Assembly (NCBI GenBank): GCA_017506865.1
Contig: JAFCMP010000078.1
Coordinates: 186,001-250,000 of the forward strand
Direction: 5' to 3'
Length of the DNA stretch: 64,000 nt
Source: Tribonema minus
Lineage: Eukaryota; Sar; Xanthophyceae; Tribonematales; Tribonemataceae
Shown: positions 1-64,000 of the stretch, piece after piece
Position numbering within the stretch: the stretch's first letter is position 1
How the letters are laid out: every line of letters starts with the position of its first letter
Notes under the pieces: model-generated
What the model was told of the DNA's origin: nothing
The model's database searches: none
The model's input: only the letters and a program-made list of their open reading frames with translations
Position numbers and translations under genes: made by a program

Positions 1-276
1 AACTGCCCTACTGTCACGCATCAACTCAAGGCGCCACAGCCACTTGGAAAACTTCAAGTGTCATGCATGTACTTCAAGCGTCAAACTGCTTTTGTAGTGA
101 CCCATGATTTGATGCTGCCACGGGTTGTCACACTCCCCTATGTATATAAAGTCACGAATTTCACGTTGAACATGCACACCCATCTCCATTGCACTTTCCT
201 GCTAATCTGGTCCAAGCTCATGGGCATATGTACACACCTCTGTTGTGCATCGTTTGTTTGTGCATGGCGGTATCAG

Positions 277-3200
277 GTGGAGGCAGCCTTCGTGCTGATC
301 TGGGACTTCACAGATCTCATCACGCCTGTGCTCAAACTGGAGGCACCCCAAGAGGTCTTCTGTTTCAGGTTCAACCCCACCATGCCCAACCTGGTGGTGG
401 GGGGCACCCTGAGCGGACAGGTGAACTACGCCTGTGCCGCAGCAGTGTGAACAGAAAGTGGGCTCAGCTTTTTACCTACTTTTGATTGGTTGCACCCCCT
501 GCTGGATCATTTCTTGTTTGATACAGTAAACTGCTCGACGTGTACACAAGGCTTGCATGCGCAAGACCAGTGCTGGTTCATGGGCCGCGTAATGATGTGA
601 ACCTTGAGCCCCGCAGCACTCCCGAAGTGACACGCTGGCGCAGGGTTAGTATTTACGGCGCGTGCCTCCTGTGTGGTCATGGCATTGGCGCCGGGCGTTT
701 TTGCTTTGCTCACCTCAGCTACCTAATGGGCACTTCGAAGGAGGTGTCAGTGGTGAGCGTACAAACTTCAGCATGCACTCGGCAGTCCCAAGCGATGCTG
801 CAGCCGCAGAGGCTGAAGTGATGGCTTCTGATCATGCTGCTCAAGCTGTTACCTTGCACCTCCTGCTGCGATGGGTTCAAAGACTGCCATCAAACCTTTT
901 CAAGCACCAGCACCTATCTGAGTCAGGTCACTGTAAAAGCTCCAGGTCGGTGACTCTCCTTCTGGCGCCGCCTTGACATGAACAGGCGCCCGAGCTGGCT
1001 GCGCTTGAAGTGTACACCCTATTGCGCTTTGAATCTGGTTGCATTTGATGGTCCAACTCATTGCGCTTGAACTTCAAACTGCACGCAACCAAACTGCATG
1101 CTCCCATCAGTTGTTCAAGCTGCAACTGTGTGCCTTCAACTTCAACACTTGAAGTACCACTCCAGGACTTGTAACATGCATTGCTCATGTGCCCTGCGCT
1201 GCAGGACGCTTAGTTTTTCTTAGAGCACCTGGGAAACGTCCTACAGGCCGCAGCATTCAGCATAGAACCTCTGCTTGACTGCTCACATCCCGCTTCGACA
1301 TGCTCCCCTCCCCCCCCTTTCTCTCCACCATGGCTTCACTGAACTTCCAGCCCCCATCGCACTTCAACTTCAACCCCCCCATCCCCACCCCCCTGCCACT
1401 CCCCGTTGACGAATCACAGGTGGTGCTATGGGACACCACGACAGCAATGGAGGCTCTGGACAGGAGGCGCAAGCGCCAGAACGCCACTAATAGGCGCTCC
1501 GCCTCTGACGCCACCGCCGCCGCCGCAGCGAGCACTGTTGCCAGCGGCGCGCTTGGGGAGACTGCGGCATCGGCGGAAGAGGAAGAGGGGGGGGGGGAGA
1601 AGGAGAGGAGGGGGGGGGCGCCATCGCTGACGCCGGTCGCCAGCAGCCACATCGATATGGGCCACAGGTGAACAGCAAATTGCAAGTCGCCGCCGCCGCC
1701 GCTGTCAAGGTACCACCTGGTGTCCTGAGGCCAGTACCCGTTTGCACTACGCATATTGACTAATCTCAGTTCAATTGAGTTGATGTAGAATGTCAATTAC
1801 ATTGTGTTGTCAACTCCGGCAGAGGCTGAGAGCGCAAGCGGACACAACGGCTAGGCTTAAGGTCGGAGCAAATGGTAGGGTGCGAGCGTGAACTACAGTA
1901 GTGCTTGAAGTGTGGTGAGTTTGGGGCAAAGAGTCACCGCTTGACCTTTGCAGATACTGACATAAGCAGGGGTAATGCCACAATGCAATGCACGCGTGTC
2001 TTGCGCAACACCATCAAGTATGTACACCTGCCGTTCCATTGCGAACCGTTCTCTGCATGCAACAGGCGCCTGGTGGCGGACTTGGCATGGCTGCCTGCTG
2101 ATGTCCAGGTCAACCACAGGGGGCAGATACTGCCGCCAGAGCACCGCACGCAGGCGTCGCACCAGTTCATCACAGTGGTGAGTCTCCAAAAGTTGAAGTG
2201 TGAACGAAGGACGCAGTACTTCAACACCTGCTTCACAAGGCACGTACGTACTCTTTGCGTACAGTAGTTGATGTTTCCTTGCAAACACATTGGAGTTGCA
2301 AACCAAAATTGGTTGGTGGCAGTGAGGCATATGACACTCTTCCAGGCAGTTGGCACATCACTGCTGATGCATGAGGGCAACGGCCACTGTTGAAGTTAGC
2401 ACCCACCACAGCGCTCAGCTACTTGAAAACGGTGACACTTTATCACAACAGTGCTCAGCATCGGCGGCATAGGCATGAGGTGCATTGTTTTCGATACTTT
2501 GATGATCCTGTATGTTTTTCTTGTTCAGCTTGCAAGCACGGTGCATCAAACGCTTGTGTCTAGCCCCAACCCTAAGCTTAGGGTTGCGATGTCAAGCTCC
2601 AGCAAAGCGGCAGCTCCTCCATGCACTTCAGAGTACTTTTGGGGGTAAACGCGTGTACTGTGCCAGTTCAACAAGCAGCAGGCAATGATCGGCAATGTGC
2701 ACCTGCACTGGCTAGCCACACGTCGACTCCAAACGACCTGTACTGAACATTGGCGTACACGTCTGAACTGCACGCTGCGCAGGCGGGCGATGGCCAGTGC
2801 CTCTTCTGGGACACCAGATTCCAGGACATTGCCGACGGCAGACTCACGCATGTTGCAAGGCCGCGAGGGGGGGGAGGGGGGGGGGACAAGGGGGGCGGCA
2901 AAGAGAAGGAGAGGCCCAAGGCCCCGTGGACGCCACTGCTGCGTATGCAGGTAACTTCAACCCAAGTTGTTGAACTGTAACCCTAGCATGGCTATGCCAC
3001 TGCTGCCAAGTGCTATACATGCAGTGGACACGATGAAAACGACAACTCATTGCAGAGTGGCGTATGCTTTCGTTTTACGTGCAAGCAGTAACTGTTGAGC
3101 ATGCAGAAAACGCGCTTTCTTTGAAACCGCTTTCCTCAAAGCCGAACGTGTAAGAGAAATTGCGCTTCCATTGAAACCGCGAAAGCACATTGTGTTCCAA

Positions 3201-6200
3201 GACAGGCCAGATCAACAATCATGACAATTGTGACAATTGTGGCAATTCTGTGTTAGTGTTAGGGTTGGGGATAGAGTTACGGTAATGCCAAGTGTGCTTG
3301 GGAGTACCCTAACCTTGCAATTGCATGGCGTCATCTCTTTGTGTACGTGACACGGCCTGCCCTGCCAGAGCCAATGTGTGACAATATGTTGTCAGCAGGA
3401 GGCTTATGTGCCTTATTTGCCTTTGGCTGATCTCAGAGTCGATGTGAGGCAACTCTAGCCCTTACCCTGATGGTGTGCCACGAACACCCGTGCTGCACCT
3501 GAACCTGCAGTTCTCTAAGGGTTAGGGCTAGACATACAAATTCATGCTAGTCGTGGCCACCAGCGCTGACCAAAGGCGTTGCCATAATTGTCTGCCGCTG
3601 CTGTCGCAGTTGAATCGACTTGAGGGCGTTGGCGAGCTCTCTCTTGCAAGGTGGGCATCATTGCACAAGCAGAATTAGAGTTATAATGCACTGTGAGAGG
3701 ACTGCCAGAACCGCTAGTTTTGAAATGGCACAAGTTATGCTGCAAACATGTACTCCTTAGTATGTGTGTAGGTTTAGCTTAAGGGCCTTTTGTTTTTTGA
3801 CCGCGCATTAGTTCATTAAGTTTACACTGTCGTGAGCAAGAGGACCAGCTTTGTTTCATGTTTTCTGCAAATTTTCAGGCTGGTCTTCAAGAAATTGCAT
3901 CACAATCAGATACCTGCATCCAGTGGTAAGAGTCCAAGTGCATCTGCATGCGCTTGTCGTGGCACACAGCAAGCAGTGGCACAAACACAGTTATGCAAGA
4001 CATACAGAAGTACTACTGCCCCATATCCATTGCTGCCATGCGCTATATACGCCTTTCAGTGGTTTTCAAACACAACCACGCACAGCGAGCAAAGACCAAG
4101 CTGACAGTGTTTGCTTTGCCCACACTGATGAATTCAGAAGCAATGTGAAGGCGAGTCAGCACGAGCCCTAACTTTTGATTGTGAGTCAGCACTGGCCCTG
4201 ACCCTAGGTTGTGACGCATTTGAAATATTAAGTGACATGGCATTTCATATGTAGTAGTTGATCGCGGCAAAGTTCAAGTTTGCACCATCATCAGCCATGC
4301 ACCCCATGCTATGTACAGATGAGGTTGACTTCAACTGTACTGATGCACTTCAACTGTACTGATGTACTCATGTATGTATGTGTATGCGCGCGGTGTGTCG
4401 CAGGCTGGTCACTCAGTTTGGCAGCCCCACCGAAAAGGATGGCAAGGGGCAGCGTGTGGACAGATCGTCGCACATCATGTGCGCCACAGAGGTGAGCACT
4501 GCCACAAACTGTGCGTGCTGTATATTATCTATTTGAACATCATGTGCGCAACAGAGGTGAGCACTGCCACAAACTGTGCGTGCTGTATATTATCGATTTC
4601 AACATCATGTGCGCCACAGAGGTGAGCACTGCCACAAAACTGTGCGCGTGTTCCAAGTATCTGTTTCAACAATTCTGACACGGAACTGCCGTCAAAAATG
4701 AGAGGACAGAGAGGATTGCGACTGATGTGCCGAGACTCGCTGGTGCCTGCAAATATTGCTCCCCCGCCCCCCTCCCCCCGCCCCCCTGGGGTTGTGATCT
4801 GTGTAGCTGCAAAAAAGCGTTTCAGAGGTCGGATCTTTCCATCCAGTAGGCACACGAATGCCTTGTGTGCAGTACATGGCGTAACTAAGTGTTCCTCTTG
4901 GTGTCACCTTGCTATGTGACGTGCTTAGCAGGGCATTGCACTGACAGCATATACTCATGGACTTGACATAGATTTATTCAATGGGGGGGCATGGAGTTGC
5001 AGAGAACTTCATGTGTGGAAGTGGTTTTGCTCGTCACCTTTGCATTCCTGCGAGAGCATGCTTGCACAGCATGCCAGTGATTGACTTGCTAGCAATCAAG
5101 GACCCCAGACTGATGGTTGGCTCCCGATTTAGAAGCACGAGAGATGTGGTAGATCACATTTTCATGTCAGGTGTATGCAGTGGCCTCAGGACCGTGACAG
5201 GGTGGTCAATGGTCCAAGAGCAAGGGGGTCAAGAATACACAATGACATTATTAAGGATGATCAGTACTGCTGCTGCTCACTGTTCATCGACTTGCAGTTC
5301 AAGGTGAATTCTTGTCGTGATGAACAGATCCTTCTGAAACTGTCCGTTATCAACTCATGCTTTTGAACAATACATTGTGTAACTGCTGAATCCTCATCCT
5401 GCAGGAGGGTGAAATATTGCTTGCCGACTGGCGAGCAAGGGGGCAGGGCGGCAGGGACGACGAAGGCACTGCTGCCGCCGCCGCCGCCGCCAATGACGAC
5501 GACAGTGCTCTGCCTGAGTTTGTCAAGTGGGTGGGAGGCGACAAGTGCCGCCCCTGCGTGAGCTTCGAGAAGTCGCCGTTCTTTCCAGGTACGTTCTGTG
5601 TTTTAATTTCAAGTGTAAATTCTAAGTATGAAAAGTGCACAACAGCATCGACTACCACAGTGTTCTGCCTGAGTTTGTCAAGTGGGTGGGTGGCGACAAG
5701 TGCCGCCCCTGCGTGAGCTTCGAGAAGTCGCCCTTCTTTCCAGGTACGTTTGTGTTTAAACTTTACGTGTGAATCTTCATGCACAGACGACTTTGCGATG
5801 TGGTGGAGTGGCAACTCATGTATTCGCGTTGCCCATTCATGCTTCCAGTCTGCTGCTTTTAAGAGATGGCAGATGAAATTGTGAGGCGCTGCACGCCCGA
5901 GCATGTTGCCCCCTGCATGTATTGCCTTCTGCGCGTTCACACGGGGACGTCCTTGGGATGGTAAGAATTTGATATCGAGCAGAAGCCAGCCACGTTGTGG
6001 ATTACATCCCCCTTCCCCCCCTTCAGTAACTCGTATGTATGTACGGGGTGACTGCGCATGAGATCGCGTGATGGCCACAGTAATACTGAAGCATGCCCTA
6101 GCGTTAGGGTTAGAGATGCCGCATCTGCACGAGCCCGTTGCTGGCGTGCCTGTTGTGGATGCCGTCATTTTTCGATTGCCACAATTAGCGGTTATACTGC

Positions 6201-9200
6201 ACAGGTTCATCATTTGAGCGTGATGTTGAAAGGCTCGTCCCAAAGTTGTGAACTGTGCTCCTGTCAAACAATGCACTCCTCACAACCTCTTCATCATTTA
6301 CTTCAATTTTGAAGTAAACAGTTGCAGTAATAACAGGCATTGCTGCAATCACGCCTGTTCTTTATTCCAGACATCCTGCTACTGGTTGCGGACTCGAGCT
6401 TTCAGCTATGGCGGGTGGACTGCCAGGCACCTATCTTCACTTCGCCGCCCTCAAACGCAACCATCACAGGTGATGCAACAACAAAAGTACTTTTGGTGGC
6501 AGGGGCTCAAGGTTCAAGGCAGTGCAACCATTACATTAGTATATACGTGTACGCACCACATATGTATGCACCGTGATGAAGTCGCACACCCCCAAGCATT
6601 TTGTCACTGAGCAACCTCCACCTGAGCTGACGGTAGTTTTTTTGTTTCCAGAAGACAAATGCAAATGCACATGCGGCGCTTTACTTGCAAATGAAGAGGG
6701 CCGCCGCCCAATGCAAGTCCGAGCTCACCCGAATTACATTCCGTGTGCGTCAATATCACAAGTATTGTTACATCGGTGCTCGTTTGTGGAGGCCTATCTG
6801 AGTCGCAGTCTGACTCTGATGCCCATCAGCAGTACGCTTGCAGCTGGAGAGTTTCGCCATGCATAGTACATGGGCATTGGCTGGACTCATTTGCACTGCA
6901 AATGCATTGGAAGCATCAAGCCTGAGAGCATCTGAAGTGCTTCAAAGCACCAGCGGATGGCATCCAGAGACGGCAGGGTTAGGGTTAGGGTTAGGGTTAG
7001 GGTTAGCACTTGAGCCACATCAGTCCGTGCACATTAGTCTTGTGCATATCATATCTATGCGTAAATATTTGTGGGCCTGCTGCTGCTCATGCACTGGTGT
7101 GCTGCCGCCGCTCACTGCATTGCGAGCGTGACACTAATCAGCTTCAACTCGAAGAGAAATTAAACTTGAACCTGCATGAAACTTCAACTTGAACTTGCTT
7201 GCAGCCGGCCGGTGGTCGCCCACACGTCCTGCTACGATACTGCTGGGGAAGTCGGATGGCACCATTGACGCGTGGGACCTGGCTGACTCCAGGCAAGTCA
7301 CACACAAAGAACTCTGACGTGGCACACGAGTTGACACTTTTTCGCAATCATTGGCAGCAATGGACAGCGATCCGTATGCTGCGTAGTGTGTACAAGGCAC
7401 ATCACTCCCGTTTCCCCTGTTCAGCGCTGAATTGCCGATTAGTGCGAGTGTATTGCCAGTGCGCCAGTTGCAGTGCTGACACGACAAACTGACGAATGCT
7501 TTTAAGGGTTCGGGTGAGGTTTAGGATTAGGGGCGAGTATGCCTTTTTGCACTACACTTTGGTACTGCCATGCTCAATATGCCAGGCTGCATCCACAGGC
7601 TTCGCTGGCCTCTTTGTGTGCCATTGTACCCCGTACACCGCGCCCTCTGCACTGCTGTGACCGTTTTGTCGTGAAAAGCAGCATGGACGCCCTTTGCGCC
7701 TGCAACCCCGCCCCCTGTGCACTGATGGGCTTGTATGCACCGGTGGCACTGCTTAGCATGTTGAGCATGCTTAACATGCTGTGTCCCCGATACGCTTTCC
7801 TCGCGGATGCCCCAACCGCTTTGCCTTTCGAAACAGCTACGCACCCACGGCCATCCACCTCAGCACTGCTGCTGTAACTACTTGTTTTGTGTTATGATAC
7901 AGCTACACAGTGACGCACTCTCTGCCTGCAGCGCCCCTGCGCTGCCGCGCGACCGTTTCACCTTGTGAAACAGCTACACGCCCACAGCCATCCACCTCTG
8001 CCCTGCTGCTGCAACTATCTGCCTCCTAACACAGCACACAATGGCCCTCCTATAACGCCACCGCCTCTGCACTGGCGCCGTGACCGTTTTGCCTTGTGAA
8101 ACAGCTACGCGCCCACGGCCATCCACCTCGGCGCTGCTACTGTAGCCATTTACTTCCTCACAGCAGCTGCGCGCTGACATCATTTGCGCCCGATATGCTG
8201 CCGCCTCCGCACTGCCGCCGCGACCGTTTCGCCTCGTGTAACAGCTACGCGCCCACGGCCATCATGCCGTGCTCGCCCTCGCGCATCACGACCATGGAGT
8301 TCCTGCAGCACGTGCCCGCCAACGCGCAGGCGCAGCAGCAGCAGCAGCTGCTCGCTGTGGGCGACGCCGCCGGCAACCTGCACGTCTTCGATGTGCCGCA
8401 CAGGTGACACTTGCTTGAGGTTGCTATCTGGAAGATTGTTGAAGTACAAATGTGCGGAGTATCGCGGCAGTGCAAGGCAACCTGCGCGTCTTCGATGTGC
8501 CGCACAGGTGACGCTTGAAGTTGCTACCTAAAAGTTTGTTGAAGTACGATATGCGCAGAGTAGCCTGCACGTCTTCGATGTGCTGTGCAGGTGACACCTT
8601 GAGGTTGCTACCTGGAAAATTGTTGAAGTACGACGGGTGCAGAGTATGGAAGCAGTGCTAGTGTTCCTCTCATTGGGGTCCATATCAATATGCTGCACAG
8701 GTGATACTGAAATCAGTTCGTGGTTTTTGAAGTACGATGCATGCAGTTTTGGGCAGCAGCGCAGGTGTTCTTCCTGTTCTGTGTCCGTACAGCTCATTGG
8801 AGGAAGATAGATTGAAAAAAAAAAGTGCAGTACTTCAAGAGAAGTGCAGGATGTGTCTGGTTGTGACCATCATGTATGCTCTTGTTGAAAAGGGGATTGC
8901 AGCACGCATCGGCAGCGCTGCTGCTCGCGTCGTGTGTGCAACAGCGCGATGCTGGCAGCAAACTACATACAGTCCTCAACCTGCCTCAAGTACTGCACTG
9001 CCGCTGTGCAGCAAGCTGTACACCACTGGGTAATCAACTTGCCTTGGATGCGTACCGCAGATGTAGACATACCCGTATACCCCTATGTAAGCACATGTGC
9101 TGTGTACGTGACCTGTGTTAAATCCTTGCATCTCACCCAGGGTGTGGATGAGTGTAATTGTCAGCATCAAGTGGGTCTGTATGTATGCATATAGGCGTTT

Positions 9201-12200
9201 TTCCAAGGGCAATCAGGCTCGCATTTCAGCCTGGCACGCTCTTTGCACATTTTTCAAAAGAAGTTCACAAGCGCATTCACCACACAGTATAAAGCCTCTC
9301 TGAGCAAAATTAGCAACATCCATCAACATTTAAGGACAATAAAGCTCGTGTTCACAACCCCCCCCCTCCCCCCCGCCTCTCAGCATGTGCCGCCCCGTCT
9401 TCAATCGCTGGCCAAGTATTTTGAATATGTGTACTTTGAAGTAATGAGCAACAACCACGTTCATGTACGTATGGACTTGTATTTATAAAGGCCCAAGGGA
9501 GGCCGGGTTGCCTATGCAATCGAAAAGCTTGCGTCAATGCAGCAGCCTAGTCTGCGCTGTGCCCTAGGAGCTTGGATACCGGCGCTGCAAGACAGCCCAG
9601 CATTCGCGCTCCGCGTGTGTACGCCATGACGCGCTCCGCCAACTCCCGCGCCAGCGATATGCTCAGCTCAATGAGGATCTGACGCTTAGCTAACCCGGCC
9701 TTGCGTAACACATCTGCCTTCCCCCCCCCTGAGCACAGTGCTGAGTGCATTTTCAACTCCTTAACAAAAAGGCTTGTCTGCTTGCGAAGTTCATGTACTC
9801 TAGCCATACTTAAGAGCATACAAATATGAGCACTAACCGAGCTCATGAGCGCAAGCAATTCCCCTTCCCTGTGATCTTCTCCGCGTTTCAGCATGTGGCG
9901 CCCTGTCTCCAATGAGCTGGCCAAGTACTTCATAATATGAATATGAGCAACAACCAAATTCATGCGCACTAGCTATATATACTCGGAAAGCATTCATATT
10001 TGAGATCTTAACAAGCTCAAGAGTGCAAGCAATTTCCCTGTGCTCTTCCTCGCGTTTCAGCATGTAGCACCCTGGCTTAAATGAGCTGGGCTTTGAAACG
10101 TGTATATGAGCGACAACCAAGTTCATGTACGCTATACTGCGATACACGCACACCTGAGCATGAATCACGCCCATGCGCGTGCACCATTGTGCTGCTGATG
10201 CTCTTTATGGTACAGCATGTGGCGCCCCGTCTCCAACGAGCTGGCCATCATGACCTCATTCCTGGAGCGCGAGAGGAAGAGAGTCGACTATGTCGCGACA
10301 CGCATGCAGGCACGGGCGGCAGAAGCAGAGGCAGCGGAGGCGGCAGAGATGGAGATGGGTGGCCAGGCAGCTGCAGGTACAGTAATGGAGTAAGGGGCAA
10401 GAGCAGGATGCAATACACTAGTGATGATAGAAATAAAGTGCACTAATGATGCAGAATAGCCAGGCAACTGCAGGTACAGTAATGGAGCAAGGGGCAAGTA
10501 CAGGGGTCAATGCAGTACTGATGAAAGAAAGTGAGTGATGAGATGGGCACTTGCGGCACCAAAGGCACAGGCGTAGGCCACCTCGATCCGGAAAGTAAAT
10601 TGACGCTTCAATTTACATAGGTTGTGTGACTCTGCAGCACTGCATGTAGGAGGACGTGCATGTATTGAGCTCAATTCAAATGTCAAGTGATGGCGAATGT
10701 GAATGTGTGACTCCAACTTATGTGTAGGCTGATGACATGATACCACAGAAGGAGGATGTCCATCGAGCTCATGTGCTCATGGTCTGGCTGACTTGTATCC
10801 CATGTCGCTGCTTAGTTCATTACGCGTACCAACGCTGACACGTTTGCAAAATGCCGCTGTGACTGGTGCTGTGGCAGTTGTTCCGCCCACACACATCACG
10901 GAGCTTGCGGGAGTGGCACTTCCTCCGCCAGCTGAACTTGCAGGTGAGAACGAATCCATCACATTTAGAGTTCAAGGGCACTTTGAAGTACATTCAGTGC
11001 AGTGCTGATAATGCTGAGTATACTCCGGAGTTTGTGCCCCCATGCCGAAAGCAGCTGCTGTCACCAAAAGCTACAGTTCATTGAACACCTTGAAGTCATC
11101 AAAGTGCAAGCGTCAAACTGCGCTAGCAACCTGAAGCCCAGAGCATCCAATGTAAGATCACGTGTCAGACAGTCTCTTCACAGGTGCCGCAGGTGCCGCA
11201 AAGCACAAATCCCTACACGTATCTCGGACACAGAAGTATATATTGCTGCCATGCGTACATGCTACAGTTTGCTGGCCTGCATGAGGTTTGCAGTTTGAGC
11301 GCGGAGACTGTATTCATTTGGGACATCACATGCTTTGAAGTACGTGGCAAATGTGTTTGTAGTTTGACACTTGAGTTGGGAAACCTTTAACTGAGTGGGG
11401 ACACCTTTTTCATGGTTCAGCTCATGGAGCAGAGCTTGTACGTTTGCTGGAACAACTTTGCGCGCGGGCCTCTCCCCTCCTAACCCTAACCCTAAACCCA
11501 ACCCTAACCCTAGCCCTTCCTTGTCCCTCTGGGGATGTTGGCGGAGGGGTGGCAGGGGGCAGTACACGAAGCTACTCGACAGAGCACCCTAACCCTAACC
11601 CTAACCCTAATGCGGCCGGTGACGTTCCAGTAAGCGGGTAGCAGTGACACATCTGCAGGGCCAATAAAATTGATCTAACCCTTACCCTAACCCCAACCCC
11701 TACTTTGAGCGATCCGGCGACCCCCATGATGACTAGCATGTGCTCGACCGCGCCCCTGCCTCTCCGATCCTGGCTCTCCATGGCCAGTATGGCTCTCACA
11801 GCCTTTCCAGTTTTTGGACAGATCACAGTGTCACATGCACGCGTCATGATCACTGCCCATTTCATGCACGTCCTGTGAGGGGCGGCAACAGCATGCACCA
11901 CCATCACAAGAGCTAGGGTAACGGTTACCTACCACTTAGGGTTTGAGTCAGGGTTAGGAGTGGGTTAGAGCAAATGTGCAGACACGAGTGTTGGTGCCAA
12001 GTTGTGGCTGCAGAAACATATCACCGTGGCACGCCCATGGCGTATTTCTTGACAACGTCTAGTCTGCATCGCGTACTGCTACAATGCTCTATCAACACCC
12101 AACCGTATGCCTAGAAGTTGACCATGATTTGAGTCTGGTGAATGCAATGGTTCTCTGTTCAGAACTCACGAATACACGAATACTCGAGTCACTTGGAGGC

Positions 12201-12525
12201 AGCGGGAAGTTGCGCTGTCTGCACCAACACCGTTGACCTGTCAGCAACGGTGCAACACGCGGCGCTGACATGCTCACCGGTACCGCAATGCGCAGCGGCG
12301 ACGGCGGCAGAGGCGGCAGCGGCGGCGGCGGGCTGCACGACGGATGAAACCGACGCTGCCGCGATGACCGAAGCGGAGGCCGCTTACAGGCAGTTGGAGG
12401 CAATGTGCATAGAGGAGCTTGAGCTCACGCCACAGGACCTGGCGGTGCCCCCTGCAGAACTTGAAGCTGCAGCAGCGCTCATCAGGGCCCCATCTAGCGG
12501 CAACAGGGGCATCAAGGCTCTGTGA
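277..12525 (+). CDS. DNAI3: Inner-arm dynein I1/f intermediate chain (IC140/DNAI3, WDR63 family), 3' part, 12 exons
   Basis: WD-repeat intermediate chain of the two-headed inner-arm axonemal dynein I1/f. The 5' end lies left of the window. Exons, consistent in phase throughout: 277-420, 1420-1667, 2066-2177, 2783-2950, 3879-3925 (least certain, supported by phase), 4404-4491, 5405-5588, 6371-6469, 7205-7292, 8245-8403, 10216-10376, 12296-12525, giving 575 residues. Blade strands read VLIWDF, VVLWDTT, CLFWDTR, EGEILLADW, FQLWRV, IDAWDLAD and LHVFDVP. Junction peptides such as SPFFPDILLLVADSSFQLW and GRWSPTRPATILLGKSDGT follow the WDR63 order, and the acidic/Ala-rich helical tail (SFLERERKRVDYV) matches the family C-terminus. 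The intron after 7292 has a GC donor (AG|GCAAGT). Exons 2 and 4 carry Gly/Glu-rich insertions coded by long G runs. Several introns hold tandem copies of exon edges, and one holds a retroelement fragment. Animal WDR63 is about 890 residues, so roughly a third is missing on the left. Confidence 0.87.
4473..4645 (+). repeat. 65-bp tandem repeat of a DNAI3 exon end and its donor site
   Basis: A 65-bp unit starting at 4473, 4538 and 4603 contains the last bases of the exon ending at 4491 (CATCATGTGCGCCACAGAG), its GTGAGC donor and the start of the intron. There are about 2.6 copies, almost identical, so three equivalent 5' splice sites lie in series. Only the first is joined to the full exon. Confidence 0.92.
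5503..5748 (+). repeat. Direct duplication of the 3' end of a DNAI3 exon with its donor
   Basis: Bases 5503-5593 (exon end coding ...KSPFFP plus GTACG donor) recur at 5658-5748 with only a few mismatches, an offset of 155 bp. The copy sits in the intron and keeps an intact donor at 5744, with no acceptor-linked exon body of its own. Confidence 0.93.
6974..7006 (+). repeat. Interstitial telomere-like tract (TTAGGG)5
   Basis: Five tandem TTAGGG units inside a DNAI3 intron. It is one of more than twenty short TTAGGG/CCCTAA tracts scattered in both orientations through introns and spacers of the window. Confidence 0.95.
7833..8260 (+). repeat. Four tandem copies of a DNAI3 acceptor region
   Basis: The segment ACAGCTACGCGCCCACGGCC, which spans the acceptor of the exon starting at 8245, occurs at 7833, 7970, 8101 and 8241 with spacings of 137, 131 and 140 bp. 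The surrounding text (GACCGTTT..GCCTTGTGAAACAG) is repeated too. Only the last copy continues into the real exon; the first three continue CATCCACCTC and then run into intron. Confidence 0.9.
8372..8712 (+). repeat. Four tandem copies of a DNAI3 donor region
   Basis: The exon end GTCTTCGATGTGCCGCACAG followed by GTGACAC is repeated three more times in the following intron, with progressively decayed copies. Donors lie at 8404, 8508, 8591 and 8701. Confidence 0.88.
9382..10240 (+). repeat. Four dispersed-tandem copies of a DNAI3 acceptor and exon start
   Basis: CAGCATGTGGCGCCCYGTCT, the acceptor and first bases of the exon at 10216, recurs at about 9381, 9889, 10058 and 10213, with similar upstream sequence (CGCGTTTCAG, GCAAGCAATT). 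The retroelement fragment 9469-9787 is inserted between the first and second copies, so the duplication may predate the insertion. Confidence 0.85.
9469..9787 (-). mobile_element. 5'-truncated non-LTR retrotransposon fragment with 10-bp target duplication
   Basis: About 320 bp nearly identical to the 3' end of the larger element at 55311-57690, in minus orientation. It covers the last ~65 codons (ending ...APVSKLLGHSAD, stop) and the 3' tail. It is flanked by the direct repeat GTTCATGTAC at 9459-9468 and again just beyond the right end, which fits a target-site duplication. It lies in a DNAI3 intron, antisense to the gene. The near-identity between copies implies recent activity of the family. 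Confidence 0.85.
10345..10500 (+). repeat. Tandem copy of a DNAI3 donor region
   Basis: The exon end and donor at 10376/10377 (GGCCAGGCAGCTGCAG|GTACAGTAATGGAG) is repeated 96 bp downstream, with the copy's donor at 10473. Confidence 0.88.
11478..11611 (-). repeat. Interstitial CCCTAA tracts
   Basis: Two clusters of CCCTAA units (11478-11516, imperfect; 11587-11610, four perfect units) lie in the last DNAI3 intron, opposite in orientation to the tract at 6974. Confidence 0.93.
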
Positions 12526-13438
12526 CCTCGCCTGAACAGTAATGGAAGTTTCTGCAAGGTTCTGACTAGCGCTGTGTTGTTGTGCTGCGCTGTGTCTGAT
12601 GTGGACGAGTGGGCAGTGCTGTGCAGCTGTACATGTAGCTGTACTTGCAAGCGCACTGTGGCATTCGTCATGCTTGCTATTGTAACGACATTCAGCACCA
12701 CATGGTCTACAGCCACGTGTGTTGATGCTCAGCGGATGCCCCACTGACACAATGAGCCACGCACATGCCCAACGGTGTCATTGCTTAAGCAATTGCTTGC
12801 GCACGCAAGAGGGGGTTTAAACACTGCAGCTGCACGACGAAGTCATGTATACTTCGAAGACCCTTGCTGTCCAAGTCCCTCAGCATAGGCGCACCAGTAC
12901 GCCCCTGAGCCTACTTTCTGCATCCCCTTGCTCCCTTGCATGCATGCAGCAGAGCCCCTTCACTCTGCGGTTGCTGGCCAACTGCTCGGCATGGCTTAAG
13001 CAATTGTCAGTATACTTGCCTGTCAGCACAGCAGCACCCATCATGATCCAGATGCAAGCACGGCATACCTGCAAAGCATCGCAAACACCACCTTGAACTT
13101 CTTGAAGAGGAACCTGGGCTTGTGCCAGTGGCATCACAGCATCAGGACATGCCATTGCATGCGCGTAGGAAACAAAGTGTCATTCACGTCTGTAGCAAGC
13201 CTAGGGAACATAGCATGCTGGCCCAGGATGGCACAGCAGCAGTGATGGCACTTCAGGGCGCAATGGTTGGGGGATCACCTGTTGCGCTGCCTCTACTGGA
13301 ATTGCTGATCGTTTGCTGACTCAACAGCACAAAGCGGTCACAAACTCATCTCGAGCCTCTATTTCTAACTTCTGCAAAGGTCAAGGGCGCTCGCAAACTT
13401 CAACTGCGCATTGATTGCCACACTCAACAGCGCTCAGC
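12526..13438. other. Convergent intergenic spacer between DNAI3 and the MopE-repeat gene
   Basis: No coding exon is seen. It must hold the 3' ends of both genes. A TGTAA near 12679 could be a green-algal-type poly(A) signal but is weakly supported. The left half (12526-12840) resembles 19120-19480, the flank of the decayed DNAI3 copy. Confidence 0.6.
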
Positions 13439-14640
13439 TCAACAGCCGTCGTCGACTATGCCGTTGCAGTTGTCGTCAATGCCGTTGCCGCACACCTCGG
13501 GCGAGGGTTGCGGCCCAATGCACACAAGAGTGCCGCCTGTGCACTGTGTAGTGCCGCGGGCGCAAGCGCCGGGACGGCCCGTGTTGCAGGCAGCCCCACC
13601 CCCCGGGTTGTTCTCGTCGACTGCGCCGTTGCAGTTGTCGTCGATGTTGTTGCATATCTCGGCCGAGGGGGACGCCCCGGCGCAAACGATTGTGCCGCCG
13701 GTGCACTGCGTGGTGCCAGCAGCGCAAGCGCCGGGACGGCCCGTGTTGCAAGCGCCGCCGCCGCCAGGGTTGCCCTCGTCGACTGAGCCGTTGCAGTTGT
13801 CGTCGATGCCGTTGCAGATCTCAGTTGAGGGTGACGCCCCGGCGCAAACGATTGTGCCGCCGGCGCACTGCGTGGTGCCAGCAGCGCAAGCGCCGGGGCG
13901 GCCCGTGTTGCAAGCGCCGCCGCCGCCAGGGTTGCCCTCGTCGACTGAGCCATTGCAATTGTCGTCGAGACCGTTGCACCGCTCGTCGGAAGGGGGCTGG
14001 GTAGCGCAGATGATCGAGCCGCCAGTGCACTGCTGAACGCCGTTGCGGCAAACGCCGTTGTTGCTGGGAACGGTGCAGGCAGCGCCGCCACCGGGATTGC
14101 CCTCGTCGACTGAGCCGTTGCAGTTGTCGTCAATGCCGTTGCACACCTCGGGTGAAGGGGGCTGAGTATTGCAAGTGAGTGTACCGCCGGTGCACTGCTT
14201 GACACCGCTTTGGCAAGCACCGACGTTGCTGGAAACAGTGCACACGCCGCCGCCGCCAGGGTTGCCCTCGTCGACTGAGCCATCGCAGTTGTCGTCTATG
14301 CCGTTGCACACCTCGGGTGTAGGGGATTGCGCAACGCAAATGACACTGCCGCCTGTGCACTGCTTGGTGCCGTTTTGGCAAGCACCAGTGTTGCCGGAGA
14401 CAGTGCAACTACCGCCGCCACCAGGATTGCCCTCGTCGACTGAGCCATCGCAGTTGTCGTCGATGCCGTTGCACACCTCGGGTGTAGGCGTCTGCGGCAC
14501 GCAGAAGATTGTGCCGTCGGTGCACTGCTTGGTGCCGTTGCGGCAAGCGCCAGTGTTGCTGGAAACGGTGCAGGCGCTACCGCCGCCGGGATTGCCCTCG
14601 TCGACAGAGCCATCGCAGTTGTCGTCGCGGCCATTGCAGA
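13439..14640 (-). repeat. Coding tandem repeat, ~165-171 bp unit, in the MopE-repeat exon
   Basis: Seven full units plus one half unit. The first four encode a CTVSxNxGxC linker, while units 5-7 encode CNTGRPGAC. The array therefore grew by at least two separate amplifications. Units 5 and 6 are nearly identical, so they were duplicated most recently. Confidence 0.9.
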
Positions 14641-17600
14641 CCTCTTGCGTAGGAACGCAGGGGCAGGCGCAGGTTGAGGTTGCCCGGGCCGTGGTGACAC
14701 ACTGCCTGCAAACACAGCGATGTCGCGTGAGTGAGCTGAGGCGCGGGTGATTCAGAGTGTAGGCCGCTCAGCTCAATTACTAGTAATAGTATGTCACGCT
14801 TACATTACTTTCAAAGTTACTTGTCATTGTTTCAGGGCAACAGCTCTCCTCCAGTTCTTATGGCGATGATGCGGTATACTATAACGTACATTGCATTGTC
14901 ATAATATAAAGTTCCCAAGCTGTGGATGATGCAATGTCAACGAACTGAGCAATGCGGCCTGTGCCAGGTTCTATAGGTCACCGTGGTGCACAATGTTGTT
15001 TTGAAAAGCCACGCATGCTGCAACAAAGAGCCAACGCCTACGGCACTTGCCTGCTTGCAAGGAGGCCCTGCATGCGTATGCGAAGCAATTTTTGACTAAG
15101 CGACGCATCCACAAGCATGTACACTTCACAACGTCCGTATAGCTCGTCCAGGCCTGTACAACTGTCAGGACTTCATGGTATTTATGAGTGTGATGGCTGG
15201 CCACGGGATGTCAAGGTCCGTGCCTTGACTCGCTGTCTGTCGCAGAAGCTCCACGAGTCACCTCAACATGACTCCATCATGCAAGTGCATCAGTTACACT
15301 TTTAAGACATGATGCAGATCATGCAAGAGCAATAATAATGTAGTATACTGCTCACAATTGCCAAACGCATGCGGCGCATTGGTGTTCCTCGCTTTTTCTG
15401 AAAGTGCGCATATATGTCTGTGCACAACGCTCGCGTATAACCACCTCTCCACCATTCACATCAAGACACCTTACGCCTTACATGCGTACATCATGAAAAC
15501 CGCGCGGCCACACTCACCTGTCCCAGCCATCCGTGCAGCAGTAGGCGTCGCTGGCGCACACGTCAGCGGCGCAGGCGCTGTCAGAGCAGCCGCTTGTCGC
15601 ACCGTGCGCAGTGCAGCAGGGGCCAGCCGTTGGCATTGCCGTGGGGACTCCGGTGGGGTCACTGGTCGGCTCCGCAGTAGGCCTAGCAGTGGGGCTCCCA
15701 GTTGGATTGGCGGTGGGATCACGAGTTGGATTGGTTGTAGGGCTTCCAGTTGGAGTGTTTGTGGGGTTTCCTGTTGGGTTGGCAGTGGGGTAACCAGTTG
15801 GATTGCCTGTTGGATCGGCAGTGGGCTGCAGGCAGAGCAGCAAAGACAACTAATCAGACAAGGAAAGCCGGAAAGGAGGACTATGACACCCCGGGCCGTT
15901 GAAAGCACAGCTGAGGCGCTGTGACAGTTGCAAGCCGGCAGGGCAATTTAATATTCATCGTGAAGGTGTGCATTGCGTGTACATGATGGTCTCTGTCAAA
16001 CCCATAAGCCAGCATAGTACATGCCAGCCCTTGTCTACATGCACCGCCCGCAGCATCATTCATGCATTGAGATATATCAGATGTCCACGGCAAGAATATT
16101 CATGTGGTGTAACGAGCAGGCTGTCGCTCACAATGCACGCCTGGCAACTCAGCAATGATGGGTAGATGCTGGCATGCAAACATCAATGATGGGTAGATGC
16201 TGGCATGCAAACATCAAGTTGTCGGGAATCACAAGAAGCCAGCCTCATAATCCAGCCACACCCAAAAGCACAAGAGTCAGAGTTCATGTTTGGTCCTGCA
16301 GGGGCCACCCAAAGTGTGTGCCTGAACAGCCTCGTGTTTTCCATCAAAATGTGATATTACTACTACTAGTGGTAGGGCACTAGTAGCCATCAAACATTAA
16401 CCAGCATCGTGTGATCGCATGCATGCAGGGTTGCACGCAACGCGTTTGCGTGCAATGAATGACAAACCTCTTTGAACATATCTGCCGCTCTCAGACCAGT
16501 GAATCATGCAAGCCACTGAGCTCATCAAATTTCAAACGCTTACCTCAGCAGAGGGCTGTGCGGTAGGGTTGGAAGTAGGGTTTGAAGTAGGGGAAGCGGT
16601 GGGCTGACGCGTACTAGTAGGGGTGCGTGTGGGCTGCCGTGTAGGGGCGTGACTTGTGGGCACGCCAGTCGGTTGAAGCGTCGGGTTTTGCGTACTCGTA
16701 GGCTGGCCCGTAGGGACGTGAGTTGTAGGAAAGCCAGTGGGGCGGCGTGTGGTAGGTCTCTTTGTCGTCGGTCTCTTCGTGGTAGGCTTCTTCGTACTGG
16801 TAGGCTGCCGCGTAGGGTGCCGCGTTGGTGAGGGTGTCGGAGACGCTGCCAGCGCTCGCGCACGTGGACCAACTTCAACTTGAACTTGAGTGTCATCAGG
16901 CGCTGTGGACCGCCGGCTCAGCGATGCTGCCATGCCTGTCGGTGACAATTGTCAGTGTCGATGAGGGGGGTACATGCGCAAATAGGGTTACATGCTGATG
17001 GCTTGCCCGCACAGCTTGTCAGGGCTTTATCTGCCACTACAGCGGTGTTACATTGCCTATTGCCACTGGCAATCAATAGTGTCATATGCCACGAGGTCGC
17101 CCGCATGGCTCTTCGGGCTGACTCAACCACAACCAGCAGAACTGGTCGATGTCATGACTCACGATACAAATGACGGCGACCTTGCAATTTCGTAACATCG
17201 CCCACTCTGTCCGTTGAAGTCAACTATTTGCGATTGAACTTCAAGTGTTTGAGTCCCATGTCACAGGTAAGGCGCAGACCCAGGCCTGAAGGCACCCAGC
17301 CGGTGCGTCCCGAGACGTTACAGACAGACATCCTAAGGTCAAGGTATCGGAGCTGCCAGGCAGGAGAGTGTGATGCGGCAGATGATATGTGGAGGTTCAG
17401 GGTTGCTGTTGTGGGACTGTCCACATGTCAACTTCAACTTCAAGTTGGTCAATTCTTCTCTGGCGTACACATAACAAGAGGGAATCACTGGTACGAAATT
17501 GCTTTCTGTAGTGTCTTCGCTGACCTTAAACCTTGTGGTGGTGCCGTCTGTTGTTACTCTGTTCCACACCAGAAAAAAAAGAAGTTACTGTGTGGCTACT

Positions 17601-18215
17601 TTCTCACGACTCCCGAGGAGATGTGCGCCCAGGTGGTCAATGCAATGCATTTCGACCTGTACGCCCAGGGGGTCAATGCAACGCATTTCGACCTGTACGT
17701 ACAGGTCGAAATACGTACAGGTCGAAATGCGTTGCATTGACCACCTGGGCGCACAGAGACAACGAGCGAGCGCAACCAATCGCTGTCGTCAGTAGGCGCA
17801 GCATGTTTGATTCTTTACGCCGATTGCAGCTCCAATACACCACATGGTCTATTGTCAGAGTTCAGTACGTCCCATCCTCAAGCTTTAACTCCACGGCGAA
17901 TTCCTCTGGAGGAGCTTTTGTAGCCTATATGATCATGATGCACAGCCGACATGAACGACGGAGACTCAATCAGCATTCATCCGAGACTCAATCAGCTTTT
18001 CTCAGTGAGCGGGGCGACACATGCAAGTACTTCGCGCCGGTCAACTCGTTCCCAAACAGCTTGGGAGTGCGCGAGCAAATCCCTCAGGCGAAGAGCGCCT
18101 GTTTTTCCGGATTAATAGCAGTCGAGAGCATCGTGCCCCGCGCTGATCACGCATGCTTACCTTGGGTAACCAGCATGAAGGCCGCAAAGGCGGCTAGGCT
18201 GCCTGTCGTCCGCAT
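13439..18215 (-). CDS. Secreted Pro-Thr-rich protein with eight MopE-type metal-binding repeats
   Basis: Four exons with matching phases: 18215-18161, 16935-16544, 15825-15518, 14705-13439, giving 673 residues. Exon 1 starts with a signal peptide (MRTTGSLAAFAAFMLVTQ). Residues ~50-217 are a Pro-Thr stalk of xPTxxPT units. Residues 218-258 hold a Cys-rich motif (GCSDSAC, DAYCCTDGWDRQCV) seen mainly in bacterial surface proteins. From residue 272 come seven full repeats of ~54-57 residues and one half repeat, each opening CNGIDDNCNGSVDEGNPGGG, the 'putative metal-binding motif' of MopE-like proteins. The Asp/Asn-rich loop suggests Ca or other metal binding, and the Cys pairs suggest disulfides. 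Inferred role: cell-surface, scale or adhesion protein. The whole repeat block lies in one exon, as expected for internal duplication or for acquisition from bacteria. Confidence 0.87.
16154..16215 (+). repeat. Two perfect 31-bp tandem units in an intron
   Basis: AATGATGGGTAGATGCTGGC... is repeated at 16154 and 16185 in the second intron of the MopE-repeat gene. Confidence 0.95.
17622..17755. repeat. 134-bp nearly perfect inverted repeat (long hairpin)
   Basis: The left arm (17622-17663, TGTGCGCCCAGGTGGTCAAT...) is the reverse complement of the right arm (17714-17755) with one mismatch. The inner part repeats the unit GCATTTCGACCTGTACG in both orientations around ACGTACAGGT. It lies in intron 1 of the MopE-repeat gene, so its primary transcript would form a hairpin. 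It could be a MITE-like element or a small-RNA precursor. No target duplication is obvious. Confidence 0.93.
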
Positions 18216-18881
18216 CTTTTGCAAAGCCGCCGTCGCCGTCGCCACTTATGAGCCCCCCTCGCGAGTGCTGCTGTCGCTGCTGTCGCTGCTGCCGATGCTG
18301 TGCCGTTGCCGTCAGACGACCTGGACAATGCAGCTGCGGCACGAGACATCTAGATGCGGGTCACACAGTTGGCGCAAAGTTTTCTGTACGTCAATGACGA
18401 CTAAAGAACTTCAAGCAGGCAAAGTCGCGAAGAGACAATCTGCCTTGGTCGTTGCGCGGGGCGGCACCTTGGCGCGAAGGCAAGCGCTGACCTACTCATA
18501 TTCACGCCTGAGTGAGCTACGCGCGGGGCTCGCACAAGCAGGTCTCGCACAGGTCACCTTTGCGTGTGTGTGTGTGTGTCGGCATTTATTTACTCTGTCA
18601 AGAATAATCGTGCATAGATAATAATAATCGTGCATAGAACTGCCAACCACACTCGTCATCACATATATTTTGATATATGCAACAGTATGTGTGTGTGGTG
18701 TGTGTGTGATCGGATGATGATGTGAAAAGTTTTGATCCATAAGTTGAAGTGTCCTAATTAGGCCAAGTGGAAGCACTTTTACTTTTTCAAAAACTAGTAA
18801 TTGGTGCAGGAGTGCTGCAGTTTTATGCGCATACCTATATGCAACTGTGCATGCATTGGCACTGACATGATCGGGCATCGC

Positions 18882-19480
18882 GATGCGCAGCGGCGACGGC
18901 GGCGGTGACGGCAGCTGAGCGCCTGGCCCGGCTGGCTGCACGATGGACGAAATCGACGCTGTCGCGATCACTGTAGCAGATGCCGCTCATAGGCATTTGG
19001 AGGCAATGTGCATAGGGCAGGAGCTCAATTCATGCCACACGACCTGGCTGTGCCCCTTGCACAAGCTGCAGCAGCGCTCATGAAGGCATCTGCTATAGCG
19101 GTAATAGGGGCATCAAGGCGCTGTGCCACAGTGTCATTGCCAGAACAGTAATCAGCAAGCTTAGTAAGGCCTTACCTATTGTTGCTGTGTTGTTGCTGTG
19201 TCTGAAGTGGGCGAGTGAGCGGTGCTCTGTACTGTTAGTTGCATGCACGCGCTGTGTCATTCGTCAGCTCTGGGCTACATGTACTGACATTCAACCTGCT
19301 GTCTATTGCAGTAGCAGTCATTCGTGCGTGTCAGAGCTGTGCTATGATGATGCTCAATGGATGCTGCAACTGTGCGGCAACGCCCCACATGAAGAACCGC
19401 GCACAATGTCATGCTCAACGATGCGTTTGCTTGCGTGCGCACGCACGAGGGGGGGTGTACGCGCTGCAGCGGCATACGTA
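18882..19480 (+). pseudogene. Decayed segmental copy of the DNAI3 last exon and 3' flank
   Basis: From ATGCGCAGCGGCGACGGCGG at 18892 the sequence follows 12289-12525 (ATGCGCAGCGGCGACGGCGG, then TTGGAGGCAATGTGCATAG, GACCTGGC.GTGCCCC, GCTGCAGCAGCGCTCAT, AGGGGCATCAAGGC.CTGTG) and continues into the 3' flank (GTGTCTGA.GTGG.CGAGTG, GCGCACGC..GAGGG). The reading frame is destroyed by an early TGA and indels. No upstream DNAI3 exon is seen beside it, so only the gene end was copied. Confidence 0.87.
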
Positions 19481-20523
19481 CGGCTGCGCGGCCAATCTAC
19501 CGAATTGCTGCCGCAGCATTGTTCCTGCAGTACTGAAGTATTCATGCAGAAGTGAACCTTGCTGGAAACCTCAGTTGCAACTGCAAGAGAGTCTGGTGCA
19601 GATAGTTTCAATTATTCTGACACTACAGTAATATCGATTGACCACAGAGTGTACACGGCGGCGTGGAAAAGAACCCTGTTTGATTCGTCTGCTTTGGTGA
19701 AGAAGTCTGTGGCTCAACATGAGGGCCAGGGTTCGGACGTGCACATCATACAGACACTTGCGACTACAGTAGTAGCAACGTAGTACCAGCTGGGCCATGC
19801 TCGGCCCTGCAACATGATCCGCTTCTCAGAGGCTTCTGTACACGTTCTTACACTTCACACGCCCACGGCGGCGTACAAGATGTTACAGAAACTTAATAGA
19901 TGTAGCTTTTCTGGCACAGACAGCTTAACGTCCCTTGACCTCAGAGTGAAGTATTTGCAAATGGCTGCGCAGCTGATGGATGCATTATGATCAGCCGCTG
20001 AGCTCCCCTGACCGACAATTTGCGGCCCTTGTGCTCAGATATATAAGCTTTGAATTAATTACTGCAATACATTAGCATAAAGCGGGCTTCATCGAATGCA
20101 TCACCAAGGGCCGGTTGTGGGAATTTGTGCACTCAAGCACATGAGGACAGCACAGCCTCAGTGTGTGGAAGCATGCTAGTTCTGTACACAATCACTGTTA
20201 CATCTTTGTGCTTTGCGTGGCGCTTGACAACGACAAACAACAGTCACATTTGTGGACAAGTATTCATTGCATGCTGCAGGGTGTGGCGCCCGTGCCCATT
20301 CAAAGGGATCAACTCCTGGTGACGCACTGCTGTTTATCTAGAATATTGCTAGCGGTCGGCGCCTCCACCATGCGCACATTGGTTGCGCAGCACATGCGCA
20401 CACACAGACTGCCATGGCTAGAGGTGCTTTGAGTGTTCACTGCTGTTGCTGCTGCAAAACCATTGCCTCCAGCTGATGATCTTGTTCTAAATTGCCATGT
20501 GTATCATATCGCCAAGTTCAAGC
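19481..20523. other. Gene-free spacer
   Basis: No exon with a recognisable domain, no repeat array and no RNA gene is seen here. Confidence 0.5.
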
Positions 20524-21144
20524 TCACTGAATCAGGCGAGTTGCAGCCTGCTGGCCAGCGCCCTGCACAAAACCATCTTCAAGATAATGTTGCATAATGC
20601 CTAATACCAGCTCTTCCGCACCTGCAACTGACAATCGACCTCTGTTTGCATCATCAGCTGCTAGGTGGTATATTGCCCACAGGCCCCCTGCCACCACCTT
20701 TGCATCGACGTCTGCGCTAAGGCGTTCCGAGAGGGCTTGCACCAGAGCCTCGCATGCACCAGCTGCGCCCATTGGTCCGTGCGTTGCTCGATCTCTGGTG
20801 ATCGCCGCCAGCACCAGAATGCCCTCGTCCAGCACACCTGCATGCCCTGCGTGAGAGAGCAGGGCCCTCGCGAACACCTCCCCGGCCCCCAGCGCAAGGA
20901 GACCCTGACAGCTGGAGGCGGCGCCGAACATTGCGCGGAGTCCCGCTTGCTGCACCGCGGCACTGGTATCATGCGCGCGCATGGCACCAATGATGAGCTC
21001 GCAGTACCGCTGTAAGTCAGCATCATGTGCCGTCATCATCAATGAGTCCGCTGCTGTCATAGCCGCAGCACATGCGTCGGCAGAGATGGCGGTGTCTGAC
21101 TGCAGCCGCGCCAGCGCGAGATCGTATTCGTCTTCGGCTAGCAT
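20524..21144 (-). CDS. Intronless armadillo-like (ARM/HEAT) repeat protein
   Basis: A single open frame of 206 residues from ATG at 21144 (MLAEDEYDLALARL...) to the stop at 20524. The frame stays open for another 93 codons upstream, with an in-frame ATG at ~21288, but that part is low complexity and not protein-like, so the inner ATG is preferred. The body is all-helical, with repeated ~40-residue blocks: LQRYCELIIGAMRAHDTSAA, LRAMFGAASSCQGLLALGAG, ILVLAAITRDRATHGPMGAA, GGLWAIYHLAADDANRGRLS. This is the pattern of ARM repeats, including the A-G-A-x-x-x-L loop. The substrate or partner is unknown. It is the only intronless gene in the window, possibly retroposed or a short ARM scaffold. It is divergent from the LYR gene, ~315 bp away. 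Confidence 0.6.
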   Translation of the reverse strand: MLAEDEYDLALARLQSDTAISADACAAAMTAADSLMMTAHDADLQRYCELIIGAMRAHDTSAAVQQAGLRAMFGAASSCQGLLALGAGEVFARALLSHAGHAGVLDEGILVLAAITRDRATHGPMGAAGACEALVQALSERLSADVDAKVVAGGLWAIYHLAADDANRGRLSVAGAEELVLGIMQHYLEDGFVQGAGQQAATRLIQ

Positions 21145-21458
21145 GGCCGATGGGCTTGCCTTGCCAGTTCTTCTCCCTGCCCGATGATGGGAGGCAACTA
21201 CACACTTCACTTCTTCCGCCTGCACTTCAGCACGGACGCGCCACTCCCGGGATCTTTCTCGGGAACTGAGGGAGCATGGATGAGGCATGCCATTCGTTGA
21301 GTGTGTGTGTGTGTGTGGGGTGGGTCGCTCACGATGAACCCTGCAGCAAGCGGCGTGCAGCGGACCAGCCGCCAGGTGTGTGCCAGAATGCAAACTTGAG
21401 TTTGTCTTTGCTCCACTGTGCACAGTGTTTGCAGCTTTCTGAACTTGCGCGTTGCCAT

Positions 21459-23023
21459 ATGGAAGCTTCTGGTGTGGTTAACCGTGGACGTTGTGGTGTA
21501 GCCAAATCACTGAGCAGCACAATGCTTTCGCAAATTTGGGTACAGCACACACAAAATATCCTTTGCTGTCATTCGTTGTCAACTTGCGTGCTTGCGCAGC
21601 TATACCGGGATTGCCTGCGGCTGGCCAATCACGTTGGAGGACGGGTAAGCTGCTGTCTTGCTAAATTGGAATCACTGCAAATTAACGACTTTTAATGAAT
21701 AGGCAACCCTGCGGAAAAATTGTGGAGACTGCGATTGTACACTTCTCAGGTTGCCGAGCGTATCAATCACAGCTTGGTTGGTCTCTGTGGCTTGCTGGCA
21801 TTTCAAATGGGTAGCCTCTTGCGCTTGCAGAGTTCAAATTATGCTTCAGATCATGGTCGTGACTCGCAAGCGATGCCTGTCGGTGAGTGCAATGCTTTTG
21901 ATGATCTCTTTCACTTCATGATAACACTGCATCAATTCAATGCAGCAGATTTTCACTGGATATGCATTGCCAGGCTGATGTACCAGCGGAGGGACCGCCT
22001 CACTGATACTCTGCCTGCTGAGTGGGCAGTTTAAAGAGCTTCAACGAGCGCAGCTTGATCGTCAGTGGTTGTCGCTGCCTTGACCTTTTCTGCATGTTCA
22101 CTTTTTTGACTGCACTCCACTCTACTGCTTCTGCAGAGTGCCAAAGGAGATGCCATGCGGAAAATGATCAGCACGGAGTTTCGGAAGCACATTGACGAAA
22201 CGGACCCCGCGCGAGTTGCTATCCTCAAGGTATGTTGGTATCCTGCACCTACATGTAATCTTTGCAGGGTTCTTGCTTGTACTTTTGACACTGACATTTG
22301 CCTGACCTGCTTCGATTGACGTGCAGTGATGTGCGAAGAGGGAAGGCTTGTCAGCTTCTGGGTGACCTCGCATGTGTCTAGCTCAGGCCATATTTGCATG
22401 ATCATATTTTGATTTGTTCAAAGGAGGGTTCCCTTGTGCGTTTAGTGCTCTTGCTTCACACATCCCACCTGCAAGACGACTGCAACGACGTGGTGCCGTG
22501 CCAACGCTTCGTATCGCCAGTTACAAAAATAATCTCGTACTTGAAGGAGCGAGCACGGACAGCGGTAATAATCAAGGTTATACAAAATGTCTTTGCCCAA
22601 GATGCGACAAACATGCACTGTGCTGGATCCTATGTAGGTACTCACACGTGTTGTTTGATGAAAAATGAACACAGTCCCACTGTGATTGACTGGGTGGATT
22701 CCAATCTTGGGCCCAACAAGCTCACAGTCATCCCAAGGCATGGCTGAGTGCAATCACAACATGATAGTGAATTGATTGGCCATCAGAAACGTTTTGAGAC
22801 CGTGCACATCGCCTTGTCACGCACTGCAGAACGCAAGCAGTGACTCTGCCATTAACTCTCATGCCCGTGTGTCATTGCTCAGGCAGCGGCTGTGCGCGGC
22901 CTGTCCAACTACTTCTTGCACGAGAGTGCGTCACGCGATGCGAAGCTCAAGGCCAGAATGGAGGACCAACGCATAGCGGTGCAGGCGGAAATAGGGGAGG
23001 AGCAGAGAGCCAGAAAACCGTGA
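21459..23023 (+). CDS. LYR-motif (Complex1_LYR family) mitochondrial protein
   Basis: Exons 21459(?)-21644, 22137-22229 and 22883-23023, all phase 0. The third ends at a TGA at 23021-23023. The product contains VLAQLYRDCLRLANHVGG (the L-Y-R tripeptide with following helix), then GDAMRKMISTEFRKHIDETD and AVRGLSNYFLHES, the three-helix pattern with conserved R and F of small LYR proteins. These act in mitochondria as adaptors with acyl carrier protein for Fe-S cluster delivery or respiratory complex assembly. The exact paralogue is unresolved. The start is uncertain. The frame is open back to an ATG at 21459, which would give 139 residues with a 46-residue N-terminal extension. Alternatively the exon starts at 21600 after the AG of CTTGCGCAG, and a short first exon was not found. 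Confidence 0.62.
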
Positions 23024-23704
23024 AGGCTTGGGGACGGGGAGGGGGTGACATAATGCAGTGCACCCGTTTGGTGCAACATCAGCCAAGGCACGCGCAGAGG
23101 CAGCCATGGGGTATGGAAGGTGCATGCCTGCACTGGCGCGATGCATCAGCATCAGCATTAGCAGCAGGGGTGGCACTGCACGCCCGCATGCGTTGGTGCA
23201 GCAGCTGTGAAAGGGCCAACTTCCGTTTGCCGCCGTCCCAATGGCGGCCCAGCTAATGTGCTCGACGCACAGAGCTGAAGTTGGCGCAGCCAGCGCAGGC
23301 TTGGCATCAGTGCCAGAAGGCCTCGGTAGCCGGTGGGAGGCACCGGCACTGCAAGACTCGATTCTGCCAAATGACACTCACACTTGCCTGGTGAATGGAC
23401 TGCAGCACACCAGCTGAGCCACTACTTACTCGAATTTTTTTCAAATAGGACTCTTGCATCCTTCAAACGGCTTCCTGTTGCCGTGACCCGCCGCACATTG
23501 CATCTTGAAAGCTGTGTCGCAGAGCCTGGTGTGATGCTTGCACTGCAATGAGCTGTTGCATACGTCACAGCCACGAAGCTTTGACTTCAAGGATGATGCC
23601 TGCACCATTGGAACGCCTTGCGTCGCATGCCTGCCGCTTTGCGTTTTCACCAGTTGAAGGTGAACTTCACACAACTTCAACAGATGGCAGTGCTCCACGC
23701 TGTG

Positions 23705-23746
<42 letters not shown>

Positions 23747-23770
23747 AGGGCTGCACAGCTTTCAGAACCG
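23024..23770. other. Spacer between the LYR gene and ATP23 with (AG)n tract
   Basis: No exon is seen. A pure (AG)n run at 23709-23744 ends 27 bases before the ATP23 start codon and may lie in the promoter or 5' UTR. Confidence 0.6.
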
Positions 23771-26700
23771 ATGGCTTCCACCGGAGCGGAAGGGGCAGCG
23801 CCCGCACAAGCGGCAGCAGAGCCTGTGATCGATGAGAAATTGGCGAAAGCGTTGCTGGAGCAGCACAACAGGTGTCTGGCTGCCAAGGACAAGGCTCTGC
23901 GCTACTGTGAGTGCGGTGCATCTGATAAAGATGTTTGAAAAAGGTCTTCGCATGAAAGCGATTCATTTATCTGTCATCCACGATGTGCTGCAAGCGCAAC
24001 TTCTTCGTCAGCACGCACTTTTCACGTCATGAGAAAGCTGGTGACACGACGGTCTCACTCCGCTACAGCATGTCTGCACTGGCATACACTCTTCCAAGAA
24101 CGCTCTACCTATTCATTGACAACAGCACTCAAACAGAAGTCGGTTGCAAGTCGGCCACGGATTTCGGGAGGTGGCATCTCTCTCACACACTCTCAGTGTT
24201 GCGAGTGCCAGTGACCTTCACACCCCTTGCACTCCTGGTGGCATGCTTGGATCGCCTGCTAGAGGCAGACCAAGATTTTGCACAACGCTGTGTACTGCAT
24301 GTGCCAATTGTGCAAGTATCAGCTAGCAGCAGTGCAACCCAATGACTGACTTATATGGGTCCTATCCTAACTAGAGCATCTTTCATAAGAATGCACTCTT
24401 CCTGCAGCTTTGCCTGAATGGCACCTGCAAAGGGCCTCGTTCGCGAACATTCCACCACAAAAGTCTCAGACTAGCATCCTGCCTTTTGATTCAAGGAGGT
24501 GCGGCAGCTGCAATTCGGTAGTAGCTGCTGCAGCTGCACTGCTGCAGCGATAGCACCGCTAACCGCAGTCACATATGGCAGTGGAACGCAATCCGATCAG
24601 CAGCAGCAGCCAGCAGGGAGGGCCTGGCACCAAGACATGCTGTAACCCGTACCCGTCCAAGTAACCCCAACCCTAATCCTAACCCTAGCCCTTGTATCCT
24701 CGATATATCTCTGCTAGCACCAGGTGTGTCATGCAACCTCAAGCTCATTGTCATCCCTATGCACACTGCCCCCATTTGAGCAATGCTGCCCCTGTGCTTA
24801 TTGCTGCTGCTGCTGCTGCCGCTGCCGCCGCTGCTGCTGCTGCTGCTTACTGCTGCTGCTGCCGCGTGCATCACATCTCAGCGCCTCGCGTGACATTCCT
24901 CAAGGCTGCGATAGAGAAGATGGGCTGCAAGCTGCCGGATGAGAGCATCGAGTGCAGGCGCTGCGATGAGAGCATGACGGGGGGGTTTACGTTGAACGCT
25001 GAAGCTGGCGCATCTCAACAAGGTATGTAGTATGGTTTTTGTTGCAATCCAGATAGGATGCCGGATTAACACATTGAAGTGCTCACTTACTTTCAGCCTG
25101 TGCTTCAGGCTCATGCCATCAAAACATCACCAAGCTCGACTGGCAGCGAAGCTAAAGTGGTAGTTGACATCAGCAATGCTCAGTTGGACATTAATGTCAG
25201 GCCCTACCCTGACATGAGTGTTGACTGTCCATTGTAGGCCTCCATTTGTTAACAGCAGTGGGTCTTGAAGAGGACATGAAGTTCAACAGGGGGCTAGGAA
25301 CTTCACACTGTCCTCAAACTCAGTCTCCTCCTCTTGGGTCACTTGACGCTCTTGAAGGAAGCAGTCTGCTGTTTGGCATAAGCTGGACTTCAACCTGAAC
25401 CACCCGCAAGTTGAAGCCGCATTGACACTGGATCAATGTTAAGACATGTGCAGGCACGCTTTACATTATTTGGGTGTGCAATGTGGTAGTACGGTGCATA
25501 CTGTACTGCACTACATGGTGCAGTGCTTGTACAAAAGAGCATCACATGGGAGCATATAGTGCAGTTAATTATGTGTCCATACCACGGTAGTGTATGCTAC
25601 AGCATGTTTGTCTGATGCACTACGCACTACGCACTATGCATTGTACAATGTGTACTGCGGCCCTCACGATCATATTTGTGATCCGCGCCTGCGTAGGGTT
25701 ACAGCTAGGCTAACCCTAACCTCACCTCGTGCGCTGCTGCTCATTTGCACCACGTTCATCAGGCGGCAAACCCCAGCCGACCATTATTCTGTGTGAGGAG
25801 GTTCAGATAATGCGGCAGCAGCGCGTCGTTGATTCGACGCTGGCACACGAGCTTGTACACGCATTCGACGCGTGCCGCGTCAAAGCAGACTTCACCAACT
25901 GCCTACACCACGCGTGCACGGAAATACGTGCCAGTAATCTCAGGTGGGTGGTAGGTGAATGGTGGATGGTTTTGCATTGCATGCGAACATCGCTGACTGT
26001 TGCTCGCAAGGCGTGTTGAGCCTGCACAGGGATTGTAAGGCCTTTTGTCATGCCCCTGTGCAGAGATTGTAGACTGATACTTCTGAAGTAAAACTTAGCG
26101 GCACACAACGCAAGGTCACAAGTGGGCTGCGCGCAGGTTTGCTGCGCATGGCAAATCAGACGAAGTATGCGCTTGTGCAAACATGAAAGGAGGCGGATTC
26201 TGGCAGGAGAGGAAAGTAGAGGTGAGATGGTGAATGCTTCTGCAAAATCATGCTTCGAAGTAGTTTTATTTTTGGAACGCTTGTACATGTCGCGCTCAAA
26301 GTGAGAAACTTCAAAGCAAAGGTGACGTTGCCTGTACTCCTTCCTTGTCCACAGAAGCTGCAGGCATGATGCACATGAGTGGAATGATACTTGCGTCAGT
26401 ATATATACTAGTGGCAGCTTCGGGCTATCTGTTTCACTTCTAGTGCAATGGTGTAAGCAACTCAGTGAAAACAATGGCAGCAGCAGGAGCATGTGCGGAA
26501 TTTGATTGCGTGACTGTGGTAGAGAGATAGCCATGGCATGCCCCGCAAGAAAGCTAGAGCAGGGTGCGATGTTTTGTTGCCAAAACCATTCCGTGCCATG
26601 TCAGCTGATGGTAGTGAGTAATATGCTTGAGACGTAGCTTTATGGACAGCAAACCACAGCTGACTTGCACAAGCAGTCACGCACAAGATGCTCTTGTCAC

Positions 26701-27022
26701 TTTCAGGCTGATCGACAAGCGAGGTCAGCACCAGAGAACTTCATGCACAATACTTCAACTGTCATGCTGCTTGCATGACTCATTATAAAGTGCATTGCTT
26801 GTGCTGCTGCTGTGCATCGTATGCAGCGGCGAATGTGCATGGAAGATGGAATGGGACCGAGGCAACGTAGCAATCACGCGCCAGCAAGAAAAGTGCGTCA
26901 AGAGGAGAGCTGCCCTGAGTTTAGCTGCCAACCCTTCTTGTAAGGGCCAGGAGCAACAGTTTATCGATGCTGCGTGGCCATTTTGCAGCAGGGATGATGA
27001 GCCTTTCGACGCAAATCCATGA
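23771..27022 (+). CDS. ATP23: ATP23 mitochondrial inner-membrane metalloprotease
   Basis: Zinc metalloprotease/chaperone of the mitochondrial intermembrane space, which in yeast processes Atp6 and helps assemble the F0 sector. Four exons, 23771-23906, 24882-25022, 25763-25943 and 26827-27022, join in phase to 217 residues. They read ALRYSPRVTFLKAAIEKMGC, then ECRRCD (Cys70, Cys73), then the catalytic HELVHAFDACR with HELVH at residues 121-125, then NCLHHACTEIRASNLSGEC, and the C-terminal block CVKRRAALSLAANPSC. Each matches the M76 family in order and spacing, and the length is typical. The intron before exon 2 ends in a CTG/CCG-rich tract (24803-24865). TGTAA lies 11 bases after the stop and may be the poly(A) signal. 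Confidence 0.94.
24803..24865 (+). repeat. CTG/CCG trinucleotide repeat at an ATP23 acceptor
   Basis: An interrupted (CTG)n/(CCG)n run ends ~15 bases before the acceptor of exon 2 and acts as its polypyrimidine-rich region. Confidence 0.85.
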
Positions 27023-27465
27023 CACAGCCATTTGTAAAGCAGGTGTTTGCGTGTGTGGTTTTCTGCCTGCTGTTTATGAACATGTTGTGCACGCTGTGTG
27101 CATTGAATCCTGCTGCTTGAGACGTTTGTGCAGCTCCAGGTGCTGCAACACAGGGCAAGGATGCATGCTACTGTATGTGCTACTCATTCAAGCATCATAG
27201 GCCGCAAGTACTAGCGACGCCCGAGAGTGCTTCGCAGCAATTCAATGCGCAGGGAATGCACACAACGCAGCGCTTGCTAGTGTTGAACAGCATCAGATTC
27301 AACAACTCGACAGAAAGACGCGAGAGCAGCAACACACAGAGAGAGTCAGCAACTGGTGTGTCCATTGTGCCAAGCGTGGCGTGGCGGTATGTGCAGCGTG
27401 CATCGCCACCGCTGCTGTGGCGAGTCAACTTCAACAGCGCAGTTTGAAGGCCGCTGAGCGTTGTG
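27023..27465. other. Convergent spacer between ATP23 and PAN3
   Basis: Short 3'-to-3' intergenic region. No other feature is recognised. Confidence 0.6.
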
Positions 27466-30400
27466 TCATACTGGTCCCGGAGGGTACATGACGGCACCAG
27501 GTGCAAGCATCATGGCGATTCCAGGCGGCATTTGCGCGTTGCCGGTGGCGCATAGCTCATTGAAGGCCTGTGCACAGAGCCAGGGTTAGGGTACGGGTTG
27601 AGGTTCATCAGGTGTTGCGTCAGGATCAAATGTCAAATTGCGATATGCGAGATCATTGCAAACACAAAAAGAAGTTTACCCGAGGCACTGTACTGCATGA
27701 CATTTGATTCAGGACAGCCAGCCTTGCGTGGGTGTGTCCATCTCACAGACAAATATGATGCGAATGAGATGGCGTACTTTGGCAAGTGACACTTCAAAGT
27801 GGCAGCTCACACTCAAGCGTGCAGTTAATTGTGCCTAACTTTCAAGAGCCGGAATGCAAATCATTGTGAGCAATGCCCCTGAAACCCTATTCTTCATGTG
27901 CGCCACTGCGGTCATGGACAACTCTCACGGTCAATGTGAACACTTCGCTTGTTCGATGCAAAGCCACCACCATGCACCATTTCAACTTCGGGCTTTCACC
28001 ACTGCCATCACTGCTAATGCCATGCTCGAACCTGACAGTATTCAGCTGCGACGATGACATACCTCTTCCAAGCAGCGCTTGATGTCCTCATACGACGCCA
28101 CGAGTATGTTTCGCTGGTCTCTGCTGGTGAGCAGGATGCGCTCTGGATCTCCAACGTCCAGCTTGTTGAGGCACTGCAGCATGTGGCCTAGGTCCAGGTG
28201 GGCTGCCCCAGTCTCATCCACCTGACAATTGCACATGTCACCATGGAACAGTCAGATTGTACGTGCACGTGTCACATATAGAAAAGTCAGTTTGTACTTT
28301 GCGTGGAGATGCTCTGTAGGCATGAATACAGTACCTGCAGCACAGAAAACAGACCAGCAAATGCAGAGCTCAGGGTAGCAGCAAGGGACAGACAAAGAAG
28401 TTTTTAAGTCAACACATGTTGCACATGAGATAGTCGCCAGAGAAACTGGCAGCACAGCACACATGTGTGATGTGTGCAATCACGGCAGGATCAATGTCCA
28501 GTCTATGAGCATTGAAGCACGCGGCAGACAAGCAACAGTTGTGCTGCCCCTACATCCCACTTACTTGACAACCAAAGTACTAGAAGTACATGTCATCACG
28601 AAAAATCAAAACAGCAAGCCACCAGAGAGGTGCGGTGATCAACTACTGCCGTACCTGATGAAAGCAGTAGTCCCGGAACAGCTTGAGCACATATCTGTCG
28701 CCCGTCTCTGACCAGCCGCCGCCGCTCACACCCCTCTGCGTGTCGGGCCGCTCATTTACGGCACCGAGCTTAAGCAGCAGACGCAGCAAGCGCCCGTTGT
28801 CGTACTCTCCATGCAAGTGGCTGCAAGAGCGCGCAGCCGAAATGGCACAATGGCGGAAAGCGATCAGTACTGCCGCTTTTGATAGTGATAGTGCTGGGGC
28901 AGCGTATGCATAAAAGTACGTGAATATCTGCTGCAGCGTTGCGTCATTTCTGCAAGTGGCAGAATTGATCAGCACCGCCGCTTTCAGTGTAGTCATGTGG
29001 GCTTCGGTGACGCATGCCTTGCACGTTTTATCTTTACCTGCAAAGGGGGGCACATTTGATCATGCCCGGAAAAGCTTAAAAAGGAGTACGTTCCGCAGCA
29101 TCCATCCATGAGCCAGGTAGCTTCTGCTAAGAACCCTGACACGTGAGTATATCTAAATCATATACTTCACAGGTTATCTAAGTTCGTGAACAGCGCTATC
29201 AGTCACAGCAGCACACAACGAGATGAGAGGCACAAAGACAAGCCCCACGCGACGCGGCATGCACTTGCTTGTCTCAATTGTGCTTCGCGGACATATTCCG
29301 AGTTCGCCCATTTCGCCTTTTCCCTGCCAGTCTCGCTGACAACTGCGCAGTAACGTGCACTCATTAACACACACATACATACATACATGCCTGTGGAGCA
29401 CGAGTCACGCTGACTAGTGCACACATCAATCCATACACGCATTCTACGTACAACTTTAACATACACACATGTCTGTGGAGCACATACACACCAATCATAT
29501 ACGCATCGTATGTACATGTGTACCTGTGGAGCACGTCGCATTCGTGGTGCGAGGCATCCAGGCAGTCGGCCATGTGCGGCGCCGCCATTACCAGTGCCTG
29601 GTCCAGCGGAACGCCGCGCAAGCTGAGCTCGTACAAGAAGCGCCAGAGCTCAGGGGAGTAGTTGGCCTTGATGAAGGACAATGAGCCGGGTAGGTTAGGG
29701 GCGCCTGAAGCCAGAGGGGGGAAGCACACAGGGGGTTTGAGAGATGAACAATGGGCGTGGTATATCATCATAGCCAGTGGGCATCAGAGTACGAACTGAT
29801 CTGGGCAGGATAAATGACCAAAACGAAGACTGGCAGCTTGGGGGCGCCTGAAGTGCGAGGGGGGGGGGGGGGGGGGGGCAGCACGCAGGGGGTTTGTGAG
29901 AGAAATAACGGGCGTGCTTTATCAGAGGCGGTGGGCACCAGAATATGAAATGACCTAAGCAGGCTGTATGTTCAATGAAGCGTCTGCTGTGGAGGCCGAG
30001 CCCTGCACAGTCATGCTGCTGGCCCAAGTCTGCAGCCATGCCATTTCATAATGACAGTTCATAATGACAGGGAAAGCAGAATCCCCCTAGAGGCGAGCGA
30101 CTCCACCTCACTTTGCCTATTGCATGGGAGGGGGCGCGGGGGGGGGGGGTCATCCGCACCCCCCAATCAGACTCAACTTTGAAATTGAAGTATGCACTGA
30201 CCACACTCCCCCTTTCCCTGGCACCCCAGCTTGCGATGTATAGTGTCCCCTGGAGATCCAATATTTGTAATCATAGGTATGAGTCCAGTGGACCACGGTG
30301 CAGCAGCTGCGATGCATGTTGTCCAACTCCGTAGTGGTGAAGGTGGCAAATCAACATGGCAGCACTCCGCTACCAGCGCTCAAGCTGTTCCAAACGTTCA

Positions 30401-33400
30401 AAGTTCCAACACAGAATGACACGGAATGCATCTATGCCGCATGCACTACACTCGCAAGCTGCACACCCCACCTTACTCACGCCCACGCCCAGTGACAGGC
30501 GGCCTACCAACACTACACGACACTTGTGCACCGTGTGCACCATGCAAGTGCCTCCAAGCGCATTACACTTTTCTTAAAGCCTGCCACAAAGATACTACTT
30601 ACGCTGAGGCGCGCCTGGCCACTTCTGGCTGGTACATCAGCATGCGGCAGCCACAACAGTGCGAGCAAAGGCGTTGATGTCACTTTCTTAGGATTAGAAT
30701 TAGGGTTTATTTCATGCTCAGGCTCTAGATACTCATGTACATGCCCGCTGCGGTAGCAGACAGAGACCCTGGATTCCTGCAACCTTTATTTCAAGACACC
30801 ACTTCAAGACACCACTGCCCACGACAGAGATGGCCGAGCATGCTGCGTGTTGCGGGCAGTGCCAAGTGTCGTAGACCTGCGCGTTGTGCGCTGCCTCAAC
30901 AGTTGAGCGCTGCTGCACACATGGAGCGCTGCCGCAACCAGTGTTGAGCGTTGTCATCACCCTGAGCCGACGCAACCCAAGACACCACCGAGTTCGCGCG
31001 CTCGGAACATCTCCCCTGGTCAGCACTGCGTGCCCACACAGCTTCCCACCCGCGTACCTAGTCTAAATGCCGCCCGGTCAGCAAAGGGGAACCTGCAACA
31101 TGCACAAGTACCTCTCGCCCGTGCTTACTGACAGAATTATCAAAACACTGAGTATTACTGCAGCCATCCAACACCGTACCTGACTCACTCACAAGGTTGT
31201 CAAAATACCAAGATCACTGCAGCCACGCAGTACCGTACCTGGTGCCACCCTGGCCCTGCACGCGATGGAAATGACCGTGCACGCGAGTGCCTTGATGTCA
31301 GCATCGCGCCCTGCCGCTGCCGCCGCTGGTAGCGTGGACAGAGCCTCGTACTCCAGCGCGTTGTGAACGCCTGCCCAGTTGATGCGAACGCGGCCACCGG
31401 GGAGGAGCAGCACGTGCTCTGGGGAGATGTGGCGGCAGGCCATGCGCGCGTCTGCCATGTGGACGGCGCGCACCTGAGGGGGGTTGGGGGGGGGCGGGTG
31501 TTAGGGGGCGGGGGGGGGGGGTCAGTGTACGGATTGTTTCATGCAACTTTCGCCAACGTGCTGGGAACAGGGTGAGGGTTATGCAGCGAGAAACATATTC
31601 AAAACCCCAAGCGTCAAGCTGCGCATCATATTCAGAGGTCAAGTTGTCTGCAGCATTGAACTTGAGCAGCTGCCGCAGGAATAAGCTTACGCAAGTGTTG
31701 CAGTCCCCATGACGTATGGTTGCTGCAATTACAACGGCTGCCAGTATCCTAGGCAGCAGCTTCAAAGACCAGATCAACCTAAACCTTTTGCCAACTTGCG
31801 ATTTGCACGGAACATTGAAGCTGACATAAAGATGTTATTCTGAATAGCAGCCGGCCTGTGCTATTGGGGTTTCACATTCGCAGCGAAATGGGCTCATGAC
31901 TACATTTAGTTCAAGCAGTTGAGGTCAGAAGATTCAACTAGCTGTGCTTACCGCGGAGAGCAGTTGGCAGCCAATGGACCACAGCAGACCCTCTGGCAGC
32001 AGATTGCCGGGGCGCTCCAGGTATCTGAGGGTAGGTAGGTATAGCGAGCATCACACAGTGAAAGATATGGTAAGACATGCAGCACGTCATGATGCACATA
32101 TAGGACCGTGAGGGCCAGGCAACATACACCACTTCATGTAACAGGTATAGGACCGTGAGGGCCAGGCAGCATATGCTGCTGAAGTGACAATCAAATCTTA
32201 CTGACACATGTAAAACCGGACGGCAGCAAGTGAAGTAGTGGTGATGGGGTTCGGTTAAAAACGCAATTACCGTATTGAGGCAAGGCAGTCTTACCGTATT
32301 GAGGCAAGGCAGTCTTCAAAAATGAATCACCACAATGGCAAGCGCGCCACAAAACAGCAGGCACTTGAACACAACGCGCTGATACGTCCCCGCAACCAGT
32401 GCTTTCAGGCGCTGGGTGCACACCATAATGTAAGGATTTGCGCATGCAAATATTTGAGACAAATCCGTTCCCTTCAGCAATGCCTGGTGGGGCAAAATGT
32501 CTCTTGACAAACACCACCAAGCCATTTTCTCCGACAAAAATTGTGCACAGCGCCGCCAATGCAACAACACAATGCCACACTGTCCTACATAGAAGTACAT
32601 GCATACCGTTGTGCCAGCGTCTCCGCACGTGGGTGGTAGTCCTCCACAAAGAAGGCGCAGCCCTGGTACATGAAGGCTTCCTTCAGCTGCACCAGGCCGG
32701 GGTGAGCGCTGACACCATGCCACATTTCTGACCAAAAAGTGCAAGCAGGTGCAGGCAGTCTGAGAAATTAGTGCAAATGTGTTGTTGAGGTAGCATAGCA
32801 AATAAAGCAAGAGCTACCGACACCGTGCCACATATCTGACGGAACACAAGCAGATGTCTTTGTTTCAAGGTACTGCTAACAATCAGGGCACGAGCTGCTG
32901 CTGTCCTGACAGACCAAGGGCAGACCCAGGCACGAGTGCGCAACAGCACAAGTGTTCATGAAGGTTGGGCAAGACTGGTCACATTCTGACATGGTGCGGC
33001 AGACCCAGGCAACCATAGGAAGTGAGTGAACATGTGAACACAAAAATGGGCAAGCGTCAGCAGTTGCAGCAAAAGTCACAACAACACGGGGCTGGTGCCC
33101 AAACCTAACCCTAAGCCAGTGACCTCTGCGCTCAGCCCTGACCCTACTTGTGACCCCTGGCCCTGAGCGGGCCTTGTGTAGGGGGATGACTGCGCGACTG
33201 TTACAGCGTCAGGAGTGTCTGTGCATGAGTCAAGTGGCATGGCATGCAGTATTTTCAATAGCCCTCATCCGGAGCCCTAACCCGACCTCATTTCTAATCC
33301 TAACCTCAGCGCTATTGAATCAGACAATGACCACAGTCGCCATGCATACTCGCCCAGTGTCTCCCGCCACGTTGGCAAAACTTCAAGGATGACATGCCTC

Positions 33401-33916
33401 AGCAGCGAATCTAAAGACACGCCTCACGCAGACACGACACGTTGCCCTCTGATGCCACAACCAGTCTCACCCCAAGTCCCAGCATACTGATTCAGTCTTT
33501 CGCACGTATAGAGGCAAAACTTCAAGGATGGCATGCCCCGGCAAAGACATTACTCACGGGCCCTTCAAACACGTCGCCCTGCAATGCCGCACAACACACG
33601 CCGAAGTGCTCGTCCACCATAGTAGCAGGCACTGCCTACCTACTACAGTACTAGCCCTTACTCTGACTTTTGAAAGCCCTGCCGCTGAAACCTACCACCA
33701 ACCCTAACCCTAACCCTGACCTTAACCTGACCCCACTCTAACCCTGAACCACATCCCTGAAACTGCTACCTAGCTACCCGCACACTGGCGTGCCGCCTCA
33801 AGCGACAATACCAAACACTCACCAAGCGTCTCCTGCATGATGTTGGCCGTCGTCCTAACGCCCTCGAAGCGCCGCAGTGCGTACGGGAGGCCGTCCGTGT
33901 TGCTAATGACCTGTTT

Positions 33917-33948
<32 letters not shown>

Positions 33949-36900
33949 TATTGAGGGTAGGTAGCGGTGTATTGAGGGTAGGTAGCAAAGACGGTTGGAG
34001 CGCTGCCATTGGGACGTGGTGTACCGCAGCTGCAGCAGGCAGTTGAGGGAATGTGCATTACTGCACACTGCTGAGCATTGGTGTCTGGTGCACTCAGGAG
34101 TAGAGATGGACACGGGTGGACATGCGTATATACCTCACACTTGAAGTATGCCATGTAAGAGCCGCCAAGCGGCGGTCATGTTGCCATGCCGCTTCAAAGG
34201 TAGCGCACGTCGCTGAACAAAGACAAGCATGCACTATGGCAGAAGAGTTTGATGTCCTCCTGGCAAGTTGCAGATTCCTGGCATCAGCTGGCAAGACAGC
34301 GATCACACGGAGAATGCAGAATGTAGTGCAGTCACGCCAGATCACCTTGAGTTCTGGCGTCATGTGAGTTTGAATGTCATTGAATGCGAGCAGCTCACAG
34401 AAACGTGTGCAAACCTCACCGCAGATCTGCTCTGTGCGTAACACGATGATGAACCGCATAGGCTCGTATAGACGCACACACACTTGAGAGTCTCCATCCT
34501 TCGAATACACTTACTGGAGTGGTTGCCAAAAGCTGTAGTTGAAGAAATGCAGCTGCATGCGTGCATGTGGTCGTAAACAAATTTCTTCACACCTGTCGCT
34601 GCATACTTCCAAGGAAGCGACCAGCTGGCTGCACAATCTGTATGCAAAATGCGTATGCAGACCTTGTAAGTGGTAGAGGGGTGTCCAAAACTTCCAGAGG
34701 TGCCTCTCCGCTTGTTGGCGTCATCCAGGGGGTAAATAGCATAAAACCTGTAGTTATGTGAGGAGCCAGCACAAAATGAAATTAACGATGCATCAGAGCA
34801 CAGTGAGCACAAGCGCAGACTGTGCGTGATGCTGAAAGGTGCTGTGATAGACTCCACGTGTATGGCCATTTGGCTTTACGCATGGCCCAGCGGTGATTAG
34901 TCAAGATTCATACGTGCATACAGCAGCGGCCCGACCATCGTTCAGCCGTAGGACCGACGGGCGTAAGCATAAGTGCAAGGCGGGTGAAGTCCATCAGAGC
35001 TGTCACCACAAATGAAATGGGAACAAGCTATCCGCTGCGCGAAGTCATGGTGTACGGCAGCGATGGCGGTGTCATTCATGCGCTGCGTATCACTCGTCAC
35101 GCTGCTTTCTCTGTCTCGATCTCATGGGAAGGATGCTTGACTTCCTGACCGAATAGGCTACTGGTGGAGCCCATGACCGAGGAAATATATGACACGACTC
35201 TGCCATCCTGAACCTTCAACTAGTGGTGCCAAGTGCGTTGCATAAGTAACCTATGAAAGGATTCGTATTGCACATGAACAGATCAACTAAGCTGTTGTTG
35301 TACTTCACATTTCTAGATTTGTTGAAGTTTCATGTTGCATGTGATGCCAGTCAGTAAAATATGTAGCAGATGCCACTGCTGCAGGGAAAAGCCGCAATGA
35401 CCTTTTGCTGTCAACCAAGTGCACAACACCGTGTAGGCGATGCTCACATCAACGGTATACCTACCCCACTGCGTCCCTGCGCGGCAGCTTCTACAATAGC
35501 ATGCTCGACTAGCGATGCCAGCAGTGCTGCTGCTACTCAAAACATAAAAATAGAGCACTGCTCACACTCTCGCAGCACCAAATTCAAGCAGCTGCCTCGC
35601 GACTTCAAGCACAGACGTAGGGCGCTCGAGCACACAGAAGTAGAGGCAGGTAGGAACTATGGGTACAGGTGCGGTATGTATGTCTGAGGGTGCAAGCGTG
35701 ATGATTATATGGAGAAAATATCCCTGAGCCTCTCATCGCTGGGCGGCAGCTGTCTCATCATGTATGTAAGGGTATGGTATGTATGTATGAGTATGGTATG
35801 TATGAGGGTACAAGCGCAATACATACCTGGAGGGTATCTCCTTGAGCCTCTCATCACTGGGCGGCAGCTGTCTCATCATGTCCAGTGTCTGGCGCTGCAG
35901 CTCTGCCCATAGGCCATCTGGCACCGACATCGAGCGCACTGTCCTGTAGAGATAGATGAGGAGGTCACATAGAAATCGCTGACAATAAGTAAAAACCTCA
36001 GCATAGGTACCTGACCCGTTTGCAGCACATGTAAGCTCAAAATGTAAAGTGATGCTGTAGGTGCATACGAAAGCGCCGGTGACCCAGATGGTCTTCACAC
36101 ATGATGGCTACATCACGTAAAAAAAAAAGAAAAGAAGCGCCTGGAAGGGGTACACCGCTCGCATCGCCAGAAGAGTACACATCCGGTACGCTGTCCTGCT
36201 CCCGCAGCTGCAGCACCATAGGCTGACTGATGCGCCACTATGCATGCTTTCCATGCGTAACCCACATTAACACGAAGAGCGCGTTACACTCATACAAACA
36301 TGAGTATACATGCGTTGCGCTGCAAAGCACATGAGTGCTGAGAACCTACGACGTGTATGCTTGAATACTGCACTGCAGCGGGTTGTTGATGTTCTTACGG
36401 CCATGACCTAACCCTAACCCTAACCCCAACCCTAACCACAAGTCCCTCAAAGACGACACGCAACAAGCACTTGTTATAATGTACATGCAAGTTTCAATAT
36501 TGGCACTTGTGTGCCCACTTCAGCATCTGTCAGTGGAGTTGACAAGGAGTCAGGCACCCTTGCGCAGCCTGATCGGGAAAGTGTGATGCATCAGTACCAT
36601 CATGCTGAACACCTAAAAAGTACTTGTAGAGGCACCATTTAATTGACTTTTCCCATCCTGGGACCTGAGGTCAAGCTTGAGCTCGCAATGCATAGATACA
36701 TACATACATACACAGCATGTCAGCCTCGTAGTGTCACACCATGCTCAATTGTCAAAATTGAATCATGAGGCAGAGAGGCGCCGTTTGGCTTGCTGTCTCG
36801 ACTCTGGGGCTGAGCTCCAGAGTGTTCCTCGCACACACTTGGAACACTAGGTTCGGTGGGTTCAATGTGCAGCACTTCATAACCTAATTGTGGCACTGCC

Positions 36901-39900
36901 TGACAACGATGCGCGCGTGCACACACATACATTCACCAAGTACTCGTCCGTGACGGCTTTTGCACTATAAAACAGCATTGTCAACATCATCTGCCACCGC
37001 AGGGACAGAAAATGACAGCCATTTGATTAGAAAAGGGATAGTCCACTCACAGCGAGTACCACACCGATGAACCCTGATAAAAGAGAAAGCATACTGCTCA
37101 GGCACCTTGATGTGATATGCCGACTTTTATGCCGACTTTTGTTGTTGCGATATGATAGGCTAGGCTATCATCACCAGCGGCCTGCAACTGCTGCAGTGCA
37201 GGCCACCCTGTACCGATGCTATGATCATAAGCACCGCGCGCGCACCACAGTGTTCACGTATCATGTCTATAATACGCCGGACCTTCGTTGCTAAAGTCAC
37301 CGCAACACTGCAACAATTGCTGCTCAGGGCTTGAGGTCATGATGATATGGCTTCGTCATCAGTCAAACGCACTAGATGACAGCATCTACAAGCATAATGG
37401 AACTGCTACTGGCGTCTATTGCAGGAATCCAGGCTCCTGGAAATAATGCTGCGGGCTCCTCTGAGATCGCAAGTAATGCAAACCGCCGTAAACTTCAATA
37501 TGTGAACTTGAAGTAGTACACCGCAGGAGCAGAAGCTGGACGGCAGGGAGCAGCTGCAGCAGCAACTGCTGCTACTGTACTGTTGCTGTGTATGTACATA
37601 CGTGTGCCTTCTCTATTGCGTCAGCTCGAGCCAGTTGTGCGCACCATGGTCTGTCACATGTGTGAAGATCTCATGTGCCAAGCGATGTGCAGCGCAATAC
37701 GCCCGAAACGGCCACTTATGACTATGGCGTGACTCTCTCCCTTGTCAGTAGCATGCTCTCACAATGGAAATATTTCCTACCCAACCTAATAGCAAGCATG
37801 ACATCATCATTGTGGAGGCCAACTTCAACATTGAACATCAAGGCCGCTGACCTTTTGGGGGGCCCCGGAAAGCTGGCAGCGCCGTACGTCCAGAAGAAAC
37901 CCTCCTCCTCCTCCTCTTCATGAAGATCTCTGCCGCCTTCGCCCTGCAAATACCCCCCGTGCTCCCTCATGCCCTCCACTTCCCCTTCCAACGGCTCCTC
38001 GCCCGCCTGAGCATAGGCCTGTTTGTAGCCCGCGGGCGCTGCCTGCATTTACAGTTGTGATGGTGTGCAGTACGCAGGTATATATATAAATAAGCGTGTG
38101 TACTAGCGCAAGCAGCATGGCATATGGCGATGGGCGTATTTGAATCCTGGGGTGTGGGCATCATCCAGGCTATTGTCGGCACTTGCCAGCGGCAGACACA
38201 CAGACGATTTTGGTGCTTTGCAGAGTGGTTAGTAAGCGCTGTTGCCTCTCATGTTATTTGGCAGTGTCACACTTCTGTCGTGAAACAACTTAACAGGGAA
38301 AACGTAGCAACTACACTGCACCTTGTAAACTTCAACAAACAAGTTTGACAGAACCAAACCACACTGGCCTTCCCGAGCAGTTGCGCGTTCACTCAAAGCG
38401 TAGCTACGCATGTGGCACGTTGCTTGAAGCCATCTTCGACTTCAACTTACTGCTTGCCCGTCCTGGCTGCTGCCATACACGCCTGCGCTAGAGCCGCTCG
38501 CCCCCCTGCCCCCCCCTCCCGGCACAAACTCTGCAGCGCTCGGCTTGAGGTCGCTGATCTCCGCTGAGCCCTGCCCCGCCGCTATCCCCGGCACAAACTC
38601 CGCCGCGTGCACCTTGAGCATGCTGCTGCCGCCGCCGCTGCCGCCGCTAATCGATGCTGCTGCCATTGCCGCAGCCAGGTCCTGCTGCTGCTGCTGGGCG
38701 CCTGATGCGTGTTGCCGCTGCTGCTGCTGCTGGAGCAGCGCAGGGAAATCAGCGCTGGAAATGGGGTGGCCGGGCTGCGCGTTTGGAGGCACAGGTGCCG
38801 GTGCTGCGCCGTAGGCACTGGTGCGTAAGCCGGCCTGCTGCCATGCCTGACAAGCGCATGATGAGCACGAACATATACTATACTTTCCATGCCCTTGAGA
38901 GAGTGCTTCAACCCATGCGTAAGCATCAGTGGTATTGGAGGCTCGATCGCATGTGGTGGTTTGTGAGACTACAGCACTGCAAAGGGGCCATGGCTCTCTG
39001 GTACATTCTGTAGCAGTGATGCATGCCCGCCTGATGCCATGCCCGGCAAGCGCACGATGAGCACGCATGTGGACTTTTTTTGATGACCTTGGGCGCTACC
39101 TCATGCGACAGATGCATGCTCTTGGCAGGTGAATGCGAGGGGCCAGGTCCTGCGGCTATGCAAGTGATTGCAACGCCCACTGCACTCAGTTGCATCGCGC
39201 CAGCAGCACCATGATGTGTCTACATGCGCCGTGCCAGAATGTCGCGCGTGCGCACGCCTGCATTCAGAGTTGAAGTTTGCACCAACTGTGGGGAAAGCGA
39301 CCGTCTTGTCGTGCTGACACGTCGTGCCGTGGGTTTTTGCTTGTAGGGCTGATATCCAGAGTGACGGTGCTTGCTGCCTGGCCTACAAGCGGTCAACGCT
39401 ACCAGTAGCTGTGCTAGATAGCTTGCCTGCTGACCGTTGCCTTGTCAATGCCGCCAGCAGTAGCGTACTCGACGGGCTGATGCACAGGTAAGGCGTGTTG
39501 TGATGTTTCCCTCCATTCACGTGTCGTTTCAGAGACAAGAAGCGTACACAACATAATCGTGGTCTACATCGTCTGTCCCTACCAGCTCCTCTTTGCCTCT
39601 AGTGTATCACATGTTCTCCGTGCAGACCGTGGCATTGGCATAAATTGCAGCCTATGGTGTGTGTCTCACCATCTGCTGGGGCTGGAAGGGAAGGCTGCCG
39701 CCTGCCTGGTGCTCTGCTGCCTGTGCCTCGTACTGCTGCTGCTGCTGCTGCTTCATGTGTTGCTGCCCCCCCCATGCCTGCTGCCTCAATTGCTGCCGGG
39801 GAATATGGTAGAGTTGAGGATGCTATTGTTATTGCAGTGATTATGAGCTCGAACAGCGCCGGCATTTGCCCGCACCTGCCATCATGTGCTGCCGCTGCTG

Positions 39901-40278
39901 AACAAAACCTTTTGTAGGGCAACAGATTCACTATTCCTGATTGCTGGCTAATCACGCTGACTTCGAACAGACCGCCACCCAATGGACATACGAGACAGCA
40001 AAGTTCACGTGCTGTCAGCAAGATCGCAGCACCAGTTGATGATTCAATGCAGTGTACTCTGGCCCAGCACGATCGTCAGCGGCGCATGCAGCAGCAGATT
40101 CAGCTAATTCGAACGCTGCCATAAAGACGATGAGCTCCAAGCATCACGCATGCTGCTGTCTAACGTCGTGAACATGCGTCTGCCTTCGCAGAACGAGGCA
40201 GAGGATCTGGTTGAGATTTGGTCACATGCTCACCGCCCTGTTTGCACCGGAGGGGCCCCCGGGCCCTTGATGGTACAT
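27466..40278 (-). CDS. PAN3: PAN3, regulatory subunit of the PAN2-PAN3 poly(A) deadenylase
   Basis: Pseudokinase scaffold that recruits PAN2 to poly(A)-binding protein. Fourteen exons with unbroken phase: 40278-40234 (start uncertain; exon may extend to 40338), 39792-39670, 38846-38451, 38042-37852, 35943-35827, 34747-34663, 33910-33823, 32727-32607, 32024-31952, 31473-31239, 29704-29524, 28820-28655, 28221-28063, 27567-27466, giving ~693 residues. The N-terminal part is Gln-rich and has two PAM2-like motifs (LKVHAAEFVPG, LKPSAAEFVPG) for PABP. Next come FYAIYPLD and DGLPYALRRFEG (pseudokinase N-lobe), HPGLVQLKEAF, FFVEDYHPRAETL, LPEGLLWSIGCQLLSA and RINWAGV (C-lobe). The C-terminal knob reads NERPD, [40 protein letters not shown] and YEDIKRCLEEAF. 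No N-terminal CCCH zinc finger was found; further 5' exons up to 42.6 kb are possible. Confidence 0.94.
29391..29540 (-). repeat. Repeated donor region of a PAN3 exon
   Basis: CCTGTGGAGCAC, the reverse complement of the exon end and donor at 29524 (GTGCTCCACAG|G), recurs at about 29391 and 29471 amid ACATACATAC-rich intron sequence. Confidence 0.75.
29697..29960 (-). repeat. Duplicated acceptor region of a PAN3 exon
   Basis: GGGGCGCCTGAAG..GAGGGG..GCACGCAGGGGGTTTG..GAGAG and the following ~100 bases occur twice, at 29697 and about 29841. The second copy contains a run of more than 20 G. Confidence 0.85.
35720..35900 (-). repeat. Duplicated 3' end of a PAN3 exon
   Basis: GAGCCTCTCATCGCTGGGCG and GCAGCTGTCTCATCATGT at 35727-35763 copy the exon segment 35844-35881 (coding MMRQLPPSDERL on the minus strand) about 115 bp into the downstream intron. 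Confidence 0.88.
36407..36438 (-). repeat. Interstitial CCCTAA tract
   Basis: Five near-perfect CCCTAA units inside a PAN3 intron. Confidence 0.93.
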
Positions 40279-40529
40279 GGCTCCTGATCCATACGCTCTC
40301 GCCTCCGCCCTCCAAGCAGCGCTGCTTTCCTGTGTGTGCTGCAGCAACAACTTCACTCGTGCGAGAAGAGAGGTTTGGCTGTCACTAATAGCAAGGATCT
40401 GGAAATCAAGACACCAAGTCATGAACCAAGTAGACAGATCTGCAGACATAGACATCAATATATGCTGCACAAGAATTTGCATGATTGCAAAAAGGGGGTC
40501 TTTGTAGACCCAGAAACCTCGCAAGTTGG

Positions 40530-42862
40530 CGAAACCTCAAGTGGAGCAAGACGTGCGTTCAGTGTTTGTGTGTTTGCATGGGGCACTCTGAGTTACTGGG
40601 GTGTGTCAGCCCAAGCAGTCAGCAGCGCGCATTGGCCCCAAAGCAACAGGAACAGCATGTGACAGCAGAAAACGGCAAGGCTCGGAAATTGACACTGTTA
40701 CCTACCATAGTAGCAGCTGCACCCAGGCATCTCAGCAGCACCACAGCGTCGACACCACAGGTGCAACGTCACCATGCGCACAGTGCGTGGCACCATGCAC
40801 GGAACCATACTTCAAAGTACTTGGCAAAATACAACAAAGGATACACATTCATCGATTACATCAGAGGACCCCTACTTACATTTATGATGCTCCAACTCAA
40901 CAATACACTTTTTCTATCTGCGTTACTGGAAGCCACCTGTGGATGGCTAGCGCAATGCTAATCGTAAATGCTTGCATTCACAGTGATTCACCACTTCCAC
41001 AGTTCAAATGGCATCACAAACTTAAAGTGTATTGAATTAACCTGTCTGCTTTGAGATGTGGCATGTCACATCACTTACCGCATAAATGCACCCAGTTAGA
41101 CATGGCAAACTTCTTTGGAATTGATGGTGTTGAAAAACACCAGGGGGTACATGTCATGCATTGGGGGTTCGGATCAATCGCTTGCATGCAGGCAGTGTAG
41201 ACTTGGCTTAACGTGAGCAAAGTGAGTGTGAATGCAGGAGGTTCTTGAGTGCGTGTCATTGTGGCAGCTGCTCGTGTGCAGCTGTAATGTGAGACGCTCA
41301 CACTGTCTGGCGTTATGCACTTCGACCTCAAACCACGCTTGAACTGCTACCCTTCCTCAATTCAATTGTCAGTTTCCAAGTACCCGGTCTCAAGCCCAAG
41401 GCTCTGTTGCTCTATCATGGCCTGAAGCCCGGCCTCCCTTGCAAATAAACACAGGGCGTGAAGCAGCTCATCAGCTTCACGCATGCATGTGTACAAATAC
41501 AAATATTAAGGTGCTGGACTGGCAACGTGTGTCTGTTCCAGGGTGAACGTGAAGAGACAACATCGTGCGCACCTGGCTGAGCCTGCTTCAAATATTGCAC
41601 TTTAGATTGTGACGGAGTTGAGCACCAAGAGCACTTGCTGGCGCTTCCCACGAAGCCTCCGTGGGCGCTTGGGGAAGGGGTACGCATACTGTGGCAACGG
41701 CCGCTTTTACCATTTGTGCTTGCGGCGCTGGCAGCAGCAGCAGTTTGATCCATGGTGCCTGCGGTGGCGACAGTGAAGGCGACGGCAACTGGCAGCAGCA
41801 CTGTGACTTCAGCCGCGCATTACCGAGCATTAGCGGTAGCAGCGCTTGCACGTGCATGATAAATCAATGGTAGAGTTATAGCGCCCAGTGGCACACCTGA
41901 TACTCCGGGCACGGATCAGTGAGCGCCTGCCTCTATCAGCAGGCACAGCTGCTGTCAGCAAGGCAAAGCATTTTAGAAGCCTTACTGCTATTGCCGCCCT
42001 CGGTCAGCACGTACCCGTGGTCTGACCTAGAAGCCGTAATCATGCCCAAGAAATCGTAAAAGCAGATCGTGGGCTTCTTGCACACATATGATCCAATGAT
42101 CCAATGGCCACAGCGGCAACAGTGGTGACCTGATTCGTAGGAAAGCTCCAGCACCAATACTGAATATTCGGCGATAGTCCTATGCTGTTGTTGCTGCCTT
42201 CAGGTACACCGGATTCGAGGCCCGCGTGCGCATGAAACGCTGCGGAGTCAGCGAGCATGGCAACGTCCGGTGAACTGCTGATCTACAGGCATAAAAAAAA
42301 GCCCCCCACAGCCAAGGGATCGTTGCTTCTGGCGCGATACAGCTCAGAAAATTAGCCCAGGGTGCCGCAGTCCGCAGGCAACAACAACCTTTTCATAGGT
42401 CAGCGAGAAGACCTCGTTCTAGTGCAGGGCACAGCAGCCGCGGTGTGGTGCGAGCAGCTCTGGTTATGGAGAGTTCGCCACAATCACCTTGAAGTTTCAG
42501 GCCTCCATGATCTGGGTCCCATAGGCTGGTCAAATGAATGAAAGACACACCAGCAGGTGCAGCCCATGGCTGGAACCACTGCCTTCGAACCAACCTGGAC
42601 CGCTTGACTGCAACGTAGCACGCACTATCACGGGCGTGTGACCGGGTACGCTTTAAGCGCGAGCCGTTGACAATTGGCGCCTAAATCTGGGTTGTTCACC
42701 ACGAGCACGACAGCACGGAGCACACCAAAGCCTCCTTGGAAGCTTGACGTGGAAGGTAGTGTGCACTCGGCGGCGGCGAAGGCGGCCTGCCGCACGCGGT
42801 GGCGAAAACGGTTGCTGGGTCTGGAGCACCCGTTGGTGCAAATCGACACACAGGGCAGACGC
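40530..42862. other. Divergent spacer between PAN3 and the RING gene
   Basis: No exon could be assigned. On the minus strand, 41936-42157 reads a Cys/His-rich stretch (HCCRCGHWIIGSYVCKKPTI) that looks protein-like. It is not recognised and is not joined to PAN3 by any splice I could confirm. The region should contain both promoters and perhaps further 5' exons of PAN3. Confidence 0.45.
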
Positions 42863-44850
42863 ATGGCTGAGTGTGTAGTCATAGCCGCCATCTTAGTGGC
42901 CTCGTTCTCTTTCGCCTCGGTGTCAGTGTATGGAGCTGCGCACGCTGCCGATTGCTATTTCAGACGTCGTCGAGAGGTGAGTGGGATGACGCATATGTCT
43001 AGGTCTGAACCTATTAGTCTATCGAAGTAGAGCATGTTTTGCTGTACGTTAGCGCTGAACACCAGGTGCACAGCTGTATCCACTTACATTGCCGTCTAGT
43101 TATGGTCTTATCATTCTCCGAAGCACCTTGCACTGACCTGCGCACGTACCTATCACCAAGTTTATTCTCCACCATATAGCGCCTTTCCAACTCTTCGTGC
43201 TTTGTGCTGTCATGTTGCTGTCGTGTTCATGTTGGCTGCAGCGATACGGTGTGCGAGACCTGTTCCTTCCCTTCACAGTACCAGCGCGCAATGCTTCCTC
43301 AAAAGTTACCTCCGATCGCAGCAGCGACATGAGCAGAACCGCTCGTGGCAGCAGCTTTCGGCAACGACTAGCACGCAGACTCAAGAAGCTTAGGGTTAGG
43401 ATTACACCCTTGAAGCGGTTCAAGCGGAAAAAGACAGAGCCATATAAATTGAAGCCCGTTGAGGTGCTGCCGGATGGGAGCTTCAAAGTATATGGGTGCC
43501 TTCCCTACGATGACGTCTGCACCATCTGTTTGGATCCGGTGAAGGTGAGGCATGTATCGAGACAAGGCAATGCAGAAGGTCAACATTTCCGCACAATGCA
43601 TTAACGTTATTGTTATGTGGCAGCGGATGGGCACTATAATTAGATTTCCAAAGCATGGGTTGTTTGCTTGAAGTTGTTGGCAGTTGGCATTGCAGTTGAC
43701 ATGCAACTGCCGTAACTTCAACATGCCAATGAGAGTCAGCGCAATTGCTCCACTACACAGGCCAGCGCGCACGAGCTCCATGAATCGTTGCGCACCAGAA
43801 TTGAGATGCGGTGTGCCAACCACTGCGGTATCCTTGTAGTACCACCAGCCGCTCTGCAGCCACCGTCCTCTACAAGGCTTCGTTGGTCACACATTTCATG
43901 TGCTCAGCGTGGCCAACAACGACATCAACGGCGTCGTATGCATACGCCAGAAGCACCACACTTCCCAACCCTTCAAATATCCCTTCCTCCGTCCCTACAC
44001 GGCGCCTTGCTCACTTGAAGTTGATAACTTGAAGTTGTCCGCTTTGCCGTCTCAAAGTTGCTGCAACCCCATGACCGCGCCGCACAGCGCCGCAGGAGGG
44101 CAACAAGATGGCGCTCATCGCGTCATTACACCCCTCGCTGTGTTCACTTGAAGTTGCCCTCTTGAAGTTGCCCACTGCCGTCTCACACAGGCCACTGTCG
44201 TCATCGCGCCACGCCGCAGGAGGGCGACAAGATGGCGCTCCTCGCATCCCTACACCTCGCCGTGCTGACTTGAAGTTTAACACTTGAAGTTTCCAGTCAC
44301 ACTTGAAGTTTTTACTGTGCGCCGCAGGAGGGCGACAAAAAATGTCGCTCCTCGCCTGCCGCCACGCCATGCTGACTTGAAGTTTTCAACTTGAAGTGCT
44401 CCACTTGCCATCTCACACACAAAAGTGTGCTACATACCCCATCCCTGCGTCGCGTCACAGGAGGGCGACAAGATGGCGCTCCTCGCCTGCCGCCACGCCA
44501 TGCACCTCACGTGCGTGCGCCCGTGGCTCGCGTCCCACGACACGTGCCCCGTCTGCAAGATCGACCTGCACGATGTGCACACGCGCGCGCGCCGCGCCCT
44601 GTCGCAACGCTCAACCACACCCTGGAACCACGGCGACAGGGACGACGCCGCGGCGGAGGCGGCGCTGGCGCTTGTCGCCGCATTCTCAGACTCAGACTCA
44701 GACTCGCGGGAGGGGCAGTTGAGCGCTGACATGTCGCTGCTGGAGGGCGTGGCAGCGATCAGCGGGCAGGGCTGCGGCGGCGGTGGCGGCGGGGGGAGGG
44801 AAGGGGCGTGCGCACGGCAGCGGCGGCAGTCCACGCTGCCTCTGTCGTGA
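42863..44850 (+). CDS. Membrane-anchored RING-H2 zinc-finger protein (putative E3 ubiquitin ligase)
   Basis: Exons 42863-42976, 43242-43544 and 44461-44850, all phase 0, give 268 residues. A single N-terminal membrane segment (VVIAAILVASFSFASVSVYG) is followed by a basic linker (RRLKKLRVRITPLKRFKRKK). A canonical RING-H2 finger follows: C131-x2-C134-x14-C149-x-H151-x2-H154-x2-C157-x10-C168-x2-C171, with the conserved Trp161 that contacts E2 enzymes. The finger is split by the second intron between DPVK and EGDK. The tail is acidic, then Gly-rich (SDSDSDSREG; poly-Gly). The layout of TM then RING-H2 resembles ATL-type ligases. The substrate is unknown. The ATG is the first in its frame, but the frame is open upstream, so a 5' exon is possible. 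TGTAA at ~44883 may be the poly(A) signal. Confidence 0.87.
44080..44490 (+). repeat. Four tandem copies of the RING exon-3 acceptor region
   Basis: CAGGAGGGCGACAAGATGGC, the acceptor and start of exon 3, appears with its junction at 44095, 44220, 44328 and 44461 (spacings 125, 108, 133). TTGAAGT motifs lie between the copies. The first three are decoys: a transcript entering at them would run into intron with stops. Confidence 0.93.
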
Positions 44851-46374
44851 AGCCTTGCCTTAGGGTTTGAGGGATGGTCTATTGTAACACCGCCCGGTGT
44901 GGGGTTTGTTTGCGATGACTGGGCGCAGCTCTCGCCACAACCGGCGGGGGGGTGGGGGGCGGGGGGGATGGCGCATGCGATTAGAGAGGGGGGGGGGGGG
45001 GGGGGGGGGCAGCTTGCTTTGCTTCCCTCCTCTTTGTTAGCCTACCTTCCCCCTTCTTGGCCTGCCTGGATGTTGATTGGGTAAGAGTGAGCCTCTGCGC
45101 CTTGCGCATACCCTGCATTTTATGGGATTCCTCCCCCCTGTCTCCCCTATATGACTAATCCGGGATCACATGCTCGGCGGTAGAGCGAATGCCTCTTCAC
45201 ATTTAGTCCGGTGCCCCTTCCTACCAGAGCTGTAGGTGCCCCATACCAGCACAAGCTCACGCCCCCTTGTTACCCCTTCATGTTCTCCCCCCACACTTAC
45301 ACCATCCGCATGTTGATTTATTCAGGGGGCGATCCAAAGCTGTACGCTGACCTGGTTCAAAGAATGGGGGGTGCACGAGGTCCTCTGAGTCAGACTCTGA
45401 GTCAGGATTGCAAGTGCTGTAAAGCCACCGGCGGCAGTTCCCTGCCTTTTTTAATTGTGAGAAAGCGTGTGCTAGTGCTGGTAAGTGTTGTTGCGTGACA
45501 GTCCATTTAGGACGTTACAAACCAGGTGATGGCAAGCCCAAGTGGCGCAATTCAGAGTGAATCAGTCTGCAAACAACACACAACTGGGGTTGCGCACTGC
45601 CAGGTGGCCTCGCCACGTGAACAGCAGCAGCAGTCCAGACCAATGTCATTCCAAGATGTTACAACATGTGAATGTAACGCGGCAGACCTATTTTTGCGTG
45701 CTTGTTTTACTGCAAAATGCTCGATGTGCAGCATGCGCAATCGCGTGTTTCCGCATTGCATCCTGTGATGGTAGCATGCCCTAGTGTTTGGACAAATCTG
45801 CTTGCGCATGTGTGTATGCATGAGCATGCTTCGCCATCATGAAGTATTATTGCCAACCATCCTCACGAAGGCACCCAGTGGAAGCCAGTTGGGCACTGGA
45901 GCCTACTGCGTCAGTCAGAAGAGAGGGCATTGTCGCACTTTGCATCAAAATCAAGATTAGGAAACAACTACCTACACAACACACTACTCAGAGCCAACAA
46001 TGTCATGCCAGCATTGACGATCTGATGCGTGAACTGAGCATCAGCAGCACACTCCTCATTGTACTGAAACGCCACTCACGCTGGGGGTTCAGAGATTTTT
46101 GATCATCTTTCCAAGACTTGCCAATGACTCCGCAAGCAAGCAACAAGCAAAACTGCAAGCATGCACAAGAGTCACGTCCACCTCTGCCATGCATTGTCCC
46201 GACTGTAGGCACACAATGCACAGCACATCTACAGCAGCAACAGAAGAGTTGAGCACTGCCACCCCCCCCCCCCTCCTCCCCCCCCCTCATTGCGAATTTT
46301 GCAAATGCCACTTCCCCACTGCTGCTGCTGCACGGCTGATGTCGATATACGCTGAACGGCATACGCAGCTGCCA
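44851..46374. other. Convergent spacer between the RING gene and RPN5
   Basis: No exon is recognised. It contains a run of about 22 G (~44989-45009) and a C-rich tract (46261-46287). Confidence 0.55.
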
Positions 46375-49300
46375 TCACGCCTTGACGTTTCCAGCGAGCA
46401 TGGTCTCCTTGTTGATGAGGTGCGTGGTGTGCTCAAGCAGCCGCAGCAGCGAGCTGAGGTCGCTGTTCCAACTGCTGAGCACTTCCTCGGATGGCTGGGG
46501 CTGCGCACAATAGAGGAGTGAGATGCGAGAAATGGAAGGAAGCGGGTGACGAGTTGAAACGCCGTTAAGATCCTAGCGCTGTAGATGTGCGGATTTAAGG
46601 AGCACTGCGAGTCTCACATCAAACACCAGGGGCTGCACGCAGACGAGGAAATGATTGCGGAGTTGAAATGCCGTCCCAAACCCAGTTGTGTGTTGTAAGG
46701 TTTGCTCTTTTTTTTGTGAGCGCTATTTTTTGGGTTTGAGTTTCACAGCAAACACATCGTCTCTGGAACCAAAGTAGAGAAGCAACAGATTTCTGACTTT
46801 TCAGCACGTCTTGCGGCCGCTGGCCTGCAAAACACAACGCGAAGGTGCACAACAGCGCCGTCACGTGTTCACCATGAACATAGCTCTATTGCGGTCAACA
46901 GTGTGGCAATAATGGGAAATTGCAAACATGGACATGGCTTAAGTGCAGCGAGTGTCAACAGGCAAACAAACGCACGCACGCTGCACCAGGCAGGGTCATG
47001 TACAATGGACGGTGACCCCAACCTAACCCTAACCCTAACCCTAACCCTGAATGGCTCAGGGCGCACGACCTGCTATGGCTATGCAAAGAGCCGCACGAGG
47101 CTGGGCTGACCCTCAATTCAAACCCCAAATCTAAACCTAGCGAGTTGCCTGGTGCCTGTGTCGCACGCGACAGACACAGCACAACGCCACAAGCAGTTTC
47201 ATGCCGGTGACAGCGTAGTTGTGAAGCTGATCAATGGCAAGCGCTGCTGAGATTGGGCAACCAGGGCGACGTCAACGTGCCGGCAGCATGCCACTTCTTG
47301 AAGCGCCTAGATTCCATCTTTGAGAACTAACAACTAAAATGACCCACCAGACTCAGTGAGGTACAGCCTGGCAAGCGGCACCAAAGTGAGTCCAATGAAG
47401 TGAGTCACTGAGTCAATTGGGTCCATGAGAATGAGTCCAATGCCGCGATGATGGCCGCCTACAAGAGAACCAACGAACTTCGTTAGGCAGCTCTCTTCGT
47501 AACAGCGGTCACCGGAGGGTGCACCTGAACATCCACACTTTGCGCTTCTATATACATGCATACCTTGGAGAAGGAGATGATCCCCTCGGGCCGGTTGATG
47601 CGCGCATACAGCGTGCCGTCGCTCACCTGCATATAAGCCACACCAGCAAAGAAAGCACATCAGTATCGTTGAAACTAGATAACCCTACCCCAGCCCTGAC
47701 CGTAACCGTTGCCCAAATTTGACCCTAAACCTAACCCTGACCGTAAGTGAATGACTGTGCCAGAGAGAAACGTGCAACATCAGGCTGCTCAAGCAGAATT
47801 CAGCAAGGTGTGGGAGTCTCCTGTGTGACAGGGCGGACATATTTCATGTGGCTGGTGGCCACGCAGTTGTAATACAGCACTTGGCAACACATGGCATAGG
47901 TTTCAATCAAACGAAAGTCTGGCACTCTGCAGCCTTGACACCACACTGGGTGACACATGTGATGGATGCCGATGCGCACATGTACGTGCCGATAGCGTTT
48001 GGGTCATAAGGCTTGACAAACTACAGTACACACGGCCCGCCACTTCATGTCACCACTCACTGGCCCTTGCCCTCTTGCCCTGATTCTTAACCCTAACCCT
48101 ATATTTATATCGCACATGTTCACATGCACACACCATGGTGCTGAGCGACCGCTCTCTGGTACTGCATGTTGGCCATGTGCATACATGCACCACATGATAC
48201 TGGCTCTATGGTGCTATATATGAACCATGTATATACATGCACACCATGGATCTGAGCTCAATGGCGCTATATAGAAGTATAGACCATTTCCATGCACACC
48301 ATGGTGCTGAGCTCTGTGGTACCATGTAGGCCATGTATGTACATACATACGTACACACCTGTTGCATGTCTATATATATATACCATGTGCATACATACCA
48401 TGGTGCTGAGCGCGACCGCTCTGTGGTGCTATATATATACCATGTATGTACATACATACATGCACACCTGCTACATGTGTATATATATATGCAGCATGTA
48501 CATACATACATACCATGGTGCTGAGCGACCGCTCTGTGGTGCCTTCGTCCAGGCCCAGAAGCGTCGCGAGCCTTGCGGTCCGAATCTGCTTGTAGTACTT
48601 GGCAGCCACGCGGATGTTGTGCTGAACAACGCGCGTGTGAAGGTCCTTCAGCCATTGCTCCAACTGCCACAACACACGGTAGCAAGTTGAGGTGGAAGGT
48701 GGGGGTGGGGTTAGAATTGAGACAGGATTAGGGTTGAAACGTTCTATGTAGAACCATTGCTCAACCTGCCGCAACACATGAAAGCATCTAAAAGTACCAT
48801 TTACAGTTATAAGCTCAATTCAGCCTGCAGGTAGGAGGAAAGTGCACAAGATGCTGACGGCTGGAACAGTCGCGAGCAGCGACAACAGCCGCAGGCAGAG
48901 TTGCTGTTTACACACACACACACACAGACACACACAACACACACACACACAAGCCGCACTCAGCAGCAACAATCAATCAACATGCTGGCAGCGGGTGCTC
49001 CCAGGCAGAGGAGGCCCCTCATAATGGCCCTGGCACAAGCGCCTGCAGCTGTCGCAATTGTCGAGGTCCCTCAGGGGCCGTGCAAGGCACTGTACAACAA
49101 AAGGTGGTAGGAGACGAGACAGTTGACGTGCCCTGCACCGGCTTCATGTTGAAAAAGGGCAGCACCATGGGTTGCTCAAACTACATGCCGCAGACCTCCG
49201 TGCAGGCAAGCTCGGGGTCCTCCCAGTGAGATGGGGCATGCAGTTCTAGCATCCAATGGTGCTTTCCTTTTGCACCATGTGGCCTGTGTAGGGCACGTCA

Positions 49301-52300
49301 ACCGTCTCGTCACCTACCCCCTTCTTGTTTTTTGCGCGGGCCCCGAGGGACCTCAACTACCGCGACAGCCGCAGGCACTTCTGTTTAAAGTAAACCAACT
49401 TTGATTAAAACAGCATCGGCATACCCACTTCCAGACCAAACGCAGCTGAGCGGCTGAAAAGCTTGCACACTGAAGTCTTTTGACTACTGTGGATATGATG
49501 GCACTGTTTGACTCGTGGCCAATAAGTGCAGCAGCGGCGACCACGGTCGTTGGTGGAAGGCACTTGCGGCTAACCACTTCTTGTCACCTGGAGCTCTACG
49601 ATCTTTTTATTTGTTGCCATAAAATGTGTCTGGCACATGTGTCACTTTCAGCAGCAGCAGCAGCAGAACTCAGCATCACATGGTCGATACTTTATGATGC
49701 ACTTCATCTGTACTTCAAAGTATACGTACTGCGTTCAGAAAACGCACCAGTGGTGGTCCAAGCTCCGGGTCTGTGCCGGTTGCAGCAATGCTCTCCTTGA
49801 TGTGTGCCTGACAGTTTGAAAACACAATGTGCAACAAAAACACGCATCAGGACAAGTGGCGCATAGGTAACACTTACAGTAACACTCTGTGAAATCTTGA
49901 TTTGCAATCAGACGAGAATTCCTGCCTCCGAGATGGCTTTCTCTTTGTAGGGTTAGGGGTAGGGTTAGGCAAGCAGGCGGATTGGCCGAGAATGTGACAT
50001 GGCGTACATGTCGCAGCTGCTGCTGCGTGCAAGGCTTCCACCATGAGTACCAGCTGAGTGCACATGACACACACTGACTGAGCACTGATGAACACTCAGC
50101 AGCTGAGCGTTGATGACACTATCAGTCACTGAGCACTGCTGACGTGATTGATGAGCGTTGGTGATGATGCAGAGCTCAACTTCAATGACCAACTTCAATT
50201 ACGCACTGCAGCAGTAGATGACTGAGGTGAACTGAGCACTGATAACTCAGCTGCTACAGCTGGACTTGTCATAAAGGCTCATGGGCATGATACACCAGAC
50301 GAGCGCTCTGGGCATGAAATACCTACATACATGCTGAGTGTATCGGTCAAAGCAGCGTAACCTCAACGATACATAGAAGGCTGTGCGTACACCTGCTGCC
50401 TCTGGGCTAAGCAATTGGAAAGCACTTTCTTGAGGGGCGCATATGACAAAACAGCCCAACCTCAATGACAGATAAAAGGCTTTGCGCATCACATGCAATG
50501 TCCATTAAGCACTGAGGGGGGCATGCATCGCTTGAGCAACGCTGTACTATGCTGGTAGAGCACTGAGAAGACACTGCCTAAGCAGTTTGGACCACATTGA
50601 TAGAGCACTGACGAGGCATCAGCTGAGCAGTACATTGACACGCCATGCCTCACCTCAAGCTCTGCTGCAAACACCAGCGGTTGCGCGATGGTATCAAACG
50701 TGATACATCAGCTAAGGGGTCTTTTTTATCGATGTTGGTCGGCCAAGACACGTCGGCTGAGTGACGCTGACACTGCATGCCTCACCCCAAGCTCCGCCGC
50801 GAACGGTTGATCAATGTTCTCGTACGATGCGTTGTACATCAGCTGAAGAATATCGACCCTGTCAGTTGGCCCCCATTGACACATCAACTGAGCAACGCTG
50901 ACACTGCGTGCCTCACCTCAAGCTCCGCCGCAAACGGCAGCGGGTAGTCAATGATCTCGTACGTTGTGAACAGCTTGAGCAGCGTCTTGTAAGACGTCAG
51001 CTCATCCAGCTCGGGGTACCGGGACTGGTGCAAGAGAACAGAAGATCATGTCGAAACAGGTTCAGATTGCAGTGAGCAGTGCAATGGGTCATGTGTATTG
51101 AGGTCATTGGGTGATACACCTGTTGCATCAGCGCCTTTGTAGATTGCTCGCAGTGAGCAGTGCAATGGGTCATGTGTCTAGATCATTGGGCGGTACTACT
51201 GTTGCGTCGGCCCCTTTGTAGATTGTGCATGTCAGTGCAGTGCACGCATGTTTGAGTAAGTTTTGGGTTGAGTTTTGGAGTAAGGGTCAGGCAAAGGTTG
51301 AGCAGGACAGCGAGGATTGTGCAAGAGCAATGGGCGTACGCAAGCAGTCATCACACGGTGGGCAGCACTGGTGCTGTGGCACGCAATGCAGCTGTGATGG
51401 AGTACAGACGCTTCAATGGCTAGCGCACACACACACAACGCGCGCGTTCAGTGCACTAATCACATACAGCTGCTCACCCAATGGTGCGCGTAACGCTTTC
51501 TTCAGGCTGAACCTCAGGACACCCATATGTGTTCACAAAACTGCTGCTAGTGCTGAAGTGCGCGCAGACAACGCGTCACGACACAGCTGCACTTCAGCCG
51601 CTCTCTGCAAAACACACACGACCTCCGCTGAAAAAAGCTCATCATGATACTTCAAGTACAACACTCAGCCGCTTTCTTCAAGAACACACAAGCTTCACTG
51701 AGTTCACCACGATACTTCAAGTGCGACGCTCACCACTCTGTGGAGCATGTCCTGCTGCGTGTTAGTGTAAGGGCTCAGCACCAAGTACACGACGCAGCTC
51801 TTGAGCGCTGCCTGCCGCTGCTGAGCATCCGCCTTGATGATGGCGGTCGCGAATATGGCGTGGTAGTCGCAGCAGAGCGAGAAGGGGTCCTTCTCGTGCA
51901 GGTCGTAGTCCAGCATGAGCCTGTAGAAGCGCACTTTGAGCTCCTGCATGTCGTCCCCCTCGATGATCTGGCCATGCGGGCGACAGCGGGCAGAAAGCGC
52001 AGTATGTGCTATTGTGGACGAGTGTCGAGGTGTGTACACGTACATGTATAAACTGTACTTCTATTAAAGATACTGAGCCTGCAGAAGCACACTGTGAGCT
52101 CCTGCATGTCGTCTCTCTCAGTGATGTGGCTATGTTGGCATCAGCGCAGATGAGATGCAAATGCAAGTGGAGCACCATGACGTGGACAATGACAGGCAGG
52201 GAGCACGCGTGCGTTGTTTGAGTATGGAGTATGGATTGAGAGGAAAATCATGCACGCATGTGCGACGACATGGTGATGAGGCTGAGCCCGCAAACTGCGT

Positions 52301-55140
52301 GTAAGTGTGACACGAGTCAACTATGAAAGCAGTATGTAATTGTCAGAGTTAGGGTTAGCGTGAGGGTTACAACTGCGCGGTCCTGCATGCCGTTGCCCTC
52401 TCCAGACGATCTCGTAACATGTGCATGGAGAAGACTGCGCTCAAAATGACGATGCTCGCGGTAGAGTGCGTTGCCTGGATGTGTTCCGATTGTGAATGCA
52501 AAGTCTCCAGTCAAAAATAAGCAAAGTTGTGAAGTTGGAGAGGTGATTGAAGTTCATGCGCGGTGCCCGCCTCCAGTAATTGCAGGTGCACAAAAGCTGA
52601 CTAACCCTGAGCAGGGCGCACGTAAACCACACGTTATGAAGCTCATGCAGCCTGGTCCTAACCCTAACTCTTGACCAACCACATCAGGCCGCGTAGCTTA
52701 TCAGCTGCTTTGAGTGTTGGTGTGTTTGATGCCATGCACAACGCCCACAACAACAAGCAAGCAGTGTAGGGATCACAGTTCCAGATACGGCATTGTCCAA
52801 ACACAGTGTTGTTGGTCGCTCTCATCAGTGACCCTACATGTTGTAATAGTTTATGACAACACAAACAAGAGTGCAAGTGAGCATCACATGAAATTGCAAT
52901 AGACGAGTCAACATATCTGCAGTAAGGGCACCCCTTCTAAACTGTTCTGCGCTTGAGAGCTAAACCCTAACCCTAACCCTAACCCTCACCCCAAGGCTGA
53001 GCATCACCATCACATCAGAGTTCCCGATGGTTGACTTGTCACCAGGTCTGACGTTCAAAATGTCTGCACTTCATGACCGGCGCAGCACCGGTGCTGAGAG
53101 GCTCCAGTTTCAACTTCGATCGGCCTCAATGGACGACGTGTCATCAGGTCTAAAGTTCACAATGCCTGCACTTCATGGTTGGCGCAGAACGGGTGCTTGA
53201 GGCTCTAGTGTTTCAACTTCAACCAGCTTGCCCTATTCCTTCAGTACTGGTGTTCGGGTTAGGGTTAAGGTTTAACAATGACCAGCTCATACTTGGCTTG
53301 TCGATCAGGAGGCTGCTGAGCACGAACCTTGAAACACAGCTCAGCCCAAGAAAATTTGATGATTGCACTGCTTCACAACTTAGATTTGTACAGCCAAAAC
53401 TGAGTTTTGTACTGCATCAAGCACACGAAGTCGAATTTGTGAAGTCAGCAAATTTGTCTCTTTGGTGACAACTGCCGCAGCAATGCTCAATCAACGTCCA
53501 CCTGCGCATACTTTTTTGCCTCTGGACGTGTGTGCAGGCTGAGCCTCTCATGAAGATTGTAAGGTGCCCGGTTGCTGCGAAGTGCCGTTGGACGCGGCTG
53601 GATTTACTGCTGACGATCGACTCCGTAACAGAACTTCAAACAGTGACGTGCCACTGCTCGTCCTCACCTTGCGGTTGATCTTGCGGCTCTGTATGAGCGC
53701 GCGCACGTAGTCCTTCTTGAGCAGCGTGAGGCGCACTTGCTCCAGAATAAAGTCCGTCTTCTCCTTCTTGTCCAGCGCGCCATACGTCTCCACCGCCACC
53801 TCCTGCAGCACCTCCTGCGCCCCCGCAACGTCCCCGTCCTTCTCCTTGATGTCAGCGAGCAACCGCGTCAGACGCGCGCGCTCCCCCTCCACAAAGATTT
53901 TTCCTGCAACCAGGGGGATTCAAGGGCGGTGTGTGCTCTTGTGTTGATAGCAAACCCCACAGGGGGTAATGTCCTAGTGCACTGAGTGCACTGCTGGATG
54001 AGCTCAATCGCGTCAGTTGCGAGTGCTTCTTGTGCTTCCCTCACCCGCAACGCGCCTTTGACGTGTTGAGTCAACACTAGACAGAACTGTGAGCTCGCAT
54101 CAGCAAATCACACTTGCCATGTCAGCGCTTGACAGAACGCAACCACATTGGCTGCGCGTGCCGCCCCTCTACCAGCAATGTAGAGAGGCAGAACCACTAT
54201 ATTTTTGTCTGCAGCCGCCAAATAACCTACAGCCTCACAATGGTAACATCGTCATAGTCAGAATCTGAGCTGCGTGAACGTGTACTCTATGCTGCAAAGC
54301 CAAAGAGGCAGAGGCAAGAGAGTAAGCCATTGCAGCGTCGGTCATACATGACCATACCGACTTCCAACTTCATCAACACCGAGCAGCAGGGCATTGATTG
54401 ATGCACCAGCCACATCGGCGCTGCTGTAGCAGCTTCAACAGCACACACGCATGCCTTCACGTTCATCAACTCTTACCGTCTGTGATGTCTCGCAGGGCAA
54501 CGATGAGGGCTATTTTGGTGGCCTTGTCAGGTGTCTCATCCAGCCACAGCATGCACTCCTGAACCATGGCAGTTATTGTGCGTCCCTGCTGGCCACGGCG
54601 CTTGGCCAATAGCGTTGCAGTAGCGTTCAACTGCTCCCAATCTCCTGCCGCCTTACAGAGTCGCGCCATGGTCAACACCACCTCCTTCAGGTTATTGAAG
54701 TCGTTGCCCACGCGACAGTTGCGCTCCAACGTCATGAGGAGATCCAGGGCCTCATTGAGCTTGCCGCCCTGCAATGCAGACGCATCAATACGATGATCAC
54801 GATGTTGATGGCAGCTCAAGAGCTGTACAGCGTGGTTGAGGCACACGAAGCGAGCGCGCAACAGTAAACGCAGTCCTCTGCAGAGACAACACAACGCACC
54901 AACATGGCTACCACATGAGCGAATTGCTGCCCTGTCGATGCACTCAGTGATAGCAAGGACATGCCGCAACATTGCCAGAACGGCCCGCAGCAGCCAGATT
55001 TGCTGATGTAACAGAGCGCTTCTCCAGTATTCCGGCTGCACACAACATCAACACCGTACCTCTGTGAGCCTTGTCGCCTCCGGGACCTTGACCTTCAGGT
55101 CCTCCGTAAAGTCCTTGCGCTCTTCCAAGCGATCGCTCAT
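46375..55140 (-). CDS. RPN5: 26S proteasome lid subunit RPN5 (PSMD12)
   Basis: PCI-domain subunit of the 19S regulatory particle lid. Eight exons with continuous phase: 55140-55060, 54768-54477, 53903-53668, 51967-51734, 51024-50917, 48663-48514, 47626-47564, 46500-46375, giving 429 residues, close to the usual 440-456. Diagnostic stretches in order: [138 protein letters not shown] (PCI helices); [16 protein letters not shown] (winged helix); and the C-terminal helix [17 protein letters not shown] used in lid bundle assembly. Four exon junctions are duplicated in the introns. A retrotransposon lies ~170 bp upstream of the start codon. Confidence 0.96.
47022..47049 (-). repeat. Interstitial CCCTAA tract
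   Basis: Four CCCTAA units in the last RPN5 intron. Confidence 0.93.
48130..48540 (-). repeat. Five copies of the RPN5 exon-6 donor region
   Basis: CCATGGTGCTGAGCGACCGC (minus-strand exon end ...RSLSTM followed by the GTATG donor) occurs at about 48133, 48244, 48299, 48398 and 48513. ATATATA/ACATACATAC sequence lies between them. Only the copy at 48513 joins the full exon. Confidence 0.9.
48650..48790 (-). repeat. Duplicated acceptor region of RPN5 exon 6
   Basis: CCATTGCTCCAACTGCCACAACACA at the exon start (48651) recurs as CCATTGCTCAACCTGCCGCAACACA near 48753, about 100 bp into the upstream intron. Confidence 0.85.
50640..50945 (-). repeat. Three copies of the RPN5 exon-5 donor region
   Basis: GCCTCACCTCAAGCTCCGCC, the reverse complement of the exon end CTTGAG|GTGAGG, occurs with donors at 50916, 50785 and 50653 (spacings 131 and 132 bp). 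The flanking GACACTGC and CATCAGCTGA sequences are also repeated. Confidence 0.92.
51060..51230 (+). repeat. ~84-bp tandem duplication within an RPN5 intron
   Basis: GCAGTGAGCAGTGCAATGGG...CCCTTTGTAGATTG occurs twice (51069 and 51151). This duplication does not include an exon edge. Confidence 0.9.
51910..52420 (-). repeat. Copies of the RPN5 exon-4 acceptor region
   Basis: The exon start GAAGCGCACTTTGAGCTCCTGCATGTCG (51927) is copied near 52085 (GAAGCACACTGTGAGCTCCTGC...) with the following GATGT-GGC-ATG text. A third decayed copy lies near 52380. Confidence 0.87.
52962..52986 (-). repeat. Interstitial CCCTAA tract
   Basis: Four CCCTAA units in the RPN5 intron between exons 3 and 4. Confidence 0.92.
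53030..53230 (+). repeat. ~115-bp tandem duplication within an RPN5 intron
   Basis: TCACCAGGTCTGACGTTCAAAATGTCTGCACTTCATG..GGCGCAG at 53038 recurs, diverged, at about 53152 (TCATCAGGTCTAAAGTTCACAATGCCTGC...). Confidence 0.87.
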
Positions 55141-55310
55141 GATGCTGCTACCAGAGAGCCAACACACACTGTGCACGTGAGATCTTTTGACGAGAATTGA
55201 GGTTACTAAATAGGGTTGGGTTAGGTTAGGTATTAGGCCCCTCCCTGCTCGAATTCGAACTGGCCCATACAGTATGTAGCAGGCCAGGAAGGTATGTATT
55301 ATTCTGTACG
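55141..55310. promoter_or_regulatory. Presumed RPN5 promoter remnant
   Basis: Only ~170 bp separate the RPN5 start codon from the 3' end of the non-LTR element. TTAGGTTAGG-like repeats lie in it. No TATA box is evident. A diverged copy of this segment is at about 57790-57900, on the far side of the element. Confidence 0.4.
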
Positions 55311-57690
55311 TATGGACTTGTATTTATAAAGGCCCAAGGGAGGCCGGGTTGCCTATGCAATCGAAAAGCTTGCGTCAACGCAGCAGCCTAGTCTGCGCTG
55401 TGCCCTAGGAGCTTGGATACCGGCGCCGCAACACAGCCCAGCATTCGCGCTCCACGTGTGTACGCCATGACGCGCTCCGCCAACTCCCGCGCCAGCGATA
55501 TGCTCAGCTCAATGAGGATCTGACGCTTAGCTAACCCGGCCTTGCGTAACACATCTGCCTTCCCCCCCCCTGAGCACAGTGCTGAGTGCATTGCCAACTC
55601 CTTAACAAAAAGGCTTGTCTGCTTGCCCAGCCGTCCGTACGACTCCTGCACGAATGGCACAAAAGCCCAAGATGACGTCAAGGTGCCGGTGTGGTGCTTG
55701 ACCTTCGCGTCCTCCCCCACCCCAGCAGCATAGCCGTCCGTGTTCGAGGCATTTGTTTTGCCTGTCAGGTACGAGCTCGCTGTGGGCGCGCGCACACTTG
55801 TGTCTAGCAGTATTCCCTTGTTACGGTATGCACTGCTAAAGTGCAGACACCCTGGGTCAATGACTGTGTCCGCCCGATACCCCGGTACCTTGAAGACGCT
55901 AGCGTCCTCATTGCGGACAATAGAGACATGGTGCTGTCTCAAGATGCGCTGCAGGCACCGCTTTTGGGCAGTGTGTGTCGCGTTGTGCCCCCGTATGTGC
56001 TGGCTGGGGCAGCTGATCGCATGCGTGGAGGTGGGGCTCACATCACTGCACCGCCATGGGCACACCTCGCCCTGTATGCCCCACCCGTCTATGAAGATCG
56101 CAATCAAAATCATCGTGGCTGCTGCCATACTGGACATGGGCGCCGCACCCGGGCGGTCATTGGCAGTGGGTGGCACGCTCATCCACGCCATTGCCCCGGA
56201 CGCACGCTGGCTGCGCAGCTGCGCCAGGACCCGTGCGCTAGCCTGTTGGCGGCGGCGGCTGGTGTCGCGCGAGTCACCAATAGGTGCAGCCTGCGTCGGC
56301 TTGCCCACGGCACCAGCCGAGGCAGCCTCTAGGTCCTCCACCAGGCAATCCTCGTATTGACGTCGAAGAACCTTTGAAAGGCCGGCTTGTAGTCCGTGCG
56401 TGAAGTGACCGCGCCGGCGGCGGGGCACTACCTTCCTGCAGATCTCGTCAGCATAGGCCTCCCAGTCGTCGTCGTCGTCCTCCTGCCCGCCGCTGCAGCT
56501 GCTTTCTTCCGCGCTAGTTTGTGTTTTAGCGGGCGTGGAAGGGGCAGCCGCGGCAGCGGCTTGAGGGCCAGGTACGGTCGCCGCCGCAGCGGCCGCCTCG
56601 GCGCCAGGCACAATGCCGTGGGTGTGTGGGGCTGGCTCAGTGGTCACTGTCTCCGTGACGGCAGTTGCGGCGTAGATCGCTTGCACCGCAGTGGGGAGCG
56701 TCGACGCTGCGGCCGTCGTATCTGCTGCCCACCGTAGCAACGATGCTGGGAGCTGCTCGGCCACAGCTGTGCGTGATTTTTCGCCGCCATCAGCTGTCAG
56801 CGCTCGCGTAGAGCGTCGCACGGCCTCGATGATTGGCGGCAGTCCCTGGTCCTCGCGTATTGCGCATGAGTGCTGCGCGAACCAGGTGACTGCGCCGTGT
56901 TCGTCAGTGCCGAGCCTCAGGGCCCCTGCTGCCACAGTGGCATGAATTATTGCCGGCCTCAGTGTTGTGCATGCCTGGGCCGTGTATGCGGCTGGTGCCA
57001 GTAGCCCCAAAAGCGGCATGCCCAGACCGCCTCGTCGCTCCGGCAACCGTGACGCCCGCAGTGGCACTGCGATGTCCGTGAGTTCTGGCGGGCCCAAGCG
57101 CGGCAATACCAGCACGCTGCCACTGCTGGCTTCCTCATTGTCACCAGCAGTGCAGGCGGCCAGCAGGTGTGACATCATGGCTGCCGCGGTAGAGCAGCCG
57201 TGCAGATGCAGCATGCGTTCGAGCGTCCATGCACAGAACCCGTCAAACGCGTGCAACCATGTCTCACTCAAAGCCGTGTCAACGACCCGAGCTAAGAAGC
57301 CCATGCGCTTCGTCAGTGACCTGCGTAGAATGAACTGTGCTGCCTGTAGGTGATGCCGCGCCATTCCAGCTAGCTGCCACGACAATCGCCATGTCCCTGC
57401 GTCGACAAGATGCTTGCTCATGGCAGCGTGCACATAGGCTGGGTGCCCTACCGGTACCCCGACCGACGTAAAGCCCTGACTGGATTCTGGCATGGTGGTG
57501 TCCACAAACGGTATGTCAAGGGCGCGCAGGCGTGCTCTGGCCGCTTCATCAAACACTGTGCCGCGCATGGCGATGGCCAGCGACTTGTCTGGTCGAACGC
57601 GTAGGCCCCCTGTACACCTCGGCACACAAAGGACCCCAAGGTTGGACCTGCCAGTTCATAGTGAGCTGCATCTTGTCAGACGACATTAAT
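55311..57690 (-). mobile_element. 5'-truncated non-LTR retrotransposon with C-terminal endonuclease-like domain
   Basis: A minus-strand element ending (3') with AAATACAAGTCCATAC at 55311. The same tail and last ~300 bp occur at 9469-9787. The 5' boundary is only approximate. It contains one long open frame and lacks the upstream part of the reverse transcriptase, as usual for target-primed insertions that stop early. It lies just upstream of RPN5. Confidence 0.83.
55388..57625 (-). CDS. Retrotransposon polyprotein, C-terminal 745 residues (RT thumb, CCHC-like, endonuclease-like)
   Basis: Open frame of 745 codons, truncated at its 5' end, so no genuine start is expected. It begins at the end of the RT domain (GLRVRPDKS; SVGVPVGHPAYV), followed by a thumb with the motif SRLPERRGGLGMPLLGLLAP common in non-LTR RTs. 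A Ser/Ala/acidic linker follows. Next is a Cys/His cluster (VCPWRC...H...C...H, residues ~550-575) and a block resembling restriction-like endonucleases of R2/NeSL-type elements: YRADTVIDPG, ILLDTSVRAP, then DAKVKHH with Lys spacing as in PD-(D/E)xK folds, and FVPFVQESYGRLG. It lacks the YADD catalytic box and could only move if supplied in trans. The frame shows no stops, so the copy is young. Confidence 0.8.
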   Translation of the reverse strand: MPRCTGGLRVRPDKSLAIAMRGTVFDEAARARLRALDIPFVDTTMPESSQGFTSVGVPVGHPAYVHAAMSKHLVDAGTWRLSWQLAGMARHHLQAAQFILRRSLTKRMGFLARVVDTALSETWLHAFDGFCAWTLERMLHLHGCSTAAAMMSHLLAACTAGDNEEASSGSVLVLPRLGPPELTDIAVPLRASRLPERRGGLGMPLLGLLAPAAYTAQACTTLRPAIIHATVAAGALRLGTDEHGAVTWFAQHSCAIREDQGLPPIIEAVRRSTRALTADGGEKSRTAVAEQLPASLLRWAADTTAAASTLPTAVQAIYAATAVTETVTTEPAPHTHGIVPGAEAAAAAATVPGPQAAAAAAPSTPAKTQTSAEESSCSGGQEDDDDDWEAYADEICRKVVPRRRRGHFTHGLQAGLSKVLRRQYEDCLVEDLEAASAGAVGKPTQAAPIGDSRDTSRRRQQASARVLAQLRSQRASGAMAWMSVPPTANDRPGAAPMSSMAAATMILIAIFIDGWGIQGEVCPWRCSDVSPTSTHAISCPSQHIRGHNATHTAQKRCLQRILRQHHVSIVRNEDASVFKVPGYRADTVIDPGCLHFSSAYRNKGILLDTSVRAPTASSYLTGKTNASNTDGYAAGVGEDAKVKHHTGTLTSSWAFVPFVQESYGRLGKQTSLFVKELAMHSALCSGGGKADVLRKAGLAKRQILIELSISLARELAERVMAYTRGARMLGCVAAPVSKLLGHSAD

Positions 57691-57697
57691 GTAGGTA

Positions 57698-57900
57698 CAT
57701 GAACACCGTACGTCTGTGAGCTTTGTCGCCTCAGGGATCTTGACTCTCAGGTCCTCCGCGAATTGTTTTCTTCCAAACGATCCCCTATGATGCATGCAAT
57801 GTCTATCTAGTGTGATGAGGGATGAAGTTAGGGTTAGGTCTGAAAGCGGAAATTTATATATACTACGATAGGGTTAGGTTGCGGCCCCCTTCGCTCATGT
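57698..57900 (-). pseudogene. Degenerate copy of RPN5 exon 1 and its upstream region
   Basis: ACCGTACGTCTGTGAGCTTTGTCGCCTC..GGTCCTCCGCGAA..TCTTCCAA.CGATC matches 55054-55140 (exon 1 and its donor). The start codon is changed and there is an indel. The resemblance continues upstream (TTAGGTT.., GGCCCCCTTCGCTC). The retrotransposon lies between the intact and the decayed copies, so an exon-1/promoter duplication was probably split by the insertion. Confidence 0.82.
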
Positions 57901-60129
57901 GCCATGCATTTGTGAACCACTAAGTGTGAAACGATTAGAAGTTATAGTTAAGGCAGTGTTCTTACTCGTGGACACCATGGAGGTCTCTTGGGTTGGCTTC
58001 AGGTCGGCTCCTCTGCTTGTCTTATCTCTCATTCCAGAGTCAGTGTTGTTGCGAACCCCTGCCCCAAGTTCAAGCCCAAGGGCTCCGAACCTTTCAGCAC
58101 AAGAAGGGTCTCACAGACAGTTCTCAACTGACACTCTGATATGCTGAGCAATGACCGAACATAGGGAGCCTCTCATCATATGCCAGGAAGTGTAACATAC
58201 AGAGTACATATATCAAACGTGTCAACTCCCCCTTCTCGACTTTTCTCTGTCCCCAGAGAAACGCCATGAACCACATGGGATCAATGTTGCACAGCCACGT
58301 TAGATGTATGTACCTGCATGTTACCACTTCCACCCTCAACCTTCAGCGTCCAATGAAAATACATAACGTTCTCGGCGTTACTATGATATACATTGATCAC
58401 CAGGTACCATGTGGTATACGTTCGGTTAAAGCATCGAACCACATAGCATACTAGCACTGCCTCAACAAACCCAGGGTTCGCTTTGGTGCTGCATACACAA
58501 CTCTTCTCTGGCCTGCTATGGGCCGCTCTCTCGTCATAATCAATCAACTCAATCTGATGCGACTCCTTGTTCTGGGGCTACAAGTGCGCGCTCGCTGGGT
58601 ATATGCAAGTAAGCGGCATTAACATCGGCTGTGCATCAAGTCTTAGACCAGGAGTGTCACTCTTGTGCTGCAGGCATATGCCATGCAGTTACATAGTCAC
58701 ATACTAGTCGGCGTGCGTGCACATTCTTGCTATTTGAGGCCAGTGAACTTGACAGGCGCTCAAATATCTGCAAGTGAGTGGTGCTCATTTCTGGCGTATC
58801 CTGCAGTTGCATAATGCAATGCACATGCAGAAGTTCCAAAACCAAAATGCTCAAACATCTTAAAGTGCAGTGGGCACAGGCCATCGGCGCAACACCATCC
58901 CGCGCTTGAGGTGGCTTGTGACCAGATGTAGTACTGTGGCACTAGCAACTCATATCGTCCTCAAGACATAGAATCGTTGTCTCAAATCATCATCAAGTGC
59001 AAGGCCAGTTTGCTGTCCCCCTTCTCAGAATGCAGGCTATCTTGACTAGGCACCTCCGCTGGGGGCTTCAGTAAAAGCCTCAAGACTGAGCACTGCAGAG
59101 TAACAGCCTCTTGCACCATAATTGTCACCTTCAAGTTCTGCTAGCTTTGCAGCCATCATGATTGCCAATGGCAAGCTAGTAACTTCATATGCCACAGTGT
59201 GTTGCTCACTACGAGTTGGTCGAGCCTGAAGGAATGTCCCTAGTCAGAGCTCGTGACTCAGCCTCTGAACGTACTAGTAGCAATTTCAACAGTAGTGGCT
59301 GGAGATCTCAGTGGTACCTCAGGGTATGTCGTCAGCAAAACTCGCCAATTGTGGCGTTGCCGATGCAAACGGTGAAACCGACCACTGCTCACCAGCATGA
59401 TCATACTCTCTTGCGCTTCTCGCTCTGTATTGACTGCAGTGTAAACTGCCCATTGCACTAGAGTTCACAACATCTAAATGTAAAGGCCTGAGTAATGCTG
59501 TACGATTATGTCGTACTCCATTGGCCTCCCATTTCATCTCATCATGCTGCAGCTTGCCATGTGGTCTTGTAACATCAACAACCATCGCATGTTGTGCAAT
59601 GATGCTGTTCAGCATCTCTCATTACGCTTGCGAAGCCAGGAGCCATCGCAATGTTGTTTCATATATCATCACTGTGGTGGGTTCCCCCATAAGTGTGGTA
59701 AAAAAAAAGGTTTGAGTGCTCAGTGATGGCACTACGACCAAATACTCCAGTGCGGTAGCGCTCTTGGCGTTTTGCACGAAGTTACCCCACTACCACTTCT
59801 ATTTCCTCCCTCCCATTTACTGTGCGCCTGTGGCGTGCCGCAGGTGCATATTCCTTGTCGCTATGTGCTTCTACCGTTTTGATTTGCGTCAGTATGCCAC
59901 AGCAGGCAGTCTGAGAGGGCATCGGTTTACAGCACTTCATCCACTTAAGTCTTTGCTGAGCACTGTGTCATGACCTTTCAGGGGTGCGCAGGCACTCTGC
60001 CCCCATTTTGCCATCTGCAGACAGTGTTCTTTACCGCATCTGCATTCAATGTCGCCAAAACTACTAGCGTAGTAGCTAGCTTTTGCAAAGTAACACTTCA
60101 GTAGTTGAAGTAACCTAGTACAGAGCATG
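57901..60129. other. Region without genes, probably 3' part of a decayed Gypsy element
   Basis: No host exon is recognised. Minus-strand fragments downstream of the RT (for example 59937-60158 with ASYYASSFGD, and 59319-59615) may be remnants of connection and RNase H segments, but the frames are too broken to assign. Confidence 0.4.
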
Positions 60130-61393
60130 ACGTCACTGTGATGCCAGGTTTCGGTCAACCTGTTGCCTTGCCATTGAAACGCACTTCAAGTCTAGGGAGC
60201 ATCCATGTCGGTCATTTGCTTGGACCTTATCAGGGTCTGGGCGAATGCCTCCTGCTCCTACACTGCGTCTCATAAATTCAATTAAATTCTGAGGCCTCTG
60301 GCACTTGTGTCGAGTCACACTAACCCCAGGCCTCTGTCACCTTGACGAACGCGTTTTTGATGTGTGCAATATGTGCCTCCATGGAGTCATCATATATGAG
60401 CACGTCATCAACATACGCCATTGCATACGCTCCCAGCGTGGAGTCAAGGGTGCGTGCATTGGGCGCGTGCGCCGGCAAGTTCACCACTCCGAATATGGGT
60501 TTAATGATACCACCTTGTAAGGTTACATTCCGGCGTCTGGCGCGCGGTATGCGATATTGTCAGCTCTTCACACTCGCACGATGGTATCTGACAATAGCCA
60601 GCTGCCATGTCAAAAGACGACATGTAACTTGGCCCTCATCTGATGCACCACATGTCATCTGTTGCTCAAACTTCTACTCGTTGTACTGTTGCGTTTGTAA
60701 CAATGTTCAACCGCTAACAGCGTTCAACCGCTGAAACGTAAAATTGAATCTTGTCACCAGGCCTGTCTATAGTTGTAACCAAGACTGGACTGCAGTAGAT
60801 GCCCATGGTCCATGGCTATAAGCTCAACTTGCTTGCGCAGGTGCATAGCCTTGACATATTCCATGATGTACTCGGCTTCCTTCTGGAACCTAGCGTCTTG
60901 CGCTTTCAGTAATAGGCACCGCATTCCCCGTGTCAATGTCAAACTTTGTGGGGTTTGTCAACATGGGGCTTTTTGCGTCCTGTGCACATCATGACCATTT
61001 CAATATTCGTAAAAACCCGCGAATCACATTCATGAAATGCGTTGCGTATGGCCTGCCACCAGGCGTTTTCATATCGTGTGCACAACCAATCGTATGGATT
61101 GTCTCTCGCAGTTCTTCTTCTTTGCACTCATCTTCCAACTCAATGATATCCTCACGCAGCACAGGCATGGTTTCACCTACAACGGAGGTCCTGGCTATTA
61201 GTACGTATGGACTTGTATTTGCTGATAGAACCTCATTAATTGCGCTCATTGGGTTGTGTGAGCCAACCGTGTCAACCAACATGGCTGCTCTCACCCTGCG
61301 CTTCCATAACTTCAACGTGACCTCCTTAGTGCAAGTCGCCGCGGAATAGAGGTGGACACCTTTGACCAGGGCACAATATGGCAACTTCAACAT
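60130..61393 (-). mobile_element. Decayed Ty3/Gypsy-type reverse transcriptase region
   Basis: Read on the minus strand across frameshifts, this gives the RT landmarks in the right order and spacing. KFDIDTGNAVPIT (~60945) corresponds to the DHxIDTG entry motif. KEAEYIMEYVKAM and GPWAS (~60890-60800) follow. Then the catalytic box AYAMAYVDDVLIYDDSMEAH has YVDD codons at 60415-60404. GIRPDPDKVQA (~60250) lies about 55 codons later, as in Gypsy RTs. Upstream, 61393-60989 is an open 134-codon stretch likely belonging to the pre-RT linker. Stops and frameshifts mean the element is dead. No LTRs were identified. Confidence 0.75.
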
Positions 61394-64000
61394 TGATCTC
61401 TGTGTGTGCAGGAATCACTATGTCTTCTTCGGGACACACTGCGGTGTGGTGCCAGTGGTGGGTCACTGGCTGGTACCTCTGCACGTTGCCCGACATCTTT
61501 GCATCACACCACTCTGCTGCAGCCTCCTCACAGCGGAGCTACTGATCATCTAAGATTCATCTTCAACGCGGGGCCCTCAAGTCACAATGGCTCGTATGTC
61601 AAGCTAGCCAAGAAGTCACTGCCCAATATGGCTGTGATGGGCAAGTTCATCACTTGAACTTGTGCCTCACCAACTTGTTGCCAAACCGCAGTGTCAGGTA
61701 CACACCCCTTTAACCTTCACTTAGGTACGTTTGTCCGCCAGTTCTGTCACTGAATGGTCCCCCTTCTCTAGAGCGCAAATTGCTCTTTCAAAGACTTCAG
61801 CTGCTTCAGTGACATAATGCTGACCTCCAATTCAGGGTCGAGCAATGACAAAAAAGTCCCGCTCTTTAAAAACACTCTTCGCTGCTGCGCTCGCGCTAGT
61901 AGTCTGCCAATGCATTGTTTGCTGGGCGTTCCATGTGGGAGTACAGTACAACCCCTTTGCCTGGCCTGATGGAAGCAGGGTCCTCCGTGGTATGGGGGTC
62001 CCTGGTCACATCATGGCGCATCGCGGCTGTGGCGTTTAACCATGAGTTACGCGACTCCTTACGACGAGCCACTTCATGAGGGTTCTGATGAAGTTCCAGT
62101 TCACCTCCATCAGGGCTCTGTGGTATGGAGACACCTGGCGATGGGTCGCTGACATTGGCTTCGCACTTCAAGTTCAAGTTCAACTTCATCACGGTCCATA
62201 CGCGATCTTGAATTGACTTAGCTCACGGGCCAGTATTCAAGCCTTCTGCACAAATCACATAGGCAAAACTGCGTACTGCCAAGCATCGCCTTGTGCATTG
62301 ATAGCAGCAATCCTAGCCTTGATCCACTCATGCTCTTTGGAATACTCTGCCACATGCATATTGACTCCCTGACTCGACACCATTTACTGGGGGGGGCGGC
62401 GACCGAGTCGTGGTCCAAGCATACACCTTTGGGAAAACAAGGTATTCGCCGGGAGATCAAACACGCCAGAGCCCAAGAGCGTTACAGCAAACGTGAAACG
62501 CCATTTGAGGCATGGCAAATTCACAAGCCATAACTTCATGTCCTCAACGGTGGCCTTGACTGGCAAGTCACATGTGAATGTGAACAAGACAGCCATTTCG
62601 TGCAATGACAGCACTCGTGCTTCATGCACTGGGCCAGCATCAATCTGCACATCAGCCACGTAGTTTGCAAGGTCAACTGGGGGTGTCCCAGGATTCCTTC
62701 CACAACAAGGCCATGCATGCAGTTGGCATCATACACGCTCTTTGTACCCATCACAAGCGATTCAAAAAGAAGCAGTGCTCAGGGCAGCGAGGAACACGAC
62801 ACTCAGAAACGGGTTCTGTAGCTCGCTGAACTGCATTTATCAGCATGCCAAACACTGTCAGGTTGAAAGCTGCAGTGGCAGCCGGGCCTGCTCGCGCCCA
62901 CACCTTTGAGCTCCGTATAGACGCCAAAGTCTCAGCTCTCCAGCAACGCAGCTTAGCCCTCCACATAGGCTGCGCCACCACCATCCACTCTCGAACCGCC
63001 TCGACCTTGATAAATGGCTCGCTTGCGTAATCTGCGCACGGGCGGGCCACCAAAGGTCAGGTCAGGATTCAGTTCAACTAGTGCCTTAGTAACTGAATCA
63101 CTGCTCAAGGCCTCCCACTGATAACCTGCTGTTGAGCGCTTGCACCAAGGGTGAAGTTTGCCTGACACACGTGGAGACACTTTGTCAAGTGCACAGTGTA
63201 TATCCGCCACAAGGCTGTCACACCTGCCTGCTCTCAGGCCCCTTGTTTCAAACTCAGCAGTTCAACTTGAAGTTCTGATGCCAAAGCATCTGAATTCATC
63301 TCATCATTCACGACTCTCCGTGTATCACAGCACCTGCCACCGTATTCACGGCTGTAGGTCGCGTGACTTAGCTAAGGTGCAGTCAACAAACCATACGTGC
63401 GAGGCATTGAAGCCTACAACGCAACATTGGTAATACTGCCCATTCGTTCAACAAAGCTCACCAAAATTCACATGTGGGCACGTGCTGGTGCAGCATGTTC
63501 CTGTCATGTATAGAATTTGGTTACACTGTACATCAGCATTCAGGGCGCCGTCGAAACGGTTAAAACCCTACGCACTGTCATTGACCCGTCCTCATTCCGC
63601 GAGGTTAGAGTAGTACAGCGATGCTAACTCGCTCGCGATGCACTGCATTGACTTGTCCTCTATGTGTGAGGATACAGTCGCACAGCATCTTGCTTCATTC
63701 AATATTTCATGGATGGAGCCTTCTTTGGTGAGAAGGTGATCCACTCAGAACACTTCAATGTCGCTCAAAGTGCGTGTGAGCCCCTATGGTGGGAGGTAAT
63801 CACTGACACACTAAAAGCACTCAAACACTTTCACGGTGCGTGCGAGCTCCTATGGTGGGGAGGTAAGTCACACTCGAGGTGCATGCCGAAGCAATGCGTC
63901 CCAACACATACCCGCATGTCAAAACAAAGAACCCAGACTGCATGATACGGCTTGGGGGTGTATTCAGACAGTTACAGGCAGTTACACCTCACAGGTTGGC
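61394..64000. other. Retroelement debris, right end of window
   Basis: Minus-strand open pieces (63210-62953, 63053-62751, 62754-62384) follow one another with frame changes and could be gag/protease remnants upstream of the Gypsy RT. No zinc knuckle or protease active site (D-T/S-G) could be confirmed. No host gene is recognised. Confidence 0.35.

What the first reader, a model, noticed from the sequence alone, without database searches (positions are those of the whole stretch)
4404..52420. Exon-edge tandem duplication: splice junctions copied into introns at 18 or more sites in four genes
In DNAI3, PAN3, RPN5 and the RING gene, the last or first bases of an exon, its splice site and some adjoining intron are repeated on the intron side. 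Junctions involved: DNAI3 donors at 4492, 5589, 8404 and 10377 and acceptors at 8245 and 10216; RING acceptor 44461; RPN5 acceptors 51967 and 48663 and donors 50916 and 48513; PAN3 acceptors 38846, 32727, 29704 and 28820 and donors 35826, 31238 and 29523. Copy number is 2-5 and spacing mostly 55-155 bp. In each case only the copy contiguous with the full exon makes a coherent protein, so the others are decoy splice sites. Similar tandem units also occur inside introns (16154, 51069, 53038), so the process may be general local duplication. Tandem duplication carrying AGGT is a known route to new introns. Such a dense, gene-after-gene pattern suggests an active intron-expansion process, or a splicing-control layout built from decoy arrays.
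Basis: seen in the sequence. Interest (0 to 1): 0.9.

Follow-up and report, generated by a model that had tools for sequence, protein, structure and literature searches.

The report
Exon edges copied repeatedly into introns
In this algal genome many exon ends, together with their splice sites, have been copied, often several times, into the neighbouring intron, apparently as by-products of a local duplication process that favours exon edges and makes introns grow outward from them.

Summary
In 53 further loci of the same 158-Mb genome (a stramenopile alga near Chrysoparadoxa), 39 of 151 homology-anchored exon edges carry an intron-side copy of the junction-spanning 40-mer. For edges pinned within 12 nt by protein homology it is 29 of 87; the reversed-target control gives 1 of 151. 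Copies are direct and almost all on the same side of the exon, 1-5 per edge, with quasi-regular spacing.

Within the same introns, junctions are 3.3-4.7 times richer in copies than intron interiors; simulated uniform duplication with purging of exon damage gives about 1.0-1.3. Copies look neutral: no frame preference, codon-position constraint or extra GT/AG conservation. The nearest copy usually scores best.

Best reading: neutral tandem arrays seeded at exon edges and extended by slippage or unequal exchange, so introns grow from their edges; not a selected decoy layout, not AGGT intron birth. Why births favour edges is unexplained. No RNA was available.

The parts
4472..4646 (+). DNAI3 donor array: exon end + GTGAGC, edge at 4491; copies 4537-4586 and 4602-4646 (65-bp period, 2.7 units)
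   Evidence: 98% identity
5495..5770 (+). DNAI3 donor edge 5588; last 94 exon nt plus intron start copied at 5650-5770
   Evidence: 92% identity, shift 155
7809..8263 (+). DNAI3 acceptor edge 8245; upstream copies at 8076-8123, 7945-7992, 7809-7855, spaced 140/131/137 bp
8372..8617 (+). DNAI3 donor edge 8403; copies at 8476-8529 and 8564-8617
   Evidence: 88% identity
9889..10247 (+). DNAI3 acceptor edge 10216; upstream copy 9889-9923 (shift 324)
   Evidence: 94% identity
10362..10498 (+). DNAI3 donor edge 10376; copy 10459-10498 (shift 97)
   Evidence: 95% identity
38811..39065 (-). PAN3 acceptor edge 38846; copy 39010-39065
   Evidence: 81% identity
35679..35881 (-). PAN3 donor edge 35827; copy 35679-35763 (shift 118); exon part well kept
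32700..32850 (-). PAN3 acceptor edge 32727 with upstream copy at shift about 105 (outer limits approximate)
   Evidence: score 20/40
29684..29924 (-). PAN3 acceptor edge 29704 with upstream copy at shift about 143 (outer limits approximate)
   Evidence: score 21/40
51916..52150 (-). RPN5 acceptor edge 51967; copy 52074-52150 (AG lost in copy)
50623..50966 (-). RPN5 donor edge 50917; copies 50757-50829 and 50623-50680 (spacing 137/126)
48640..48790 (-). RPN5 acceptor edge 48663 with upstream copy at shift about 102 (outer limits approximate)
   Evidence: score 20/40
48106..48542 (-). RPN5 donor edge 48514; copies 48373-48429, 48215-48257, 48106-48160
44087..44503 (+). RING-gene acceptor edge 44461; upstream copies 44319-44372, 44206-44245, 44087-44121 (spacing 131/110/124)
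51069..51225 (-). Tandem unit wholly inside an RPN5 intron (79 bp x 2), example of the background process
28820..28980 (-).
   Evidence: score 12/40, within control range

Best explanation
These are neutral tandem arrays anchored on exon edges. A local head-to-tail duplication, commonly 80-200 bp, that starts inside an exon and ends in the intron leaves the exon whole and puts a second exon edge with splice site into the intron. It can therefore survive, while duplications that break an exon are expected to be lost. The first copy then gives homology for slippage or unequal exchange, adding further units of similar period next to the exon and pushing older, more decayed units deeper. Introns thus grow outward from their edges. 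SHOWN: occurrence across a genome sample, direct orientation, same-side restriction, quasi-regular period, nearest copy usually best matching, neutral-looking decay, excess at edges over mid-intron in the one-direction design. INFERRED: slippage or unequal exchange as the extension step, purging of exon-internal events, a birth rate several-fold higher near edges, and that the copied sites are not used in splicing.
For: At score 16 or more: 39/151 anchored edges, 29/87 strictly anchored, 14/46 window edges; for the 151, reversed control 1, inverted 2; opposite side of the exon 4/148. Of 196 deduplicated edges 54 have at least 1 copy (112 copies in all) and 30 at least 2. Successive spacings agree within 10 bp in 20/58 cases against 0.109 expected, and in 3/56 and 1/44 in simulations of independent events. 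Nearest copy outscores the farthest at 27/30 edges, p=4e-5; by identity 21 against 9, p=0.015. Neutrality: exon-part mismatches 10.9/8.4/12.6% by codon position, spacing mod 3 of 26/24/32, no GT/AG spike. Edge excess 3.3-4.7x within the same 31 introns, and 2.4-2.7x for pure intron sequence 30-90 bp from the edge. Simulated uniform births give a nearly flat profile; one of two runs with a four-fold edge bias gives levels close to those observed.
Against: Only 9 of 71 junction pairs are still similar over most of the unit; the rest need decay or deletion of the spacer. A test searching both directions gives a near/mid-intron ratio of only 1.1-1.4 with intervals including 1; I judge the one-direction test fairer, since an exon edge can have copies on one side only, but the size of the bias depends on design. 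Copy-versus-copy identity is higher in the exon-derived 20 nt (0.75) than in the adjacent intron-derived 20 nt (0.60), which pure neutrality does not predict, although finding copies through the exon edge may cause it. 25 of 87 exons contain internal copies, from repetitive exons or gene-model errors, so purging of exon-internal events was not shown. In the simulations the nearest copy also tended to score higher (23:10 and 18:10), so that gradient alone is weak. No RNA supports the gene models.
Confidence: 0.7

Rival explanations
1. Uniform neutral tandem duplication plus selection only: duplications arise evenly along genes, and exon edges merely look special because exon-breaking ones are purged and exon-anchored copies last longer.
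For: Local copies are also common in intron interiors (about 6-12% of 40-mers looking one way; about 20% looking both ways), and the both-way test finds little edge excess. Copies decay in a neutral-looking way.
Against: The one-direction profile falls from 0.295 at the junction to 0.057 at 350-500 bp, with 0.103 at 510-900, in introns where the full search target is intronic. Uniform simulations are nearly flat. The excess is also present among well-matching copies (6.7x at score 28 or more, interval 3.1-22) and in pure intron sequence next to the edge.
Confidence: 0.2
2. Selected decoy or regulatory splice-site arrays: the copies are kept to buffer splicing, make alternative isoforms or allow stepwise (recursive or stwintron-like) intron removal.
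For: 71 of 82 junction-spanning copies still have a canonical dinucleotide; exon-derived parts of copies resemble each other more than intron-derived parts.
Against: Retention is near what about 10% divergence per base predicts; no GT/AG spike; no frame preference and no codon-position constraint; acceptor copies lie upstream of the true site and should tend to be harmful (inference).
Confidence: 0.08
3. Templated insertion during break repair: short stretches near a break are copied into it, not tandemly.
For: Copies are often much shorter than their spacing (median length/shift 0.15-0.38 by class).
Against: No inverted copies at score 20 or more (0/197) and only 2/194 on the opposite side of the exon at that score; spacing within an array is quasi-regular.
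Confidence: 0.1
4. [quoted passage not shown]
For: Donor copies carry the exon end with its splice site.
Against: The donor and acceptor junctions of one intron resemble each other in 1 of 45 introns, and that one is a predicted 129-bp intron within a repeat array. Introns are long (median 913 bp).
Confidence: 0.03
5. Assembly artefact.
For: The assembly has 554 contigs and no reads were available.
Against: Window copies differ from the reference by 2-19%, and copies occur at edges on many contigs.
Confidence: 0.02

Closest known systems
[quoted passage not shown] potato RdRp case, PMC4974935)
   Same: A head-to-tail duplication crossing an exon-intron boundary copies exon and splice signals; in the potato case the duplicated segment likewise crosses an existing boundary (abstract and introduction read).
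   Different: There it makes one new intron in one gene. Here no new intron is made as far as tested, the existing one is lengthened, and a quarter to a third of sampled exon edges show it, often with several copies.
[quoted passage not shown] seen only as cited in PMC3443670 and PMC4974935)
   Same: Duplications inside genes are common and can carry splice sites.
   Different: The citing passages speak of duplicated segments, whole introns and new introns; edge-anchored arrays left in introns are not mentioned in them. The original was not read.
[D] stwintrons of Lipomyces (PMC7138796, passages read)
   Same: Duplication of a donor element within an extant intron is proposed as a route to complex introns.
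   Different: Those are proposed duplications of 4-7 nt giving functional nested introns shown by cDNA; here the copies carry tens of exon nucleotides and no use is shown.
Intronic minisatellites (general knowledge, recalled)
   Same: Quasi-regular tandem arrays of tens to hundreds of bp that change copy number by slippage or unequal exchange.
   Different: Each array has its own unit taken from the neighbouring exon edge, and arrays are concentrated at edges.
Introners (PMC9860276, PMC7789003: search listings only)
   Same: Genome-wide intron-altering process.
   Different: Introners are dispersed families; here the unit is private to each edge (junction probes match introns of other loci at 0.7% at score 16 and 0 of 1626 at 20).

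Membership tests
Tandem (minisatellite-like) array | copies in direct orientation, close together | tested here: met
   53/197 direct same side against 2/197 inverted at score 16 or more
Tandem (minisatellite-like) array | regular period within an array | tested here: met
   20/58 successive spacings within 10 bp against 0.109 null
Tandem (minisatellite-like) array | whole unit repeated head to tail without spacer | tested here: inconclusive
   9 of 71 junction pairs; the rest may have decayed or lost spacers
Tandem (minisatellite-like) array | copy-number variation between individuals | not testable with these tools
   one genome only
AGGT tandem-duplication intron gain | donor and acceptor junctions of one intron are copies of each other | tested here: not met
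   1/45 introns, inside an array
AGGT tandem-duplication intron gain | intron absent in relatives | not testable with these tools
   no genomic sequence of a eukaryotic relative was available
Selected decoy or alternative splice-site array | copied splice sites conserved above their surroundings | tested here: not met
   no spike at GT/AG in positional identity, 31 donor and 24 acceptor copies
Selected decoy or alternative splice-site array | reading-frame or coding constraint on copies | tested here: not met
   spacing mod 3 26/24/32; mismatches 10.9/8.4/12.6% by codon position
Selected decoy or alternative splice-site array | copied sites bound or used by the spliceosome | not testable with these tools
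   no RNA data
Stwintron / recursive splicing | consecutive excision through nested introns | not testable with these tools
   needs cDNA of splicing intermediates
Introner | one sequence family dispersed over many introns | tested here: not met
   junction probes against introns of other loci: 0.7% at score 16, 0 of 1626 at 20
Templated insertion in break repair | copies in both orientations and on either side of the source | tested here: not met
   inverted 0/197 and opposite side 2/194 at score 20 or more

The most novel reading that the evidence does not exclude
This lineage has a mutational process that is itself aimed at exon-intron boundaries, coupled to transcription, splicing or chromatin there. 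It repeatedly duplicates exon edges so that introns grow outward from their exons, leaving layered remnants of former splice junctions that the splicing machinery must routinely ignore.
Probability: 0.35. Interest if true: 0.85.

Novelty: new variant of a known kind. Interest (0 to 1): 0.66.

Why it matters
Duplications across exon boundaries are known as single events that can make introns. Here they appear at a quarter to a third of sampled exon edges, so the process can be counted, dated and tested. If the edge bias holds genome-wide it gives a source of intron length that is neither transposon nor introner, and a bias in where duplications arise that a uniform model does not predict. If the sampled rate holds, the genome would also be a large natural test of splice-site choice, with very many close copies of a true donor or acceptor lying tens to hundreds of bp from it. 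Copies of different age beside one constrained reference could further serve to measure intron substitution and deletion rates.

Tried and rejected
Intron birth by AGGT duplication was tested and rejected (1/45). A dispersed repeat family or introner was rejected by the other-locus control. Templated insertion was disfavoured by the near absence of inverted and opposite-side copies. Selection on the copies was tested in three ways and not seen. A dependence on GC content was weak (deep intron 0.047-0.069 over quartiles; near the edge 0.10-0.18). A first alignment script mostly returned trivial self-matches for acceptors and was discarded. A both-directions test gave a much smaller edge effect and led to the stricter one-direction design. 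Rows dropped: 17 of the first 68 loci, whose matches held stops or were not whole codons, from training and from the edge set; 6 of 174 predicted edges without canonical dinucleotides; 4 of the 50 window edges for the same reason (46 left); seven loci overlapping longer ones and two edges in an L077 array with an unreliable gene model; 3 of 154 genome edges with too short a target. Searches are on the undeduplicated set. Paper searches listed no title or abstract start reporting exon-edge arrays on this scale; that covers open-licence PubMed Central text only, and most listed papers were not opened. No eukaryotic control genome could be searched.

Full report
WHAT WAS CHECKED. The window lies in contig C78 of a 158.18-Mb, 554-contig genome. 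Its RPN5 protein, joined from seven exons (the last one guessed), is 70% identical over full length to a Chrysoparadoxa australica protein, 67% to an unnamed one, and about 62-64% to brown algal ones, so the source is a stramenopile alga of that neighbourhood.

THE OBSERVATION. One search lists 63 local direct repeats in the window and none in three Markov-simulated versions. A longer gapped search finds 21 copies at 12 window edges and adds donor 35827. So 15 of the 18 junctions are supported, 31238 and 29523 are marginal, and 28820 is not supported.

GENOME SAMPLE. Exon edges were anchored by Pfam matches to WD40, proteasome, kinesin and chaperonin genes, with a small gene-finding model trained here. 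Before removal of doubly covered loci, 44 of 165 genome edges carried a copy; in the gapped search, window included, 60 of 210 did, with 0 of 210 for reversed targets. After removal, 39 of 151 genome edges do (score 16 or more), 33 of 113 when the edge lies within 30 nt of the end of the protein match, and 29 of 87 within 12 nt; the window gives 14 of 46. The better the edge is supported by homology, the higher the rate. By family, undeduplicated, it is 13/68 for kinesin, 3/14 for WD40, 13/40 for proteasome and 15/43 for chaperonin.

GEOMETRY. At score 16 or more, all edges together: direct same side 53/197, inverted same side 2/197, reversed target 1/197, opposite side of the exon 5/194. Spacing of junction pairs peaks at 80-200 bp; the median similar length is 63 bp (10th-90th percentile 38-135), and only 9 of 71 pairs are similar over more than 0.8 of their spacing. 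At edges with several copies, successive spacings agree within 10 bp in 20 of 58 cases against 0.109 by chance, for example 207/203/208, 118/124/128 and 140/131/137. Donor and acceptor duplications are about equally frequent (22/85 and 22/80), and both edges of one exon tend to be affected together (10 exons; odds ratio 4.1, p=0.018).

ARE EDGES SPECIAL? In 43 introns with both edges known, counting only probes whose 300-bp target lies wholly in the intron and looking away from the nearest edge, the rate is 0.295 at the junction, 0.222 at 30-90 bp, 0.180 at 100-160, 0.142 at 170-250, 0.121 at 260-340, 0.057 at 350-500 and 0.103 at 510-900. Within the 31 introns that have both kinds of probe the junction excess is 3.3 (interval 1.95-6.9) at score 16 and 4.7 (2.5-13) at 24; for pure intron sequence at 30-90 bp it is 2.4-2.7, lower bounds 1.3-1.6. 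A test that searches both directions gives only 1.1-1.4 with intervals including 1; it favours interior probes, which can have copies on two sides, but it shows that the size of the bias depends on design. Forward simulations with uniform duplication, deletion, substitution and purging of exon damage gave a junction/mid-intron ratio of about 1.0-1.3 in five settings. A four-fold edge bias decaying over 80 bp was run at two rates; the higher one gave a profile close to the observed one (0.28 at the junction, 0.07-0.10 at 300-420 bp). The simulated probes used a 450-bp target, as, not the 300-bp design.

ARE THE COPIES USED OR SELECTED? With copies ascertained on exon sequence alone, identity runs through the splice site without a peak at GT or AG. 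After deduplication, mismatches by codon position are 10.9, 8.4 and 12.6%, spacing modulo 3 is 26/24/32, and 71 of 82 copies keep a canonical dinucleotide, near what 10% divergence per base predicts (undeduplicated values agree). This fits neutral decay. Against it, neighbouring copies resemble each other more in their exon-derived 20 nt (0.75) than in the adjoining intron-derived 20 nt (0.60; null 0.37); finding copies through the exon edge could cause that, and I leave it open.

HOW IT GROWS. Among 54 edges with a copy, 30 have two or more (56%); independent-event simulations gave 37% and 28%. The nearest copy scores higher than the farthest at 27 of 30 edges (p=4e-5), by identity at 21 of 30 (p=0.015); simulations also lean that way (23:10, 18:10), so this supports sequential growth at the edge but does not prove a special mechanism. 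Regular spacing (3/56 and 1/44 in the simulations) and the excess of multi-copy edges point to homology-driven extension (slippage or unequal exchange) after a first duplication. That step is inferred.

WHAT IT IS NOT. Not AGGT intron birth (1 of 45 introns), not an introner family, not templated insertion, and probably not an assembly fault, since window copies differ by 2-19% and copies occur on many contigs.

LITERATURE. Read: PMC4974935 (abstract and introduction), passages of PMC7138796 and PMC3443670; other papers were seen as search listings only. Ten searches listed no title or abstract start describing exon-edge arrays at this scale; the library holds open-licence papers only.

LIMITS. 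No RNA, no relative's genome, no control eukaryote, about 0.3 Mb besides the window out of a 158-Mb genome, gene models without transcript support, and exon-internal copies in 25 of 87 exons that warn of repetitive exons or model errors.

Noticed in passing
anchored loci L001-L077: GC-AG introns are frequent: 13 of 87 anchored donors use GC, although the gene-finding model gave GC only a 3% prior.
   Followed up: partly
17733-29376 and 53198-63769: No local direct repeat was listed in these two stretches of about 11 kb, while neighbouring genes have many; duplication may depend on the gene.
   Followed up: no
13445-14644: 165-bp unit repeated about seven times within one minus-strand reading frame (cysteine- and asparagine-rich protein repeat).
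   Followed up: no
9547-9972 and 55388-57655: Two minus-strand reading frames share a protein stretch (KQTSLFVKEL...LLGHSAD), probably a dispersed mobile-element remnant.
   Followed up: no
6975-7006, 11479-11610, 36407-36441, 47022-47048, 52963-52991: Telomere-like TTAGGG tracts are scattered through the genes.
   Followed up: no
L077 3689-4370: A chaperonin-gene donor edge is present in about six copies, so that even the true exon edge is hard to name.
   Followed up: partly
G000 contig C223 32962-65868: Five proteasome-domain pieces within 33 kb suggest a local cluster of proteasome genes or pseudogenes.
   Followed up: no
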